The notes beneath the pieces were generated by a model. It made no database searches. It had not been told where the DNA came from and was given only the letters and a program-made list of their open reading frames with translations. Shown one piece after another: positions 1-64,000 of a DNA stretch of 64,000 bases. The position numbers and the translations under genes are program-made. Each line of letters opens with the position of its first letter. Within the stretch, counting starts at the first letter, position 1. The stretch is from Chimonanthus salicifolius. Lineage: Eukaryota > Streptophyta > Magnoliopsida > Laurales > Calycanthaceae. Location: the NCBI GenBank assembly GCA_013350335.1, contig CM023539.1, positions 10,974,302 to 11,038,301 on the forward strand. Reading direction: 5' to 3'.

Positions 1-288
1 AGGAAAATTTCCCCGATCTCACTAAATGGAACAAACCTTGGTACTTAGGAATGTTATTCCCAAAACTGAGTGTGCCAATTTGGAAAATTTTCCCCCAAAA
101 TACATTGTGTTATGTATAGGAAATTTCCCAAAAGACTAGATTGGTTTTATTGGAAACTGCTGTCGATGATTTTTGTATTCTAGTTATGTTCTGTGATACA
201 GATATGTCAAATGATGGGGAGTATATGGAACTGTGGGATAAGGGAACCCCTAGCTGTCCCATAGATTTGGTGTCTGCTTTTAGCATAA

Positions 289-657
289 GCAGTTAGCCTG
301 GACTTTCAGGAGGGACCTCCCGAGGAAGATGAAGAGGATTTTGCATCTCTTCCTGAAGAGAATGTGGAAGACTTTCCAATGGTAAGAGAGTCGGTAGGGG
401 AAATAGGACCCGATTATAGGTACGAGTTGTACAACCAGGTTGGGCACAACTGCACATATTGTCCCTACCATTTTGAAGTGGTATGCCCGGTTTGTGGGCT
501 ACATGGACACGGGAAAGAAGGGACGAATTGTCCTTATACTGGAGGACTAGGGATAATACTTTGTTTGACATGTGGAGTACTGGGTCACATGTCGGTGTCG
601 TGCCCTGACAGTTCCTCTATGTTTGAGGATGATGCAGGGTCTTCTACGGAAGACTAG
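289..657 (+). CDS. Acidic, double zinc-knuckle ORF upstream of gag
   Basis: An open frame of about 120 codons runs from just after a TAA at 286 to TAG at 655-657. The first in-frame ATG is at 379, so either translation starts there or an upstream exon is joined at the AG at 290-291. The N-terminal part is acidic. The C-terminal half has Cys/His clusters: CTYC and CPVCGLHGHGKEGTNC (CX2CX4HX6C), then CLTCGVLGHMSVSC, a canonical CX2CX4HX4C knuckle, and an acidic-Ser tail. It sits about 200 bp before the gag start, where chromoviruses usually have only leader. It could be an element-encoded extra ORF or a captured fragment. I recognise no function beyond likely nucleic-acid binding by the knuckles. 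Confidence 0.45.
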   Translation, partial: AVSLDFQEGPPEEDEEDFASLPEENVEDFPMVRESVGEIGPDYRYELYNQVGHNCTYCPYHFEVVCPVCGLHGHGKEGTNCPYTGGLGIILCLTCGVLGHMSVSCPDSSSMFEDDAGSSTED

Positions 658-862
658 GCTAGGGAGTAGTAAGAAAGGTCATTCAAAGAGGGCTATCTTG
701 TAAGGGTTGTGGGTGCATTTTGTAATTTGAAGGGTTTAATTTAACCCTACCAACCTTTGTATTATGATGGAAGTTTGAATGATTTTTTGTTAAGGAGGTA
801 TGCAACTTACGAGTTTATGAAGGAACTAAGCCAATAAATGTTTTTGTTTATGACTTAGGAAA

Positions 863-1600
863 ATGCCCCCAAAGAGAAGAAACCGACAAGACCCATGTGT
901 GGAAGAAGAAGAGGTACAATAGCCTCATTCGGAAAAAGAGGTACAACAACCTCATCAGGAGGAAACACAGAATAACGTGAATGTTTCAGTGATAACACCC
1001 GAACTACAAAACGTAGTGCAAGCTCTAGTCACTTATGTTTTACAACAACTCTTGAACGGAAATGAAGCACAGGACCGAAGAGATCAGAATGGGGTAAATA
1101 CCTTTTGCCCTCACAAGAGATTCAGACCCAACTTTTGGAGACCTTCAGCCTCTACTGGAAGTTCCTGTTTCCAGTGTGGTCGACAGGGGCATTTCAAAAG
1201 AGAGTGCCCACAGAACGATAAATCTTCGCACTTCAGAGGTTCTCGTCGGTCAGCCTCTACTGGAAGTTCCTGTTTCCAGTGTGGTCAGCAGGGCCATTTC
1301 AAAAGAGAGTGTCCTCAGAACTATAGATCTTCGCACTTCAGAGGTCCTCGCCGTTGTCTAGCTCGATCAGCTCAGCCACAGGGGCCTAGAGCACATGACC
1401 CGACAGGAAGGGCAACTATTCCGACAGAGTCGGGACAGCTGAATGCTACGATTTCTTCTCCAGAGACAATGTATCATTCGGTGGTTCAAGGTATGGCAGT
1501 AGTTTGTAATTCATATGTTTATGCATTATTTAATTTGAGAACATTCTACTCTCTTGTACCTACTGCCTTCACGTATGTTATTAGTACTGTAGTACAATAA
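863..1600 (+). pseudogene. Gypsy gag C-terminal half with duplicated CCHC knuckle, plus protease relic
   Basis: Gag-like frame starting MPPKRRNRQDP at 863 with an in-frame TAG at 920-922 (CAG to TAG type). Most of the capsid domain is missing. Two CCHC zinc knuckles (CFQCGRQGHFKREC and CFQCGQQGHFKREC; Cys codons begin at 1166 and 1271) lie in an exact 105-bp, 35-codon tandem duplication. Downstream, a stretch beginning GMAVVCNSYVYALFN resembles the strand around the aspartic protease site, but the D-S/T-G-A catalytic motif is replaced by NLRT. The frame ends with TAA at 1598-1600. Gag would package element RNA; this copy cannot. Confidence 0.8.
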
Positions 1601-2300
1601 ATGTTCACTACACTTACTGTATTATTTCCTGTTGGTAGACAATGACGACCATTGGTGGGTATGTCGAGTCCCCGATAAATACAGTTTGGTTCCATAAGTT
1701 GACCCATGAGTCTTATGATAGACAGAATAGTCCTACGAAGGTATTAGTATGCCCAAGAATGGATTATACCCATAGGAGGGTTATATTCATGGGTGGTTAC
1801 TAACCATGGATGAGGGTTCCCATGGTGGTTTGGATTGATGCCGGGGGTTGGTATCGTAGAAATTATGAACAAAAGGGTTAGTCACATAGTGACTTATGTA
1901 CAATTGAAGAGGTGCTAAGTTTTGGAGGTGTGTTTAATGGGAAAGATAAAAGTCTAGTGAAACTCGAATGGGAAGCTATGGGTGACTGCCGAGTTAGTCT
2001 AGCTAGCTGACTCTGTAGTTAGCCGATAGAGTTCCAGGAGAGTGTAGCTAGAAACCTAGTTGAAATGGAATCAGCAGAGGATAATCTACATAAGATCGCA
2101 AATGGGTTCATGAGAGAAAGAGATAGCATGGGACAGAGTAATTTCTGCAAGAATGAAACTCGTAGATTGATGTGAATGATGTTGATGTAATTGAGAGGTA
2201 CTTAGCACAATTGAACGGGAACAACGAATAGACCCAGAAATGGAGGAGATCTGGACCAAGATATCTACAGACGAGGTGGTATCGGAATGAGAGTTACGAC
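1601..2300. other. Decayed pol region without recognisable domains
   Basis: This is where RT and RNase H should lie. All frames are short and I find no LPQG, YxDD or RNase H motifs. Probably deletion-scarred pol sequence. Confidence 0.5.
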
Positions 2301-3541
2301 CGGGATAGGGTCTTGTGTTCCGAGGTAGGACGGAGAGCTGCGGAAGGGAGTTGTTGGTTGAGGCACACCAAACCAAGCTCTCTACCCATCCGGACAGCCC
2401 CAAGATGTGCCATGATCTTAAGAGGCACTATTGGTGGCATGGACTCAAGAGAGATGTGGCCGAGTTTGTGCTCACTGCAATAACTATTGGCAGGTTAAGG
2501 CGGAACATCAGAAGCCACCGGGTTTACTCAAACCCTTACTAGTGCCGAAGTGGAAATGGGAGCATGTAGCCATGGACCTTGTAACAGGGCTACTAAGGTC
2601 ATCAAGGGGCAACGATGCAATATGGGTCGACGGTACATCCGAAGTATTATCAGACTACATGGTGTACCCCGGACTATTGTGTTCGACAGAGATGGCCGAT
2701 TCACTAGCAGAGTATGGCAGAACGTGCAGTCGGATATGGGGACCGACGTGTTGACTAGCACAGCATTCCACCCACAGACTGATGGACAGTCGGAGAAGAC
2801 AATACAGATATTGGAGGATATACTGAGGGCAGGTATGTTGGATTTCAAGGGTGGATGGGAGGATCACTTACCACTGGTGGAGTTTTTTTTTTACAATAAC
2901 AGTTACTAGGCAAGCCTCCAGATGGCTCCATTTGAGGCCTTGTATGGTAGGCCGTGTAGATCGCCAGTGTGTTGGACAGAGGCCGGGGAGCCTGCACTAA
3001 TTGGACCGAAATTGGTTGCAGAGACCACAATGCAGATCAAATTGATACGGCAACATCTATTCACTGCACAGAACCGTCAGAAGAGTTATGCGGACAAGAG
3101 GAGGAGGTTCCTCGAGTTTGAGGTGGGAGACTTAGTGTTTCTAAAAGTCTCACCATGGAAAGGACACATGAGATTCGGGAAAAAGGGGAAACTGTCACCT
3201 AGGTTTGTGGGGCCATTTCCAATCTTGAAGTGGGTGGGGGAAGTAGCTTATCAGTTGGTGCTTCCTCCACAGTTATCCTCTTTACATGATGTGTTTCATG
3301 TGTCCATATTGAGGAAGTATAACCCTGATCCTTCACAGGTGTTGAACGTACAAGACGTCGATGTACAAAGCGACGTGACGTATGTGGAGAAGCCGATCAT
3401 AATGATCGGGAGCGAACAAAGGGTGCTGCGGAACCGCGCCAGTCAGTTCGTCAAGGTGGTATGGGAACGACGTGGCAATGAGGAAACCACCTGGGAACTT
3501 GAGTCAGAGATGAGTGCCACTCATCCGGAGCTCTTTGTATG
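2301..3541 (+). pseudogene. Ty3/Gypsy integrase with chromodomain-like C-terminus (frameshifted)
   Basis: Integrase would insert element cDNA into chromosomes. Visible in three frames: the zinc-binding region ([11 protein letters not shown], about 2430), start of the catalytic core ([12 protein letters not shown], about 2560), then [14 protein letters not shown] and TDGQSEKTIQ carrying the later Asp and Glu of the D,D35E triad, APFEALYGRPCRSP, the GPF region (KLSPRFVGPFPIL), VFHVSILRKY and a tail ending VKVVWERRGNEETTWELE that looks like a degenerate chromodomain. The frame shifts near 2480 and 2600, about 30 residues after AIWV are lost, and a TAG follows NNSY at 2908. The last 620 bases are open. 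The LTR begins about 60 bp after the stop, as normal for this lineage. Confidence 0.9.
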
Positions 3542-4208
3542 AGATAATTGGAACCCCTACTTCACTCGAATTTTCGGGACGAAAATTTCAAAAGAGGATT
3601 GTATTGTAATGGTCCGGAATTTTTAAATTAATATAAATGTGGATATTATTTATTTTAGTGATGGAAATTAGAAAATTTGTGGACTAGATGGTAAATGGGC
3701 CAAAGTTTGGGCAAAGGCCCAAGTATGGCCCAATGGATTATGGAGTTGATTTAAATTCATTTAAAGGGGCAATGAGGGTTAAATGGGTCAAGAATGGTCA
3801 AATTGGGTCAAATACCCATTTGGGACCCAATGGGTCAAGACGGTTAAGCTCTAAGGTAAATGGGTAAGATGAAAATGTAATTGGGCCAGGGGCCCAATGG
3901 TGATCCATTTAGAATGAATGGAATGAAATTTAAATCACCTAAGTTATTTGGAATTAAACCAAGGTGATGTGGCCAAGTGGGACCCACCTCCACCTCATCA
4001 AGTGAGGTGGCGTGTGGACCCAAGGATTGGTGGGGCCGGCCACCATAGTTGAATTGGTCAACCATGGGTGGATGTATAAGGTAACTTAGGTAAATGGGAA
4101 TTAAAGTAACCAAAATATCTAAATATTAAATGATTAAAAATTATCCAAATGAGGTGGTCAAAGTGGGGTCAAAAGGTGAAGACCAAGGTACCTCAATTCA
4201 AACTCAAA

Positions 4209-4215
4209 TATAAAA
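4209..4215 (+). promoter_or_regulatory. TATA box of LTR A
   Basis: TATAAAA about 600 bp into the LTR, followed by a CT-rich leader-like tract at 4360-4420. This is the layout of an LTR promoter, with transcription predicted to start near 4240. Confidence 0.45.
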
Positions 4216-4940
4216 CACGTTGGGACTTAGGGGGGGTGGAGTCATAAGCCATAAAGCAAGATAAATATCTTGTGGGTGGGTGGAGGGAGTTAATGTAAAG
4301 TGAAGGTTAAATAACCAAAGAGATAAAGATGGTTTACACCTTATCCTTTTCATTTTACCCTCAACGCTCTCTCTCCATCTCTCCCATTCTTCCATTGCCG
4401 TCCCACATTAGCAAGGAAAAGAAGAGAAGAAAATTAAGAAAGAAAAGAGAAGAGCCCAAGGAGAGGAAGAAAAAGTTGGACCACCACCTCAAAGTAAAGA
4501 TCTTGAGACATTTTTCCCATCTCCATCCTTTTCCCTCTCTCAATTTAAACCCTACCTTGGCCGATCCTAAGGTTGGGGGTTGTCACCTTTGATCAAGTGT
4601 CTTGGCCTATCAAAGATCAAGAGGAAGGAGAGAGGAGGCTAAGGAGACCGACGGGACTGGCGGAAATCGGAGGAAACGACGGATCGTGAGTATTTCTTAA
4701 ACAAGAAATTTTGGATTTTTAGGGTTTAAGAATTGGGATTTAGTTTTGTAAAATTAATGGTGGTTACATAAGTTTATGCCATGGATTTTAAATCCATCAA
4801 ATGGAAGGAATGGAAAGTGGGCAAAAACCCTAATGGAGAAAAATTAGGGTTAAGAAAAATAAAAAGGGATTATGGACATTATATGGTTAATGTGATTAAA
4901 CATAGAGGTACATGCATATTTTTGGAGTTAAGAGCCATAG

Positions 4941-5465
4941 GGTTCGGCCATGTAGCATGGCCGAACCCCATGGTAAGTAATGTATGTTTTTTTTTAGGGT
5001 TTTGAGAAAATGGAAGGTGGAGGAAACCCTAAATGGGTAAATTAGGGTTAGGGTAAGAAAAGAAAATAAATGGATTAAGTACATTTGGTAATTTAGTTCA
5101 TTTAGTATGAAATTATGTGATTGGAAGAAAAATCATGGGCCATAGGGTTCGGCCATGTAGTATGGGCGAACCCCATGGTTGGTGATTAGCTAATTGATTT
5201 AATTAGTTAGGGTTTGTAGCTAATGAAATAAATTAGGGTTTTAAGGTTTGAAGCCATGGAAAATGGGAAGATTAATGGATTTAATATTTTGGTGAATGTA
5301 GATATTTTGGAGCAATGAATTGAATGAGAGAATATGGTTTAGATGCATGATTTAAACCCCTCAAGAAAGGACTATTAGTGGATCTAAAATGTAACAATGG
5401 ACCCAAGAAAAAAAATGGGGAAAGGACACCATGGGTTCGGCCATGGTGTATGGCCGAACCCATGG
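4941..5465. repeat. Three copies of a GGTTCGGCCATG hairpin
   Basis: At 4941-4967 GGTTCGGCCATG and its exact reverse complement flank TAG (12-bp arms). Near copies occur at 5146-5172 (one arm mismatch) and 5431-5465 (longer ATGGGTTCGGCCATGG arms). A fourth, decayed copy is in LTR F near 28450-28480. Confidence 0.8.
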
Positions 5466-6595
5466 CCCAATTGTGACCCATTTTGATGGGTTAAATTGGA
5501 GGATGAGTGATGTTTATGGTTTCCAAAGGGTATGAATGGGTAATGGACTCATTGTAGTTTAAATGTATGAAGTAAATCCCATGGGAAGAGTTGATGAATG
5601 AGGTATTTTAAAACCATGGTCCATTACCCATCTAAAGGGTTAAATGTGGGGTTTTGTATGGGTTTAAATGAATAAGGGTTAGGTTAATAAAAAAGCTAAT
5701 TTTTAATGATGTTATGACATGGTTCAATGGGTCATTAATGGACCTAAGTTAGGGATCTAAGTTTATGATCAATTAGGGATTTAATCATGCATGGATAAAT
5801 GAGTGATTAATCATGGAAAATGAGGTAGTGGCAAAACCGTAATTAATGGCCAAATTCAAGAATTCCATGGAGATTGATCATGGACTTAGGGGCTTTAATG
5901 TAATAACCTTATAAGTGATTGATAAAGCCAAAGGTGGCCAATTTTTAAGACTTATGGGATTAAAAGTTTTAATAGATGAAATGGGATCCACAAAACCTAA
6001 ATAGTGACTGGTTTTTCATATCGACTTGGAAATGTGAATGGACTTAGAAATAGTTAAAATGTGGACTGATTATGTGTATGTAATAGGGTATTGCATATCG
6101 CGAGCAGTACGCGTGTCGGTAGCCGGATTATAGGGCGAAACCGTAAAAGGACGCGAGTCGGTATTCGGTAGGATTCTAACTTTTTTGTAAGCCATGGATT
6201 GAGTGATTGTTTCTTTGAGTTATTTTGGAAATTATATGGTTTGTTTTAAGATTAGTTTTGAATTATGTATTAAGTAGGAGTTTTACTTGATTTATTCTAG
6301 TAAGCATATGATTGGTTTAAAATGGGTTTTAAAGCTATGATGTGGTTATTGAGGCTTTGCTTGATCTACTTTTGATAATCAAGGTATTTGTTTTATTGAT
6401 GGGATTTTTAAATGTCATGGTTTGTTATTATATTCATTACATGGCATATGGCACCTACATCTCATGCATGGCATGGGAGGGATATGACAGGGGAAGGATG
6501 AAATGAAACCGGAGTCCATGCTTCGTCGGGGCGACCGATAAACAGACATGGAGACATTTTGATGTGTTTGATTTATCAGGGATGTTGTATGTAAT

Positions 6596-6776
6596 TATGA
6601 TACCTTGGTGATAGTTCTTCCATCAAGGGGGATGATGCGTGATTGTTTATACCTGGACGAGGTTTTGCCGTCCAGGGGGATGATTTCTGATTGTTTATTC
6701 CTGGACGAGGTTTTTCCTTCCAGAGGGATGATTTGTGATTGTTTATATCTTGACGAGGTTTTGCCGTCAAGGGGAA
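6596..6776. repeat. 48-bp minisatellite in LTR A
   Basis: About 3.5 units; GATTGTTTAT recurs at 6641, 6689 and 6737. Each unit contains the dyad CCTGGACG...CGTCCAGG or a variant, with compensating changes in the last unit (TTGACG/CGTCAA). Confidence 0.88.
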
Positions 6777-6920
6777 TATGACAGCATGATGGTATGGATG
6801 ATGGGTGGGGTTCATAACACAGACACCCATGGCATAGCACTCATGTTATGGTTTTTTGTTATAATATTATCTATATGCTTTGTTATCACTAATCCATGTG
6901 TTAGCCCTACTCGGAGTCCT

Positions 6921-6957
6921 ACTGGGCACGTGGTCTAACGCCCTACTTGTACCCTAG
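6921..6957 (+). promoter_or_regulatory. Splice-acceptor-like module of LTR A
   Basis: ACTGGGC, then TCTAAC (branch-point-like), a pyrimidine-rich tract and CCCTAG. The same layout recurs in the other large LTRs of this window at a similar distance from their 3' ends. Confidence 0.45.
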
Positions 6958-7437
6958 CTGGTGACACAGGAAATGCCGGAGCAGAAGGACGAGATGGGAG
7001 CTAAGCTTAGGAGCTTGGGGAGACAGACTATTTAGTTTATTCAAGTTTAATTTGGAAATGTATTTGATAGCTTAGCTCATCGGAATGTAATATTTTAGAC
7101 TTATTGCTATGTTTTGGATTTTGTGGTAGACATATGATGTTATGGTATTTTGGTAATTAAATGATGAAATCTTCCCTGCTATCTAGAAAGAAAAATTGGT
7201 AGATAGTCTGTAATGTTTTTCCGCGTTTAATGTAACTTTCCGTGAGCTTTCTTCTACAGGTGAACTATTCCCTGTGGACTCCGTTCCTTTCACCCGTAGG
7301 GTTGGCCAGTTAAGGGCCAGGCTTTAGAAGCTCGGACTTAACTCACGTCGTGATGTCCGCGCCCTTTGTCACTTTTAGAAAAGGAAAAAAAAAAAAATTT
7401 GACTCTGATATTTGGATGAAAAGGGGCGGGCGTTACA

Positions 7438-8808
7438 CCCACACCCCTTTTGATCCTCTCTTTCTCCTAAATCCCTAACTCTCAATGGAAACCCAAACCC
7501 CTTCCGTTTCACTCTCCTTTCCAAACTCCAGCATCTCACCTAGTGAGATTTCCCTAAAAAAATCGATTCCTTTCCCCTCTTTCCTTCTTCAAAACGGAAA
7601 CAAACACCTAATGTCTTCCGCCATTAACTCTCCAAATCTGAATCCTTTTCAAAATGATCCAGCCAACTCCTATTTCTATATAGATCCATGTGATTTCAGC
7701 AAAACCCTTCCTTTTATTTTCAATATCCCTCACCTTTTCGCTGATAATCGACGAAGACAACCACCTTCAGAAGCATCCACCGCTGTTTACAAGCAACCAA
7801 TTTGAATCTTTGCTCCTCTCTCAGTGAGTCCTCTTCTCTTGTTTTCCCCTTCCTGTTGTTCGAGATACACAACAGTGCTCTGTTGTGCTAAACATCACCT
7901 TCTTACTGTTTTGTTGTTCCTTCCTCCTTTATTTAAATTAGAAATCTTTCTTATATTCATATTAGTCCTTTAAGTTGGTAACCCAACAGAATCTTGATTT
8001 CAACCAAGCACGAGTTTCTTTAATTTCTTTCCAATCCTTTTTATTCGTTTCTTTATTGTTCAATCTAGCCTTGATTAACAATGGTCTTCTTCTTGTATTA
8101 TTTGAATAACATAATTTCCTGCAAACTTCCTTGACTGGGGCGATTTCCTGCTGTTAATAAAGCATATGCAATGCACATGTTATGCTCTCTTGAAGTATTT
8201 TTATAATACCTCTAGTTAATTATATTAATTCAGTTTATTAGTTTCAAATTCATTTTATGAGATTTTTTTTTTAAACCATTTATATCCGATTTAAGTCATT
8301 TTCAAAATGTAAACTTGAAAGTTCCTGGCCATTTATTTATTTCATGGATTGAGCACCAAAGAAATTTTTAAAAAAAAACATATATATATTTTTATTATAT
8401 GTAGCACGTTGTTACTTTTAGTTGAAATTCATGGTCACATGTATGAGGCCAATCTGTAGTCACGATTTGATCTTAAAGTACTTAGTTATTTAAAACTACA
8501 TATATTTATATATACTTTAAATTCTAGTTATTTATTTATTACAAGAAAAATGTGATTTGAACCTGCAAGTGTTTATTAATACAAAGATATTTAAGTCTTT
8601 ATTTTCTAGGCATTAGTATATCCCGATTCTTTAAATATTTTACATATCAAGGTGAATTTCAAGAAACTCTGACCTTCCCACTTTGGGCCGGAACCTTGAT
8701 CACTTCTTGTATGTTCAGTCTCTATTTTTAATAGATTTGAAGTCGTGTCTAAATTTGAAAATATATGTATACATATGATAAACTCACCGTACCAACCCTC
8801 TTGCCGTG
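7438..8808. other. Unassigned flank between LTR A and LTR B
   Basis: AT-rich sequence with no recognisable domain. It starts with a CT-rich, leader-like stretch, then a 107-codon ORF, then poly-A/T-rich sequence. Confidence 0.4.
7485..7805 (+). CDS. Hypothetical 106-aa ORF
   Basis: ATG-initiated frame beginning METQTPSVSLSFPNSS, preceded by CT-rich sequence resembling a plant 5' leader. Ser/Pro/Asn-rich, with no signal peptide, membrane segment or motif I recognise. It could be the first exon of a truncated gene or chance. Codon use is unremarkable. Confidence 0.2.
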   Translation: METQTPSVSLSFPNSSISPSEISLKKSIPFPSFLLQNGNKHLMSSAINSPNLNPFQNDPANSYFYIDPCDFSKTLPFIFNIPHLFADNRRRQPPSEASTAVYKQPI

Positions 8809-9097
8809 TGTGACAGCCCTAAACCTTAACGGCATCTTCCACGTTTACTCCGTCTAGATTCTTGAGAGATGTTTGTTAGAAGTAATATTCATAATACTTA
8901 GAACTTCAAATAAATTTATGTGCAATACATCTCGAAATTCTTACTACTTAACAACAAATTGGAATGCATGTGGATTCATCACCTACACTTCACAAACATT
9001 TTAGGTGACGGAAAACAGTACACAATACTTTGGTTGTACATGATATTCTCTATTTTTGGTTTATGTGATTGAACAATGGAAATATTGCATGATGTAT

Positions 9098-9681
9098 TGT
9101 GACACCCTACCCCTCCCTTAAGAGTCCCACATCGGTGGGAAAGAAAAGGGGGGGGTGGGTTTATTAAGAAGCCACCCATGGAACTCTTGTGTGAGGCCTT
9201 TTGGGTCGGGTCAGGTGGGCCCGGGCCCAAAAATAAAACCGTGCGGGTTCGAGCTTGTGTGCGAGGCCCAAAACGGACAATATCACACTGCGTCAAGCCC
9301 TAAGCCATGTATTCGGGTCGGGTCGTTACAAATATGGTATCAGAGCCGAGGTTCTACACTCAGACTGTGTGGGCTTTCCTCCTTCCCCTGTAGTTGTTAA
9401 GCTGGACCGGATCGAGTCGGGGACGGCTCGAGACTTTAGGGGGGGTGATTGTGACACCCTACCCCTCCCTTAAGAGTCCCACATCGGTGGGAAAGAAAAG
9501 GGGGGGTGGGTTTATTAAGAAGCCACCCATGGAACTCTTGTGTGAGGCCTTTTGGGCCGGGTCAGGTGGGCCCGGGCCCAAAAACAAAACCGTACGGGTT
9601 CGAGCTTGTGTGCGAGGCCCAAAGCGGACAATATCACACTGAGTCAAGCCCTAAGCCATGTATTCGGGTTGGCTCGTTACA
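9098..9681 (+). mobile_element. TRIM-1: complete 584-bp miniature LTR retrotransposon
   Basis: 5' LTR 9098-9330 and 3' LTR 9450-9681 are nearly identical, about 232 bp, TGTGACACCC...GTTACA. A perfect primer site for initiator tRNA-Met, TGGTATCAGAGC, is at 9335-9346, and a G-rich polypurine tract ends at 9448. The 119-bp interior codes for nothing. Perfect 5-bp target duplication TGTAT flanks it (9093-9097, 9682-9686), inside LTR B. The LTRs carry a U6-type promoter core and a TGGGCCCGGGCCCA palindrome. It is non-autonomous. The high LTR identity suggests a recent insertion. Confidence 0.93.
9124..9167 (+). promoter_or_regulatory. USE plus TATA core in TRIM-1 5' LTR
   Basis: GTCCCACATCG (9124-9134) matches the plant snRNA upstream sequence element RTCCCACATCG exactly. 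TTTATTAA begins 25 bp later at 9160. The 3' LTR repeats it at 9476-9486 and 9511, with a 24-bp gap. The spacing fits U6-type polymerase III genes rather than the longer polymerase II spacing. Confidence 0.6.
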
Positions 9682-10227
9682 TGTATTGTATTTTGGAATG
9701 TAATATTGGATTTATGAAATAGACTGGGTATTTGTTGGAATAGTGGTTGTAAACCGGTGCTTCATTGCAGTTTAAAGGAATATGCTAAATGTTTTAATTG
9801 CCGTGAGGGGACTCAGTCTGTCCGGATAGTTGAAAATTAGCCACTAGCCTTATTGAAAGGTCCAATAATTATATTCGAAATTGATGAATGTTAATTATTT
9901 GTTGTGGTGTTTATATTTTTGTGGAGAACTGAGATTTATTTATGATAATGCATTGCCACAACATTGATGATGTGATATGACTTATTGTTATGCATGTGGG
10001 ATGTTGTTGAGATTGACCCTTGATGTTTAGAACCTCTATACGATGTGTATGTTCATTTAAACTCATATAATCGTGCATGGAGTATATTGGTAATGTTTAA
10101 ATTCATGGCATGATTCATAACGTGTGGAATGACGATAGAGATGACACATGGTAAGCATGGTATTGAGCATGACATCTTCATATTCATGGGATGGGTATGA
10201 AGGTGTAGTACGTCATATTTCATGGAG

Positions 10228-10435
10228 ATCACGACGGTGGTAGTGTAAGTCCTCGTTTTTTAGTGAGAAGTACCACGTGTGTGGTAAGTTTTGTTTTTGT
10301 TAGTCCATGAAAGATCACGAAGACTGTTATTTGGTGGTGGTGTTGTGTAGTCCTCACTTCATGTGGGAAGTACCACGCTGTGGTAGAGTGTAGTCCCCAT
10401 TTTGGCAGGAAGACCACCTACTACAGTGGATAGTG
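10228..10435. repeat. Minisatellite in LTR B
   Basis: Degenerate repeats of a unit containing GTAGTCCTCA...GGGAAGTACCACG. The reverse-complement counterpart is in LTR E at about 25196-25400, at the same place relative to the LTR 3' end. Confidence 0.75.
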
Positions 10436-11081
10436 TTGTGGAAAGATGATGCACTAAGCATGTGCATTGAGCATTGTACAACGCATGGCATAAAGCATGG
10501 TCAATAAATGCATATTCATTTAGTTATGCTTTTATATTGTGGAATTCAGAATAATGGAGATGGATATGTGCTATTGTATTTCTTCACTGGGCTGGGAATT
10601 CACACCCTTATATTGCAGGTAACCCTCTAGATTTACGATTGGTGGACGATGCTGACAAGTAGAAACTACAACGGATGAATAATTAAATTCTTAGATAGAT
10701 GATGATATTACGTAGTTGAATTTCATGATTTGATGTTGTTTATTCTTTCCAGAACTTGATTGGTTGATTCAAGTAGTTGAGAATGTTGAGGTTATTAATT
10801 GATTTATTTTAGTTTATGGATGGGATTGAGTAAATATGTGAGATTAGATTTGACATCAATAAATAGACGTTATTCATTTTATATTGTGGATGACATTATG
10901 ATTTATGTGATGTGAAAAGTTGGGCTTGAAGGATTTGATGGCACATTTATTTCATTTACAAATTTAAAAAAAAAAATATACTTATCTCTCCTAGCCACAA
11001 ATCTATGATGTAAGACCCGTTAGTTGCGTTGTTGCGTTGGATCGCGCCCCTTTTATGTTGCCAAAGGAACGGGGCATTACA

Positions 11082-11836
11082 GTAAATCGCTCGACGAATG
11101 CATCCACTATGAAGAACTGACCCGTCACCCGCCTACAACAACAGTCCGAGGTAACCTGAAGGGAGGATGACCAATTCATCCCAAGATGACGCGAACTCTG
11201 ACATTTCCAAAACTCGCGAGTCAACCTCTAGTGCTGATTCCAAAAATCAAAAGGCACGATCCACAGATCTGGTCTACAACCAATGAAACTCAAGGTAGAA
11301 AACAAAGGAGAACGTTGGAAACGGGCAATACGCCGGTCAAGAGCTAAGAAACACTCACGTGCCCTATTTAAGGCGGTGAACTCCCAACTCACTCATACAT
11401 CGAAATTGGACTGTACGCTGGTCCCACCTGCGTCTCAACGGTCAACCCTGCCAGTCTGACCTAAACAAGCCCTTAACAAAGTCACAAGGACCTCTAACTA
11501 TAATACTGGACGCGTGGGAGTCCTAGAGACAGACATACAACCACTGGCTCTCCCCTAAGCACTCTCAGTAATCCAAAGCCCAAAACGGGTCTAACTAACA
11601 ACTCAAACATACCAAGCCCATCTACCCCTCATGGAATTCCGTCGGTCATCTACAGAGTTAGCCGGTCGGACTCACTCGGTAGACGCCCATAAATTTCCAA
11701 TGAGTCTATCTCCACACTATATAGTCACAAGCGAGGCCCACATATGGTGGCCTCGCACTCTAAACACGAGTCTCCTATGGATCTAGGAGGTAAACTCACA
11801 TTACAATCTTCTCCTGACAACATTGGGACCTCGAAC
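11082..11836 (-). mobile_element. Element D leader/internal sequence, distal part
   Basis: Non-coding sequence that continues the internal region of minus-strand element D on the far side of solo LTR C. The target duplication of LTR C ((C/T)GAAC) joins it to 15358. No gag domain is readable. Confidence 0.55.
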
Positions 11837-14800
11837 TGTAATGACCCGGCCCCGATCTTTCTGGATTTTTTGGGAGATTTTTAGATCTCTGTGTCTGATT
11901 AGTGTTTGGGTGGTAGAGGAGAGAGCTTGGGCTCCACGGTGGGGGGCCAATGGGCATTATGGTAATTTTGAAAACCACACTTGGTTATTATTTAAAATTA
12001 TTTTATAAAGATTAGTGTTTTTCTCCTTTCTCAAAAAGAAAATAAAACAACTAACCATAACTATATATAGTCTTTTCCCCCTCTCCTCTTCTTCTCCATC
12101 ACTCCTTCAAACCCTAGGCAGCCGCCGCCCCCTTTAGGGTGCGTCTCTCTCTTCCTCTCCCCCTCACTCTCGACCCTCTCTTCCCCTCTCTCCATTTCTC
12201 TCTCGGATCCTTCCACTTTTTTCTCCTTCTCCTTCGTCTCTCCTCTTTCCTCTTTCCCTTTTTGAAACTCTAGATCTAACCCTCCCTCACCGTCTCCGCT
12301 CTTTTGTTTCTCTTTCCTTTCCTTTCTCTTTCTCGGTTTCTCGTTCCCTCTTCTACCTCTCTTAAATCGGGAACCCCTAATGCCCCGATCCGAGAGTCCC
12401 CATTCCCATCCGAACCAAATCTTCCTCCTCCGGCTGGAAGCATGTACCTTTCTTTGCCCCCTTTTTCACCTCCTCTTATAATTCCCTCTTTATCTTCCTC
12501 TTCTCTGTAATCATTTTCCTCTTTCCTCTTCTTTCCCATGATTTTTCGCCATTTTCCCCCTTCTAGCCAGTGAGTCGACTCAGTTGAGTCACTGGGTTGA
12601 CTCGGTTGAGCCACTGAGTCAACCAGCGCCGAGTGACTCAGTCGGACCGAGCCCTTGATCCAACAACTGCAGATCTAGGCCCAGTTACTGCTCCAAGCCC
12701 ATCAGGCCCGACTCACCAGACTTGGTCCAGCCCAGCTTGCCCAGTCGCGACTCGGCCAGTTAGGCCCATTCTTCGTCCAACCCACCTCAGGTTTGGCCCA
12801 GCCTTCGGCCAGGCCCTGTTTCAGGCCCGACCTAGTTCGGCCCAGCTTTTGGCCCGGTCGATCTTTAAGCCCAATTTTTCAGATCCAGCCATCTTAGATC
12901 CAGTTTTTCAATTTTAGGCCCAGTTCCGAGCCAGACCTAGTTTTGGATCTAGTTTTCAGTTTTGGACCATGTTCGACTCGGTGTGGGACCGACCTGTTTT
13001 GGGCCTGTTTGCAGCCCAAACTTGTTTTAACCCGTTTTAACTGATTTGTAAATCCTTGTATTTCTCTTTCATCCAATCAAGCCCCCTTCAACCCAGTGGA
13101 CCCAGTTTCTCGAAGTTGATTTCAAATCGTACACAGGTGAGGGGACTCATCATACTTGTTTTAGTGTACATGATTTGCATATATCTTTCCCATAAATACT
13201 TGGACATGGAGTACAAGGAATGAGACCTTTATGGATTACGAGCCACTCGGTGAGCGAACCGTTTTGATGAATATGTGGCAAGGGGCTCATTCGAGTGTAC
13301 TCGTGTCAATATGCTTGGGATGGCAATTTCGTTAGTATTTTGATAACATGTTGGTTGATTAGCAAGGTGATGTGCGTTGTGTGATAATTTGTTTATTTGA
13401 TTATGTGATGACATGTTGAGTTGCCAAATGTTACAACATGTTGAGCTTGATAATGTGATAAGATGCTGGATGGACTAAGTAGTATCATGATATGTATAAC
13501 CTGTGTAAAGAAATGATATGCTTTAGATAATAACATGTTATATGTTTGTTTGATAACATGCAATGGATGGTAGTATATAACTGATGATTTTGTGATACGC
13601 CATGTTGATAACATGTGTGGAGATACTTGTGCATGCATGTAGTTAGTATACATGGAAAGTTGGTGGGGGTATGGATACAAGCCTACATCAGAATTTAGAG
13701 ACTCCCCCTAGCTTGTCGGATAGTTAGGATTGGGAAGTCATGGGAAATCGCATAGTGGATGCGGTTGAGCTATGGATTACTCGTTGGTGGGTCCATAGGT
13801 GTGTGAGTGCCTAGCGGGTATTTTCCTTCTTGGGTATGTGGGCCTTTGACAGAGACGTGGTCCTGTGTACGGTTGAGGTACCCGGTTGACTATTTACGGA
13901 CAAGGGTTGAGGTTCGTCCCCGTGGTCCGGTGTACGGCTGAAGTGACGGTTGGCTATTTACGGACATGGATTGAGGTTTGTCCCCGTGGTCTGGTGCACA
14001 GCTGAGGTGCCGGTTGGCTATTTATGGACATGGATTGAGGTTCGTCCCCGTGGTCCAGTGTGTGGTTGAGGTACCGGTTGACTATTTACGGGCATGGGTA
14101 GAGGTTCGCCCCCGTGGTCCGGTGTACAGCTGAGGTGCCGTTTGACTATTTACGGATATTATTCGAGGTTGTTTCCTTGGTTCGGTGTACAGCCGAAGTA
14201 CCGGTCTGTGGTGTGTGGACTTCATTGGAAGTGGCCCTAGAGATAGTGTGGTTGTAGAGTACGTTGAGTACGTACTGGGTCTCCCTGGGAGCCAGGTGGG
14301 TTGAGTGTTTGTTCACATGCACTTTGGTTGCAGCGTGTGATAGTGTGATTACCAGTGGTTATGACTTTCTAGTCCATTATTGAGACATGTGATATGGGTA
14401 TTGAGTCATTGGGATCTTATGGGCACCTGATGAGTGAGTTCGGTCTGCTAAGTTGGTAGAAGGCCTATGGAATTCCGTGAGGGGTGTCTGTACTGGTAGT
14501 GTTGAGACCAGTTGATGGGACCCAAGGTTACAAGTGTGATTCTCGGGATCTGGTACTTGGTTGAAGAGACCACAGATGGGTCCAGTTGGCAGTCCGTTGA
14601 GGACTGGTCCGGTTGTTACTCCCGTGTGATAGTCTATTTGGGACTCTAGTAAGCCCGAATCATGAGTTGATTGTGGTATGTGTGTGGGTCGCCTTGGGAG
14701 AGTCATAGCACTGGTTGAGGACCAGAGACCCTGATCTGGTTGGGGATCGGTCTTTGTACCCGTGGGTGGGTGGACCGTAGTGGATTGGCATATATGGGAG

Positions 14801-15357
14801 TTGCCCTAGTGTTGCATTAGGTTGGTTAGAGGATGTGTTGGAGGCCCGGTAGTGAGGGGAGGTGTGCTAGGGGTAGGGCACACGTTCGCATGGTCGTGCA
14901 TGTAGGCATCGTAGACATTTTTATGTCCATATGATTATATGTAGTTTATGCTTGATGACATCTGATGAATGAGTTACCCTCACTGGGCATGTAGAACTCA
15001 CCCCTTGTCTCTCAGTTGTTCTTAGGAGAAGGGTTGGCGGGACCCCCGATCAGGTGCTGGGCATGGAGCTGCAATTTTATCTTCTGTCATAGTCCCAGTT
15101 TGTAGTTGAGAGCTTATTCATGTTTTTGAGTTATGTAATCACACGTGAATTGGATAAATGCAACAATGGAATGATGTTATTGTTTTAATGATGGTTAATG
15201 CTTTATTGGTGCATTTGGTTATTGATTTGATTACAGGCTGCCCACGGTTAGTGTGGGTTGCGGAAGTGTTGTCTCCCATTTAAAAAATAAATAAAATTGA
15301 CCCTATTTCTTGAGATGTTTCATAGATAACACACCCGTAGCGGGACGGGGTGTTACA
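11837..15357 (+). mobile_element. Solo LTR C (3.5 kb, Gypsy; family C/D/I)
   Basis: TGTAATGACCCGG...GGGGTGTTACA. Flanking 5-mers CGAAC (11832-11836) and TGAAC (15358-15362) differ by one transition, so this is a solo LTR formed by recombination after insertion into element D. Inside: TATATATA near 12062, CT-rich leader 12070-12360, a zone at 12640-13030 with many GGCCCAG/GGCCCGAC copies, donor-like CAG/GTGAGGGGACT at 13137, a 64-bp minisatellite, and an acceptor-like module ending CTCAG at 15015. LTRs D and I share the order and GTGAGGGGACT. Confidence 0.87.
13855..14215. repeat. 64-bp minisatellite in LTR C
   Basis: About 5.5 units; GAGGTT(C/T)GTCCCCGTGGT recurs every 64 bp (13911, 13975, 14039, 14103, decayed at 14167). 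Confidence 0.9.
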
Positions 15358-15847
15358 TGAACAATCTAATGTCAATCACAGTCTAAATCCCCCGTGACTC
15401 TGTCACGGTACTCAAACCACTCTGAAAAAAATACCACCAATGCCCCTCAAAGGTGAGGACTCCTCTTAACATGGGTCCTACTGAGGAACACCTCTAATTA
15501 CTCTAAGGACTAACTCCAATCCTACAGATCTGTATCCCACAGCCCCATGACCACGCTACGGTGCTCTACTCATTCAAATGAGTGATCAATCTCATTATGA
15601 ACTCACCTACGAATCAAACGATGGGGAGTCTCACAGAACGAGAATCAACTACAAGACACGTCTCAAGTATGCTAACCGAAAAATAACGTATCAAGCACAC
15701 CACACAAACCTAGGGTACCTACGCACCACCCCATAACCCAGGTCCATCTACCCTATCACGTAGGGGATGAATCTATTATCTAGTCAACATCACATCCATC
15801 TCTGACCTATGCACAGTCCGAGAGTTGAACAGTGCTCTGATATGAAC
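15358..15847 (-). mobile_element. Element D leader with decayed primer site
   Basis: Starts next to LTR D. Reading the minus strand, TCATATCAGAGC (15845 to 15834) is the tRNA-Met primer site TGGTATCAGAGC with two changed bases. The rest is non-coding leader. Confidence 0.7.
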
Positions 15848-18462
15848 TATAACGCCCCGTCCCACTACGGGCGCGTGTTATCTATGAAACATCTCAAAAC
15901 GTCATAAAAGGACAAATATCAGGCATAATTTTGTTTTGAAACGGGGTAGCTACCTCTCGTTCAACGACTAATAAAACAAGATTTGTCATATTGATAACAT
16001 AACAAACAATCATTGATTGTTTAAATACAGTTATACAGTTATCCAAACAAATCACATACATTAATAAGTTTATAGAAACAAGGGTCTCTCAGCTCTAGCA
16101 AAAACATAATCATGTAATATCTAACTACTGCTACTCCTCCCAGAATGTCTCCTCAAGGGGCCCACCTGGCCCCTCTGCAATTGGAGTACTTGAAAGGTAA
16201 GGGGGGTGAGCTAACCAGCCCTGTGAAGAGATAAAGCTTATCACATGTTAGCAAGTAACATATATCATATATGAAATGTAATGAACGTCATAATAGAATG
16301 AATGTCTTCGTACATGAGTATTCAACTATACTACAAACCACTTGTCCCATTGACCAGTCTGATACGTCACCTCCGTAACTCACAACGGTCCTCCAACAAC
16401 TCTAGCCTCCCTATCAATACAACGGGAGACCACACAATACACAACCACCTCAACCGCCAGAATGCAACGGGTAAACCCTCATTTCCTTTGGGATTTCAAC
16501 CACCGGAGCATAACGGGGAAGCCAATCTCAAGGGCATGCACCTCAACCTCCAGAATACAAAGGGGAAACCAGCATCTCCTATGGAGGTCTCGATCGCCGA
16601 AGCGTAATGGGGAAGTCCTCCCAATAATCAAACCACCATATCATTATAAACATATACACATGCAAACAACCTCTCCATCTCAATACCCAACAGACATTGT
16701 CCGTTGTGGATTACCTCATATGCATGTACATGATATCATGGTCATGTCTAATAATACAACCATGCTCCAATATAATTAATCAAGATCAACGACACATGCA
16801 TCGTATGTAACAAGAGCATATAACAAGTTATCTAAAGATATACCACCATGCTCATCATGATCACGGCCACAAGTTATAAATAATCACACAACATGTTATC
16901 AAAAAAATTTCAAGCATCATGTTTAATATCCAGCGCACATCTCATTCCCATCATAAGTTCACATACATATTATGATTGAACACAAACATATCATCAACAA
17001 TTTTCGAACATCACGTCCAATATCCAGCGCATATCTCACTCTCATTATAAACTCAATCCCATGTAATGATTAAACAAACAACATGTTACTAGCAAGTTTC
17101 CAAGTTCAACTAATCATCCATCTGATTACAATTCTCCATTAATCGCATATAGTTGGCATGAGTGCACCCGAACGGATCCCTTGCCATATGTCCATTTCAA
17201 CAGTTCCCTTACCGAGTGACTTAATAAATGAAGGGCCTCTTTCAGGTCACTAATGTCCAAGGTTAAAGGTTAAATAGATGCGAGTGCATGCTAAAACAGT
17301 GATAAGTCCCCTCACAGTGTGTGTGGAGTCAAAATTTTGAAGCGAGCAAGCGGCTTGAGGGGTTGAAGGGAGCTTAGTCTGTTGAAAGAAGGAAGAACGA
17401 ATAAGTAAACAAGGTAAAAGGGGCTAAAATGAGACCGGATTGAAAACGGGCCTAGACTGGGTTGGGCCCAAAATGGGCCGAACTGAGCCGGGCTCTAAAA
17501 ACCGGTCGGGCTTGAAAATTGGATCGAGGTGGACCGGGCCAAAGAGTTGGGCCTGCAAGAAGTAGGCTTGACCTAACTAGGCCTGCCAGAAGTGGGTCGG
17601 ACCTAACTAGGCCTGATTGGGCCGTACCTAACTGGGCCTGGTTGAGCCAGGTCTGAACGAGCCAGCTGGTCAGGTCGGGTCTGGACCAATGGACGAAACA
17701 GTTGGGTCACAACCCATGCCCAAGGGCTGGGTCAACTCCAGGCCCAACCAAATCGACTCAGTCACTCGGTGAATCGACTTAGTTACTCGACTATGTCGGA
17801 AGGGTGAAAAAAAGAGAATGAAAAACTAGGAAAATCCAAGAAAATCGAGGAAAACAAGGGAAAACCATAGAAAACTCTGAGAAAGTGAAGAAAATCGAGA
17901 AAAATCGTGGAAAATCAAAGGGAAAACTCGAGAGAGAAGATAGATACCCAGAATCGGCGAGAGGGACGAAAATCGGGTGGCTACCAGCGGAAAAATCAGA
18001 TTTGGACAGTGTCGAGCTCGAAGACTGCTCGTCCAACCGAGAAAGGGAAGATGGAAATGGGTAAGGGAGGAAGGATAGGAAGAAGAAGAAAGAAGCAAGG
18101 TGGCGGTGGCGGTTTAGGACTTGGTTAGGGTTTGGATTTAGGGTTTTAGGGAAGGAAGAGGAACAAAGAACAAGGAGAGGGATGGCGACGACGACGGGTA
18201 GTGGGGTTTAGAGTTTGAGGGCGGTAAAAGGAGGAAGAGGAAACAAAGAGATGAGAGGTGGGAAAAGGGAGACAGAGATAGAGGGTACGGCGGCTAGGGT
18301 TTCCAAGGAGAGGGTAAGAGGGATTAGGGTTTTCCAAATAATTTTTTTTTTCTTTTGATAACTCGTTTAATAAACCAAATTATTAAAATACCTCCCAAAA
18401 AAATAACACAAAGATCCGCAGATCTCTCTAAAAACCCTGATAAATCAGGTCGGGTCGTTACA
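15848..18462 (-). mobile_element. LTR D: 5' LTR of a minus-strand Gypsy element (2.6 kb)
   Basis: On the minus strand it begins TGTAACGACCCGACC at 18462 and ends GGGGCGTTATA (CA end mutated) at 15848, followed by the primer site. Same family as LTRs C and I: shared GATAACAC end region, donor-like GTGAGGGGACT at 17315 and acceptor-like TTAGCTCACCCC module at 16189-16222. A 48-bp minisatellite lies at about 16420-16610 and a GGGCC-rich iterated zone at 17430-17770. It inserted into the 5' LTR of the element at 18463; GCTAC would be its target duplication. Confidence 0.8.
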
Positions 18463-18807
18463 GCTACAGTATTCACTATTACAGCTACATTACGCGCATA
18501 GTAGCAAAACACGTTTGGACCCGTTCTGTCTGTTTAATTGGTTCCGTACCAAGTCAACCGTCTATCTAAACTTGATCCTCTTCTACTCTGTGTCAATTGA
18601 CATCAAAGCCACGATTTGACGGTAGGTTAAAAAAAAAAGGAAAAAAAAATGGCATCAATAGAATTTTGCATTAAAAAAAAGAGCAAAAGAGGAAAAAAAA
18701 AAAGGTAAATAAAAAAAATGCTAAAACAGAATGCTAAAGAAAAAAATATATTAGTGAATAAAAAGAAAAAGAGAGAAATTTACAAAAGAAAAGAAAATAT
18801 TTTCTTC

Positions 18808-19699
18808 ATGGCTTCCTATTATGACTACTCAAGCGAAGACGAAGATGAAGAACTTTATATGGAGAGTGCGTATAAACGTGTGGATCATGAGAAGTCATAT
18901 CACTGTCGAGAGTACCGCATGAAGATGGACCTCTCATCTTTCAACAGTCTACTACACCCTGAAGGCTTCCTTGATTGACTCTCGGAAGTTGAGTGCTTCT
19001 TCGACAACATAAAGATTGTTGAAGTGAAAAAAGGTGAAGCCCGTGGCTTATTGTCTCAATGGTGGAGCGTCTGCATGTTGGGAGCAGTTGCAAACTACAT
19101 GCAAGCGTATGAATAAACAACCTATTAGATCTTGGCCACGGATGAAACAAATTCTACAGACTTGTTTCCTTCCAGCTGATTATGATCAAGTTTTATTCCA
19201 GCAATATCAGGACTATCGGCAAAGAAATTGTTCTGTTTGTGATTATTGTAACCATCGTGTTAGGAGACCCCACATGTCCTACACTCGACGCGCCTATGAT
19301 GACTACTCGAGTGATGATGAAGTGGAAAACTACCTAGTGGGACATGTGTGGAGGCACGATGATCATAGGATGCCTGATCATCACAAAGGATATCGTATGG
19401 AGATTATCATAGGATGCCTGATCATCCATCCGGCAGATTATTATCAGAGTCCACCAGTGCTTGAGAAAGAAGAATCATCCTTCCTAATCAGTGACATCGA
19501 GCCAGAGCCACTTGAGACAAACGAAGTCCTGATGTCTGTTGAACAGGAGACAGTCCTGGACCTCGTACCTGTTCCCCTGGATATTGAACCAAAATTGATA
19601 CAGACAGGTGAAGTCCTACAACCGTCAAACATGAGACAGAAGAGATTTCGACGCTTGTCATACAAAAGTCGATCTCGGGATTCGAGCCTATTCCACTAG
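18808..19699 (+). pseudogene. Gypsy gag relic
   Basis: N-terminus MASYYDYSSEDEDEE is acidic. FNSLLHPEGFLD then TGA (18976, where TGG is expected) then LSEVECFF matches the Gypsy capsid opening. After a shift in the A-run near 19030 the frame continues as GGASACWEQLQ, QPIRSWPRMKQIL and FLPADYDQVLFQQYQDYRQ, the standard capsid core. The tail repeats a YDDYSSDDE motif and ends in a Glu/Pro-rich region. No zinc knuckle or pol follows. Role in a live element: forming the capsid. Confidence 0.85.
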
Positions 19700-20077
19700 A
19701 GGATATGATTCCTCAGCAGTTGCAGGCACCACAATCAGTGCCCGTATTGGAGAATGAGCCATGTGCATTGTCGGCTTTAAAGTCAATGTAATCGCCAAAG
19801 ATTGACTGACCATTACTGTTGCAGCTGCCACAAGAGACACAAACATCACAAAATATTGAATACATAAAAAATGATCCTTATTTGTTCTCTCCTGTCGTCA
19901 AACCACTCTTCCTTGAGGACATCCTGCATTGTGTTTCTCTTACTATCAGTGTACAAACTCATGAAGGGCTACTTGACATACTTGAACCGTCCAAGTGCAA
20001 AGTAGAAATCATCAAGTACTAGCGGTTCTCGCATTGCATACGTACTCGAGGACGAGTTACTTTCAATCATGAGGATC

Positions 20078-20883
20078 TGATGTAGTACATGGAGCACACA
20101 CGTGAAGACGTGTGCCCGTGATAAATGAAAATAATTAACACGCATCGCACAATGTTCAAATTCACGTGCCGAACCGCCATTTCCACGCATATGTGCTATT
20201 ACATGCACGGTTTGCAAGCGTTGTTTCTTTTGAAGATTTTGATTTCTTTTATTATAATTATTATTTTTTCATTTCTTTCGTGTATAAAAGTCAGGCGATT
20301 GTAAGATGAGAAGAGCAAAAAACAATGAAATGAATTGAAACTTTCTCCTTTGAGTGGATTCCCTGTATCTCTCCTCCTCTCCTGAGTGGATTCCCGTTTC
20401 CCTTCTCCTTGCCATCGACGGTGATCATGGTTTTTCTCCTTCTTCTTTTTCCTTCCTTCTTTTTTATTCTCCACGATTTCCTTCATACCGATTGACGATG
20501 CTCGTCAGGCCAGAAAATCCTTCTTTTTACAGAGAGCCCTCACTCTGTGTCCACTGTCACTCCAACAGATTTGATTTGGGAAATCTTAGTTTCCCCAACC
20601 CGAAGCAACGTACGTCAAACGGGTTTCTCTCACCACCCGTTGAAACATCTGTTGCAGTAGCAATAGCCATCACTATCGCAATAGTAGCCGTCGCCATAGC
20701 TACGGTAGTTGTCACTATTGCAATAGTGATTGTCATTAATACTAAGTATTGTCACTATTTGCTACAGTATTCACTATTACAACTACAATACTTGCATAGT
20801 AGCAGGACCCGTTTGGACCGTTTCATTAGGTCTCGACCGAGTCACCCATCCATCAAAACTCGATCCTCTTCTGTGGTGCGTCA
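20078..20883 (+). mobile_element. 3' LTR of the gag-only element (about 0.8 kb)
   Basis: Begins around TGATGTAGTACATGG and ends GCGTCA, aligning with the 5' LTR end. It contains a tract of alternating CTATTGCAATAG-like palindromes at 20660-20790. The start is inferred from the preceding pol-end motif, so it is approximate. Confidence 0.6.
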
Positions 20884-22683
20884 TTCCCCTACTTGGATAT
20901 AAACATTTGAGTCCATTTGCACCCTTGACTTTTCAAGATTAAAGTCTGAGCCCACCCATTTAAGCCCCTTCAAAATTCTATCATTTGGATTGAAAGTATA
21001 CATGTTGAATAGAAATGTATCAATCTTTAGCTCAACAATTAATTTTCGAATATTTGATCTTAGAGGATAAAATCATCAAACAAATTTAAAATCCAATAGA
21101 TTTGAGTACTAAAATCAAGTTGCCTAGAAAGTGATTTTGGGCCAAAATTTTACCAACTTATAGTTTTTCTAAGTCTAATTTTAATCTGAATTAATTATTT
21201 TTATTGATTTTATAAAAAAATTAAAAAAAAAAGACCACGTGTACATAGACAAACACATATATGAATAAACAACTAGAAAAGCCTAACATGCTCTACAAGA
21301 ATATCCAGTTAGCCCAAGCACGATTGCTAATATAAATTGGCACAAAGAACATGCCCAAGCCCTCCCCATCGAGCTATTATCTATGGTTAGATTCATTAGT
21401 TTGAAATGTGCTCAAGTTGGATTAAGGCCCATGAATAGGTCTGGTTTCACTTCGACTTATCCACATGCTCATTTAGGCGAAGCATCCCTCCGTTGAAGCC
21501 CAAGTTTGTTCCATTCTTAAAGTAGTCCAAGTCTATCTGCAAGCCATTAGTATTTTTTAAGAAGCCAAGCCTACCCATTGAATTGATAAAATATGCAAGC
21601 CCGTCTATTAAAATCTGTTTCTAGATTAATATATCTTGATAAAGTGAGTTATGATAAGGACATCTCCATGGATTTACATGATGAAATTTAAGACAAGATT
21701 GAAGAAGTGGCTATAAGATTTATACACTTTTTTATTGTAGCGAAAAGAGCCCATTAAAGAGTCCAATTGGGCTTAAAATCCTTAAATAAGTGGCTCATTT
21801 TGTATGGATATGGGTCAGGCCTATAATTTCTCAATTTGGTCATTTTGGCCCAATTAAGTGGTCCAAAAGTGGAAGATAAGGACTTGTTGTGGGGAATGAA
21901 TATCTCTCGACATTGCAGGTTACTGATCCCATGACTTAAAGAGCATAAAATTGAAGTTTAGAAGGTTCCACACAAATTTGGGACAAGCTTTGGGCGCCAT
22001 CTCCTTTCCCATTTTTGTATTTTGTATTTTTTATTTTTTTATATTAGAACACCTGTCTCTCAAGAATTGACAAAAAATATGGTGGATAAAATTGCAAGCA
22101 TACTTCGATATAGCAAACAATATTGAATTTTTATAAAATTCAATTTATTGAAAAGATTATTCTATAACCTTTCCAACATTCCTCAGTTTATGCATTTTAT
22201 ACGTACATACACGAAGTTTTGAAATTTTTTTGTAAACAAGTGCATAGAGTGACAGAAAAGTTTATTTATGTTAATTTTTGTATTGCAAACACTATAAAAG
22301 GGTTTGCATGCCCCAAGCGATTATACTTGTTTTTTTATCAATTGAAGATTGCAAAGTTTGGTTCTCTTCATTCTTTGGTGAGTTTTGTTTTATATTTTAA
22401 TGCCATTTTAGCTTTGTTAATAATTAATTTAATTTTATGGTTTTTAATTTTTATTTGTTGTAATTCAAATTAATTAATGCAATTTTAATATTCTAGAAAT
22501 TCAAAAACTGAAGCTATGATTTTTTTTCCTATATAGTAAAATTCGACCTTGGTGAGATTCGGACCTAGAACTTTTCTTCCTCACAAAGTGAAACTATCTA
22601 AGTTTTCTAATCAATTTCGGAATTTACATACTACAATTGGGCCAAAGTTAATTAATTTTGGGTGATCAATTTAATTAATTTTC
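20884..22683. other. AT-rich intergenic sequence
   Basis: No coding domain, LTR end or inverted repeat recognised. It continues, across the nested insertion, at 32319. Confidence 0.5.
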
Positions 22684-22860
22684 TGTAACACCCAGCAGCG
22701 CTGCTAGGGTGTGGAAAAGTCCCACATCGCCCAGCAGGGCTGGGTTTAGAGAGGATTTAAGAGGGGAGTAGCTCAAGGTCTTCTAGACACAAATTGAGGC
22801 CTAGAGCAAAAATTCTAAATGGAGCCTTCTTGGAGTGGATATCAAGTAAGCTGAAAACTC

Positions 22861-23277
22861 AAAACCCTCCCAAACAAACTTACGCTTTGCATATTAACAT
22901 TTTGCTACCAAATCACCTTCATATCGACAAACTCTCTGCAGATTTAAAAACACCAACATCAGTAGAAGAAATTCAATGTATGTCCCTATGGTCAAAAAAA
23001 TTAGCACTCAAAAACAATATCACTGTAGCCTTAATTAAGAAATCAAAAACAAAATTACCTCCCAAGATCCAATTTTGAGAAAGGATATAGAGAAATATGA
23101 AGCCTTCAACCTTTCACCGCTGGGTTGAGAACTCGGATCGCCACATTTCTCTTTCGACCCCATAGAGTTAACATGAGAGGTCTTCTTAGTTGCTTTAGAC
23201 AATTTCATTTCAAGAAGATCTAAAAAGGATGGGTCTTTCTCAATGTAAAACCAAGAGGAATGAATTTCCCAAATAGA
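22861..23277 (-). pseudogene. Captured gene fragment, two exons and intron (ASG1-like family)
   Basis: On the minus strand, exon 23277-23059 (73 codons, open, phase 0) reads SIWEIHSSWFYIEKDPSF...LLEMKLSK...SISFLKIGSWE. A GT...AG intron of 123 bp (23058-22936) follows, then exon 22935 to about 22861 reading RVCRYEGDLVAKC, stop, YAKRKFVWEGFE. The motif IGSWE-RVSRYEGDLVAKCYxAKxKxVWE is, as I recall, characteristic of the plant ASG1 / AT4G30780-type family (function unclear). Splice sites are intact, so this was copied at DNA level rather than from mRNA. TAA replaces the expected Tyr codon. The fragment lies antisense inside the hAT-like element. Confidence 0.6.
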
Positions 23278-24505
23278 CTGAGAGATGTTTCAATCTGCAT
23301 TGCAGACAAAATAAAAAATCAAATGGGCAAAATAGGAAATGAAGAGAGTATGCAAAATTCATAGATTCATACTTAAATTTGAAGTCCAAAATCCCAATGT
23401 GAAAACAGGAAATATCTTTTTCATGCATGGCATATATTTGTTCAAAAAATAATCCAACAGTAGTAAAAATTCTCATAAACTTGGAGCAACTAAAAAAAGA
23501 AATAAATCTTCCAGTGATACCTAATTAAAATCCAAAATGGATTACTGTTGGCAAACACGATTTTGGTGGCAGAAGGTTGCATATAAAGAAAAAAATAAAC
23601 ATTAACTAAATAGGAGCCTTTGTGAATGTGAAATAGAAAGTCGAAAGTAGATTAAGACCCAAAAGCAGATACCCACAAACATAAAAGTACATCAAACTTC
23701 AATAACACATAAGACCTGTAACACCCCAGAATTTTCTTAGATTATAAATATATTGGATTTGGTCCATTTGAATTGCGATTTAATGGAATTTGAAATGAAA
23801 AGTTGAAATGGACACTAAGTGGGCAAAGAAATGTGTCAATTACCCAATTAAGACCCAATGGCTCATGGATGACCTGGACTTAAGGTAATTGGGTAAGTTT
23901 AGTTAAATTAGTTGAATTGGATTAATTAGTGCATTTAATGCATTAAAATCCACCTCATCAAGTGAGGTGGCATGTGAGTGAGTGGCATTGCCATATGGCA
24001 TGTATGTCATCACATGGAAGCCAACTAAGCAAGGAGGCCACATCATCAAGTGACATGGCCAAGTGGGACCCAAGTGCCATGTGGTGACCAAGTCACTACA
24101 TGCATGGCCGGCCATGACATGGTTGACTTGGTTAACCACTTGTGAGTTCAAGTTGAATTAAGTTCTTTTTGTTGAGTTGAGAAGATGAAGGGTTTTCATC
24201 TCAAGAGGCAGGAAGCCAAGGGACTCATTGGGAAGCCAAGGGGTCTCTTTGGTTTAAGTCAATGGTCTCCTTAGTTAAACGAAGGGCCTCATTGGTTAGA
24301 CAAACCATTATGAGAGGGAATGAAGAGATTAGGTTGTTATACAAAAGGACACAACCCAAGGGGCACACCAAACCCGTTGGCCGACTCCTCCTCATTGAGC
24401 AAAGATTTTTTTCTCCTCTCCTCTCCTCTCTCTCTCCTACCTCTACCTCCATACATTGGAGATTTTGAAGAACAAAGAAAGGAGAAGAAGGATTAAGGAA
24501 GAAAA

Positions 24506-27500
24506 TGTCACGACCCGCTTTCCAACACCTAAACGGGCGTGATCTGACTGTACAAATTTAACTCACCTACTGCCCTAAACGGGTCTTACATCCAAAATCT
24601 GTGGCTAAATTCAAACAAACATAATTACATTCACAAGCCACCGAAATTCCTCAAGTCTACAACCTGCTTGAAGACATAACATCTCATTAAAGCTTCCAAA
24701 ACTTAAAGGGATAAATATCACTCACATAAGGATTTCTAAACGCATCACTTACTCACATTCCCATAACAATCAAATTAAAGCGTTCTCAAATTTAATCCAT
24801 ACTTGAATTTATTATCCAAGTTTCCACAAATTGAAAATAAATGAATAAACAACTTTCTCAAAGTCTCAAATCAAAATAAACAACCAACTTATAATCTAAA
24901 TATTAAATTCTGCACTAACTAAGCGTTTCTAAGAATTCTTCATCGACTCCTCGCCTTCTAAGCTCAGTTGTGATCATCGTTTAGACCCAAATCTAAGGGG
25001 TTGCCTGCAATGTAAGGAATGAGCTCCATGCCCAGCGAAGAAAACAATAACACAAACATAGCATATGATATCCCTACTTCCTCAATAATATTTCAAATAA
25101 GCAAGAATAACAATTTATTTCATACTCATGCCTTTGCAAAAATGTAATGCTCAATGCCAAATGCCATATTCCAACCCATTATTACATCTACCGATATTTG
25201 GTGGCCTTCCCAACGAATCGAGGATAACACAATATCGCCTTAATGGCCTTCCCACATAAAGTGAGGATAACACAATCTACCACCAAATAACAGCCCTCAT
25301 GACTTGTCACGGATATCACACCTCTTCTACCATAACGGTCTTCCCACTTAAAGTGATGTTAACAACACTACCACCGTCGTGGTCTTCGTGACAATTATGG
25401 ATCGCACCCTCATACCCAATGCTATGAATATGAGAATGCTATGTTCAATGCCGATAAACATGCTTAAATATTCATAACATGCCTATGAAATTATGAATCT
25501 CAATCTAAGCAGATTATAGCATCATACTAAATATCTCATTTGTCATAGCATGCATAAACCTTGAAATAAACGTAACAATAGTCCATGCATCATAATATTT
25601 GGATTATATACACCAACATTCAAACATGTCCAATCAAGGTTAATAATTAGACGATAACATACAAATAACCATCAATCTACGAATATAAATCATTGGATCT
25701 TTCAACAATATTAATGGTTAGACTCCATAATCTGGGCGGACTGAGTCTCCACACGGCCAATAGAATGTTTAGCCAAAATCTCCCTTACACTACTGTGAGT
25801 GAACATCGGATCACAACCATTATTAACATACACCCAGTCTATTCTAGATCCAACAATTATATTCCAATCACACAACAAAATACAATATTTTTATTGCCTA
25901 AACACATAATAATATAAGGAATCATGTTCAAAAGTATGTAGTGAATTGTTTCCCGCACCTAGAAGTTTTCGTATTGTGAATGAGAAGTCCACGTAGCTTC
26001 CAAGTGATAATTACTCTTGAATACCAAAGTCTATTGCGAATATGTTTTAAAGATTCCAATCACTTTTAATATTTCTTCTAACAAATATTTCTAAATAGCA
26101 TGGATTAGATTGGTGTATAAGGATTATTAACCATGGTGATGTGTGCTGCCCTCACCTATGTATGCTGAAAATACAAGGTTAAGAGGCTAGGTATGAGATG
26201 GATTTCTATCTCAGATTCAAGCTGGACATTAACAAGACCGGTTTAAGCATCCAGTTTTAGGTAGAAAGAGGACCAGTTTTACTGATCAGTTCTGAGTGAA
26301 ATTCTGGACCAACCAGTCCTCAACATTAATGTTTTTGGGGCTGAAAATCAGTTCCTTTAACTTGCTGATCTTGGGGTAAGAAATCAGTCCCCAACTGTAA
26401 AAGCCTAGGTATTAAACAAAGAGAAAATTGCAGCAGGGGCTGCTATAGAGAACTGTCAAATATTAAATATTTGGCCTCATCTAAATGGTTTTGACACAAA
26501 TCAGTTCTCCGCAAGACTTTAAGGAAAATGCACATCTAAATTATTTAAAACAGACAAAATCATAAAAAAATCAAAAGGAAACAAATCTGTGAGGTTTAAA
26601 ATAATTTTGAGTAGTCCAAGAAAACCCACGACCAAGATCTGGCCTGGTTTGAAATAATCACACCCTGACTGTTTTAAAACTAGTAGGACAGCAAGGGAAA
26701 ACGCTTCGCTTTTGGCTGTGTTTTAAAGTCCTAATCAGTCCCCACAATCAGCGATCTGAAGACTGAAAAATTAGTCCCAGATATCACTAACTACATCAAT
26801 GGTTTGACTAGTCTCTTCTTGGTCTATTCACACAGGTAAATGTAATTAACAGGGCATCTACTTGTATGTATTTGTTTGGAAGAAAGAATAGATCTATGGT
26901 GGGACAGATCTGGGTCACAGTACGATTGGCAAAATAGGGGCAAATTCTACAAACACTGAAATCAGTCCACATTTAGTTATTTGGGGAAGAAAACTGGGCA
27001 GGTACTGTTCACGGATCAAGTATTGGGGACTGATCTGAGTTACTAAATAAATTCAATTAACAGATAAATAAATTCAGCAAGGTGGCTGTCAGTAAGGGCA
27101 CTAAGATCACTCCCAATTTCTGATAATTTCAGGCTGGTTGGGTTGTCCATCTCGCCTGGAGGTCGAGCCAAGTAAGATTTCTACATATATCTTTTAACTT
27201 AAGTAGATAAAAATTGATAGAAGTTTACCTGTATTTAGTAAGTTTCTTAGAGGGATTCAAGTGCAGGTGTTGGGTGATGGCCTGCAGCTGGAAGAAGGCT
27301 GCCAAACAGCGGAGGACAGCAGCCGTAGGTGCTGCCTAGAACAGCAGAGTGTTGCTGCATCTCTCGGGCGATAGGGAGGGAAAGAACGAGCGAAGAGATC
27401 CCAGAGATGAAGAGTAGAGGCAACAGAGACCCTCGAGAACACCTTCAACTTCGGCCAAGGCTGGTGGGCAAGCTGATGTTCATATGTGTCACGGGAAAGA

Positions 27501-28368
27501 AAAAGAAACGAAACGATCTTGCCTTGGATTTATAGGAAAATAGGGTCGGCTGCCTAATCTGAGAGAGATTAGGAAAGGGAAATAAGAGATTTTTTTTCGT
27601 TTTGGAGAGGTATATTAGGGATTTGAGTCCCAAACGAGAAAGGAAAGGGAGAAGAACAGTTTGGGTAAATTTCCCCAAGGATTACGATGGATAGGGAAGA
27701 GATAAGGGAAGGAATGAAGGGGCCAAGATAGGTTTTGTTTTCTATCGGGAGTTTAGGGATTTTTGGAGGGATTGAAGGGAACTTAGAGATAAAAACCATC
27801 GAGAGGAGTGTGGGTCCAAAGGGCCCACACAAATTGGGTAATTTCTATTCTCTAAAATAAAATAAAAATCTATATTTATACATTTTATCTGTAAGATAAA
27901 AAATCTCATTAAACAATCCCAAGGTGAAGGAATTTTGGACAATTAATTTCAACCGGAAAGGTGATTCTTTTAAAATATTGATTTTAATAAATTGTCTTTT
28001 ATTTCTCTTTTATTAATTTGTCAGTCACCAATTATATTTAGTTAATTGAAGTTGACACTTATTCATTTATTTTAACTTCTTACTAGCATACTTCTAATTG
28101 AAATTTCTAAATTAGGGGAAATTAACAATCTAAGTTGATAATTTATTTTCCATTCCCTGAATTTAATTCGAAGGGGATAAATTTGTAAATTCTCATTGAG
28201 GAGAAAGTGTGTGAAATCGGGGTCTATTATTCAATCCCTAAATTCAATTATGTTTTCCCCAAATAAAATTATCAAATTAAATTCACAATCAATTTAAACT
28301 ATGATAATTTTTTCTAAATCAATTTTACCCGACACATCTGACTCGTTACCCCGGGTCGGGTCATTACA
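24506..28368 (-). mobile_element. Solo LTR E (3863 bp, same family as LTR B)
   Basis: Minus strand: TGTAATGACCCGACCC...GCGGGTCGTGACA, flanked by a perfect 5-bp duplication GAAAA (24501-24505, 28369-28373) inside LTR F. Contains a minisatellite at 25196-25400, an acceptor-like module at 25005-25038 (reverse strand TTGCAG/GCAACCCC), a donor-like TCTAG/GTGCGGG near 25960, and a zone at 26250-27060 where ATCAGTCC/ATCAGTTC recurs about ten times. The short frames inside are not genes. Confidence 0.93.
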
Positions 28369-28775
28369 GAAAAGGCAGATCAAAAGAAAAGAATGAGACT
28401 GAAGGAAGGTATGTCTAAGGCTTGATAACATAGGAATGAATCCAAGGAAACCATAGGTTTGGCCATGGTATGGCTGAACCCATGGGTTCCATGATTGTTT
28501 GGAATGGATGGCCAAATTGTTATAAGGCCATGAAGTTGAAAATCCATCCGAGAGATGGTTTTGGGTTGAAACAAAACAACCATAGGATTAAATCCAAAAC
28601 CATGTTATAATGGTACAATGATTGGATAAATTATGAAAAACCCTAACCTTGGCTAGTGCGTAAGATAAACTTATTAAGTGAAGGGTTGAAGATGAAATCC
28701 ATGTTTAGATATGACAAAGAATGGATTTCATGGAGAAGGGCTTTACAAGATATGTAAACAAAAAGAACTGACAAA

Positions 28776-29349
28776 AGGTCAGTAGACTGAAAGTGTACTG
28801 GCAAAGCAAACAAAGGATATCTGGGTGTTTCAGCCGACTGAATATTATGATTCAGTCGACTGAAAGTGAACTAGCCGAGCACACAAAGGATCTGGTTGTA
28901 TTTCAGCCAACTGAATCTTGTGATTTAGCCGACTGAAAGTATACTGGCTAAGCACAGATGGGAGCTGTTTGTATTTCAATTGACTGAATCTTATGATTCA
29001 GTGGACTGAAAGTATACTTGCCAAACACGTAAGTGATCTGGTGTGTTTCAGTCGATTGAATCTTATGATTCAGTCGACTGAAAGTTTACTGGCCAAACAC
29101 GTATGATATCTAGTTGTATTTCAGCCGACTGAATCTATTATTCAATCAACTGAAAATGAACTGGCCGAGAACACAAAGGATCTGACTCAAAGTCAGCCTG
29201 CTGAATTTGTGATTCAGTCAGTGGAAAGTGTACGGGTCAAGTTTGTATAGTATCAGGTTATGTTTCACCCCAATGAATATTATTATTCAGTCAATTGAAA
29301 GTTGTGGATAAAGCATAGATGGTATCTGGGTGTGATTCAGTCAACTGAA
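28776..29349. repeat. 72-73-bp minisatellite with TTCAGTCGACTGAA palindrome in LTR F
   Basis: About eight units; GACTGAAAGT recurs at 28785, 28858, 28931, 29004 and 29076, then decays. Each unit contains one or two copies of the perfect palindrome TTCAGTCGACTGAA or a near variant. Confidence 0.92.
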
Positions 29350-30815
29350 TTGAAAAGTTATAATTTTGGATTATCTTCCAGAGCCTTTTGTAGGGTGTAA
29401 GGGGTGATGAAATTAAAATGGAAGATCAAACTAAAATGCATGTTTGAATTTGATTAGGTAAAGAGGTTCGCAAAGAGATTTTGATTCGTTTTACGCAATC
29501 GTTAGCGTTGTCCTTGCAAAACAAGAAAATGACAGTATATCGGACATTGGTAGGATTCCTACCTCATTGAGAATACTATGGAGTATAATATGATATTGGT
29601 TTTATTCCAAATATGATGATTACTTTTGTTAAACAAATTGTATATGATTGTGAACTGATTTTCAAATGATATGATGTATTTTAAAAAGATATGGCATTAT
29701 TGCATACATTACCTCATGCATGGCATGGGAGGGAACATATATGACCAGCAAGCCAAGTTCTGAGCGGTCCGGACATAACTTGGGCTTGAGATTAGCTTGT
29801 ATGAAGCTATATGAACTTTTAAGATTTGGCCTCGTCCAGTTGAAAGGAAAGGTACGGCTTATTGGGCCAAAGAGCTCCTGGGTAGGCAGTCCCGAAACCC
29901 TGCACAGTGGGAGGAGTCCACACTCCATCGGTAACCTGGTGGTTGCCGCCTCAAACACTGTGGACATAATTGGCCAAGGAAACCGTTTATTGATTTATGA
30001 TGTGATTTGATATGGACATTGGGTGAGAGTTCATTTGGCATTGACACCCATGACATGATACTTGTATTTGCATGATTATGATATGGACATCATGCATTGT
30101 TTTATTGATTTCAAGATGTTTTACAAATATGACATGATGTATATACCCTTGATCTAATATTACTCCTATGTGTATCCTAACCTTAATTGGAATACCTACT
30201 GGGCATGTTGACTAATGCCCTACTTCTACCCTATAGATGATGGAACAGGGAATGGTAATGAAAAGGATATTGGACCGGAAGGGAGCCAAGCGTAGGAACT
30301 TGGGAAGATTAATGTTTAAATTATTCAGTTTGAATTTCAATGATGCATTGGGAGGACTACATTTTGGATTGTAATAACTTAGACTTATTTACTATGGTTT
30401 GATAATCTTAAATTTTTTTTATTGAAGTTATATGGTGATTGGCTTTCCTTGCTTAATGATGACATGAATATGGATAGCATCTTATTCATATGAATTTTCC
30501 GCAAGTATTCAGAAAAGCGTGTGAAATGTTTAAGTGGACTAGGTCCAAGCACACGTAATGGTGGGCAGTTAAGGGTCGGATTTTGAAAACTCAAACTTAA
30601 CTCGCGTCGTGACGACCCCTCTCTATCACTTATTTTAAAAACAAAATATACTCTGATTTGTGGTGAGTAAAAAAAGGCGGGGCGTTACACGACCTACAAA
30701 ATCATTAATCAAAAAGTCCTATAAAAGTCTCAAAAAACTGCATTGCTATCAAAGAAAATTATAGAAAAAATAAAAAATGAAAACACCTAATGAAGAAAAA
30801 GACGAAGAGAGAGAG

Positions 30816-31532
30816 TGTCGTGACCCCAGCCCAGAGGCCCAATGGCGTCCACGATCGATCGGCAATGGCGATTAATCGCCATTGGGCGAGTGGTTGTGGA
30901 AAAAGTCCCACATCGCCTAGGAGATGAATGTTGAGGGACTTTATAAGAGGTAATACTCCTTTCACCTAGCACAACGTGTTTTGGGCCTACAGTTGAGCCA
31001 AGCCCAATACAAAGTCGCGCGGGCCCCCATGTGAGTCCAAAGTAGATAATATTGTGCTGGGCCGAGTTGAGTTGCAGCGGGCACACCCGAGTTGGGTCAT
31101 GACTAACGGTATCAGAGACTAGGTTCAACAATCGGACTGTGTGGGCCTTTCCCATAGGAGTTAGCATGCCGAGCCAAGGATTGGGTCTTCCCCTAAGCGG
31201 CCGAGTCAAGCCGAGGGTGGCTCTAAGCTTAAAGGGGATGGATTGTATTGGCCCCAGCCTAGAGGCCCAAAGGCGTCCGTGATCGATTGGCAATGACGAT
31301 TAATCGACGTTGGGCGAGTGGGTGTGGAAAATGTCCCACATCACCTAGGAGATAAATGTTGAGGGGGTTTATAAGAGGCAATACTCTCGTCACCTAGCAC
31401 AATGCGTTTTGGGCCTCCAGTTGAGCCAGGCCAATGCTAATCCGTGCAGGCCCACGTGTGAGTCCAGAGCGAACAATATTGTGCTGGGCCGAGTTGAGTT
31501 GGATCGGGTACGCCCGAGTTGGGGCCATGACA
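30816..31532 (+). mobile_element. TRIM-3 (717 bp)
   Basis: LTRs 30816-31105 and 31244-31532, about 290 bp each, separated by 138 bp with a primer site CGGTATCAGAGAC (two changes) at 31107 and a purine tract before 31244. Flanks GAGAG (30811-30815) and GTGAG (31533-31537) match at four of five. A perfect 22-bp palindrome centred on ATTAAT (30863-30884) precedes the USE. USE at 30905-30915, TTTATAAG at 30940; in the 3' LTR GTCCCACATCA at 31333, TTTATAAG at 31368. It lies in an intron of the captured gene fragment inside the hAT-like element. Confidence 0.9.
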
Positions 31533-31550
31533 GTGAGAAGTGAGACTTAC

Positions 31551-31752
31551 ATCCTGATTTGTATCCATTATTCTAGCATATTGCATTGGGCACTCCCAAA
31601 CTCATCTTTCTTCTCTTCGGAAGAACTAGGAACATGGCTATGTAATCCATCAGAAGCAAAGGAAGTATGCTCTAAAGCAAGAGTCTCATCCCTTCCATCC
31701 TCTCCAAGCATATCATTCGAAACAGTCAAACCAGTTTTCCTCAATAGTTACC
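31551..31752 (-). pseudogene. Captured gene fragment, upstream exon (same gene as 22861-23277)
   Basis: Minus-strand frame rich in Ser/Glu (KTGLTVSNDMLGEDGRDE ... HSHVPSSSEEKKDEFGSA). After an apparent frameshift it ends ARIMDTNQD, directly followed by a canonical donor GTAAGT at 31550. The matching acceptor would be CTCAG just above 23277. Removing LTR F and TRIM-3 leaves an intron of roughly 0.58 kb. That this is the same source gene is inferred from position, strand and phase; I do not recognise the sequence independently. Confidence 0.45.
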
Positions 31753-32318
31753 GAGTGAAGAGGAGAGGGATTTGGGTCCTTCCAAAATGAGGGCCTAAAG
31801 CAATTGCTTGAGTTGCCTTATGCTTTAGTATGCCATGGGGCAGTCCCTCTCCCATCACGAGGCATTTTGGGTCTGGCCAGGTGAGCTGGCCCTAAAGCAA
31901 AACTGTGCGGGTTGAGGTGGGCCCAAAGCGGACAATATAGTCATGGGGTTGGGTCGGATTGTCACAAGTGGTATCAGAGCACGGTTCAACACTTAGACTG
32001 TGTAGGCTCTTTACTTCTGCGATATTGCCTGCCTATGTGTGTGGACCCTCTGTCAGTGTGACATGACAGAGTCGGGGATGGCTCTGGTCTAAGGGGGTGG
32101 ATTGTAACACCCAACAGCGCAGTTGGGGTGTGTGAAAGTCCCACATCGCCCAGTACGGCTGGGTGTAGAGTGAATTTAAGAGGGAGCAGCCCCTCTCCCA
32201 TTACGAGGCCTTTGGGGCTTGGCCTGGTGGGCTAAGCCCAAAGCAAAATCGTGCGGGCCTAGGTAGGGCCCAAAGTGGAGAATATCGTAATGGGGTCAGG
32301 TCAGGTCATTGCATTTTC

Positions 32319-33020
32319 CATCATCTCCATCTTTGTTTTCTAGTAGAGTGAAATTCCTATTGTTTTTTTTTTTTTTTTGCTTAGATTTAACCTCCAATTT
32401 TCATTAGATTGGAGCCTTGGCCGAACTCCATGCCAGTGACCTTAACTTGCATCCTTTTCTATTAGATACGCTACATCGGTTGGTCTTAGATAATAGATCT
32501 TGGACACCTCGGTTGTGATGCAGGCATCATTCATGAAAATGAGAAAGAAACTACATTATTTTTTATCGTGGCAAAGTAGGGCCTAAATTGGCTAAAATGA
32601 TAAATTTATTTTATGTGGATCCTACCCATGGACCCGAGGTCCTATTGGAAGCATAATAGTACCTACATGAAGTGTTACAAAGCCAAAACCCTAGCTCCAA
32701 AAGTGAGTTGTGATTTGGAGTAGGTTGGTAGCTAAAATTCCACAAACCAATGGTGGATGGCATGTGGACTCTCCTCTCCCTCATCAAGCAAGATTTGAAG
32801 TCCTAAATGGACAATGAACAAGGAATGTGGTGCATGGAGTGGCTGATTTTGATTGGTTGGGACAACACATCATTCCTACCTGGTACAATGTGATTGGATG
32901 ACAAAATCATGGTCTAAATTTGTAGGTTTAATTGAATTATCAAACATGATATCATACTTTCATAAAATTAGGTTCGTTCCAGTAACCCAACGTTTGCACA
33001 ATTCCAATAATTATAGACAA
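32319..33020. other. Non-coding sequence right of TRIM-2
   Basis: Starts with a poly-T tract at 32364. No gene, LTR terminus or RNA feature recognised. Confidence 0.4.
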
Positions 33021-33331
33021 AGTTATGACTTGGGTCACTCCACCTAACATCCTAGTGTTTCAGGCTAGAAGCACAGGTCCTAACAAGTCGTATTAGAAGC
33101 AGGTCTCAGGCTACCTCATGTGGGCTCAAGAGATCCCTCAGGCGAACAGGTTGGTCGGCGTCTCTCTCCACCGAAGGTCCTTGTTCGAGAGGGAGGGGGG
33201 GGGGGATTGTTGGGCCTGTTGTGAACGAGTCCCACCTTGGAAGTGTAGAGCGAGTTCTAGGGGTTTATATAGGACTTGGGTCACTCCACCTAACAAGCTA
33301 GTCTTTTGGGCTGGAAGCCCAGGTCCTAACA
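33021..33331 (+). mobile_element. TRIM-4, 5'-truncated
   Basis: The 3' LTR 33208-33331 (124 bp, TGTTGGGCCTG...GTCCTAACA) has its last 60 bp repeated at about 33021-33085, the remnant of the 5' LTR. Between them are a decayed primer site (TCGTATTAGAAGC) at 33088 and a long G-rich polypurine tract ending at 33205. USE-like GTCCCACCTTG at 33229-33239 with TTTATATAG at 33264, a 24-bp gap. No target duplication can be tested because the 5' end is missing. Confidence 0.75.
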
Positions 33332-35841
33332 AGCACACCCATACTTACACCCATTGGGCTGGTTTTTCTCATGTTCTCTCCAACTGTAGTCCACTATAAA
33401 TAGAGGTGTAGGTAGCCAATGTAAGACTCACGAATTTGGAGTTGAGAATTGAAGTTTAAATACAAGCCTCTTTATGAAATTTCCTAGAAAGTTGTCTTCC
33501 TAGTTTCTTATTTTTGTTTTGAATTAATTTAATTCATGTAATCGTTCATTACAGTTATGCATTAAATTGTTTAAATATGATTGGTGTATTTGGATTTGCA
33601 TTTTTAATTTAATTCAAGCAAAGTCAAACCTAGTTTCATTAGAAACTTGGTCTCACCGCGAATTTTATATGTTGGCAATTTTCACTGGAATTTGGAGTCT
33701 TTTTTATTCTTCTGGTGAGAAGTCAGATCTGATCCATCATTTCTAGTTAAGTTTCCAATTGCTCATTGAAAGTATCTTGGGGTGTTAGAACACAGTGCTA
33801 GATTGTCCCGGGGGGGTGTGAATAGGGCAATCACCAAATTTGATGGTCTTAAAAAATTTCTTAATGAATCAAATGATTTGCAGCGGATTAAATTAGATTA
33901 ATCAAGTATGTGACAAAAGAGTGTGTCAATTTAAGAGAGCAATCACACAAATAAAGACCAAACACCCACAACACAAGATGTATAGTGGTTCGGTTTAAAC
34001 AAACCTACATCCACTGTTGGATTCACCCAACCTTAGGCTATCCCAAATACACTATGTGGGGAGTTACACCCTCACGAATAGAATAGGACTTCCACTTATC
34101 CAATTGATTGAGAATTTCACCCAATCACCTAAGGTTTTGAAAGGTTCAACCAAAACCCGTTCTACGTCCTTATTCCTCTATTTTTTAGAGTGGTTCGATC
34201 ACCTTGATCTGTTCCACTGCACTTGCCTTTGTAGCTCTTTTGAATGTAGATGATATGCTTCTTGAAGACTTCTCCCAATGCGATGTCGTATGGTGACGAT
34301 GATGTGCCTTTGTATGTACAATCACAATCTATGGGAGGTTATTAGGATATGGATTTGTAGATTGATCACATGTTTGGTTTTTTTCTCTCTCTCTTAATCT
34401 CAATCAAGTTGATTGGATTGAAAATGATTCTCCAAAGTAAGGTACATAGAGAGGAGTGGGGAGCTCTGGTTTTGCTTTGTGATTTTCCAAATGGGAGGCC
34501 CAACCAAAACACAACAAGGTTTGGTGTTTAAATAGGCAAACAAAATTTTCAGATCAGTTCAAACTCAACATGTCGAGTTTACCGATGGGTCGGTGAACTT
34601 AAATGTATCCGTTCAACCACTTGACCGTTGTGCATTAAATGCACTCCAACGATTCTGAAACTATAACTACCGATAGGTCGGTATCACCGATGGGTCGACA
34701 ATCCTTATGTTCCACATGTTGATCTTGTAGATGGTTCTAGATTATCAGAAAGCAACATAAAAATGCAGAGCTTGCTCATCCAGAACCTTGAAAATATTGA
34801 TCGACATGTCTTTCCATCGATGGGTCGGTCCAGGTACTCTCGATGGGTCGATGACCTCGATGTGTCTGTCTGAGAGTACCCCAGAGTTCTAAGTCCAGAA
34901 GTTAACTCGACCCAGGTCGACATGTCGTGTTCCCCGACAACTCAAACCTGATTATTAGAGAGTGGACTGAATTTACAGTATGTTCTTTCCGGAGACTGCC
35001 CAAATCAAGTCGACATATCGATGACCATGATGGGTCAGTCCTATCTTAATACAATTGCATGGACTTGTAGTTGTTTCTTGGTAGATAGATAAGCAATGTG
35101 TGTTTTCAATGAACTTTCAGTGTGCTCTTGTTGAATTACATTGGTATTGCCTTCTCTTGCCAATTGTACATGACAATCTTGAGTATCTTACAAGTTGAGG
35201 CTTGGGTCAATGCAGTATATGTTTACTTTCTTCAATTTTGAAATAAATCCAATCCACTCTTTGTGGATCTTTCAGTGGGTGGATATGCTATTTGTAGTCT
35301 CATGAAGTTTGTTTCCTTCAGAGATGTTACAATTATTCAATGTGCTAGATTCATTTTATTAAATCCTTGGCAAACTTGTGGTCCTTCGATGGGAACATTG
35401 TGGGTTGTAATTGGTGTGACAGAGTCTCTAGTAATGCAAGGATGGCCATGGATGCCTTTCAAAGATGCTGACTTGCATTGATACAAACAATTTTATTCAT
35501 GCATGGAGTAATGCACCTTTAGCTACATGTGTCAAGTCATCCATCTAGATTATTGGTATAATTATTCATGAAGCATATAATCTATTTGTGTACTATCTTT
35601 GTAGGTACATTAGCAACTCTTGAACAGTTATAATACTAAATTAAGTCAAATGATATTCTTTTCTTGCCCGGAGTGTTACTGATCATTCTTGGGCTCTGCT
35701 ATTGTCACTTATCTAATTTGTGCCCATGCCCTCTATAGTTGTGAGGGTTGGATCCACTACTTTATCACACTATTTCTTCTCTTTGGACTGTCCTCAATGG
35801 TTTTAGCTTTTGGAATGCTACATAGATGAAGTTGTGTTACA
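33332..35841. other. Unassigned repeat with iterated CGATGGGTCGG
   Basis: 33785-35186 opens TGTTAGAACACAGTGC and closes CTTACA, and contains ATAGTGGTTCGG and at least six CGATGGGTCG(G/A) variants (34650-35040). It looks like a long LTR or other repeat of a family I cannot name; no target duplication is evident. 35187-35841 is unassigned. Confidence 0.35.
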
Positions 35842-36053
35842 TATAACGGCAGTAAACACTCACAAAGGACTCCTAACCCAAGAGGAACTCATAGTCCAAC
35901 TGAAAGTTGAACTCTCTCGAATCCTAATCCTTTTGTGTTACTCCTCAAAGAGGTTGTATTTTAATTGATGTTTTCCTCCTAAAAGAGAGACTTGTAATCT
36001 TATTTATATTAAGTGATAATGATACATGTGTATGGGATTTTCACAACCTTTCA
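35842..36053 (+). repeat. Copia 5' LTR
   Basis: About 95% identical by eye to 45822-46034. Contains a CTCCTCAAAGAGG dyad and a late AT-rich segment before TTTCA. Confidence 0.92.
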
Positions 36054-36758
36054 TGGTACAGAGCTAAGTCGATCTAACTGTGGGTTCCCTTATTATTCTT
36101 GCCTTCCCACCCTTCCAAATCTATATTGCTTCTTCTATCCATTGGCGGTTCAGATCTACCCGACTCTACCTACTTCTCCTTTGACACCGAGCACCCTCTG
36201 TTTCTCAGTTTCTGCCTGGAAACGTGAGACCCCTCTCTTGGTGAGTTATCTCGTATTGTCTTCTTCTGCCAGTTCTCTGTTGCAAATGACCTTCCTCAGG
36301 CATTTGCCCTTTCCCGTTGTCGTTTTGTATCTGCTGAGAAACCCCCCATCACAGCCATACGGTTCTCGCCCAAGATCTGACTTGGTCCCTTTCTCTTCCC
36401 AGATCTGCTACTTCCAGATCTCCACCTTGCCGCCCAGTTTGCTGCTGCTGAGTTCTCTCTGCCGGCTTCAGATCTCCTGCTACTGCTCTCACGCTGAAAT
36501 CTGACGCTACAACAGGGGCCTCTACTTTTCCATCCAGAGACGGGTTTTGTTTCTCCGCGGCATCTTACAGTTACCCATCGTCGTTTTCTTTTCAAGCGAT
36601 TAGCGACAGCCGAGTCTGACTAAACAACACATACACCAGCTGAACAGTGTACAGGAGCACTGTCCAAGGGGGTTCACCGCACACCCCTCCTCTCCCGTAA
36701 GACAAAGCAGACCAGCCAGAACCTATGTAGCCCTCTCTTCTTCCCTTTTTTACAAGTC

Positions 36759-37662
36759 ATGGCCTCTAGCTCTAAGCCCACCCTTTCCATCCTAAACATT
36801 ACAAGTCTCATCCCTGTCAAACTGACAGAAACAAACTTTTTTCTATGGAAGAGTCAGATAAAGCCCTTCCTTATTGGCCAAAATCATTGGCGCTATCGAT
36901 GGTCTCACCCTTGTCCTACTCAATATCTCACCGACGACAAAACGTCCTCTCAGACCTTCAACCCAGAATATACTACATAGTTTCAGATGGTCCAGACACT
37001 GGTCAACATGATTAATGCGACTCTATTAGAATAGGTTCTTGCGGAAGATGTGGGTCTCTCTACATCTCGTGAGGTTTGAAACTGTCTCCAATGCAAATTT
37101 TCACAGCACTCTCTTACCACCGCAACTTACTTGCGTTTTCAGCTGCTATATATATCCAAAGGCACCAAGACAATCTCCAAATATCTCCAGCATGCCAAGT
37201 CGCTTGCAGATGCTCTCGCTGCAATCAAAGACCCTGTCTCCAACGGTGATTTAGTCACCTTAGTTCTCCGCAATCTTGGACCAGATTTCGCTATGCTTGT
37301 CATAGCCATCATCAACTTTCCACCCATGCCAGTCTTCTCGGATCTTCGTGCTCGACTGTTATCATTTGAGTCCCAGCTTACACATCCGACCTCAAATGAT
37401 GCCTCCATTCGCCCAAGCACCGGACCACCGATGGCACTCCTCTCTTCTCGCAGACGTGGTCGATCCTCCCGCAGCGGTCGCAATCGGCACTATGGCAATG
37501 GAGGTCGCTCTGATTTTCATCCTCCTCTTACGCTGGTAGAGGCAGTTCTGACCGTGGTGGTCGCTCTAGAGGTGGTCGTCAATCATCTTCTCCAAGCATT
37601 CTTATTGAGTGCCGGATTTGCTCCAGACTTGGACATAGTGTAGCCACTTGCTACTAGAGATA
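36759..37662 (+). pseudogene. Copia gag (UBN2-type) with zinc knuckle
   Basis: Starts MASSSKPTLSILNITSLIPVKLTETNFFLWK, a normal Copia gag N-terminus (KLTxxNFFLWKSQ). A stop after EYTT (36978) and several frameshifts follow. The middle part (ISKYLQHAKSLADALAAI, LRNLGPDFAMLV) is readable in another frame. A CX2CX4HX4C knuckle, CRICSRLGHSVATC, is at 37610-37654, followed by a TAG. Would form the particle and bind RNA. Confidence 0.88.
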
Positions 37663-38570
37663 CCATCACGACAACCAGCCTGAGGACGATCTCTCTTCTT
37701 ATTTTGATGGCATGCAGATTACACAACCTTCTAATCAAAACTCGTATCCCGAAAATGGTGAAACTAACCACATGACCTGTGATACCCAATCTTTGAGCTT
37801 CAAATCCGATTACAAAGGTATGGATCATGTGTTGTTGGGTAACGGTGATTCCCTTCCTATTGCGCACACTGGTAGTTTCTCTCTTTCTTTTGGTGCCTCT
37901 TCCTTTCGTCTTTCCCATGTTCTTCATGTTCCTTATGTGCAAAAGAATTTGTTGTCTGTTGCTCAGTTCACTAAGGAGAATTATGTTAGTTTTACTTTTT
38001 ATTCACGGGGTTTTGTCATTCGAGACGTACAAACGGGTGCTCTTTTGTTTCAGAGCCAATGTGAAGCAAGCCTATATCCTATTAAACCTAGTCGTTTTTC
38101 CACTCATGGTTTCACAGTGTCCTGCTCTCCGTCGTCACTATGGCACCAGTGCCTTGGACATCCATCCAATAAAGTTCTACAAGTTCTTGCAGCTAATAAA
38201 TGTTTAGGCTCTTCTTTTTGTTTTTCACATTTCCAGTTTTTAATAAGTGTGCGTTGGGAAAGTCTAAATGACTTCCTTTCGCTATTCGTGAACATCATAC
38301 TAATGCACCTTTTGATTTAGTACATTTTGATGTTTGGATGTCCCCTGTTTACTCTGTCTCTGGCTTTCGATATTATGTGTTGTTCACAGATGATTATACT
38401 CGCTATTCATGGATTTTTCCAATGAGACATAAATCGAAAGTTTTCTCACATTTTACCACTTTTCTTGCTTATGCTTCTACTCATTTTTCTACAACAATAA
38501 AATATTTTCAAAGTGATGGTGGAAAGGACTATGATAACATCTCTTTTCGTCAATTGTGTGAAATGAATTA
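37663..38570 (+). pseudogene. Copia protease remnant, GAG-pre-integrase and integrase N-half
   Basis: NHMTCDTQSLS marks the protease, but the D-S/T-G-A site reads ENGE (about 37750), so the catalytic Asp is gone. LHVPYVQKNLLSV and LWHQCLGHPSNKVLQ are the pre-integrase region. After a frameshift the integrase core begins VHFDVW...YYVLFTDDYTRYSWIF and reaches YFQSDGG (second Asp) near 38515. A TAA after CEMN at 38570 lies at the start of the tandem array. Confidence 0.88.
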
Positions 38571-40735
38571 ATCATTGTCTATCCTACCCTCATGCCCCCA
38601 ACAAAATGGTCTTGCCGAAAGAAAATATCGCCATTTGTCGGAAATGGGTCGCACCCTCCTAGTTGCAGTACATCTCCCACCTAACCTATGGGTTGAGGCT
38701 CTTTGTACAGTTGTCTACCTGATTAATAGACTCCCTGCACTCTTTCTCGACTGGTCCACACCATATTAGGAGCTCCTTCACACCAACCCTGATTACCTCT
38801 CTCTTCACACTTTTGGTTGTGCTTGTTATCCTTACCTTGGAGATTATGCTACCAATAAATTGCAACCTCGACCGGTTGAGTGTGTTTTTCTTGGATACAG
38901 TTCTCAACCCAAGGGCTATAGGTGTCTTCACCTTTTTACCTGCAGAGTTTACATCTCACGGCATGTCCTATTTAATGAAGTTCTTTTCCTATGCCTCCAT
39001 CACCTTGTGGCATACATCCTCGCTGACTCAAGACATGGTCTTTATACCAGTAGTCACCATGCCCCCTTCGCCTACACAACTCTCTTTTCTTCAATTGTGT
39101 GCGCAAAGATGAATTAATCACCGTCTATCCTGCCCTCATACCCCCAAACAAAATGGTCTTGCCCAAAGAAAACATCGCTATCTGTCAAAAATGAGTCGCA
39201 CCCTCCTAGTTGCAGCACATCTCCCTCCTAACCTATGAGTTGAGTCTCTTTGTTCAGCTGTGTACCTGATTAATGGACTCCTTACACCCCTTCTCGACTG
39301 GTCCACACTATATCAGAAGCTCTTTCACTCCAACCCTGATTACTTCTCTCTTCACACTTTTGGTTGTGCTTGTTATCCTTACCATGGAGATTATGCTACT
39401 AATAAATTACAACCTCGACCAGTTGAATGTATTTTTCTTGGATACAGTTCTCAACACAAGGGCTACAAGTGTCTTCACTTTTCTACCTGTAGAGTTTACA
39501 TCTCACGGTACGTCCTATTTAATGAAGTTCTTTCCCTATGCCTCCACCACCTTGCAGCATACAGCCTCACCAACTCAAGACATGGTCTTTATACCAGTAG
39601 TCACCATGCCCCCTTCGCTTGCACGACTCTTTTTCAGTCAATTGCGTGCTCAAAGATGAATTAATCACTGTCTATCCTGCCCTCATAACCCCCAGCAAAA
39701 TGGTCTTGCAGAAAGAAAACATCGCTATCTGTCGGAATTGGGTCTCACTCTCCTAGTTGCAGCACATCTCCCTCTTAACCTATGGGTTGAGTCTCTTTGT
39801 TCAGCTATGTACCTGATTAATGGACTCCCTACACCCCTTCTCAACTGGTCCACACCATATCAGAAGCTCTTTCACACCAACCCGGATTACCTCTATCTTC
39901 ACACTTTTGGTTGTGCTTGTTATCTTTATCTTGGAGATAATGCTACTAATAAATTGCAACATCGACCGGTTGAGTGTGTTTTTCTTGGATAAAGTTCTCA
40001 ACACATGGGCTACAGGTGTCTTCACTTTTCTACCTATAGAGTTTACATCTCACGACACGTCCTATTTAATGAAGTTGTCTTTCCCTATGCCTCCAGCACC
40101 TTGCCACATGCAGCCTCACCGACTCAAGACAAGGTCTTTATACCAGTAGTCACCAAGCCCCCTTCGCCTGCGCAACTCTCTTTTCGTCAATTGTGTGCGA
40201 AAAAATAAATTAATCACCGTCTACAATGCCCTCATACCCCCCCAACAAAATGGTCTTGCGAAAAGAAAACATCGCCATCTGTCGAAAATGGGTCGCACCC
40301 TCCTAGTTGCAATACATCTCCCTTCTAACCTATGGGTTGAGGTTCTTTGTTCAGTTGTGTACCAGATTAATAGACTCCCTACACCCCTTCTCGATTGATC
40401 CACACCATATCAGAAGCTTTTTTCACACCAACCCTGATTACCGCTCTCTTCAAACTTTTGGTTGTGCTTGTTATCCTTACCTTGGAGATTATGCTACTAA
40501 TAAATTGCAAGCTCGACCGGTTGAGTGTGTTTTCTTGGATACAGTTCTCAACACAAGGGCTACAGGTATCTTCACTTTTCTACCTGTAGAGTTTACATCT
40601 CACGATACGTCCTATTTAATGAAGTTTTCTTCCTATGCCTCCAGCACCTTTCAGCATACAACCTCGCCAACTCAAGACATGGTCTTTATACCAGTAGTCA
40701 ACATGCCCCATTCGCCTGCACAACTCTCTTCTACC
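38541..40735 (+). repeat. Four-copy, about 547-bp tandem array inside Copia integrase
   Basis: AATTAATCA anchors recur at 38566, 39112, 39659 and 40208 (periods 546, 547, 549). Each unit encodes QQNGLAERKxRHLSxMGR (with the third catalytic residue, Glu), LWVEALCxxVYLINRLP, LHTFGCACYPYLGDYATNK and RPVECVFLGYSSQ, then a Pro/Thr/Ser-rich linker. Units have diverged and contain different stops and indels. The single-copy sequence resumes after 40735 with a Ser/Pro-rich linker. Confidence 0.95.
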
Positions 40736-40984
40736 ATGACTGTTCCTCCAGCTCTGCCGCATCACCTTCTCCTTCAGCAGCTGCATCGCATTCTCCATCA
40801 TCAGTGCCAGAGTCACCTCCTGCTCCCTCATCCTCTCCAGTAGCAGCACTGGAGCCATCACCTGTTGCCTCCTCACAAGACATTGCTCACAAGGCATCTT
40901 CAAGCCGAACAAGAGGGTTTCCTTTGCCAGTAGGTATCCTTTACCACAAGCCTTTGTTTCCTTAATTTTTTCCTTTAACTCTGA

Positions 40985-41320
40985 GCCCACCTGCTACACT
41001 CATGCTGCTCAATCCACAAAATGGCAACATGCAATGAATGATGAATTTAATGCTCTCCTGGGGCAACGCACTTGGTCTCAAGTTCCACCTCATCCACATG
41101 TTAATACCGTTGGCTGTAAGTGGGTGTTTAAAATAAAACGTCGTTCTGATGGCACTATTGAAAGCTATAAAGCACATCTTGTTGCCAAAGGCTTTCATCA
41201 ACAAGCTGGAATTGATTATGATGAGACATTCAATTCCATTGTCAAGCCAAATACTATCCACACAGTCCTCAGTCTTGCTGTAAGTTGTGCATGGCCTATT
41301 CATCAGCTGGATGTCAAGAA
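40985..41320 (+). pseudogene. Copia reverse transcriptase, N-terminal part
   Basis: Reads STKWQHAMNDEFNALL, W, VGCKWVFKIKRRSDGTIE, AHLVAKGFHQQAGIDYDETF and HQLDVKN, the standard Copia RT start including the first catalytic Asp region. Interrupted after DVKN by solo LTR G. Confidence 0.93.
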
Positions 41321-44300
41321 TGTAATACCCTGACCCGAATTAGGCTTAATTAATATGATTTATTCTAATAAATCATAATTTAACCTGTTAATCATGAATA
41401 TTACAATTAGAAATTCGTGAAAAGTCCAGGTTTGGCCCAATCAGAGCTCGACAGCTCGATGATCCAACTCATCTAAGTTGAAAGAGCAACATGGTAATTT
41501 ACCATTGACAGTGTTATTTTATTGATTATTTAATTTTTGGTTATTGTTGAGTGATATTGATTTCCTTAATTAAGGATTTAAATTCTGAAATTTATAAGTA
41601 TTTTATTATATTTTTTTTAGAAAATGTTATTAAAAAACTACCCGAAAAGATCTCGAAAATTAAGAAATAATTATTTTTAAACAATTTTAACAGTAAGAAA
41701 ATTTTAAGAAAAATATGTGTTTTAGATTTTGTTTTAACTCATTGTTTTATGTTTTCAAATTATTAAAATAAAGGCTTTAAACCCTTTAAATAAATACAAG
41801 TTGAATTAAGGAAATAGTGATAAAAATGTGATTTTTGTTTAAATCAATAAATTTTGATAAAATATAAATCTCCAAAATTTATGATGTGTAGATTTTATAA
41901 AACTCAACACTTTGATTAAGATGGACTAAATTAATTAAGTTAAATAAATCTTCTAATTAGTTAAAAAATTAAAAATGAAATAAACTGGACTTATTTGCAA
42001 ATAAAATTTGAAGGACCAAACTGTAAATTTCCAAATCATTTGAAGCACCAATGTGGCAGATGAAGTTGCTGCTTGGACGTCGAGTCATGCAAGTTACGAA
42101 CGTAGCTTGCAGATGATGTGTTCTCCCCATGACCCTGCTTGACGGCCTACTACCCTACCTTCCATTGCCTGTAAATTCAGGCCTGAAATGCAGAGGAAAT
42201 CCTCATTGTTTCTCAACATTTCCCTCTATTCTTCCTACTTCTTCTTTACTTAAAATTTCACCGTTGCTTTGAAGTGGAAGTTTTTCCAGTTGCTGAAACT
42301 CTGCCCAATTTACAAAGCGAAGGTAATATTTAGATTTAGTTTCAAATTCTAATCAGTTGAGGATCAAACAGAACTAAATTTGATTAAGATTTGAGTGTCA
42401 AAATTGATTTTGAAGTTTAATGGAAAACATAAATTTCCATGTGTTTCACTGAATTTTTTGTTAAAATCTGATGTTTTTAATCAGTATAAATGTTCCAATT
42501 GATTCCCAATGTAAAGAGGATTCATTAAAGAGTTCATCTGACCAGTAGGGTGTGAAAAACATATCCAGAAAACCCATTGTTTTTTTATTCGTAATTTACG
42601 CAGTTCCTCCCGTTAATGTTTTGTTGCACTCGGAAGATCTGAGAATCGGCCTTCTGAAGTTCTGGACTTCTGTTCGGGGTTCCGAAGCTCTCAGAGGCCA
42701 AATATTTATTTCTGTCTCTGTTGTTCAGATCCTAGTGTTCCGAGACCCCCTCGGATGCTCCGAAATGTTCAGAAGTTTCGAGCAGACCTCGGCAGGTTCC
42801 GAGACACACTAAGACCTACTGATTTTTCCTATTTTCTTTTCTTCTGTTCGGAAGCAGGCTCGCAAGTTTCGAGACCTGAACTTTGAAAGTTTCGAAGAAC
42901 AGAACTCAAGTTCCGAAGGCTCTGTAAAGCCCAGATTTTAGGAAGTCTCTAGGAAGTTCCGAAGCCACAGTACCTGGTTCCGATGCATGTTCCGAGGAAC
43001 CCAGAACTGGTTTTTGAAACTTAGTCTAAGTTAGGATATCATGTTAAAACTTAGACCCTAGGTTTTGATGTATGTTTATACCATTTTGATAATTTAAAGT
43101 GATATTAACCCTCTCTTTGGTACTATTATGTAAATCTATATTATGTATTCACTTCCAGGCCGATACTCTCTACCTGTGGCACAGCGGAAACACAGCCAGG
43201 TAGTTATCAGTAGCTATGCGATTAACTTCGCCGCTCGGTAGAAAAGAAGGATTCGGGCACTGAGTGATCTCTATGCCTAACTCGTTATATGAGTAGTGGC
43301 CTGAGCATCTTATATCTCTAGGCCTAACTCAATACGTTTACATGGTCATTTTCAGAAGACAATATGAGAAGTGGCCTGAGCACCTTATTATATTTCTGAT
43401 TATTGTAATTGAAAATGGATAATAACCCATATAGGAGACTCAGATCCATTTCCCTTGCACTTTTTTTGGAAAATAAGATAAGATTTGGAATACTATGAAT
43501 ATGTGTATTATGTTTGAATAATGATTGTATAATTCATTGTATCCTTGTTTGTGTGTTTGACAGATACTTCGATACCCCACATATTCGGTGAGAAGACTTA
43601 ACATTGCAGTAGGAGTAAATCAGGTTAAGAAGATCTAATGCAATGAGTGGTTTCAAAGATCAGATTTAATGAACCCACTTATATGCCTGGATATGATACA
43701 CTATTGTGTAAAATGCTTATTGATACTAATGATTTTATCGTATACTATGTATGAGCTATGATGATATTGATACTGCTTCCACGTACCCTTAACGACTGAA
43801 CTATTATTGGCTCAGGTGTGTCGGTTTGCGTCTACTGGCCTAGGTGTGTCAGTTGTTGGCCCAAGTGTGTCAGTACCGGCCCAAGTGTGTCGGCGATGTA
43901 CTTGCAAGATTATGCATTTTGACCGTGTCGGAACTTAATGCTTATAGTTAGTATAGTGTTTAAGTGTTACGTTGGATGTCAACAGTTACATGAAGATGAC
44001 TTGATATATTGGCATGATAAACTTATTATGATGATGATGTTGATTTTGGCTAACCTGATATTCATTACACTGCATATTATGTACTTTTCACTGGACTGGT
44101 TAGCTCACAATACTCACATTTCAGGATATGTACCCGAGGAGGAAGAACCTCCATTTCAAGCTTAGAATGGATAAGTTGATGCGGTTATTTGGAATTTTCA
44201 CGGATGGGAATTTCATTTATTTTGACTATTGGTTCTTGAAACCATATTTTTTTTTAAAGTACCTCATGTGGTACTTATTTTGTAATCATGTATGACCTTC

Positions 44301-44487
44301 CACGTTACCATTAGCAACTCTGGATGACATAAATGATATTATCTTTTATGATGGAAATATTTGTTTGTATGTTATGTGTTCGTAAACGGATAGATATATA
44401 GTACATGTTTGAGTCCACATGTAAAGATCATTTGTGACATTTATATCTGAACCTAACTATTGATCCAGCCCAATTAGGAGTTATTAA

Positions 44488-44572
<85 letters not shown>

Positions 44573-44610
44573 GTAGCGTTCTGAGCCGACCTCCACGTCA
44601 GGGCGTTACA
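41321..44610 (+). mobile_element. Solo LTR G (3290 bp)
   Basis: TGTAATACCCTGACCC...GGGCGTTACA with a perfect duplication AAGAA (41316-41320, 44611-44615) inside Copia RT. Contains a TTCCGA/TTCGGAA-rich zone at 42620-43010, a GGCCCAAGTGTGTC minisatellite at 43795-43895, an acceptor-like module (TTAGCTCACAATACTCACATTTCAG, 44100-44124) and an AT microsatellite near the end. It inserted after the Copia element, so it is younger. Confidence 0.94.
44489..44569. repeat. (TA)n microsatellite
   Basis: About 40 uninterrupted TA dinucleotides near the 3' end of LTR G. Confidence 0.97.
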
Positions 44611-45820
44611 AAGAATGCTTTCCTTCATGGAAATCTCACCGAAGAAGTCTACATCACTCAACCACCAGGTTTCGTTGACCCCGATCACCCTAATCACATC
44701 TGCAAACTTCATAAAGCTATTTATGTCTTGAAACAAGTACCAAGGGCCTGATTCCAACGCTTCAGCCCCTTCTTCCTGACTCATGGTTTTGTTCAAAGCA
44801 AAGCGGATAGTTCCATGTTCATTTTTCGACGGGCTTCTCAAGTTATGGTTCTCTTGTTATATGTCGATGATATTGTATTAACTAGCAATGCTCCATCACT
44901 CCTCCATTCTTTCACTCGCAGATTGGGCACTGAGTTTGAAATCAAGGATCTTGGTAAACTTCATTATTTCCTGGACATTGACGTGACTCATCTTTCTCAA
45001 GGATTACATTTATCTCAAAACAAATATACATTTGCCATCCTTCGGCGTAGTCAATTACTTGGTTGTAAACCTTGTTCGACGCCCGTTGCTACCAAAGCTC
45101 AATTATCTAACTCCACTAGTGATTTGCTTTTGGATCCATCTGAGTATTGCCATCTTGTTTGCGCTCTTCAGTATCTCACTCTCACTCGACCCGACATTTC
45201 TTTTGCTGTTCATATTGCATTACAGTTTATGAATCAACCTCGTACCACACATTTGGAGGCTGTTAAACGAATCATTCGCTACCTCAAGGGTTCTTTTGGT
45301 CGTGGTCTGCATCTAATACACTCATCACACCCCTTCCGCTTGATTGCATACTCTCATGTTGATTGGGTCGGTTGCCTTGATACTTGTCACTCCACTGCAG
45401 GTTCTTGTATCTTCTTGGGACCAAATTTAATTTTCTGGACTTCTAAGAAATAACCTACGGTTTCTAGATCCAGTGCCGAGGCTGAATATTGAGCCCTTGC
45501 GGTCACTTGTGCTTATACTGTTTGGATACATCACCTTTTGCACGAGCTTGGTTTTCCCATTCGCTCTCCGACTATACTCCTTTGTGATAATCTCAGTGCC
45601 ACATATTTGGCAGCCAATCCTGTCTTCCATGCTAGAACAACACACATTGAACTTGACTATCACTTCATACGGGAACGTATCACAGCTGGCTCTCATTGGA
45701 TTCAATTTGTATCTTATTCGGACCAGCTCGCTGACATCTTGACTAAAGGGCTCACAAAGCAACAATTCTCCTTGCTCAGTTCCAAACTCGTCACTTTTCC
45801 ATCATCGAGTTTGCGAGGGA
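44611..45820 (+). pseudogene. Copia reverse transcriptase C-part and RNase H
   Basis: Continues [35 protein letters not shown], stop, FQRF, the catalytic YVDDIVLTSN (about 44858), LGKLHYFLDIDV, ALQYLTLTRPDISFAV and the RNase H region SRSSAEAEY, stop, ALA and ILTKGLTKQQF. The three stops (TGG to TGA, CAA to TAA, CGA to TGA type) are all transitions expected from cytosine deamination. The end runs into the 3' LTR. Confidence 0.94.
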
Positions 45821-45821
45821 G

Positions 45822-46034
45822 TATTAACGGTAGTAAACACTCACAAGGAACTCCTAACCCAATAGGAACTCATAGTCCAACTCAAAGTTGAACTCTCTCG
45901 AATCCTAATCCTTTTGTGTTACTCCTCAAAGAGGTTGTATTCTAATTGATGTTTTCCTCCTAAAAGAGAGGCTTGTAATCCTATTTATATTAAGTGATAA
46001 TGATACATGTGTATGGAATTTTCACAACCTTTCA
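45822..46034 (+). repeat. Copia 3' LTR
   Basis: Begins TATTAACGGTAG after GCGAGGGAG (polypurine tract) and ends CCTTTCA. Confidence 0.92.
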
Positions 46035-46261
46035 TATCCAATTGACTTATTAGATTTATAGAAGATTAAACAACACCAATAGGGTGCATTCCTATGGATT
46101 TGGTCCATTCCTATCCTTTATGATTCTTTCTGCATGGTGGTTTTTCTTTGTTAGGATTTTCGTGGACTATGATTTATGCATTGATAAGTTCTTGAAAAAT
46201 CTTAAACCGCCTTTCTATCTTAACAAAACCAGAAAATTTGTCTCAATGACAGGGAGTAACA

Positions 46262-46457
46262 GGGCAAGATAACTTTCATGGACTATTTCTTGTCTTTGTT
46301 TGCAATTTCGAAGTGGCTAACAAGATAGAAAAACTCTTCAGGAAGTTTCTTTGGGGTGTGAGAAGAGGAAAGTCCATTTGGTGGCACGGTCGAAGGTTAC
46401 TAAGGCCATATCCAAAGGCAGATTAGCTATTGTCCCTTTACGGTTGAGAAATGAGGC
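46262..46457 (+). pseudogene. LINE (L1-type) reverse-transcriptase remnant
   Basis: Over two frames reads YFLSLFAIS, KIEKLFRKFLWGV, then after a shift KVHLVARSKVTKAISKGRLAIVPLRLRNEA, matching the C-terminal RT to zf-RVT region of plant LINEs (FLWG, K...P...GGLGI). Only about 190 bp remain, truncated at the boundary with the LTR fragment at 46458. Confidence 0.75.
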
Positions 46458-46775
46458 TGTAACGGTTTAGGATTTTGGGGGAGGGGGGTTTTAAGATAGG
46501 ATTTTTCTCTCTTTTTTTTAAATAAAATCTTAAATTTTCCAAAAATAAATAAATAATTTAAAAATCATTAAAAATAAAACGTAGAACATCGAGAAAGATA
46601 ACGTGTAATTTTCAAACTTTTTACATGATAAAATATTCAATGATTCAAAATTACCAAAATGCCCTTCAAGTGTCTGAACTCAAAATCGGGCAAACCAGGA
46701 CCCAACACAGGGCCCACACTTTCCCCACTACTACCAAGACCACAAAACTCTGAAAAATCAGGTCGAGTCGTTACA
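46458..46775 (-). mobile_element. LTR J: 318-bp internally deleted LTR of the C/D/I family
   Basis: Minus strand starts TGTAACGACTCGACCTGATTT, like LTR D, and closes CCTAAACCGTTACA. Nothing of the leader, minisatellite or acceptor-like module remains. No target duplication (GAGGC, AATTG). Confidence 0.5.
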
Positions 46776-47200
46776 AATTGAGTCTTCCTATATAACATGT
46801 TGGGATAGAGTTCACTTGTTTAATAAATGGAATTGGTTAGGTATGGATCAGGTCGGGTCAATCATTTAATATGTAAGTTGGGTTGGGTTTACCTATTTAA
46901 TGAATGAGATAGGTTGGGTTAACTACAATTTGTGATTGACAAGGTAAGCTCATTTAAGATGGTCAAGTTGGGTCAACTTTTTTAATAAATATGTTTGGTA
47001 GCTATAGGTTGAATAGGCATGTTTAAATTGTTCTAATTAGTTGATCTATCCACCAAATGCTTTGAGTCAACTTGTTTAATACATAAGCGAGGTCAAGTTT
47101 GAGACAAATTGAAATAATTGTATAATAAATGGTATGGGACTAGGTCACCTATTTAAGATTAGCTGGGTTTGGATGATTTGTTTAATAAAAACGTTGGCAC
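46776..47200 (+). repeat. Direct repeat, copy 1 (GGGTCAACTTGTTTAATAAA-rich)
   Basis: About 390 bp closely matching 51810-52193, both opening TTGAGTCTTCC. Internally built of degenerate GGTCAA..TTTAATAAAT modules. Copy 1 continues to about 47335. Confidence 0.85.
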
Positions 47201-47899
47201 AGTTGACGGATTAGGCCAAGATGTTTAAGATTGGTTTAGTTGGGTCAACTGATCTAATAAATGGGTTGGGTACTTATTTATGATTAAGTACCCAATCCAT
47301 CAAATAAATGGCTTGGGTACATATAGATAATCTAACAAGGTATTGACATTTTGTGAATGTGTCATTTGCAAATTACACTAGGAAAGTACATCTCAGACCA
47401 AGGGATCACACTTGCAAATTTTTGGACACTTTATAAGGAAAATTTAAACCTAAGAGTTTAGGCTCCTACAACTTATTAAAACATGGAAAAATCTCAATTT
47501 CATATGAAACAAAAAATTCAAGATTTCTAAAGAAAATTTGCCCAAACAAATCTGCCCTGATAGATAAAGAGCTTTATGGTGTGTAGGCCACAATAAATTT
47601 ATATATAGATTGGAGAATGATCGCATTAAATGAAAAAGGTATAGATTTGGTATATTTTTGTATGCCTCATTGTTTATTCTTAGGGTCATTTGAATCATTG
47701 GTGTCGAGTGTCTTTGTGGGCAGCTATAGTCCGTACTTATCTTTTGCCCTTTTTGCAAGAAAAAAAGGATAAGAATTGGTGCTCAGTTGGTGGCATAGTT
47801 GTAGCTTGTAACAACTGATTATTACAATTGAAAGGTTGTGGGCTCAAGTCTTGTCACCATCTCAGAAAAGATAAAAAAGGGATAAAGAAATCATTAAAA
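47201..47899. other. Non-coding sequence
   Basis: End of the repeat family, then AT-rich sequence; a minus-strand frame at 47450-47758 has no recognisable domain. Confidence 0.4.
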
Positions 47900-48600
47900 T
47901 TAGTTTTTCCTGATGGATGCTTCTTCGAAGAATAGGTGCTGCCCACCATTGACATTGCTAAACCATGCATTCTTGACCGAGCAGCTCTGCTTTTGGGCAC
48001 ACCGGTTGACAAGGGCGAGGGTGTTGCTGGTGACTCTGGCCACGTTTACCACCCTTCCCTTGACAGCTGCTTTAAGACTGGTGCTCATGGATGTCCATGC
48101 AAATCTGTCCACTCAAATGGTGTCATCCGTCAATGTAGCACTCATCCATGTCTGAACGTTTCTCAAATGCAACTGAAAGCTCCCGCTTCTGGTCCAGCCC
48201 ATACGCCCCATCTCCCTAACCGACTGGCTCAACCTATCGACAGTGTTGTTCACGTTCTCGACGCAGTACTTCACTGCAGCACAATCTCTCGGACTCATGC
48301 CCTTGGCGCTCAACAGTTTCGAGATGAAAGCCACGGCTGAGTGGGCTTGGGCCAGGCACACTGAAAGAGCAGTCAGGGCCATCTGCCTCGGGCTTCTCTT
48401 GATGGTGTTGGCGTACACGGATGACACTGGATGCACAAAGCAAGATAGCGAGTGGCGCTGCAGGAGGACTTGATGAAATCGGTGGTGGCCGTTAGTCTTG
48501 ACACCGTGGAAGATGCCGAATGCGCTGTTACAGGCATGCCCTAAAGAGAGAAGAAGAGAAGGAGAAGAGAAACGGACGTGGCCCTTGCGACTCTTTCCAT
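47900..48600 (-). pseudogene. Plant invertase/pectin methylesterase inhibitor (PMEI), broken
   Basis: Minus strand from ATG at 48600: MERVARATSVSLLLLFFSL (signal peptide), stop TAG, MPVTAHSASSTVSRLT, TDFIKSSCSATRYLALCIQC, then after a frameshift ANTIKRSPRQMALTALSVCLA, AVKYCVENVNNTVDRLSQSV, FQLHLRNVQTWMSATLTDDT, stop, VDRFAWTSMSTSLKAAVK, VSNTLALVN-type end. This is the four-helix PMEI fold; the two N-terminal Cys and the Cys before VENVND are kept, but the Cys normally after the ALTDDTT motif became TGA. Normal role: apoplastic inhibitor of pectin methylesterase. At least three lesions. No introns, as usual for the family. Confidence 0.88.
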
Positions 48601-49779
48601 TTCTTCTAGTTAAAATGGGATTGTGGAAATTAGTGTTGTTGGTGAGAAGTGAGAAGGATTTAGTGTCGCTGGCCGATGTGAAGTAGGGAGGGATCTCTCT
48701 CTATTGTAGACACGTGAAAAAGGGTGATTTTAGTTTTATATTCCTGGCGCCTAACTTTAGTTTATTTATTTTTTGTCAGTATGAATGGGTGGATTTGGAT
48801 TGGTTTGTGTCAGAAAATATGTTGACCATTCAATATTATGATTTCTTTAGTTAATGGAAGTCTTTTTTGAATGCTAAGTCACTACGAATGCCAAGTCTTT
48901 TTTGAATTTTCCTTTTTGAAGTAAAATTTTTTATCTTGCAAATGTTCATTTATTTTAAAAAATTTAATTTATGAATGAATATACAAAAGATATTGTTCTT
49001 GTAAAGTAATAACTGAGTTTATTGTATCAACTTTCCCTAATGTTGATTTTTCTATAAACTCAAGGAATTTTTTTTTTCTTCAATTGAAGTTATAAATCCT
49101 TCGTTACTTGTTATATAAGATGTTATAGTTGTAAGGAACTAGGTTCCTTGAATTAAATCTTCATTCATTCCATTCATTTGAAAAAAAAAAAATTATACAT
49201 TTTTGTTTTTAACATGAATGACCATTTGGAGTTTATTTGTTAAAAAAAATTCTTTTCTCCATTGGCAGCATTTACTGTATGTGTTGTTTGTTCAAAATAT
49301 TTTAGAGGTACTATTCCTTCTATTATACAACTTATATGTATCAAGGAGGCAAATTAATTCTGCTGTATATCATTTGATATTTTTAAATTGACTTTAGTGT
49401 ACCATCTTCTAAATGTAAATTTTGATTTTTAACTTAGTTCTAATAACATTCCTATTTCTAATTTTGTTCCTGAAGGTTCGCCCTTTCCATTTGTATTTAA
49501 TGATTTGAATTCTAAGATTTCTATTCTAGTTTTTATTTCACTTTTTTGTTTCTTTTAAGTCCTTTTGTTGATCTTGAACTGACATAGGAGTTTTTTCACT
49601 ATTTTTACCTTTTTGGAGTCTTTTATATAAATCAATCATATTATATAACATAATGGGATTTATTTCTTGTTTTTCCTTTTTCTACTTTGATTCTAATAAT
49701 TTTTCTATATGTTCTTTTTTGTTGTTGGAGTCTTTTATATCAATTATCATTTCAAGGATTAATTTCCAATTTTTAGTTT
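48601..49779. other. T-rich sequence, possibly lower part of the viral fossil
   Basis: Very T-rich on the plus strand (A-rich on the minus). Minus-strand frames are short. If the pararetroviral insertion continues here, protease and RT should follow, but I cannot read them confidently. Confidence 0.35.
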
Positions 49780-50960
49780 AAACATTTATTTGACAATCTG
49801 AATAAAAAAGATTCGGAAGAGGAAGATCCATACTTTATCTGGCAAATATTACAATCACAATTTGGATTTCCATCACATTTTTCATGACTTAATTGGCTTA
49901 AAATTTTGATCATTAAATGGTTATCATTTTCTCAGATATGTTCCGAGTCTGAATCTCTTATTTCTTCTGTCTTCATTATCTTCTTCTGATGATGAGAATT
50001 TTATTTCATTAATTTAAAAACTTATTATTTCATTTTTCAACTTCTTTTAAAACATTTATTAGCGTAATGTCCTTTGTGACCATATTTAAAAAAATTTTGT
50101 TCTTCAGGCTTTATGTCTTTAGTTAAGGGGGAAGCTGATGGTTTATAATTTTTTATGTATTTTGTTTAAATTAGAATATCCTTTATCAACATATTTTTTG
50201 AACTTCTTTTTATTTCTTTTAGAGGTTTTTTCATATTCACTTATTTGATCATAATTTTTAATATCTATGTTCTGAATAGTTTTTCATTATTTTCGTTTCA
50301 AAAAGATCACAGGCAAATTGAGAACAAAAATTACCTAATTCTTTTTTATCATAAAGTTTTTACGTGTTATTTGACGTTCATCTTTTATGTTATTACATAT
50401 ATCGATTCCTGTTTGATTAATTTTCTATATTAAGTCACCATAAGTATAACTATCATAACCTCTTTGTCGATCTTTATGAGCAAAAGTATTTAAAACATTT
50501 TCTGCTAATAAGGGTGGCAAGCCATAGATGAATTTTTCATTCTAGAACGACTGATTCCATGTTTCTTGAAAATAAACTTTAGTTAAAAAATGTATCTTTA
50601 AACCATTTAAAGTTTGTCAATATTCTACATATTTTTGTTTATTAAATGTTTCAGAGTTAAGCTTTCTTTTCTTGGCTACAATGTGGAGTCTTTATATATT
50701 CTAGTATCGGTTCACCATTTTTTATCAAATATGATTCCTTGTTTGTTTCTTATATAAGTATTTTGTATTTCTTTTCTCTGATTTTCAGTATGGTAACAAT
50801 CCCAAATTTGCTAATTGCCTTCTAAACGCGTGATTATTAATTCCTCTATATTCTTTATTACTATTAGTTGTCAATATATTTACATACATGTAATCTTTTT
50901 GCACTTGTTGCACAATTTGATATTCTATTAAAACGTCTACGTTCCATTCATATATAGATG
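49780..50960 (-). pseudogene. Endogenous caulimovirid-like coat protein region, decayed
   Basis: Minus strand, several frames: FIYGLPPLLAE (about 50530), then KKELGNFCSQFACDLF (about 50330), a Tyr/Lys-rich stretch with YEK-type basic runs (about 50200), a zinc-knuckle relic KYGHKGHYANKC (about 50065; its first Cys is lost), and a Ser/Glu-rich CNICQIKYGSSSSES tail (about 49830). This order (capsid core, basic region, CCHC, Ser-acidic end) is that of caulimovirid coat proteins, so I read it as a fossil pararetrovirus. Many stops and frameshifts make it inactive. The genus is not resolvable here. Confidence 0.6.
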
Positions 50961-51809
50961 ACCCATTGAAAGAATTTAGATTTATACTAGTTGATTATTC
51001 CTTCGATATAGCTATTGGTTTTTCAAATACAACTCGGTCTGGGCTTGGGTGTGACTAGTTCTGGTTAACGTGGGCCCTCCAGTTGCAATTGGGCCCGGGT
51101 TCTGGCAGGCTTAAAGTCCGGTATGCCTGAGTTGTAAGTGTGTTTTGACCCTTGACTATTGAATCGTGTAAATTCACAATTCTGAAATTTATTCCCATCA
51201 TTGGCCAATGAGCACTCTGTCATACATTCATGTATTGTTCCCTTGTTTGACCTATTTACTCAACATTTTGACTTGTTTTCCATATTTTGTACTATCTTGA
51301 GTTCATTCCTATCATCATGGGGGGTTGGATTTTCGACTTTCCAATAAGAGCTAGGTTTTGTGGGGAATGGTAATGTTGACAATTGCACTGGGAGTTTGTA
51401 AAGAAAATGAACAAGAAGACCTCCCAAGATAAAAACCTCATCTAGGTCATGCTTGATGGCAAACACCATATTCTCTATAATTAAATGGAGCCCAAGTATT
51501 GTTTCGCTTGCTTCATTGGAAAATGAGTTTGATGGAAACATGAATTTGAAATTCTGCTAAGAAAATTACATTTCAATTTTAAATTGAAGAACTTCTCTAT
51601 GTTTGTTTAACAATACCACTTGTTTAAGGGAGAAAAGTTCAATAATTGGGCTGGGTTGATGTGATTTGGTTTAAAATTTGTTGTTATGGTTTGCAATGTA
51701 CTTACTAAATCGGCAAAGTCAGGTACCGGGCAAGTTAGGTACTTATTGGTTCGAGTCGGCCCATTTAATACATGTGCAAAGTTAGGTTGGCTATGAGTTG
51801 AATCTAATT
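50961..51809. other. Unassigned sequence
   Basis: Includes a 93-codon minus-strand frame (51541-51260) without recognisable domain. From about 51640 it grades into the GGTCAA-type repeat. Confidence 0.35.
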
Positions 51810-52193
51810 GAGTCTTCCAATATGACATGTGGGGATAGAGTTCACTTGTTTAATAAATGGAATTGGTTAGGTATGGATCAAGTCTGGTCAATCATTCAAT
51901 ATGTGGTTGGTTTGGGTTTACCTATTTAATGAATGAGCTAGGTTGGGTCAACTACAAGTTGAGATTGACAAGGTAAGCTCATTTAAGATTGTCAAGTTTG
52001 ACCAACTTGTTTAATAAATACATTTGGTAGCTATAAGTCCAACGGATGTGTTTAAATTGTTCTAATTAGTCGATCTATCCACGAAATGGTTTGAGTCAAA
52101 TTGTTTAATACATAAACGAGGTCAAGTTCGAGAAAAATTGAAGTAATTGTATAATAAATGATATGGGACTAGGTCAACCCATTTAAGATTGGC
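51810..52193 (+). repeat. Direct repeat, copy 2
   Basis: Second copy of 46776-47160, about 5 kb away and in the same orientation. It is cut at TTGGC where LTR H begins; copy 1 continues GCTGGGTTTGG at this point. Confidence 0.85.
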
Positions 52194-54080
52194 TATAACG
52201 CCCCTCCCTCTCCCCCTAATTATCAGAGTATTTATTTCAGAATATTTAGACAGGAAGAGAGGGGAGAGTGCCACGACACGAGTCAAGTCCAAGTCCGAAG
52301 ACCCGACCCTCGACTGGCCCAACTAATGCGTGCACATGAACAAGGTCCATGTAATATTTGTAACGCATTAACTAAAAATCTACAGAATTATGTATATAAA
52401 ATTTTATACATTAAAAGATAATCATTCTCAATCCAAAGCAAAGCAATATAATCCCATAGAATTAAATGTCAAATAAAAGGTTCAACCTCATTATCTAAGA
52501 TTTATTACATCATCAATCTATCTTTCAATCACATAACTCATACCTAAATATTTATTCTGAAAATGTAAACCAAAGGGGAATGTTCTCTTCTATTTCCAAA
52601 ATTCCAAAATAAAATGAAAAGCTCTACGAATTCCTTTCTCCTATTTTCATAACCATCTACGCGTGACTATTGCTCGGTCCTGCCTCATCACCGTTTTCCT
52701 TTTTTGCATTAGTTTTTAAAAGAGAAAAGATTTGTGGGCTTAGTCAACGCCCAATTGGAATTCCCATCAAGTGGGTACCAACATGTGATATATATAAAAC
52801 CGAGATAAAACATATATATATTATTCACATCATATAGTTCATTTGAAAATCATCTTCATCCTATATTTCAATATCAGTTCATATTTTATATTCATAAAGC
52901 ATTCATATTCATTTTGCAATCATCTCATATAAATCAGAATCGTATATACATGTAAAGTATTTAGAAATCATCATGATGCACTATGCTATGGTGACATGAA
53001 TTAATGCAAGCCCTTCTCATGCCCCATGCATTGATCACTATCTCATTCTCATTCAATAGTTATAAACATTGGCCATTTTGTTCGTAGTTTTCCTGGGACA
53101 CTAGCTGGGAGCTACTACCCAATACTAGAATTTAATCGGGACTACCAGGGGAGTGCTACACACCCATACTCCTGTGCAGGTTTCGGGACTTCTTCTGACC
53201 CTGGATCTGTCTGCCTAATTATTATGCCATACTTTGTAATCCATGGACTCTGCCATCTACAATGGTTAATTTATCTCAAATATTTCCGGTTAAAATATAT
53301 CATCTCTTTAACCTTTGACTCATGCATTCCCATTCCACTTATATGTATATGTTTCATGTCTATTCATTGATAAATTAAACATGTTTGACAACTTATAAAA
53401 AATACATTGTATTCAAAACTAGACTTAATCAAATCATGCATTCAAATTAGCTTATAATTCAAATATACATAAATAATCACTTGATACTTCAATAATGTAG
53501 GAAAACCTACTTGATCACTGAAATTCCGCGAAGAAGCGAGCTACGTGGTATGTACGGCTCCTAGATCACCTTTCGATCCTCTGGTTATTTCCATGAATCA
53601 AAATACAATAATTCATCTGATTAGTTTGTGTCCTTGTTTTCCAAATCTACATTTATCGCTTTCATTAATTTCCATTTAGTGATGTCTCGTTAATAGTTCG
53701 TTCATGTCCAACCGAAAAGTGTGGATTTAAAGGTCAAGTCTTAATACTGTGGGTTCGGAACTTAGGTCATCAATTCAGAACTTCCGAAGCTTGGTCCGAA
53801 GCTTCAAATCATCGTGGTCTCCTTCGGATCATTCCGAAGTATATTGTTCACTGGCCCGCTGGGAACTTGACTTCGGTACTTCCGAATCAAGTTCCGAGGG
53901 TTCGTAACTTCAAGCCTTCTCTCGTTACTTCCGAGAGACTTACTGATTTCAGTTATACAATAGAGTGGTCGGAACTTGGCCTCGGCACTTCCGAGTCAAG
54001 TTCTAAGAGTTCGGAACTACAAATATTCCCTCGGTACTTCCGAGGCTTTATAGATTTCGGTTCTTCATTACAGTGCTGAG
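52194..54080 (-). mobile_element. LTR H: truncated large Gypsy LTR
   Basis: Low end TATAACGCCCC is the reverse complement of a typical GGGGCGTTATA LTR end. Read on the minus strand it has the module AATTGGGCGTTGACTAAGCCC (52710-52757) like LTRs A and F, and further in a TTCCGAA/TTCGGAA-rich zone (53750-54065) like LTR G. The LTR start is missing where it meets LTR I. The expected continuation of the target repeat is not found on the other side. Confidence 0.65.
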
Positions 54081-54149
54081 GTGTTGCTGAGTGTGTGCAA
54101 CTGTAGGAGATTTGAATAGAGATCAATCAACTCCGGATTATCAGCATAT

Positions 54150-56509
54150 AGTTTCCCTCGAATCAATGTCAATTAGTGTGTGCATCTTCTTTCTTCTCCC
54201 TCTAAACTCATTCTCTCAATCGCAAGTCGGTGGGCTGTGTTAACCCACTCACGATTCTCAGTGGGCTATCTGCCATCCCTTCTCTCTCGCCTCAGGTGAC
54301 TCACTTGCTGCCCGTCGCTGCAACGTGCTCCGTTCTCTATTTCAACAACCGTCGCACAGCCAGGCAACATCCTTACCTCCCATCAGTTTACCCATTGAAC
54401 GGTAAGTGCACGAATCCCTTTCTTGAGTCCTTATTTCAGGTCTTGTTATTGGCTTTCTCTTACTTGAAAACATAGACCACCAATGTAATTACAATAGAAC
54501 CTTCCTTTTTGGTCCCTACCTTTTTCTTTTTCCATTCAATCCATTCACCGATATTCCATCAATGAAACCAATGGCATTCCACCTTTTCTTTACCTTACCT
54601 ACTTAGGCATTTAAAATTTATTTATTTAGATTATTTTGTGTTTCCATTAATTTTTTTTCAGAAGAATTATTTCATTGATTTTATGTAGTTGACCATTTAC
54701 CTATTTTATTTTAATCCATGATTAATGTCTCTCATAGTTGAAATCTGTAACCATTATTATTTTCTTTACAAAATATCAGTTTCTTATTTATTCCAATTTC
54801 AAAACTATTTAAAACTTTTTACTTGATTCCAGCTTTTCCCTTTAATTAAATTAATTGATGTTTGAAATTGGCCATTCAATTATTTCAACCACTATAAAAA
54901 AATAAGATTTTCTCAATTGTATTTATTTATTTATTTGATTTCTATTTGATTAAGTTATTTGATGTTTTAAACTTGCAATTTCATCTACTTATGTATCTCT
55001 TGGCTTTGAACCCAAGTGACAGTTTTAAAGGAAATCAAAGTAACTTCTAAACACCTTGGACCTTCTTATTGATTGTTTTAAAAAAAGAAACAAAATTAAT
55101 TATTTACAGCTGTTGGGAGTTTCTTTCAATCCAACTAGGCTCGATTCATCAATGCACGGATTTCACCAACACATTTAGGTGAGGGGACTATCACATATTT
55201 TGATCATGCATCTCTGGATAATATCCTCGTAACCTTGGACATAGGGTGACCCGAATGAGACCCCTTTGTGTATTAGGCTACTCGGTAAGGAAACCGTTGA
55301 GATGTTGTGTGGCAAGGGGTCTATCCGATTGCACTCATGTCAATTATACGTTATTGGTGATAATGGAAGTTTGAATGATGTTTAATATGATTATTGGAGT
55401 TGATTAAAAGTGTGATTGGTGTTTATTTTGTAGCATGTGTATGTTATATTATTGGAATGGGGAGAATATGCCTCAAATGTTATATGTTTCTGGTTGCATG
55501 GCAAATTTGTAGTATCATTTATGTTGGAACACATTTGTTTATCATGCATGGGACCTTTGTATTATTCATGGTGTGAATGGTTTGCATGGGGAGATTATTT
55601 ATTAACGGTTGTTTACCATTAGGGAGGAATGATTTGTGCGTGTATGTTGGGAGTAGAGTGGTCCATTGTGTTTTATTTATGGGACTTTGGAGGCGTAGTA
55701 TTGTGGTTTATTTATACATTATTTATGTATGAGATGATGGAGATGGTTCCCTGACGTGACCCATGAGAATGAGGTCTGGTATGATATTGGACTCCTCGGG
55801 CACGATTGTACGGTTGAGCCTTGGTGGTTGTCGTCCCCGATTGCCAAACGGGTGGGAGCCCATGAGGCCGCTTAGGAGTCGTCAGGGGGGATAGAGCACC
55901 GTGTGGACCATATGATTATATGTATGAGGGCATGTTTGTACTTTTTGTCAGGAGATTTGGTGTGGTATGTGGACCTTTGTCCCTTTTGAGGTGGGAGTTG
56001 GGTGATCATGTATAGACATCTTCATGGTAATGATGTTCATGTATATGTAGAATATGATTGTTATGATTGTATGTGATATTTGGCTTTTATCTCGCTGGGC
56101 TTGTTTAGGTCACACCCTTACCTTTCAGGCATCCCTGTCGGGGAAGGGTCAAGCGGGTCCCTCGAGCAGGCCCTAGGAGCAGAGCATTAATTATAGATTT
56201 ATTTTTGTCTTTACTTCTAGTTTGAGAGAAAAACCCATATTTGTGTTTCATTGGTGTATTATTGTATGTGGATTTTCAGATGATTGTAATAACCATGCAT
56301 AAAATGCTATCGTTGGGAGATGATTTAAATTTTAAATTTTACTATGTGCTCACTATGCCATGGTGACTATGTTCCTCTTTTATGTTGGTGATGGAGCTTA
56401 GAGAGGTTAGACCTCTTCTTTAAAAAAAATTACGGTGTTTTTCGGTACTCATATTGTTTTGGAGAAACTTTTCTGAGATAACACACCCATGGCGGGATGA
56501 GGTATTACA
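54150..56509 (+). mobile_element. LTR I: 5'-truncated LTR of the C/D/I family
   Basis: Ends GATGAGGTATTACA. Shares with LTR C the CT-rich leader, TTTAG/GTGAGGGGACT (55179), the ACTCGGTAAGGAAACCGTT and GGCAAGGGGTCTATC segments, the module CGCTGGGC...CCTTACCTTTCAG (56091-56128) and the GATAACACACCC end. The first several hundred bases expected by comparison with C are absent, so the left boundary (about 54150) is approximate. Confidence 0.75.
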
Positions 56510-56640
56510 ATTGGTATCAAAGCACGGTTCAACATCAACCATTGTATTTTTAGTTTTTAAGAATACTCTATGATTTTAATTATTAAAATTAAATTTAGAA
56601 AAGAATTTAAAAACAATCAAGAACAAAATGACAACATGCT
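56510..56640 (+). mobile_element. Primer site and stub of element I interior
   Basis: TGGTATCAAAGC at 56512-56523 is the tRNA-Met primer site with one change. About 100 bp of leader follow before host-like sequence. LTR I was therefore a 5' LTR whose element is truncated. Confidence 0.65.
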
Positions 56641-56764
56641 AAGGAGAGACACAGCAGAAACCCTTTAACATATTAACGTCGCCAATTGCCGGCTTAACCA
56701 GAAACCTACTAGAACCCCAACATCTGCTCTCTCTCTGCCATCGTTCTCTTCGTCTCAGACCTCG
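56641..56764 (+). promoter_or_regulatory. LTV1: Putative 5' leader exon of LTV1
   Basis: CT-rich, leader-like sequence ending CTCG/GTAAAG, a good donor at 56765. A matching acceptor TGCATAG lies at 59132, 21 bp before the LTV1 ATG, giving a 5' UTR intron of about 2.4 kb. It begins about 0.1 kb from the element I stub, so the promoter may include LTR sequence. Confidence 0.35.
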
Positions 56765-58009
56765 GTAAAGATCCAAGATCTTCAATAACTAGTATATATA
56801 CCCTCTCTCTCTCTCTGCTCTTTCTCCTCTAACTTCTCAAATATTTCTCCATTTTCAACAAATATCTCTATGTTTGTATCCATGTTCTCTAAAATACAGT
56901 CCGCTCTATTTGTTTGCCTGTAGCTTACGTTTTCAATTCCTTGTTTTTAGTAATGAATGAATTCAACATGTCATTTGTTTATATCTTGTTTGTTTATATT
57001 TATTACTGAAGACAACAGCTTGCACCCATCTCTTGTTTGTAGAAATTCTTGAACCATTTTTTTTATGTACCTCTGTGTATGGATGTTTGTGATAGGCATG
57101 TAATTTTGCTCGAAATGTTACATATTGATCTCAACACCCATCTCTTAGTTTTACATCTTCTGATTTTGCTGGATAATGCAATTTGTATATTGCTTGCCTA
57201 CAAATGAAACAAAATTGGTTGATGTTTTTTTTGCTAATTTCAATTTAATTAAAAATAAATAGTTGTGAAATTTAAATTTACTTTACATCGAAATTTCTTG
57301 AAACAGCACAACAATTTACGATTTACCTAACATTAACATCCAGGATCTTCAAAAACTTCCATTTGCCAAGATTTTAGTCTGTCAGGAGTTTCTGACATAT
57401 GCAAAACAACAAGATTTTACTCTTACTGCCTTTCTTTTAATCTGACAGACAAAATTTTTTTAGTCTCATAAATTACTGTTGCCAATCACACCCTAAGTCT
57501 TTTTTCTTTTTTTTCTATTTATGTGCAAGGGCTTCATTCAAAATTTCCAATATCTCATTTTTCTAAATCAGATGACACTCTCATCCTAATTTTATCTCCA
57601 TCTTCTCTCTGTTTCATGTTAATAGCAGGCTAGGTTCTCTATGATCTTAATTTTTACAGGATTTCTTATTTTCTTTTGGAAGGTCCATGATGTGACGGGA
57701 ATCCACAACTTTTGCAATTACCAATGCAAGAAAATTTGTTTTAGAAGTGCTCACTTTGGCTTTGATTTATTGTTTTTATATGCAAATATGAACAACCATT
57801 GTGGTTGTGAACTTTTTTTTAGTAATGCTCATTTTTTAAGTGATATTTCGCTTGAATTAATTGGGATGGGAGCTTAAAAGTTTTTACTTTTTTAAAAAAG
57901 CTCTCTCTCTCTCTTTTTCATTGGTACTTGACTCATGGCCAATACGGCCAAGATGTATGGATGTTGAGATCACAATCCATCAACATGAAATTCAAACTCA
58001 TTTTGTAGT

Positions 58010-58870
58010 TGCACCTAAGGCGCCATAAGGGGTTTTGTACCTAACTACTACTAGGTGAGGCATAGGTGCACTTAAATGCAAAACTGACTTGTTTCACCTT
58101 GTACCTTATGTAAAAGTGCTCATGTTCATTTTTATCGTCCTAGGTTTTAAATTATAAATAGTAAATATAGTTTCCTTTTTGAGTGTTAAATTATAAATAG
58201 AAAACATGTTGGGTACTAACATATAATATATAAAATTTTAAATATAAAAGAACTTGTTTAGGGTGCCCAGGACAAAGTAAATAAGGGAAAAAGAAAACGA
58301 AAAAGAGAGATCGAGAGGGAGATGACGATGAATATAAGGAATGCATTGAGGATATAGACAAGTTCAATGATCATATTGATGATGATGATGTTAATGACGA
58401 TGAAAGATCCATCGAATGAAAGGCATGTTTTTTGTTTGTTTGAGACAAACCCTTTTGATTAGATTGGTGGTGATGGATCATGTGATTAAATCACTTTCAA
58501 ACATTTTTCTTTTTCATTGATGATATGATCATTGGAATGATGACTCATTTAAGATTTTGATTTTTTATTACTAGGTTCTATACATTAGTCTTTTGTTATT
58601 AACTTTTGTATTATGCAATTTTGCTTCTCTTTGATGCATTTTCTTGTGTTGTTTAGTTGATTGTGAGTAAAAAATGTAATGAATTTGTCATAAATTAGAA
58701 ATAATTGTAAAAAAATTAATTATATTTATAGTGGTGCAAAAAATATACATAATCAAATAAATAAACATGTTTAAAAAATATAAAAAAGTGCGCCTAAAAT
58801 AAAAGAAGCCCTAAGTGCACCTTGTGCCTTAGCCTCTGGCACCCCTTTGTGCCTTAAGTGCACATTGCAC
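58010..58870 (+). repeat. Repeat with GGCGCC / AGTGCAC ends in the putative 5' UTR intron
   Basis: Opens GCACCTAAGGCGCC and closes with GTGCACCTTGTGCCTTAG and CCTTAAGTGCAC. In between, a short acidic frame ends DDDDVNDDERSIE (about 58420). It resembles the tail and termini of a decayed DNA transposon, possibly hAT; family uncertain. Confidence 0.35.
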
Positions 58871-59153
58871 CTTTACTTCTTTGGACTAAGGTGAGTTTTT
58901 TTTATTGGGGCTAGTCCAGATTCACCTGAATTTTGCCCTAACACAGTCAAGACTCTCAACTGGATAATCTGTAGAACCAAATCGAGCTGATAGAATTCTA
59001 GTAGAGTATGGCAAGTTTTTGAACTTTGATAGATCACTTGGATATCACTAGCCAACCTGAACCAAGTCATTGCCACTTGGCCTTCACGCTGCAAAATGGA
59101 GGTTTTCTGACATTGTGATTCTGACTGCATAGGTAGGATTTGGTTTTGTGAAA

Positions 59154-61738
59154 ATGGGGAAGAAGAAATTTATTGACAAGAAGAATTCGGCAACCTTTCA
59201 GCTGCTGGCTTGAGACTCTTCTGATCCCAATCCTCTTGCCTCATCCACTGCTGACCGGGTTTTTGTTAGAGTGGACCGAAATCCATACTCATCCCATGGC
59301 TTTCTTGATGAAGAAGATAGAGATGCTGATTATGATGCTTCCTTTCCACCTCATCTGGGTGGCGGTGATTCCAATTCCATTTTTGCAGATGCACCTGAAG
59401 ATGATGCCGATGTTGATGAATTTCAGAACAGTGGAAACCAAATGCTAAAAGTCTTATCAGCACCATCATCATCAGGGCCTGTTCCTGATCATATAAGGAG
59501 AGAGATTTTGGAGCTTGGACTTCCAGACGATGGTTATAACTACCTTCTCCATTTGCGTGAAATCAAGAATGCTGGAGGTGGCTCTTCATTCTATCATAAC
59601 AGCAAGGCCAAGCTTGATCAAATCCCGCTTGATGTAAAGGTCTGTTTTTTTGCAAAACTTGGATTTGAATTTTGAAGTATGGATCATTAATGACTTGTTT
59701 GGTAGAAAATTCCAACAAAGAAGGATCTTTTTTTTTTTTTAATTGATTTTTGGAAATGTCCAACCAAAAAGAATCTATCTCTGTAAAATTTTAGAAATAG
59801 CAAATTTTACCAGATCTCGATTTTGGTGGATTCCATCAATCACCATTTTCTATTTAATAACTGTAGAATTATCATCTGGAATCTGATGATTCCATAAGTG
59901 ATCCAGTCGTTGGAGTTCCAAAATAACGCTTTTGGTTTGGAATTTCAGATCCATTGAATTTAAATTCTCAGAGTTTCATAATTCCTACTCTAGAATTTCA
60001 ATTTCATCGAAGGCATATTATCCTTTTAGGATTGCTGTAAATTCTGCGGAATGCCAATTCCACGTGAGAATTTCAGTTACTAAGCAGGCTCTAGTATTCA
60101 TATTTATATTGCATGTAATGATGGTTGCATTGTTTTTAAACCTTCATTTGCGATGGCCCTGATTCCAGGCTTACGATGCTTCCAAATTGCGGATCAGTTC
60201 AGGGGTTGATGGTGATTCAAATACAAATTCGATTTACAAAGTTGCATCAAAGACTATCGGTCTGAAGATTCAGAAAGCTGTGGATCCTGATGTAGCAGCA
60301 TTGCTTGATGATGGTGATTTATCACGGTTTGGGTCAGATGTGGAAGACTTGGAAGAGGATTTTATTGTTCAGGCTAATCTACCTGAAGAAGGGGAGGAGG
60401 AAGGAAGTGCTGACAGGAAGATGAGTAAGCATGTCTCTGCTGAGCACCTTTTGCAAATGGAGAGAGTAGATTTGATTTCCGAGAGTCTACCAAACAGTTT
60501 TGAGCCAGGAGGAAATGAGAGGGGTAGTGAAAAGCCAATGGCTCGGCGTCTGCTTGATGAGCAGTTTGATTTGGTAAGTTTTTCCTGCTTTCATCCTTTT
60601 CTGTTATCAGGATTAATGTCACAGAGGTATGGATTTCAATTTTGAACTGCTGCTTTAAGTGCAGGCTTGGTTTCTTTTAAATGTACATTAGAAGAACAAT
60701 TTGCAATGCGCAATGCGTTGGCCTAGCCTCCATTGCTGTGCTTGTCGCATGCTTGGAAGCTTGGAATTGTGCTCTCTTGTTATTTGATTGAGTGTAGAAC
60801 ACCAAAGAAGGCATTACTGATTGTTCCTTTCAGCATTACTCGTCATTCCTGATTTCTTATGATTCTTTCAGCATGCTCATGATTCATGAATATGAACACT
60901 TCTAACTTGTATCTGAAACGGTTCTGCTGATCAATTTGTGTGGGTCCCATGCCCCTACCAAATCATGATTTCTGCACAATTTTCATTTTCATAAGTTCCA
61001 TTCATGCTTGTTTAAATGTACATTAGAAGAACAATTTGCACTGCACAATGCGTTGGCCTAGCATCCATTGCTGTGCTTGTCGCATGCTTGGAAGCTTGGA
61101 ATTGTGCTCTCTTGTTATTTGGTTGAGTGTAGAACACCAAAGAAGGCATTACTGATTGTTCCTTTCAGCATTACTCGTCATTCCTGATTTCATATGATTC
61201 TTTCAGCATGCTCATGAATCATGAATATGAGCACTTCTAACTTGTATCTGAAACAGTTCTGTTGATCGATTTGTGTGGGTCCCATGCCCCTACCAAATCA
61301 TGATTTCTGCACAATTTTCATTTTCATAAGTTCCATTCATGCTTGTTTAGGAAAAAAATCTGTTACCTACCTTTGAGTACTCTCTTCTTATGAAAATGAA
61401 AATTATGAAAACTTGTGAATGGAAATGGAAATGAAATGAAGGTAGGTAACATATTTTCATTTCCATTCATAAGTTTTCTTAATCTAGAAGGTCTAATTGT
61501 GCCATAGTAAGTTGGATATGAACACTTTTTATGAGTAAAAAGTTTGTTTTGAATGTATTTTGAGGTCATAAATAAGGTTGTTATGTGGAGTTACGAGTTT
61601 TGGGAAGTGAATTATTGGAATTTTCTTGGTTAGTTCCTATGATAATGAGGATGATGAAAACCCAAAGGGGTTGGAGTGATGGCCAGGAACTCACCTCAGG
61701 AAGCGGGAGTCCTTAGTTCGATATTCTTCTTCTTCTTC

Positions 61739-61784
<46 letters not shown>

Positions 61785-63087
61785 ATTCAAATTGTGTTGC
61801 TGCCTTCATCATCCATTTGAAGGGTCTAATAATTCATCTTCTAAGTTGCATGGGTATGGGTGCGAGTGTTGGTATTTGACGTGTGTGGCCTTCAAACTTG
61901 GCAAACCAAAAAATAGGAGAAAGGGACACGACACCTATTGAACCATAAAATTGTTTCAAATGAAAGTAAGGAGTGAAGGTAACACTAATAGATCATAATC
62001 TACTAGTTCCACTTTGAACAATCAAGTGACAAATATATTGGTTTTTTTTAAGGCAAATAAGTTGATATTTTTAGTAGGTTTTAAGAGGAGAAAAATGTAG
62101 TAACATTTTAGTCATCTTGGAAAATAATGGAAGTACTAAAGAACTTCATGAAGAATGGATGCGAGCGTCTGATAGGGGTATGAATGTTTGACATGCGTAC
62201 AAGTGTTTGAAATGGGTGTGACATATCTTGAAGAGTCCATGCAACATAGTCCATCCTGTACCATTTTTACTTTTATAGTTTCTATGCCGATATTTTTTGC
62301 TTTTTCCTTTTCCTTTTCCTTTCCCCCTTCTGCATCTCTCTTTGTTGGAATTCTCATTCTGTTTTAAATTTATGCTGCTCTATTGTTTTTAATATATTAT
62401 CAGTATATAAAATTTCCTATATTATCTTTTGTTCAATTCTTTATGTTCATACCGGTCTTTGGTCTTTATTCTACTTGTTTTACAGCTTACTCTTCGGGAA
62501 TATGACTCAGACAGTGAACGTGATGATGTTGATTCTGTGTCGAGTGAAGACAAATGCCTAGCAGCTAAGCTCGCTAATACCTTTAAAGACTATGTAATGG
62601 ATGACCTGGATCTTAATGACAAGTATAGAGTTCCGGGTGATCCTTACATCAGGATGGAGGAGCAATCAAAGGGAAAGAAGTGGACTCTTCTGCTGATGTA
62701 ATTCGTAGATGTGCAGAGTATGCTGAAATGTACTGCAAAGAGGACGAAGGTAAAGAAGATGTGGTGGTTGTGCAGGAAAGTAGTGATGAATCCGAGGTGT
62801 GGGACTGTGAGACTATCATTTCTGCATACTCAAATCTTGATAATCACCCTGGAAAAATACAAGCTCCAGAAAAACCTAGGAAAAAACCTACTCCAATTGT
62901 TTCTGGGGCATTGAATAACAACAGTAATATAATTTCTCTTCGAGGAAAAGAGAAGCTGCCAGTTGATTTTCTGCCACACAATAAAAGAGCAGCAGAGAAG
63001 GTCAAGAAAGTGGTCAGTGTGGGTGCTGAACATCAAAAGAGGAGACCACATGGTGAGGAGTCAAAAGAGGAAAAGAAACAACGGAAG
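59154..63087 (+). CDS. LTV1: LTV1 ribosome biogenesis factor, exons 1-3, with nonsense codon and frameshift
   Basis: LTV1 is a pre-40S assembly and export factor acting in nucleolus, nucleus and cytoplasm. Exon 1 59154-59639 (MGKKKFIDKKNSATFQLLA, TGA, DSSDPNPLASS...), exon 2 60169-60573 (AYDASKLRIS...RRLLDEQFDL), exon 3 62486-63087 (LTLREYDSDSERDD...KYRVPGDPYIRMEEQ...VIRRCAEYAEMY...). Introns are GT-AG, phase 0: 59640-60168, 60574-62485 and from 63088. The last exon, with the basic C-terminus, is outside the window. Two lesions: TGA at 59211-59213 at codon 20 where family members have Arg (CGA to TGA), and a one-base loss at about 62671-62679 shifting GKEVDSSADV out of frame. Otherwise the reading frame and splice sites are preserved, so this is a young pseudogene, a damaged allele or an assembly error. 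Family identity is near certain. Confidence 0.92.
60676..61350. repeat. 335-bp tandem duplication in LTV1 intron 2
   Basis: Two adjacent copies (about 60676-61010 and 61011-61350), about 95% identical; CATTAGAAGAACAATTTGCA starts at 60686 and 61021. Confidence 0.95.
61358..61482. repeat. Nested inverted repeat in LTV1 intron 2
   Basis: GTTACCTACCTT (61361) pairs with AAGGTAGGTAAC (61439). A second pair of about 24-nt arms, GAAAACTTGTGAATGG... (61406) with ...CCATTCATAAGTTTTC (61479), overlaps it, so two alternative hairpins are possible. Confidence 0.75.
61731..61780. repeat. (TTC)n/(CT)n microsatellite
   Basis: TTC repeats passing into about 20 CT repeats, within LTV1 intron 2. Confidence 0.95.
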
Positions 63088-64000
63088 GTAAATATTTGAT
63101 CCTACTGCATGCATACACAGAAGCTTAAGTGATGCTCCTTAAAGTGGAAAGAGTGGTTTTACCTTTTAAGAATGAATGTTTTATCATTTTCAATGCTGCA
63201 TTTGCTCAGGGACTTTGAATTCCATATGAGATCTTGAATGAATGGCCTGCAGATCTCTTCTTAGGTACTGATTAAAAGTGCATATAACACACATACACTA
63301 GCTAAACTTTTAGGCTCAATGCTGCAATTCTGGGCATTGAAACCTACAAGTGACACCTTATTAACTTAGTTCTCAGCTGGTTGCACCATGTAAAGCATCT
63401 TCAAAAACTAAGTTTTTCATCCTTGTTCCAAACGGTTGAATTGTTTGACATTAACCTTAATTCATTTCAATATGTTCTCATATGATTTAATAAATGCTAA
63501 TTAGGCCTGTTCATGGGCCAGGTTAAGGCTGGGATTTGACAAAACAGCCCGAGCCTGTTTATATCTATAACAGCTCGTGCTTGTCTGAAGCCTATCGGGC
63601 TTTTAAAGGTAAAGCATGAGTCCATCGTTTGGAGTCCATTTACTTTGTAACTTGAAAATATAACTATATAGATTGAAAGTATACTTAAAAGACCTATCAC
63701 CAGTTAAAATTTCAGTCTAGTCACTTGATCTTAATAGTCAAAGTTAGCAGATGTCCTTAAAATGATTCTATGCTTAGTGATTTTGACCATTAAAATCGAG
63801 TGACTAAAAATTTATTTTTGAGATGAAATTTTAACGGATGGTAGGTCTTTAAATCTGCTTTTAATATGCACGGTTAGAATTTCAATTTGCAAAATAAACG
63901 GGCGTAAAAGCCTGTTAGGCCTCGACAGGCTTTAAGTGAAAGCCTCTGCCTGGCCCATCGGACAAAAATCTTGTTCAAGTCCCCGTTTATTTGAGTCGGG
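63088..64000. other. LTV1 intron 3 (part) with a GGCCTG-rich repeat
   Basis: No exon matching the LTV1 C-terminus is visible. From about 63505 the sequence opens GGCCTGTTCATGGGCCAGG and near 63910-63960 contains CCTGTTAGGCCTCGACAGG and CTGGCCCATCGG, suggesting an inverted-repeat transposon running past the window end. Confidence 0.45.

Follow-up and report, generated by a model that had tools for sequence, protein, structure and literature searches.

A putative U6-like polymerase III promoter in the LTRs of miniature retrotransposons from Chimonanthus salicifolius

Our analysis revealed miniature LTR elements (TRIMs) in Chimonanthus salicifolius whose U3 can, with moderate confidence, be read as a gene-external polymerase III promoter (plant type 3) made up of an upstream sequence element (USE) and a TATA box at U6-like spacing. 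The window, i.e. the whole stretch of DNA analysed, comprises 64,000 nt (assembly GCA_013350335.1, contig CM023539.1, positions 10,974,302-11,038,301, forward strand). It contains five exact GTCCCACATCG sites versus 0.03 expected (mean of 30 dinucleotide shuffles of the window), which rules out a chance origin of the motif, and all five are located in the miniature LTR elements. As the sequence-only reading had stated, at least one LTR each of TRIM-1, TRIM-2 and TRIM-3 carries the exact motif (at 9124, 9476, 22719, 32138 and 30905), and TRIM-4 has the variant GTCCCACCTTG at 33229. With this two-mismatch copy and a one-mismatch copy in the 3' LTR of TRIM-3 (GTCCCACATCA at 31333, final G changed to A), the LTR USE sites total seven. 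The plant USE consensus, given in passages of PMC9845283 and PMC12268498 as RTCCCACATCG and refined to TMCCACATCG, is matched at five of the seven; the TRIM-3 3' LTR and TRIM-4 deviate, and a USE ending in A has been linked to an inactive U6 promoter in a passage of PMC12268498. The only Ty1/copia LTR pair in the window showed no USE at up to two mismatches.

Specifically, TRIM-1 (584 bp) and TRIM-3 (717 bp) each have two LTRs and stay under the 1,000-bp TRIM limit. The LTR pair of TRIM-1 is 95.5% identical and the element is flanked on both sides by a TGTAT target-site duplication, within the 4-6 bp usual for TRIMs (9093-9097 and 9682-9686, read by eye); for TRIM-3 the LTR pair is 84% identical and the flanks GAGAG/GTGAG match at four of five bases. 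Only these two are complete and have the promoter in their 5' LTR, since the promoter half is absent from the 5' LTRs of TRIM-2 and TRIM-4 and the LTR at 22684 is partial. The 5' LTR fragment of the TRIM-2 element retains a T-run at 31865, while the lone TRIM-2 LTR (22684-22765), 87% identical to 32103-32184 over 82 bp, is recognisable to 22765 only, short of the place of the T-run. What remains of the TRIM-4 5' LTR extends to 33085; a 64-bp repeat (33024-33087/33270-33333) is 87.5% identical. The primer binding site TGGTATCAGAGC, which we take to be of the initiator-tRNA-Met type, is exact in both TRIM-1 and TRIM-2, reads GGTATCAGAG in TRIM-3 and is degenerate in TRIM-4 (TCGTATTAGAAGC). Where a polypurine tract would be expected, near the 3' LTR, all four elements carry a G-rich tract, interrupted by T beside the LTR. 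Only one of the 15 stop-to-stop frames of at least 150 aa in the window runs across a TRIM; it lies at 30787-31299 on the minus strand of TRIM-3, measures 170 aa and is probably a chance frame. The Pfam search covered 9 of the other 14 frames.

Features of the miniature LTR elements in the window (positions within the window).
Feature	Positions	Strand	Remarks
TRIM-1 complete element	9098..9681	+	LTRs 9098-9330, 9450-9681; borders by eye
TRIM-1 5' LTR USE	9124..9134	+	GTCCCACATCG, exact; second copy 9476-9486
TRIM-1 5' LTR TATA-like box TTTATTAAG	9160..9168	+	25 bp past USE
TRIM-1 5' LTR TTTTGGG	9199..9205	+	10 nt past predicted start 9189
TRIM-1 primer binding site TGGTATCAGAGC	9335..9346	+	
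TRIM-2 lone partial LTR	22684..22765	+	USE 22719-22729, ATTTAAGAG at 22755
TRIM-3 complete element	30816..31532	+	LTRs 30816-31104, 31244-31532; borders by eye
TRIM-3 5' LTR USE	30905..30915	+	exact
TRIM-3 5' LTR TATA box TTTATAAGA	30940..30948	+	24 bp past USE; 3' LTR copy 31368
TRIM-3 5' LTR TTTTGGG	30979..30985	+	9 nt past predicted start 30970; 3' LTR copy 31407-31413
TRIM-2 element	31837..32313	+	5' LTR fragment 31837-31966, primer site 31969, 3' LTR 32103-32313
TRIM-2 3' LTR USE	32138..32148	+	exact; ATTTAAGAG 25 bp downstream
TRIM-4 3' LTR	33208..33331	+	borders by eye
TRIM-4 USE-like GTCCCACCTTG	33229..33239	+	2 mismatches

The spacing between the USE and the TATA-like box is nearly constant. 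It had been read as 25/24 bp in TRIM-1 (the 3' LTR box lying at 9511), 24/24 in TRIM-3 and 24 in TRIM-4 (box TTTATATAG), and these values hold; for TRIM-2 we obtained 25/25 where 26/26 had been claimed, and this one-base discrepancy reflects the choice of the first base of the box. A box 24-25 bp past the motif was found at 7/7 TRIM sites and at 0/16 comparison sites (the other window sites with up to two mismatches to the motif) with a loose, post hoc TATA set, to which the 6-mers TTTATT and ATTTAA were added once the sites had been seen. The chance of such a loose-set box at 24-25 bp from a random position is 0.011, and Fisher's P is 2e-4 for four families or 0.007 with TRIM-1/2/3 as one. 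With strict TATA words the box is present at 3/7 sites (two of four families) versus 0/16 (P 0.03). The TRIM-1 and TRIM-2 boxes (TTTATTAAG and ATTTAAGAG) are not textbook TATA. A TTT(T)GGG motif, said to follow the TATA start in all four, does so after 39/39 bp in TRIM-1, 37 bp at the TRIM-2 site 32138, 39/39 bp in TRIM-3 and 40 bp in TRIM-4 (TTTTGGG at 33304), and is missing at 22719; it begins 62-64 bp after the USE at six of the seven LTR sites.

In plants, a USE located 54-55 bp ahead of the start is described for polymerase III and one at 66-67 bp for polymerase II (passages of PMC10745700), and in U6/U3 genes the USE is one helical turn closer to the TATA box, which lies at -28 to -30 (passages of PMC9845283). 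The 24-25 bp between motif and TATA agree with this type 3 (U6/U3) layout, as the sequence-only reading had argued. The occurrence of the U6-type two-part switch at the same spacing in LTRs suggests that polymerase III, not polymerase II, copies the elements. A snRNA-type promoter used by polymerase II, as it is for the majority of spliceosomal snRNAs, giving a SNAPc-dependent, capped and non-polyadenylated RNA, appears very improbable: most major Arabidopsis snRNA promoters do have USE and TATA (passages of PMC545797), but the spacing is short in 7/7 sites, and polymerase II genes place the USE about one helical turn farther away (passages of PMC9845283 and PMC10745700).

The families had been described as unrelated outside this core and the LTR ends. 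This does not hold, as TRIM-1, TRIM-2 and TRIM-3 align through R-U5, the primer site and the internal region, and the alignment score of each of the three pairs was reached by 0/500 shuffles, which rules out four unrelated families for these three. TRIM-4 showed no detectable kinship to TRIM-1, TRIM-2 or TRIM-3 (117, 38 and 379 of 500 shuffles reach the score, respectively). Because TRIM-1/2/3 align, the four families are reduced, as judged from the alignments, to one related group and TRIM-4 with its weak motif. Other stretches are shared between elements as well, e.g. GCCCAAAGCGGACAATAT. The core might therefore be mere common descent and functionless today, given the homology of TRIM-1, -2 and -3 through R-U5 and the internal region, the likewise shared GCCCAAAGCGGACAATAT, the truncation of several copies and the damaged motif in the TRIM-3 3' LTR. 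We consider this improbable, since USE and T-run are kept at constant distances while most of the intervening sequence is near the shuffled level. USE identity between families is 11/11 among TRIM-1/2/3 and 9/11 to TRIM-4, T-run octamer identity is 7/8 or 8/8, and both exceed the shuffled 95% point in 6/6 family pairs. In 14/18 pair comparisons of the surrounding stretches (the 30 bp upstream, the spacer between USE and TATA, and the sequence from TATA to T-run), identity lies below that point; TATA identity is at it in only 4/6 pairs, despite the boxes having been chosen for TATA likeness. Furthermore, TRIM-4 has the same layout with no detectable kinship, for which about 0.002 occurrences per window are expected by chance (a product of observed rates, framed post hoc). 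Since the published spacing is matched and USE and T-run stand out from diverged flanks, we favour a polymerase III promoter over the other readings.

An ordinary polymerase II LTR promoter, in which the TATA box places polymerase II and GTCCCACATCG is bound by another factor or is auxiliary, is unlikely, if the most serious rival. TTTTGGGCC near the start would then serve as an arm of an RNA hairpin or as the binding site of a site II/Up1-like factor (TGGGCY); TTTTGGGC fits TGGGCY. A downstream CCCAAAA offers a pairing partner for TTTTGGG in TRIM-1 (z -2.0 and -1.7) and in the TRIM-2 3' LTR (z -2.6), but pairing is weak or none in the other four of seven folded sequences (z -0.1 to -1.2), and with support from only 3/7 a conserved hairpin beginning in the T-run was rejected. 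Passages of PMC10853983 describe LTRs as bearing polymerase II promoters and, for Cassandra-like TRIMs that lack 5S sequence, name a TATA box as putative polymerase II signal; this explanation nevertheless leaves unexplained an exact 11-bp snRNA USE at polymerase III distance from TATA.

Under the polymerase III reading, SNAPc and TBP would position the polymerase, with a start about 55 bp past the USE and 8-10 nt ahead of TTT(T)GGG; the TRIM-1 start at 9189 was inferred in this way from the published USE-to-start distance. In the 5' LTR the newly started polymerase is assumed to read through the T-run, and it would then copy the element body without meeting a further TTTT. Transcription may end at the same T-run in the 3' LTR, where TTTTGGG of TRIM-1 (9550-9556) is a candidate terminator. 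The predicted RNA would be uncapped, with a length of 365 nt (TRIM-1) or 441 nt (TRIM-3) and an R at either end that spans no more than about 11-14 nt, which in principle suffices for strand transfer; proteins supplied by another element would then reverse-transcribe it from an initiator-tRNA primer. Between the two T-runs there were no runs of at least four T in 4/4 elements, compared with six runs of at least four A. This absence is non-significant (2.1 or 2.6 expected, P 0.10 or 0.06), and TTTT is likewise absent from 33-48% of window stretches of similar length and T content. The predicted first bases (G, T, A, C, C, C) are not all purine. Motif, TATA, spacing and conserved islands speak for the earlier proposal of polymerase III transcription from a snRNA-like promoter; its "four families" did not stand. 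Also against it are the two changes in the TRIM-4 USE, the non-textbook boxes of TRIM-1 and TRIM-2, the TTTT 8-10 nt past the start, which might abort transcription, and the mere TTT in the TRIM-2 3' LTR (TTTGGGG at 32211). We tentatively suggest that these elements might form another class of LTR retrotransposons driven by polymerase III, type 3 TRIMs, in which the polymerase passes over the T-run of the 5' LTR and terminates at that of the 3' LTR, so that the promoter-to-T-run distance alone sets the tiny R.

The closest likeness is to Cassandra, and the elements would be a variation on the Cassandra-like type: a miniature LTR element, non-coding (probably so here), with a polymerase III promoter in the LTR (5S-type in Cassandra, predicted here) and an RNA that starts and ends in the LTRs and whose terminal repeat is very short (18 bp for Cassandra according to passages of PMC10886601; predicted here). 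The Cassandra promoter is 5S-internal, whereas here it is a gene-external USE and TATA. No Rfam match at gathering thresholds was found anywhere in the window, and at these thresholds no 5S sequence of the Cassandra type; tRNA genes and Helenus-type tRNA-like LTR sequence were likewise not found, and on these grounds we rejected the idea that the elements enclose part of a known RNA gene (5S, tRNA or other). Five B-box-like words occur in TRIM-1/2/3 (three beside the primer site, one in a TRIM-1 LTR at 9246, one at 9425) and none in TRIM-4; the single A-box-like word, at 32085, has no B box after it. Words beside the primer site are expected from likeness to the tRNA T-arm, and with three of five located there an additional internal polymerase III promoter was rejected. 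For Helenus, Ajax and the proposed TRIMp3, polymerase III transcription has also been proposed from sequence, with tRNA- or 5S-derived promoters (passages of PMC10886601, whose main text contains neither "snRNA" nor "type 3"). A USE with TATA, or a USE at polymerase III distance, is known from plant U6/U3, telomerase RNA (AtR8/AtTR) and Cuscuta interface-induced microRNA loci (passages of PMC9845283, PMC6765143 and PMC10745700), but those loci are genes that yield defined RNAs, whereas the promoter described here sits in a mobile LTR. The plant TRIMs of 48 genomes (PMC4717578) are similar in their length below 1 kb, LTRs and target-site duplication; its main text never uses the word "promoter", and no USE is mentioned in the passages covered. 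Among the matches listed from the open-licence literature, no earlier account of a USE within an LTR retrotransposon was seen. Four scans of public viral contigs and two of genome contigs for further copies gave at least 260 loci (105, 7, 8, 20 and at least 120; one scan gave 0), all from phages, viruses and prokaryotes, and a motif search by script recognised no TRIM among the 260 listed. Single shared features, noted for 7 and 8 loci in two such motif searches, were taken as chance. USE...TTTTGGG matches among the listed loci also had TATA or TTTA at 22-27 bp in 5/128 cases, and chance USE...TATAA pairs in viral DNA (n=105) were spread over 6-38 bp, with 5/105 at 23-26 bp.

If the polymerase III reading is true, LTR retrotransposons would have taken up all three polymerase III promoter types: 5S, shown for Cassandra, tRNA, proposed for Helenus, and snRNA in the elements described here. 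This would help to explain the short length of such elements. Plant genomes would furthermore contain mobile U6-like promoters that could drive neighbouring small RNAs, and genome-wide hunts for new USE-TATA genes would also catch LTRs. The USE-TATA distance can be tested simply across whole genomes to tell which polymerase transcribes such an element.

The window reads as plant DNA by content, since a Ty1/copia element matching RVT_2 lies inside it, together with a plant PMEI domain. The promoter-like core in the LTRs of TRIM-1 to TRIM-4, four miniature, probably protein-less LTR retrotransposons or remnants of such, is real, non-random and well placed. The plant snRNA upstream sequence element (USE), GTCCCACATCG, occurs exactly at five sites in the window, on the plus strand only and every one within an LTR of TRIM-1, TRIM-2 or TRIM-3; the sequence-only reading had placed it in at least one LTR of each of these three. 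Inexact copies lie in the TRIM-3 3′ LTR and in TRIM-4. Thirty dinucleotide shuffles of the window gave on average 0.03 exact sites, 1.2 at up to one mismatch and 20.9 at up to two, so that the TRIM-4 motif is meaningless by itself. The LTR pair of the copia element, the sole LTR control, contained no USE at up to two mismatches. A TATA-like box starts 24 or 25 bp past the motif at seven of seven TRIM LTR sites, close to the 24-26 bp proposed earlier, with a word set that had been extended by TTTATT and ATTTAA after inspection of TRIM-1 and TRIM-2 (three of seven with strict words). None of the 16 other window sites with up to two motif mismatches has such a box at 24-25 bp, and its probability at that distance from a random position is 0.011. 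Further downstream, the TTT(T)GGG motif (T-run) starts 62-64 bp past the USE in six of seven LTRs, the exception being the LTR at 22684, whose recognisable part ends short of the expected place. Strict TATA words at 24/25 bp together with TTTTGGG at 60-66 bp were found at 15 of 127,800 positions, TRIM sites counted in, and about 0.002 such layouts are therefore expected among the 16-21 two-mismatch sites per window; the TRIM-4 layout is unlikely to have arisen by chance, in a test framed post hoc. In a viral DNA control, GTCCCACATCG was paired with TATAA by chance in 105 cases, at distances scattered across 6-38 bp and falling at 23-26 bp in five of them.

Features in the window; TRIM borders were set by eye from the sequence
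Feature	Position	Predicted start	Description
TRIM-1	9098-9681	9189 (5′ LTR)	Complete; LTR pair identity 95.5%; target-site duplication TGTAT
TRIM-3	30816-31532	30970 (5′ LTR)	Complete; LTR pair identity 84%
TRIM-2 element	31837-32313	32203 (3′ LTR)	5′ LTR without promoter half
TRIM-2 second LTR	22684-22765		Recognisable part
TRIM-4	33208-33331 (3′ LTR)	33294 (3′ LTR)	5′ LTR without promoter half
Inexact USE copies	31333; 33229		One mismatch (TRIM-3 3′ LTR); two mismatches (TRIM-4)
U5 block GCCCAAAGCGGACAATAT, TRIM-1 and TRIM-2	9266-9283; 9617-9634; 31921-31938; 32268-32285		0-2 mismatches
U5 block GCCCAAAGCGGACAATAT, TRIM-3	31035; 31462		Weaker, 3-4 mismatches
Ty1/copia element	35844-46035		LTRs of about 211 bp (35844-36054, 45825-46035)
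Fourfold 547-bp tandem repeat	38540-40730		In the Ty1/copia element, between gag and reverse transcriptase matches
Short-period tandem arrays	13856-14205; 28752-29350		About 64 bp; about 72-73 bp

The four elements had been taken for unrelated families, which may hold for TRIM-4 and fails for the other three. In local alignments spanning T-run, U5, primer site and internal region (500 shuffles per pair), TRIM-1/2 scored 134.5, TRIM-1/3 72.5 and TRIM-2/3 82 against shuffle maxima of 31.5-34.5, and the internal region taken separately still gave 63-67.5 against 29-31.5. TRIM-4 scored 18-25 with the others, inside its shuffle range. TRIM-1, TRIM-2 and TRIM-3 thus form a single group, and TRIM-4 is a separate or far older lineage. 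The primer site TGGTATCAGAGC is exact in TRIM-1 and TRIM-2, altered in TRIM-3 and degenerate in TRIM-4. A similar word at 56512, TGGTATCAAAGC with GGTTCAACA after it as in TRIM-2, is probably a remnant; neither USE nor LTR pair was detected near it.

With one LTR per family compared pairwise against shuffles, identities of 0.36-0.62 were found for three stretches (the 30 bp 5′ of the motif, the spacer between USE and TATA, and the part from TATA to the T-run), under the shuffled 95% point in 14 of 18 comparisons. The four at or over it belong to TRIM-2/TRIM-3 (all three stretches) and TRIM-1/TRIM-2 (TATA-to-T-run), so that some common descent is still visible in U3. The USE matched at 11/11 positions among TRIM-1/2/3 and at 9/11 with TRIM-4, the octamer of the T-run at 7/8 or 8/8, and both exceeded the 95% point in all six pairs; TATA identity (0.60-0.80), for boxes pre-chosen for TATA likeness, reached it in only four of six. 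Such fixed-distance islands amid diverged sequence would be the expected trace of a functional promoter. Conservation is not confined to the promoter, as shared U5 blocks such as GCCCAAAGCGGACAATAT demonstrate. A hairpin of the T-run with a downstream CCCAAA stretch (9199-9235, 32211-32245) was predicted for both TRIM-1 LTRs and the TRIM-2 3′ LTR (z -1.7 to -2.6), and was weaker or missing in the remaining four of seven folded sequences.

Plant USE and TATA serve both polymerases with spacing being decisive, the USE of U6/U3 genes lying one helical turn closer to TATA (PMC9845283). A USE-to-start distance of 54-55 bp goes with polymerase III and one of 66-67 bp with polymerase II, according to a highlight article on Hudzik et al. 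2023 (PMC10745700). We counted this distance from the USE end, which is our own reading and agrees with TATA at -28 to -30; the T-run then falls 8-10 nt past the predicted start in six of six cases. Judged from sequence, the TRIM LTR core is best read as a putative type 3 polymerase III promoter, that is, a gene-external one with U6/U3-like spacing, a reading towards which we lean slightly. Activity can be lost through changes in the USE, where A at position 10 has been linked to an inactive promoter (PMC12268498); this A is present in the TRIM-3 3′ LTR and absent from its 5′ LTR. The available part of that paper makes no mention of the two changes of the TRIM-4 USE. In TRIM-3 U3 (30816-30845), AGCCCA and GGCCCA words 5′ of the USE resemble RGCCCR, the monocot-specific promoter element (PMC9845283).

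Between the two T-runs no TTTT occurs in any of the four elements, and runs of at least four A occur six times; 2.1 TTTT were expected from dinucleotide (P 0.10) and 2.6 from mononucleotide shuffles (P 0.06). TTTT is also missing from 33-48% of window stretches of similar length and T content, and its absence is suggestive only as a sign of a terminator role for the T-run. Were the 3′ LTR T-run a polymerase III stop, the RNA would measure 365 nt in TRIM-1 and 441 nt in TRIM-3, and its terminal repeat 11-14 nt, assuming that the polymerase reads through the 5′ LTR T-run soon after the start. For Cassandra, the RNA is reported to begin in the 5′ LTR and to finish in its 3′ counterpart, the repeat measuring 18 bp (PMC10886601).

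No description of an snRNA-type promoter in an LTR was found among the matches listed from an open-licence literature collection, and the viral and prokaryote sequence collections scanned held no element judged to be of this TRIM kind. Cassandra has been said to differ from every other known TRIM through its polymerase III promoter (PMC10853983). TRIMs with polymerase III promoters have been grouped as TRIMp3, comprising Cassandra, Helenus and Ajax (PMC10886601, whose main text makes no mention of snRNA); their promoters are 5S- or tRNA-derived, whereas those of the window TRIMs are putatively of snRNA type. An snRNA-type promoter in TRIM LTRs would be a variant within the known polymerase III-driven TRIMs and not a separate kind.
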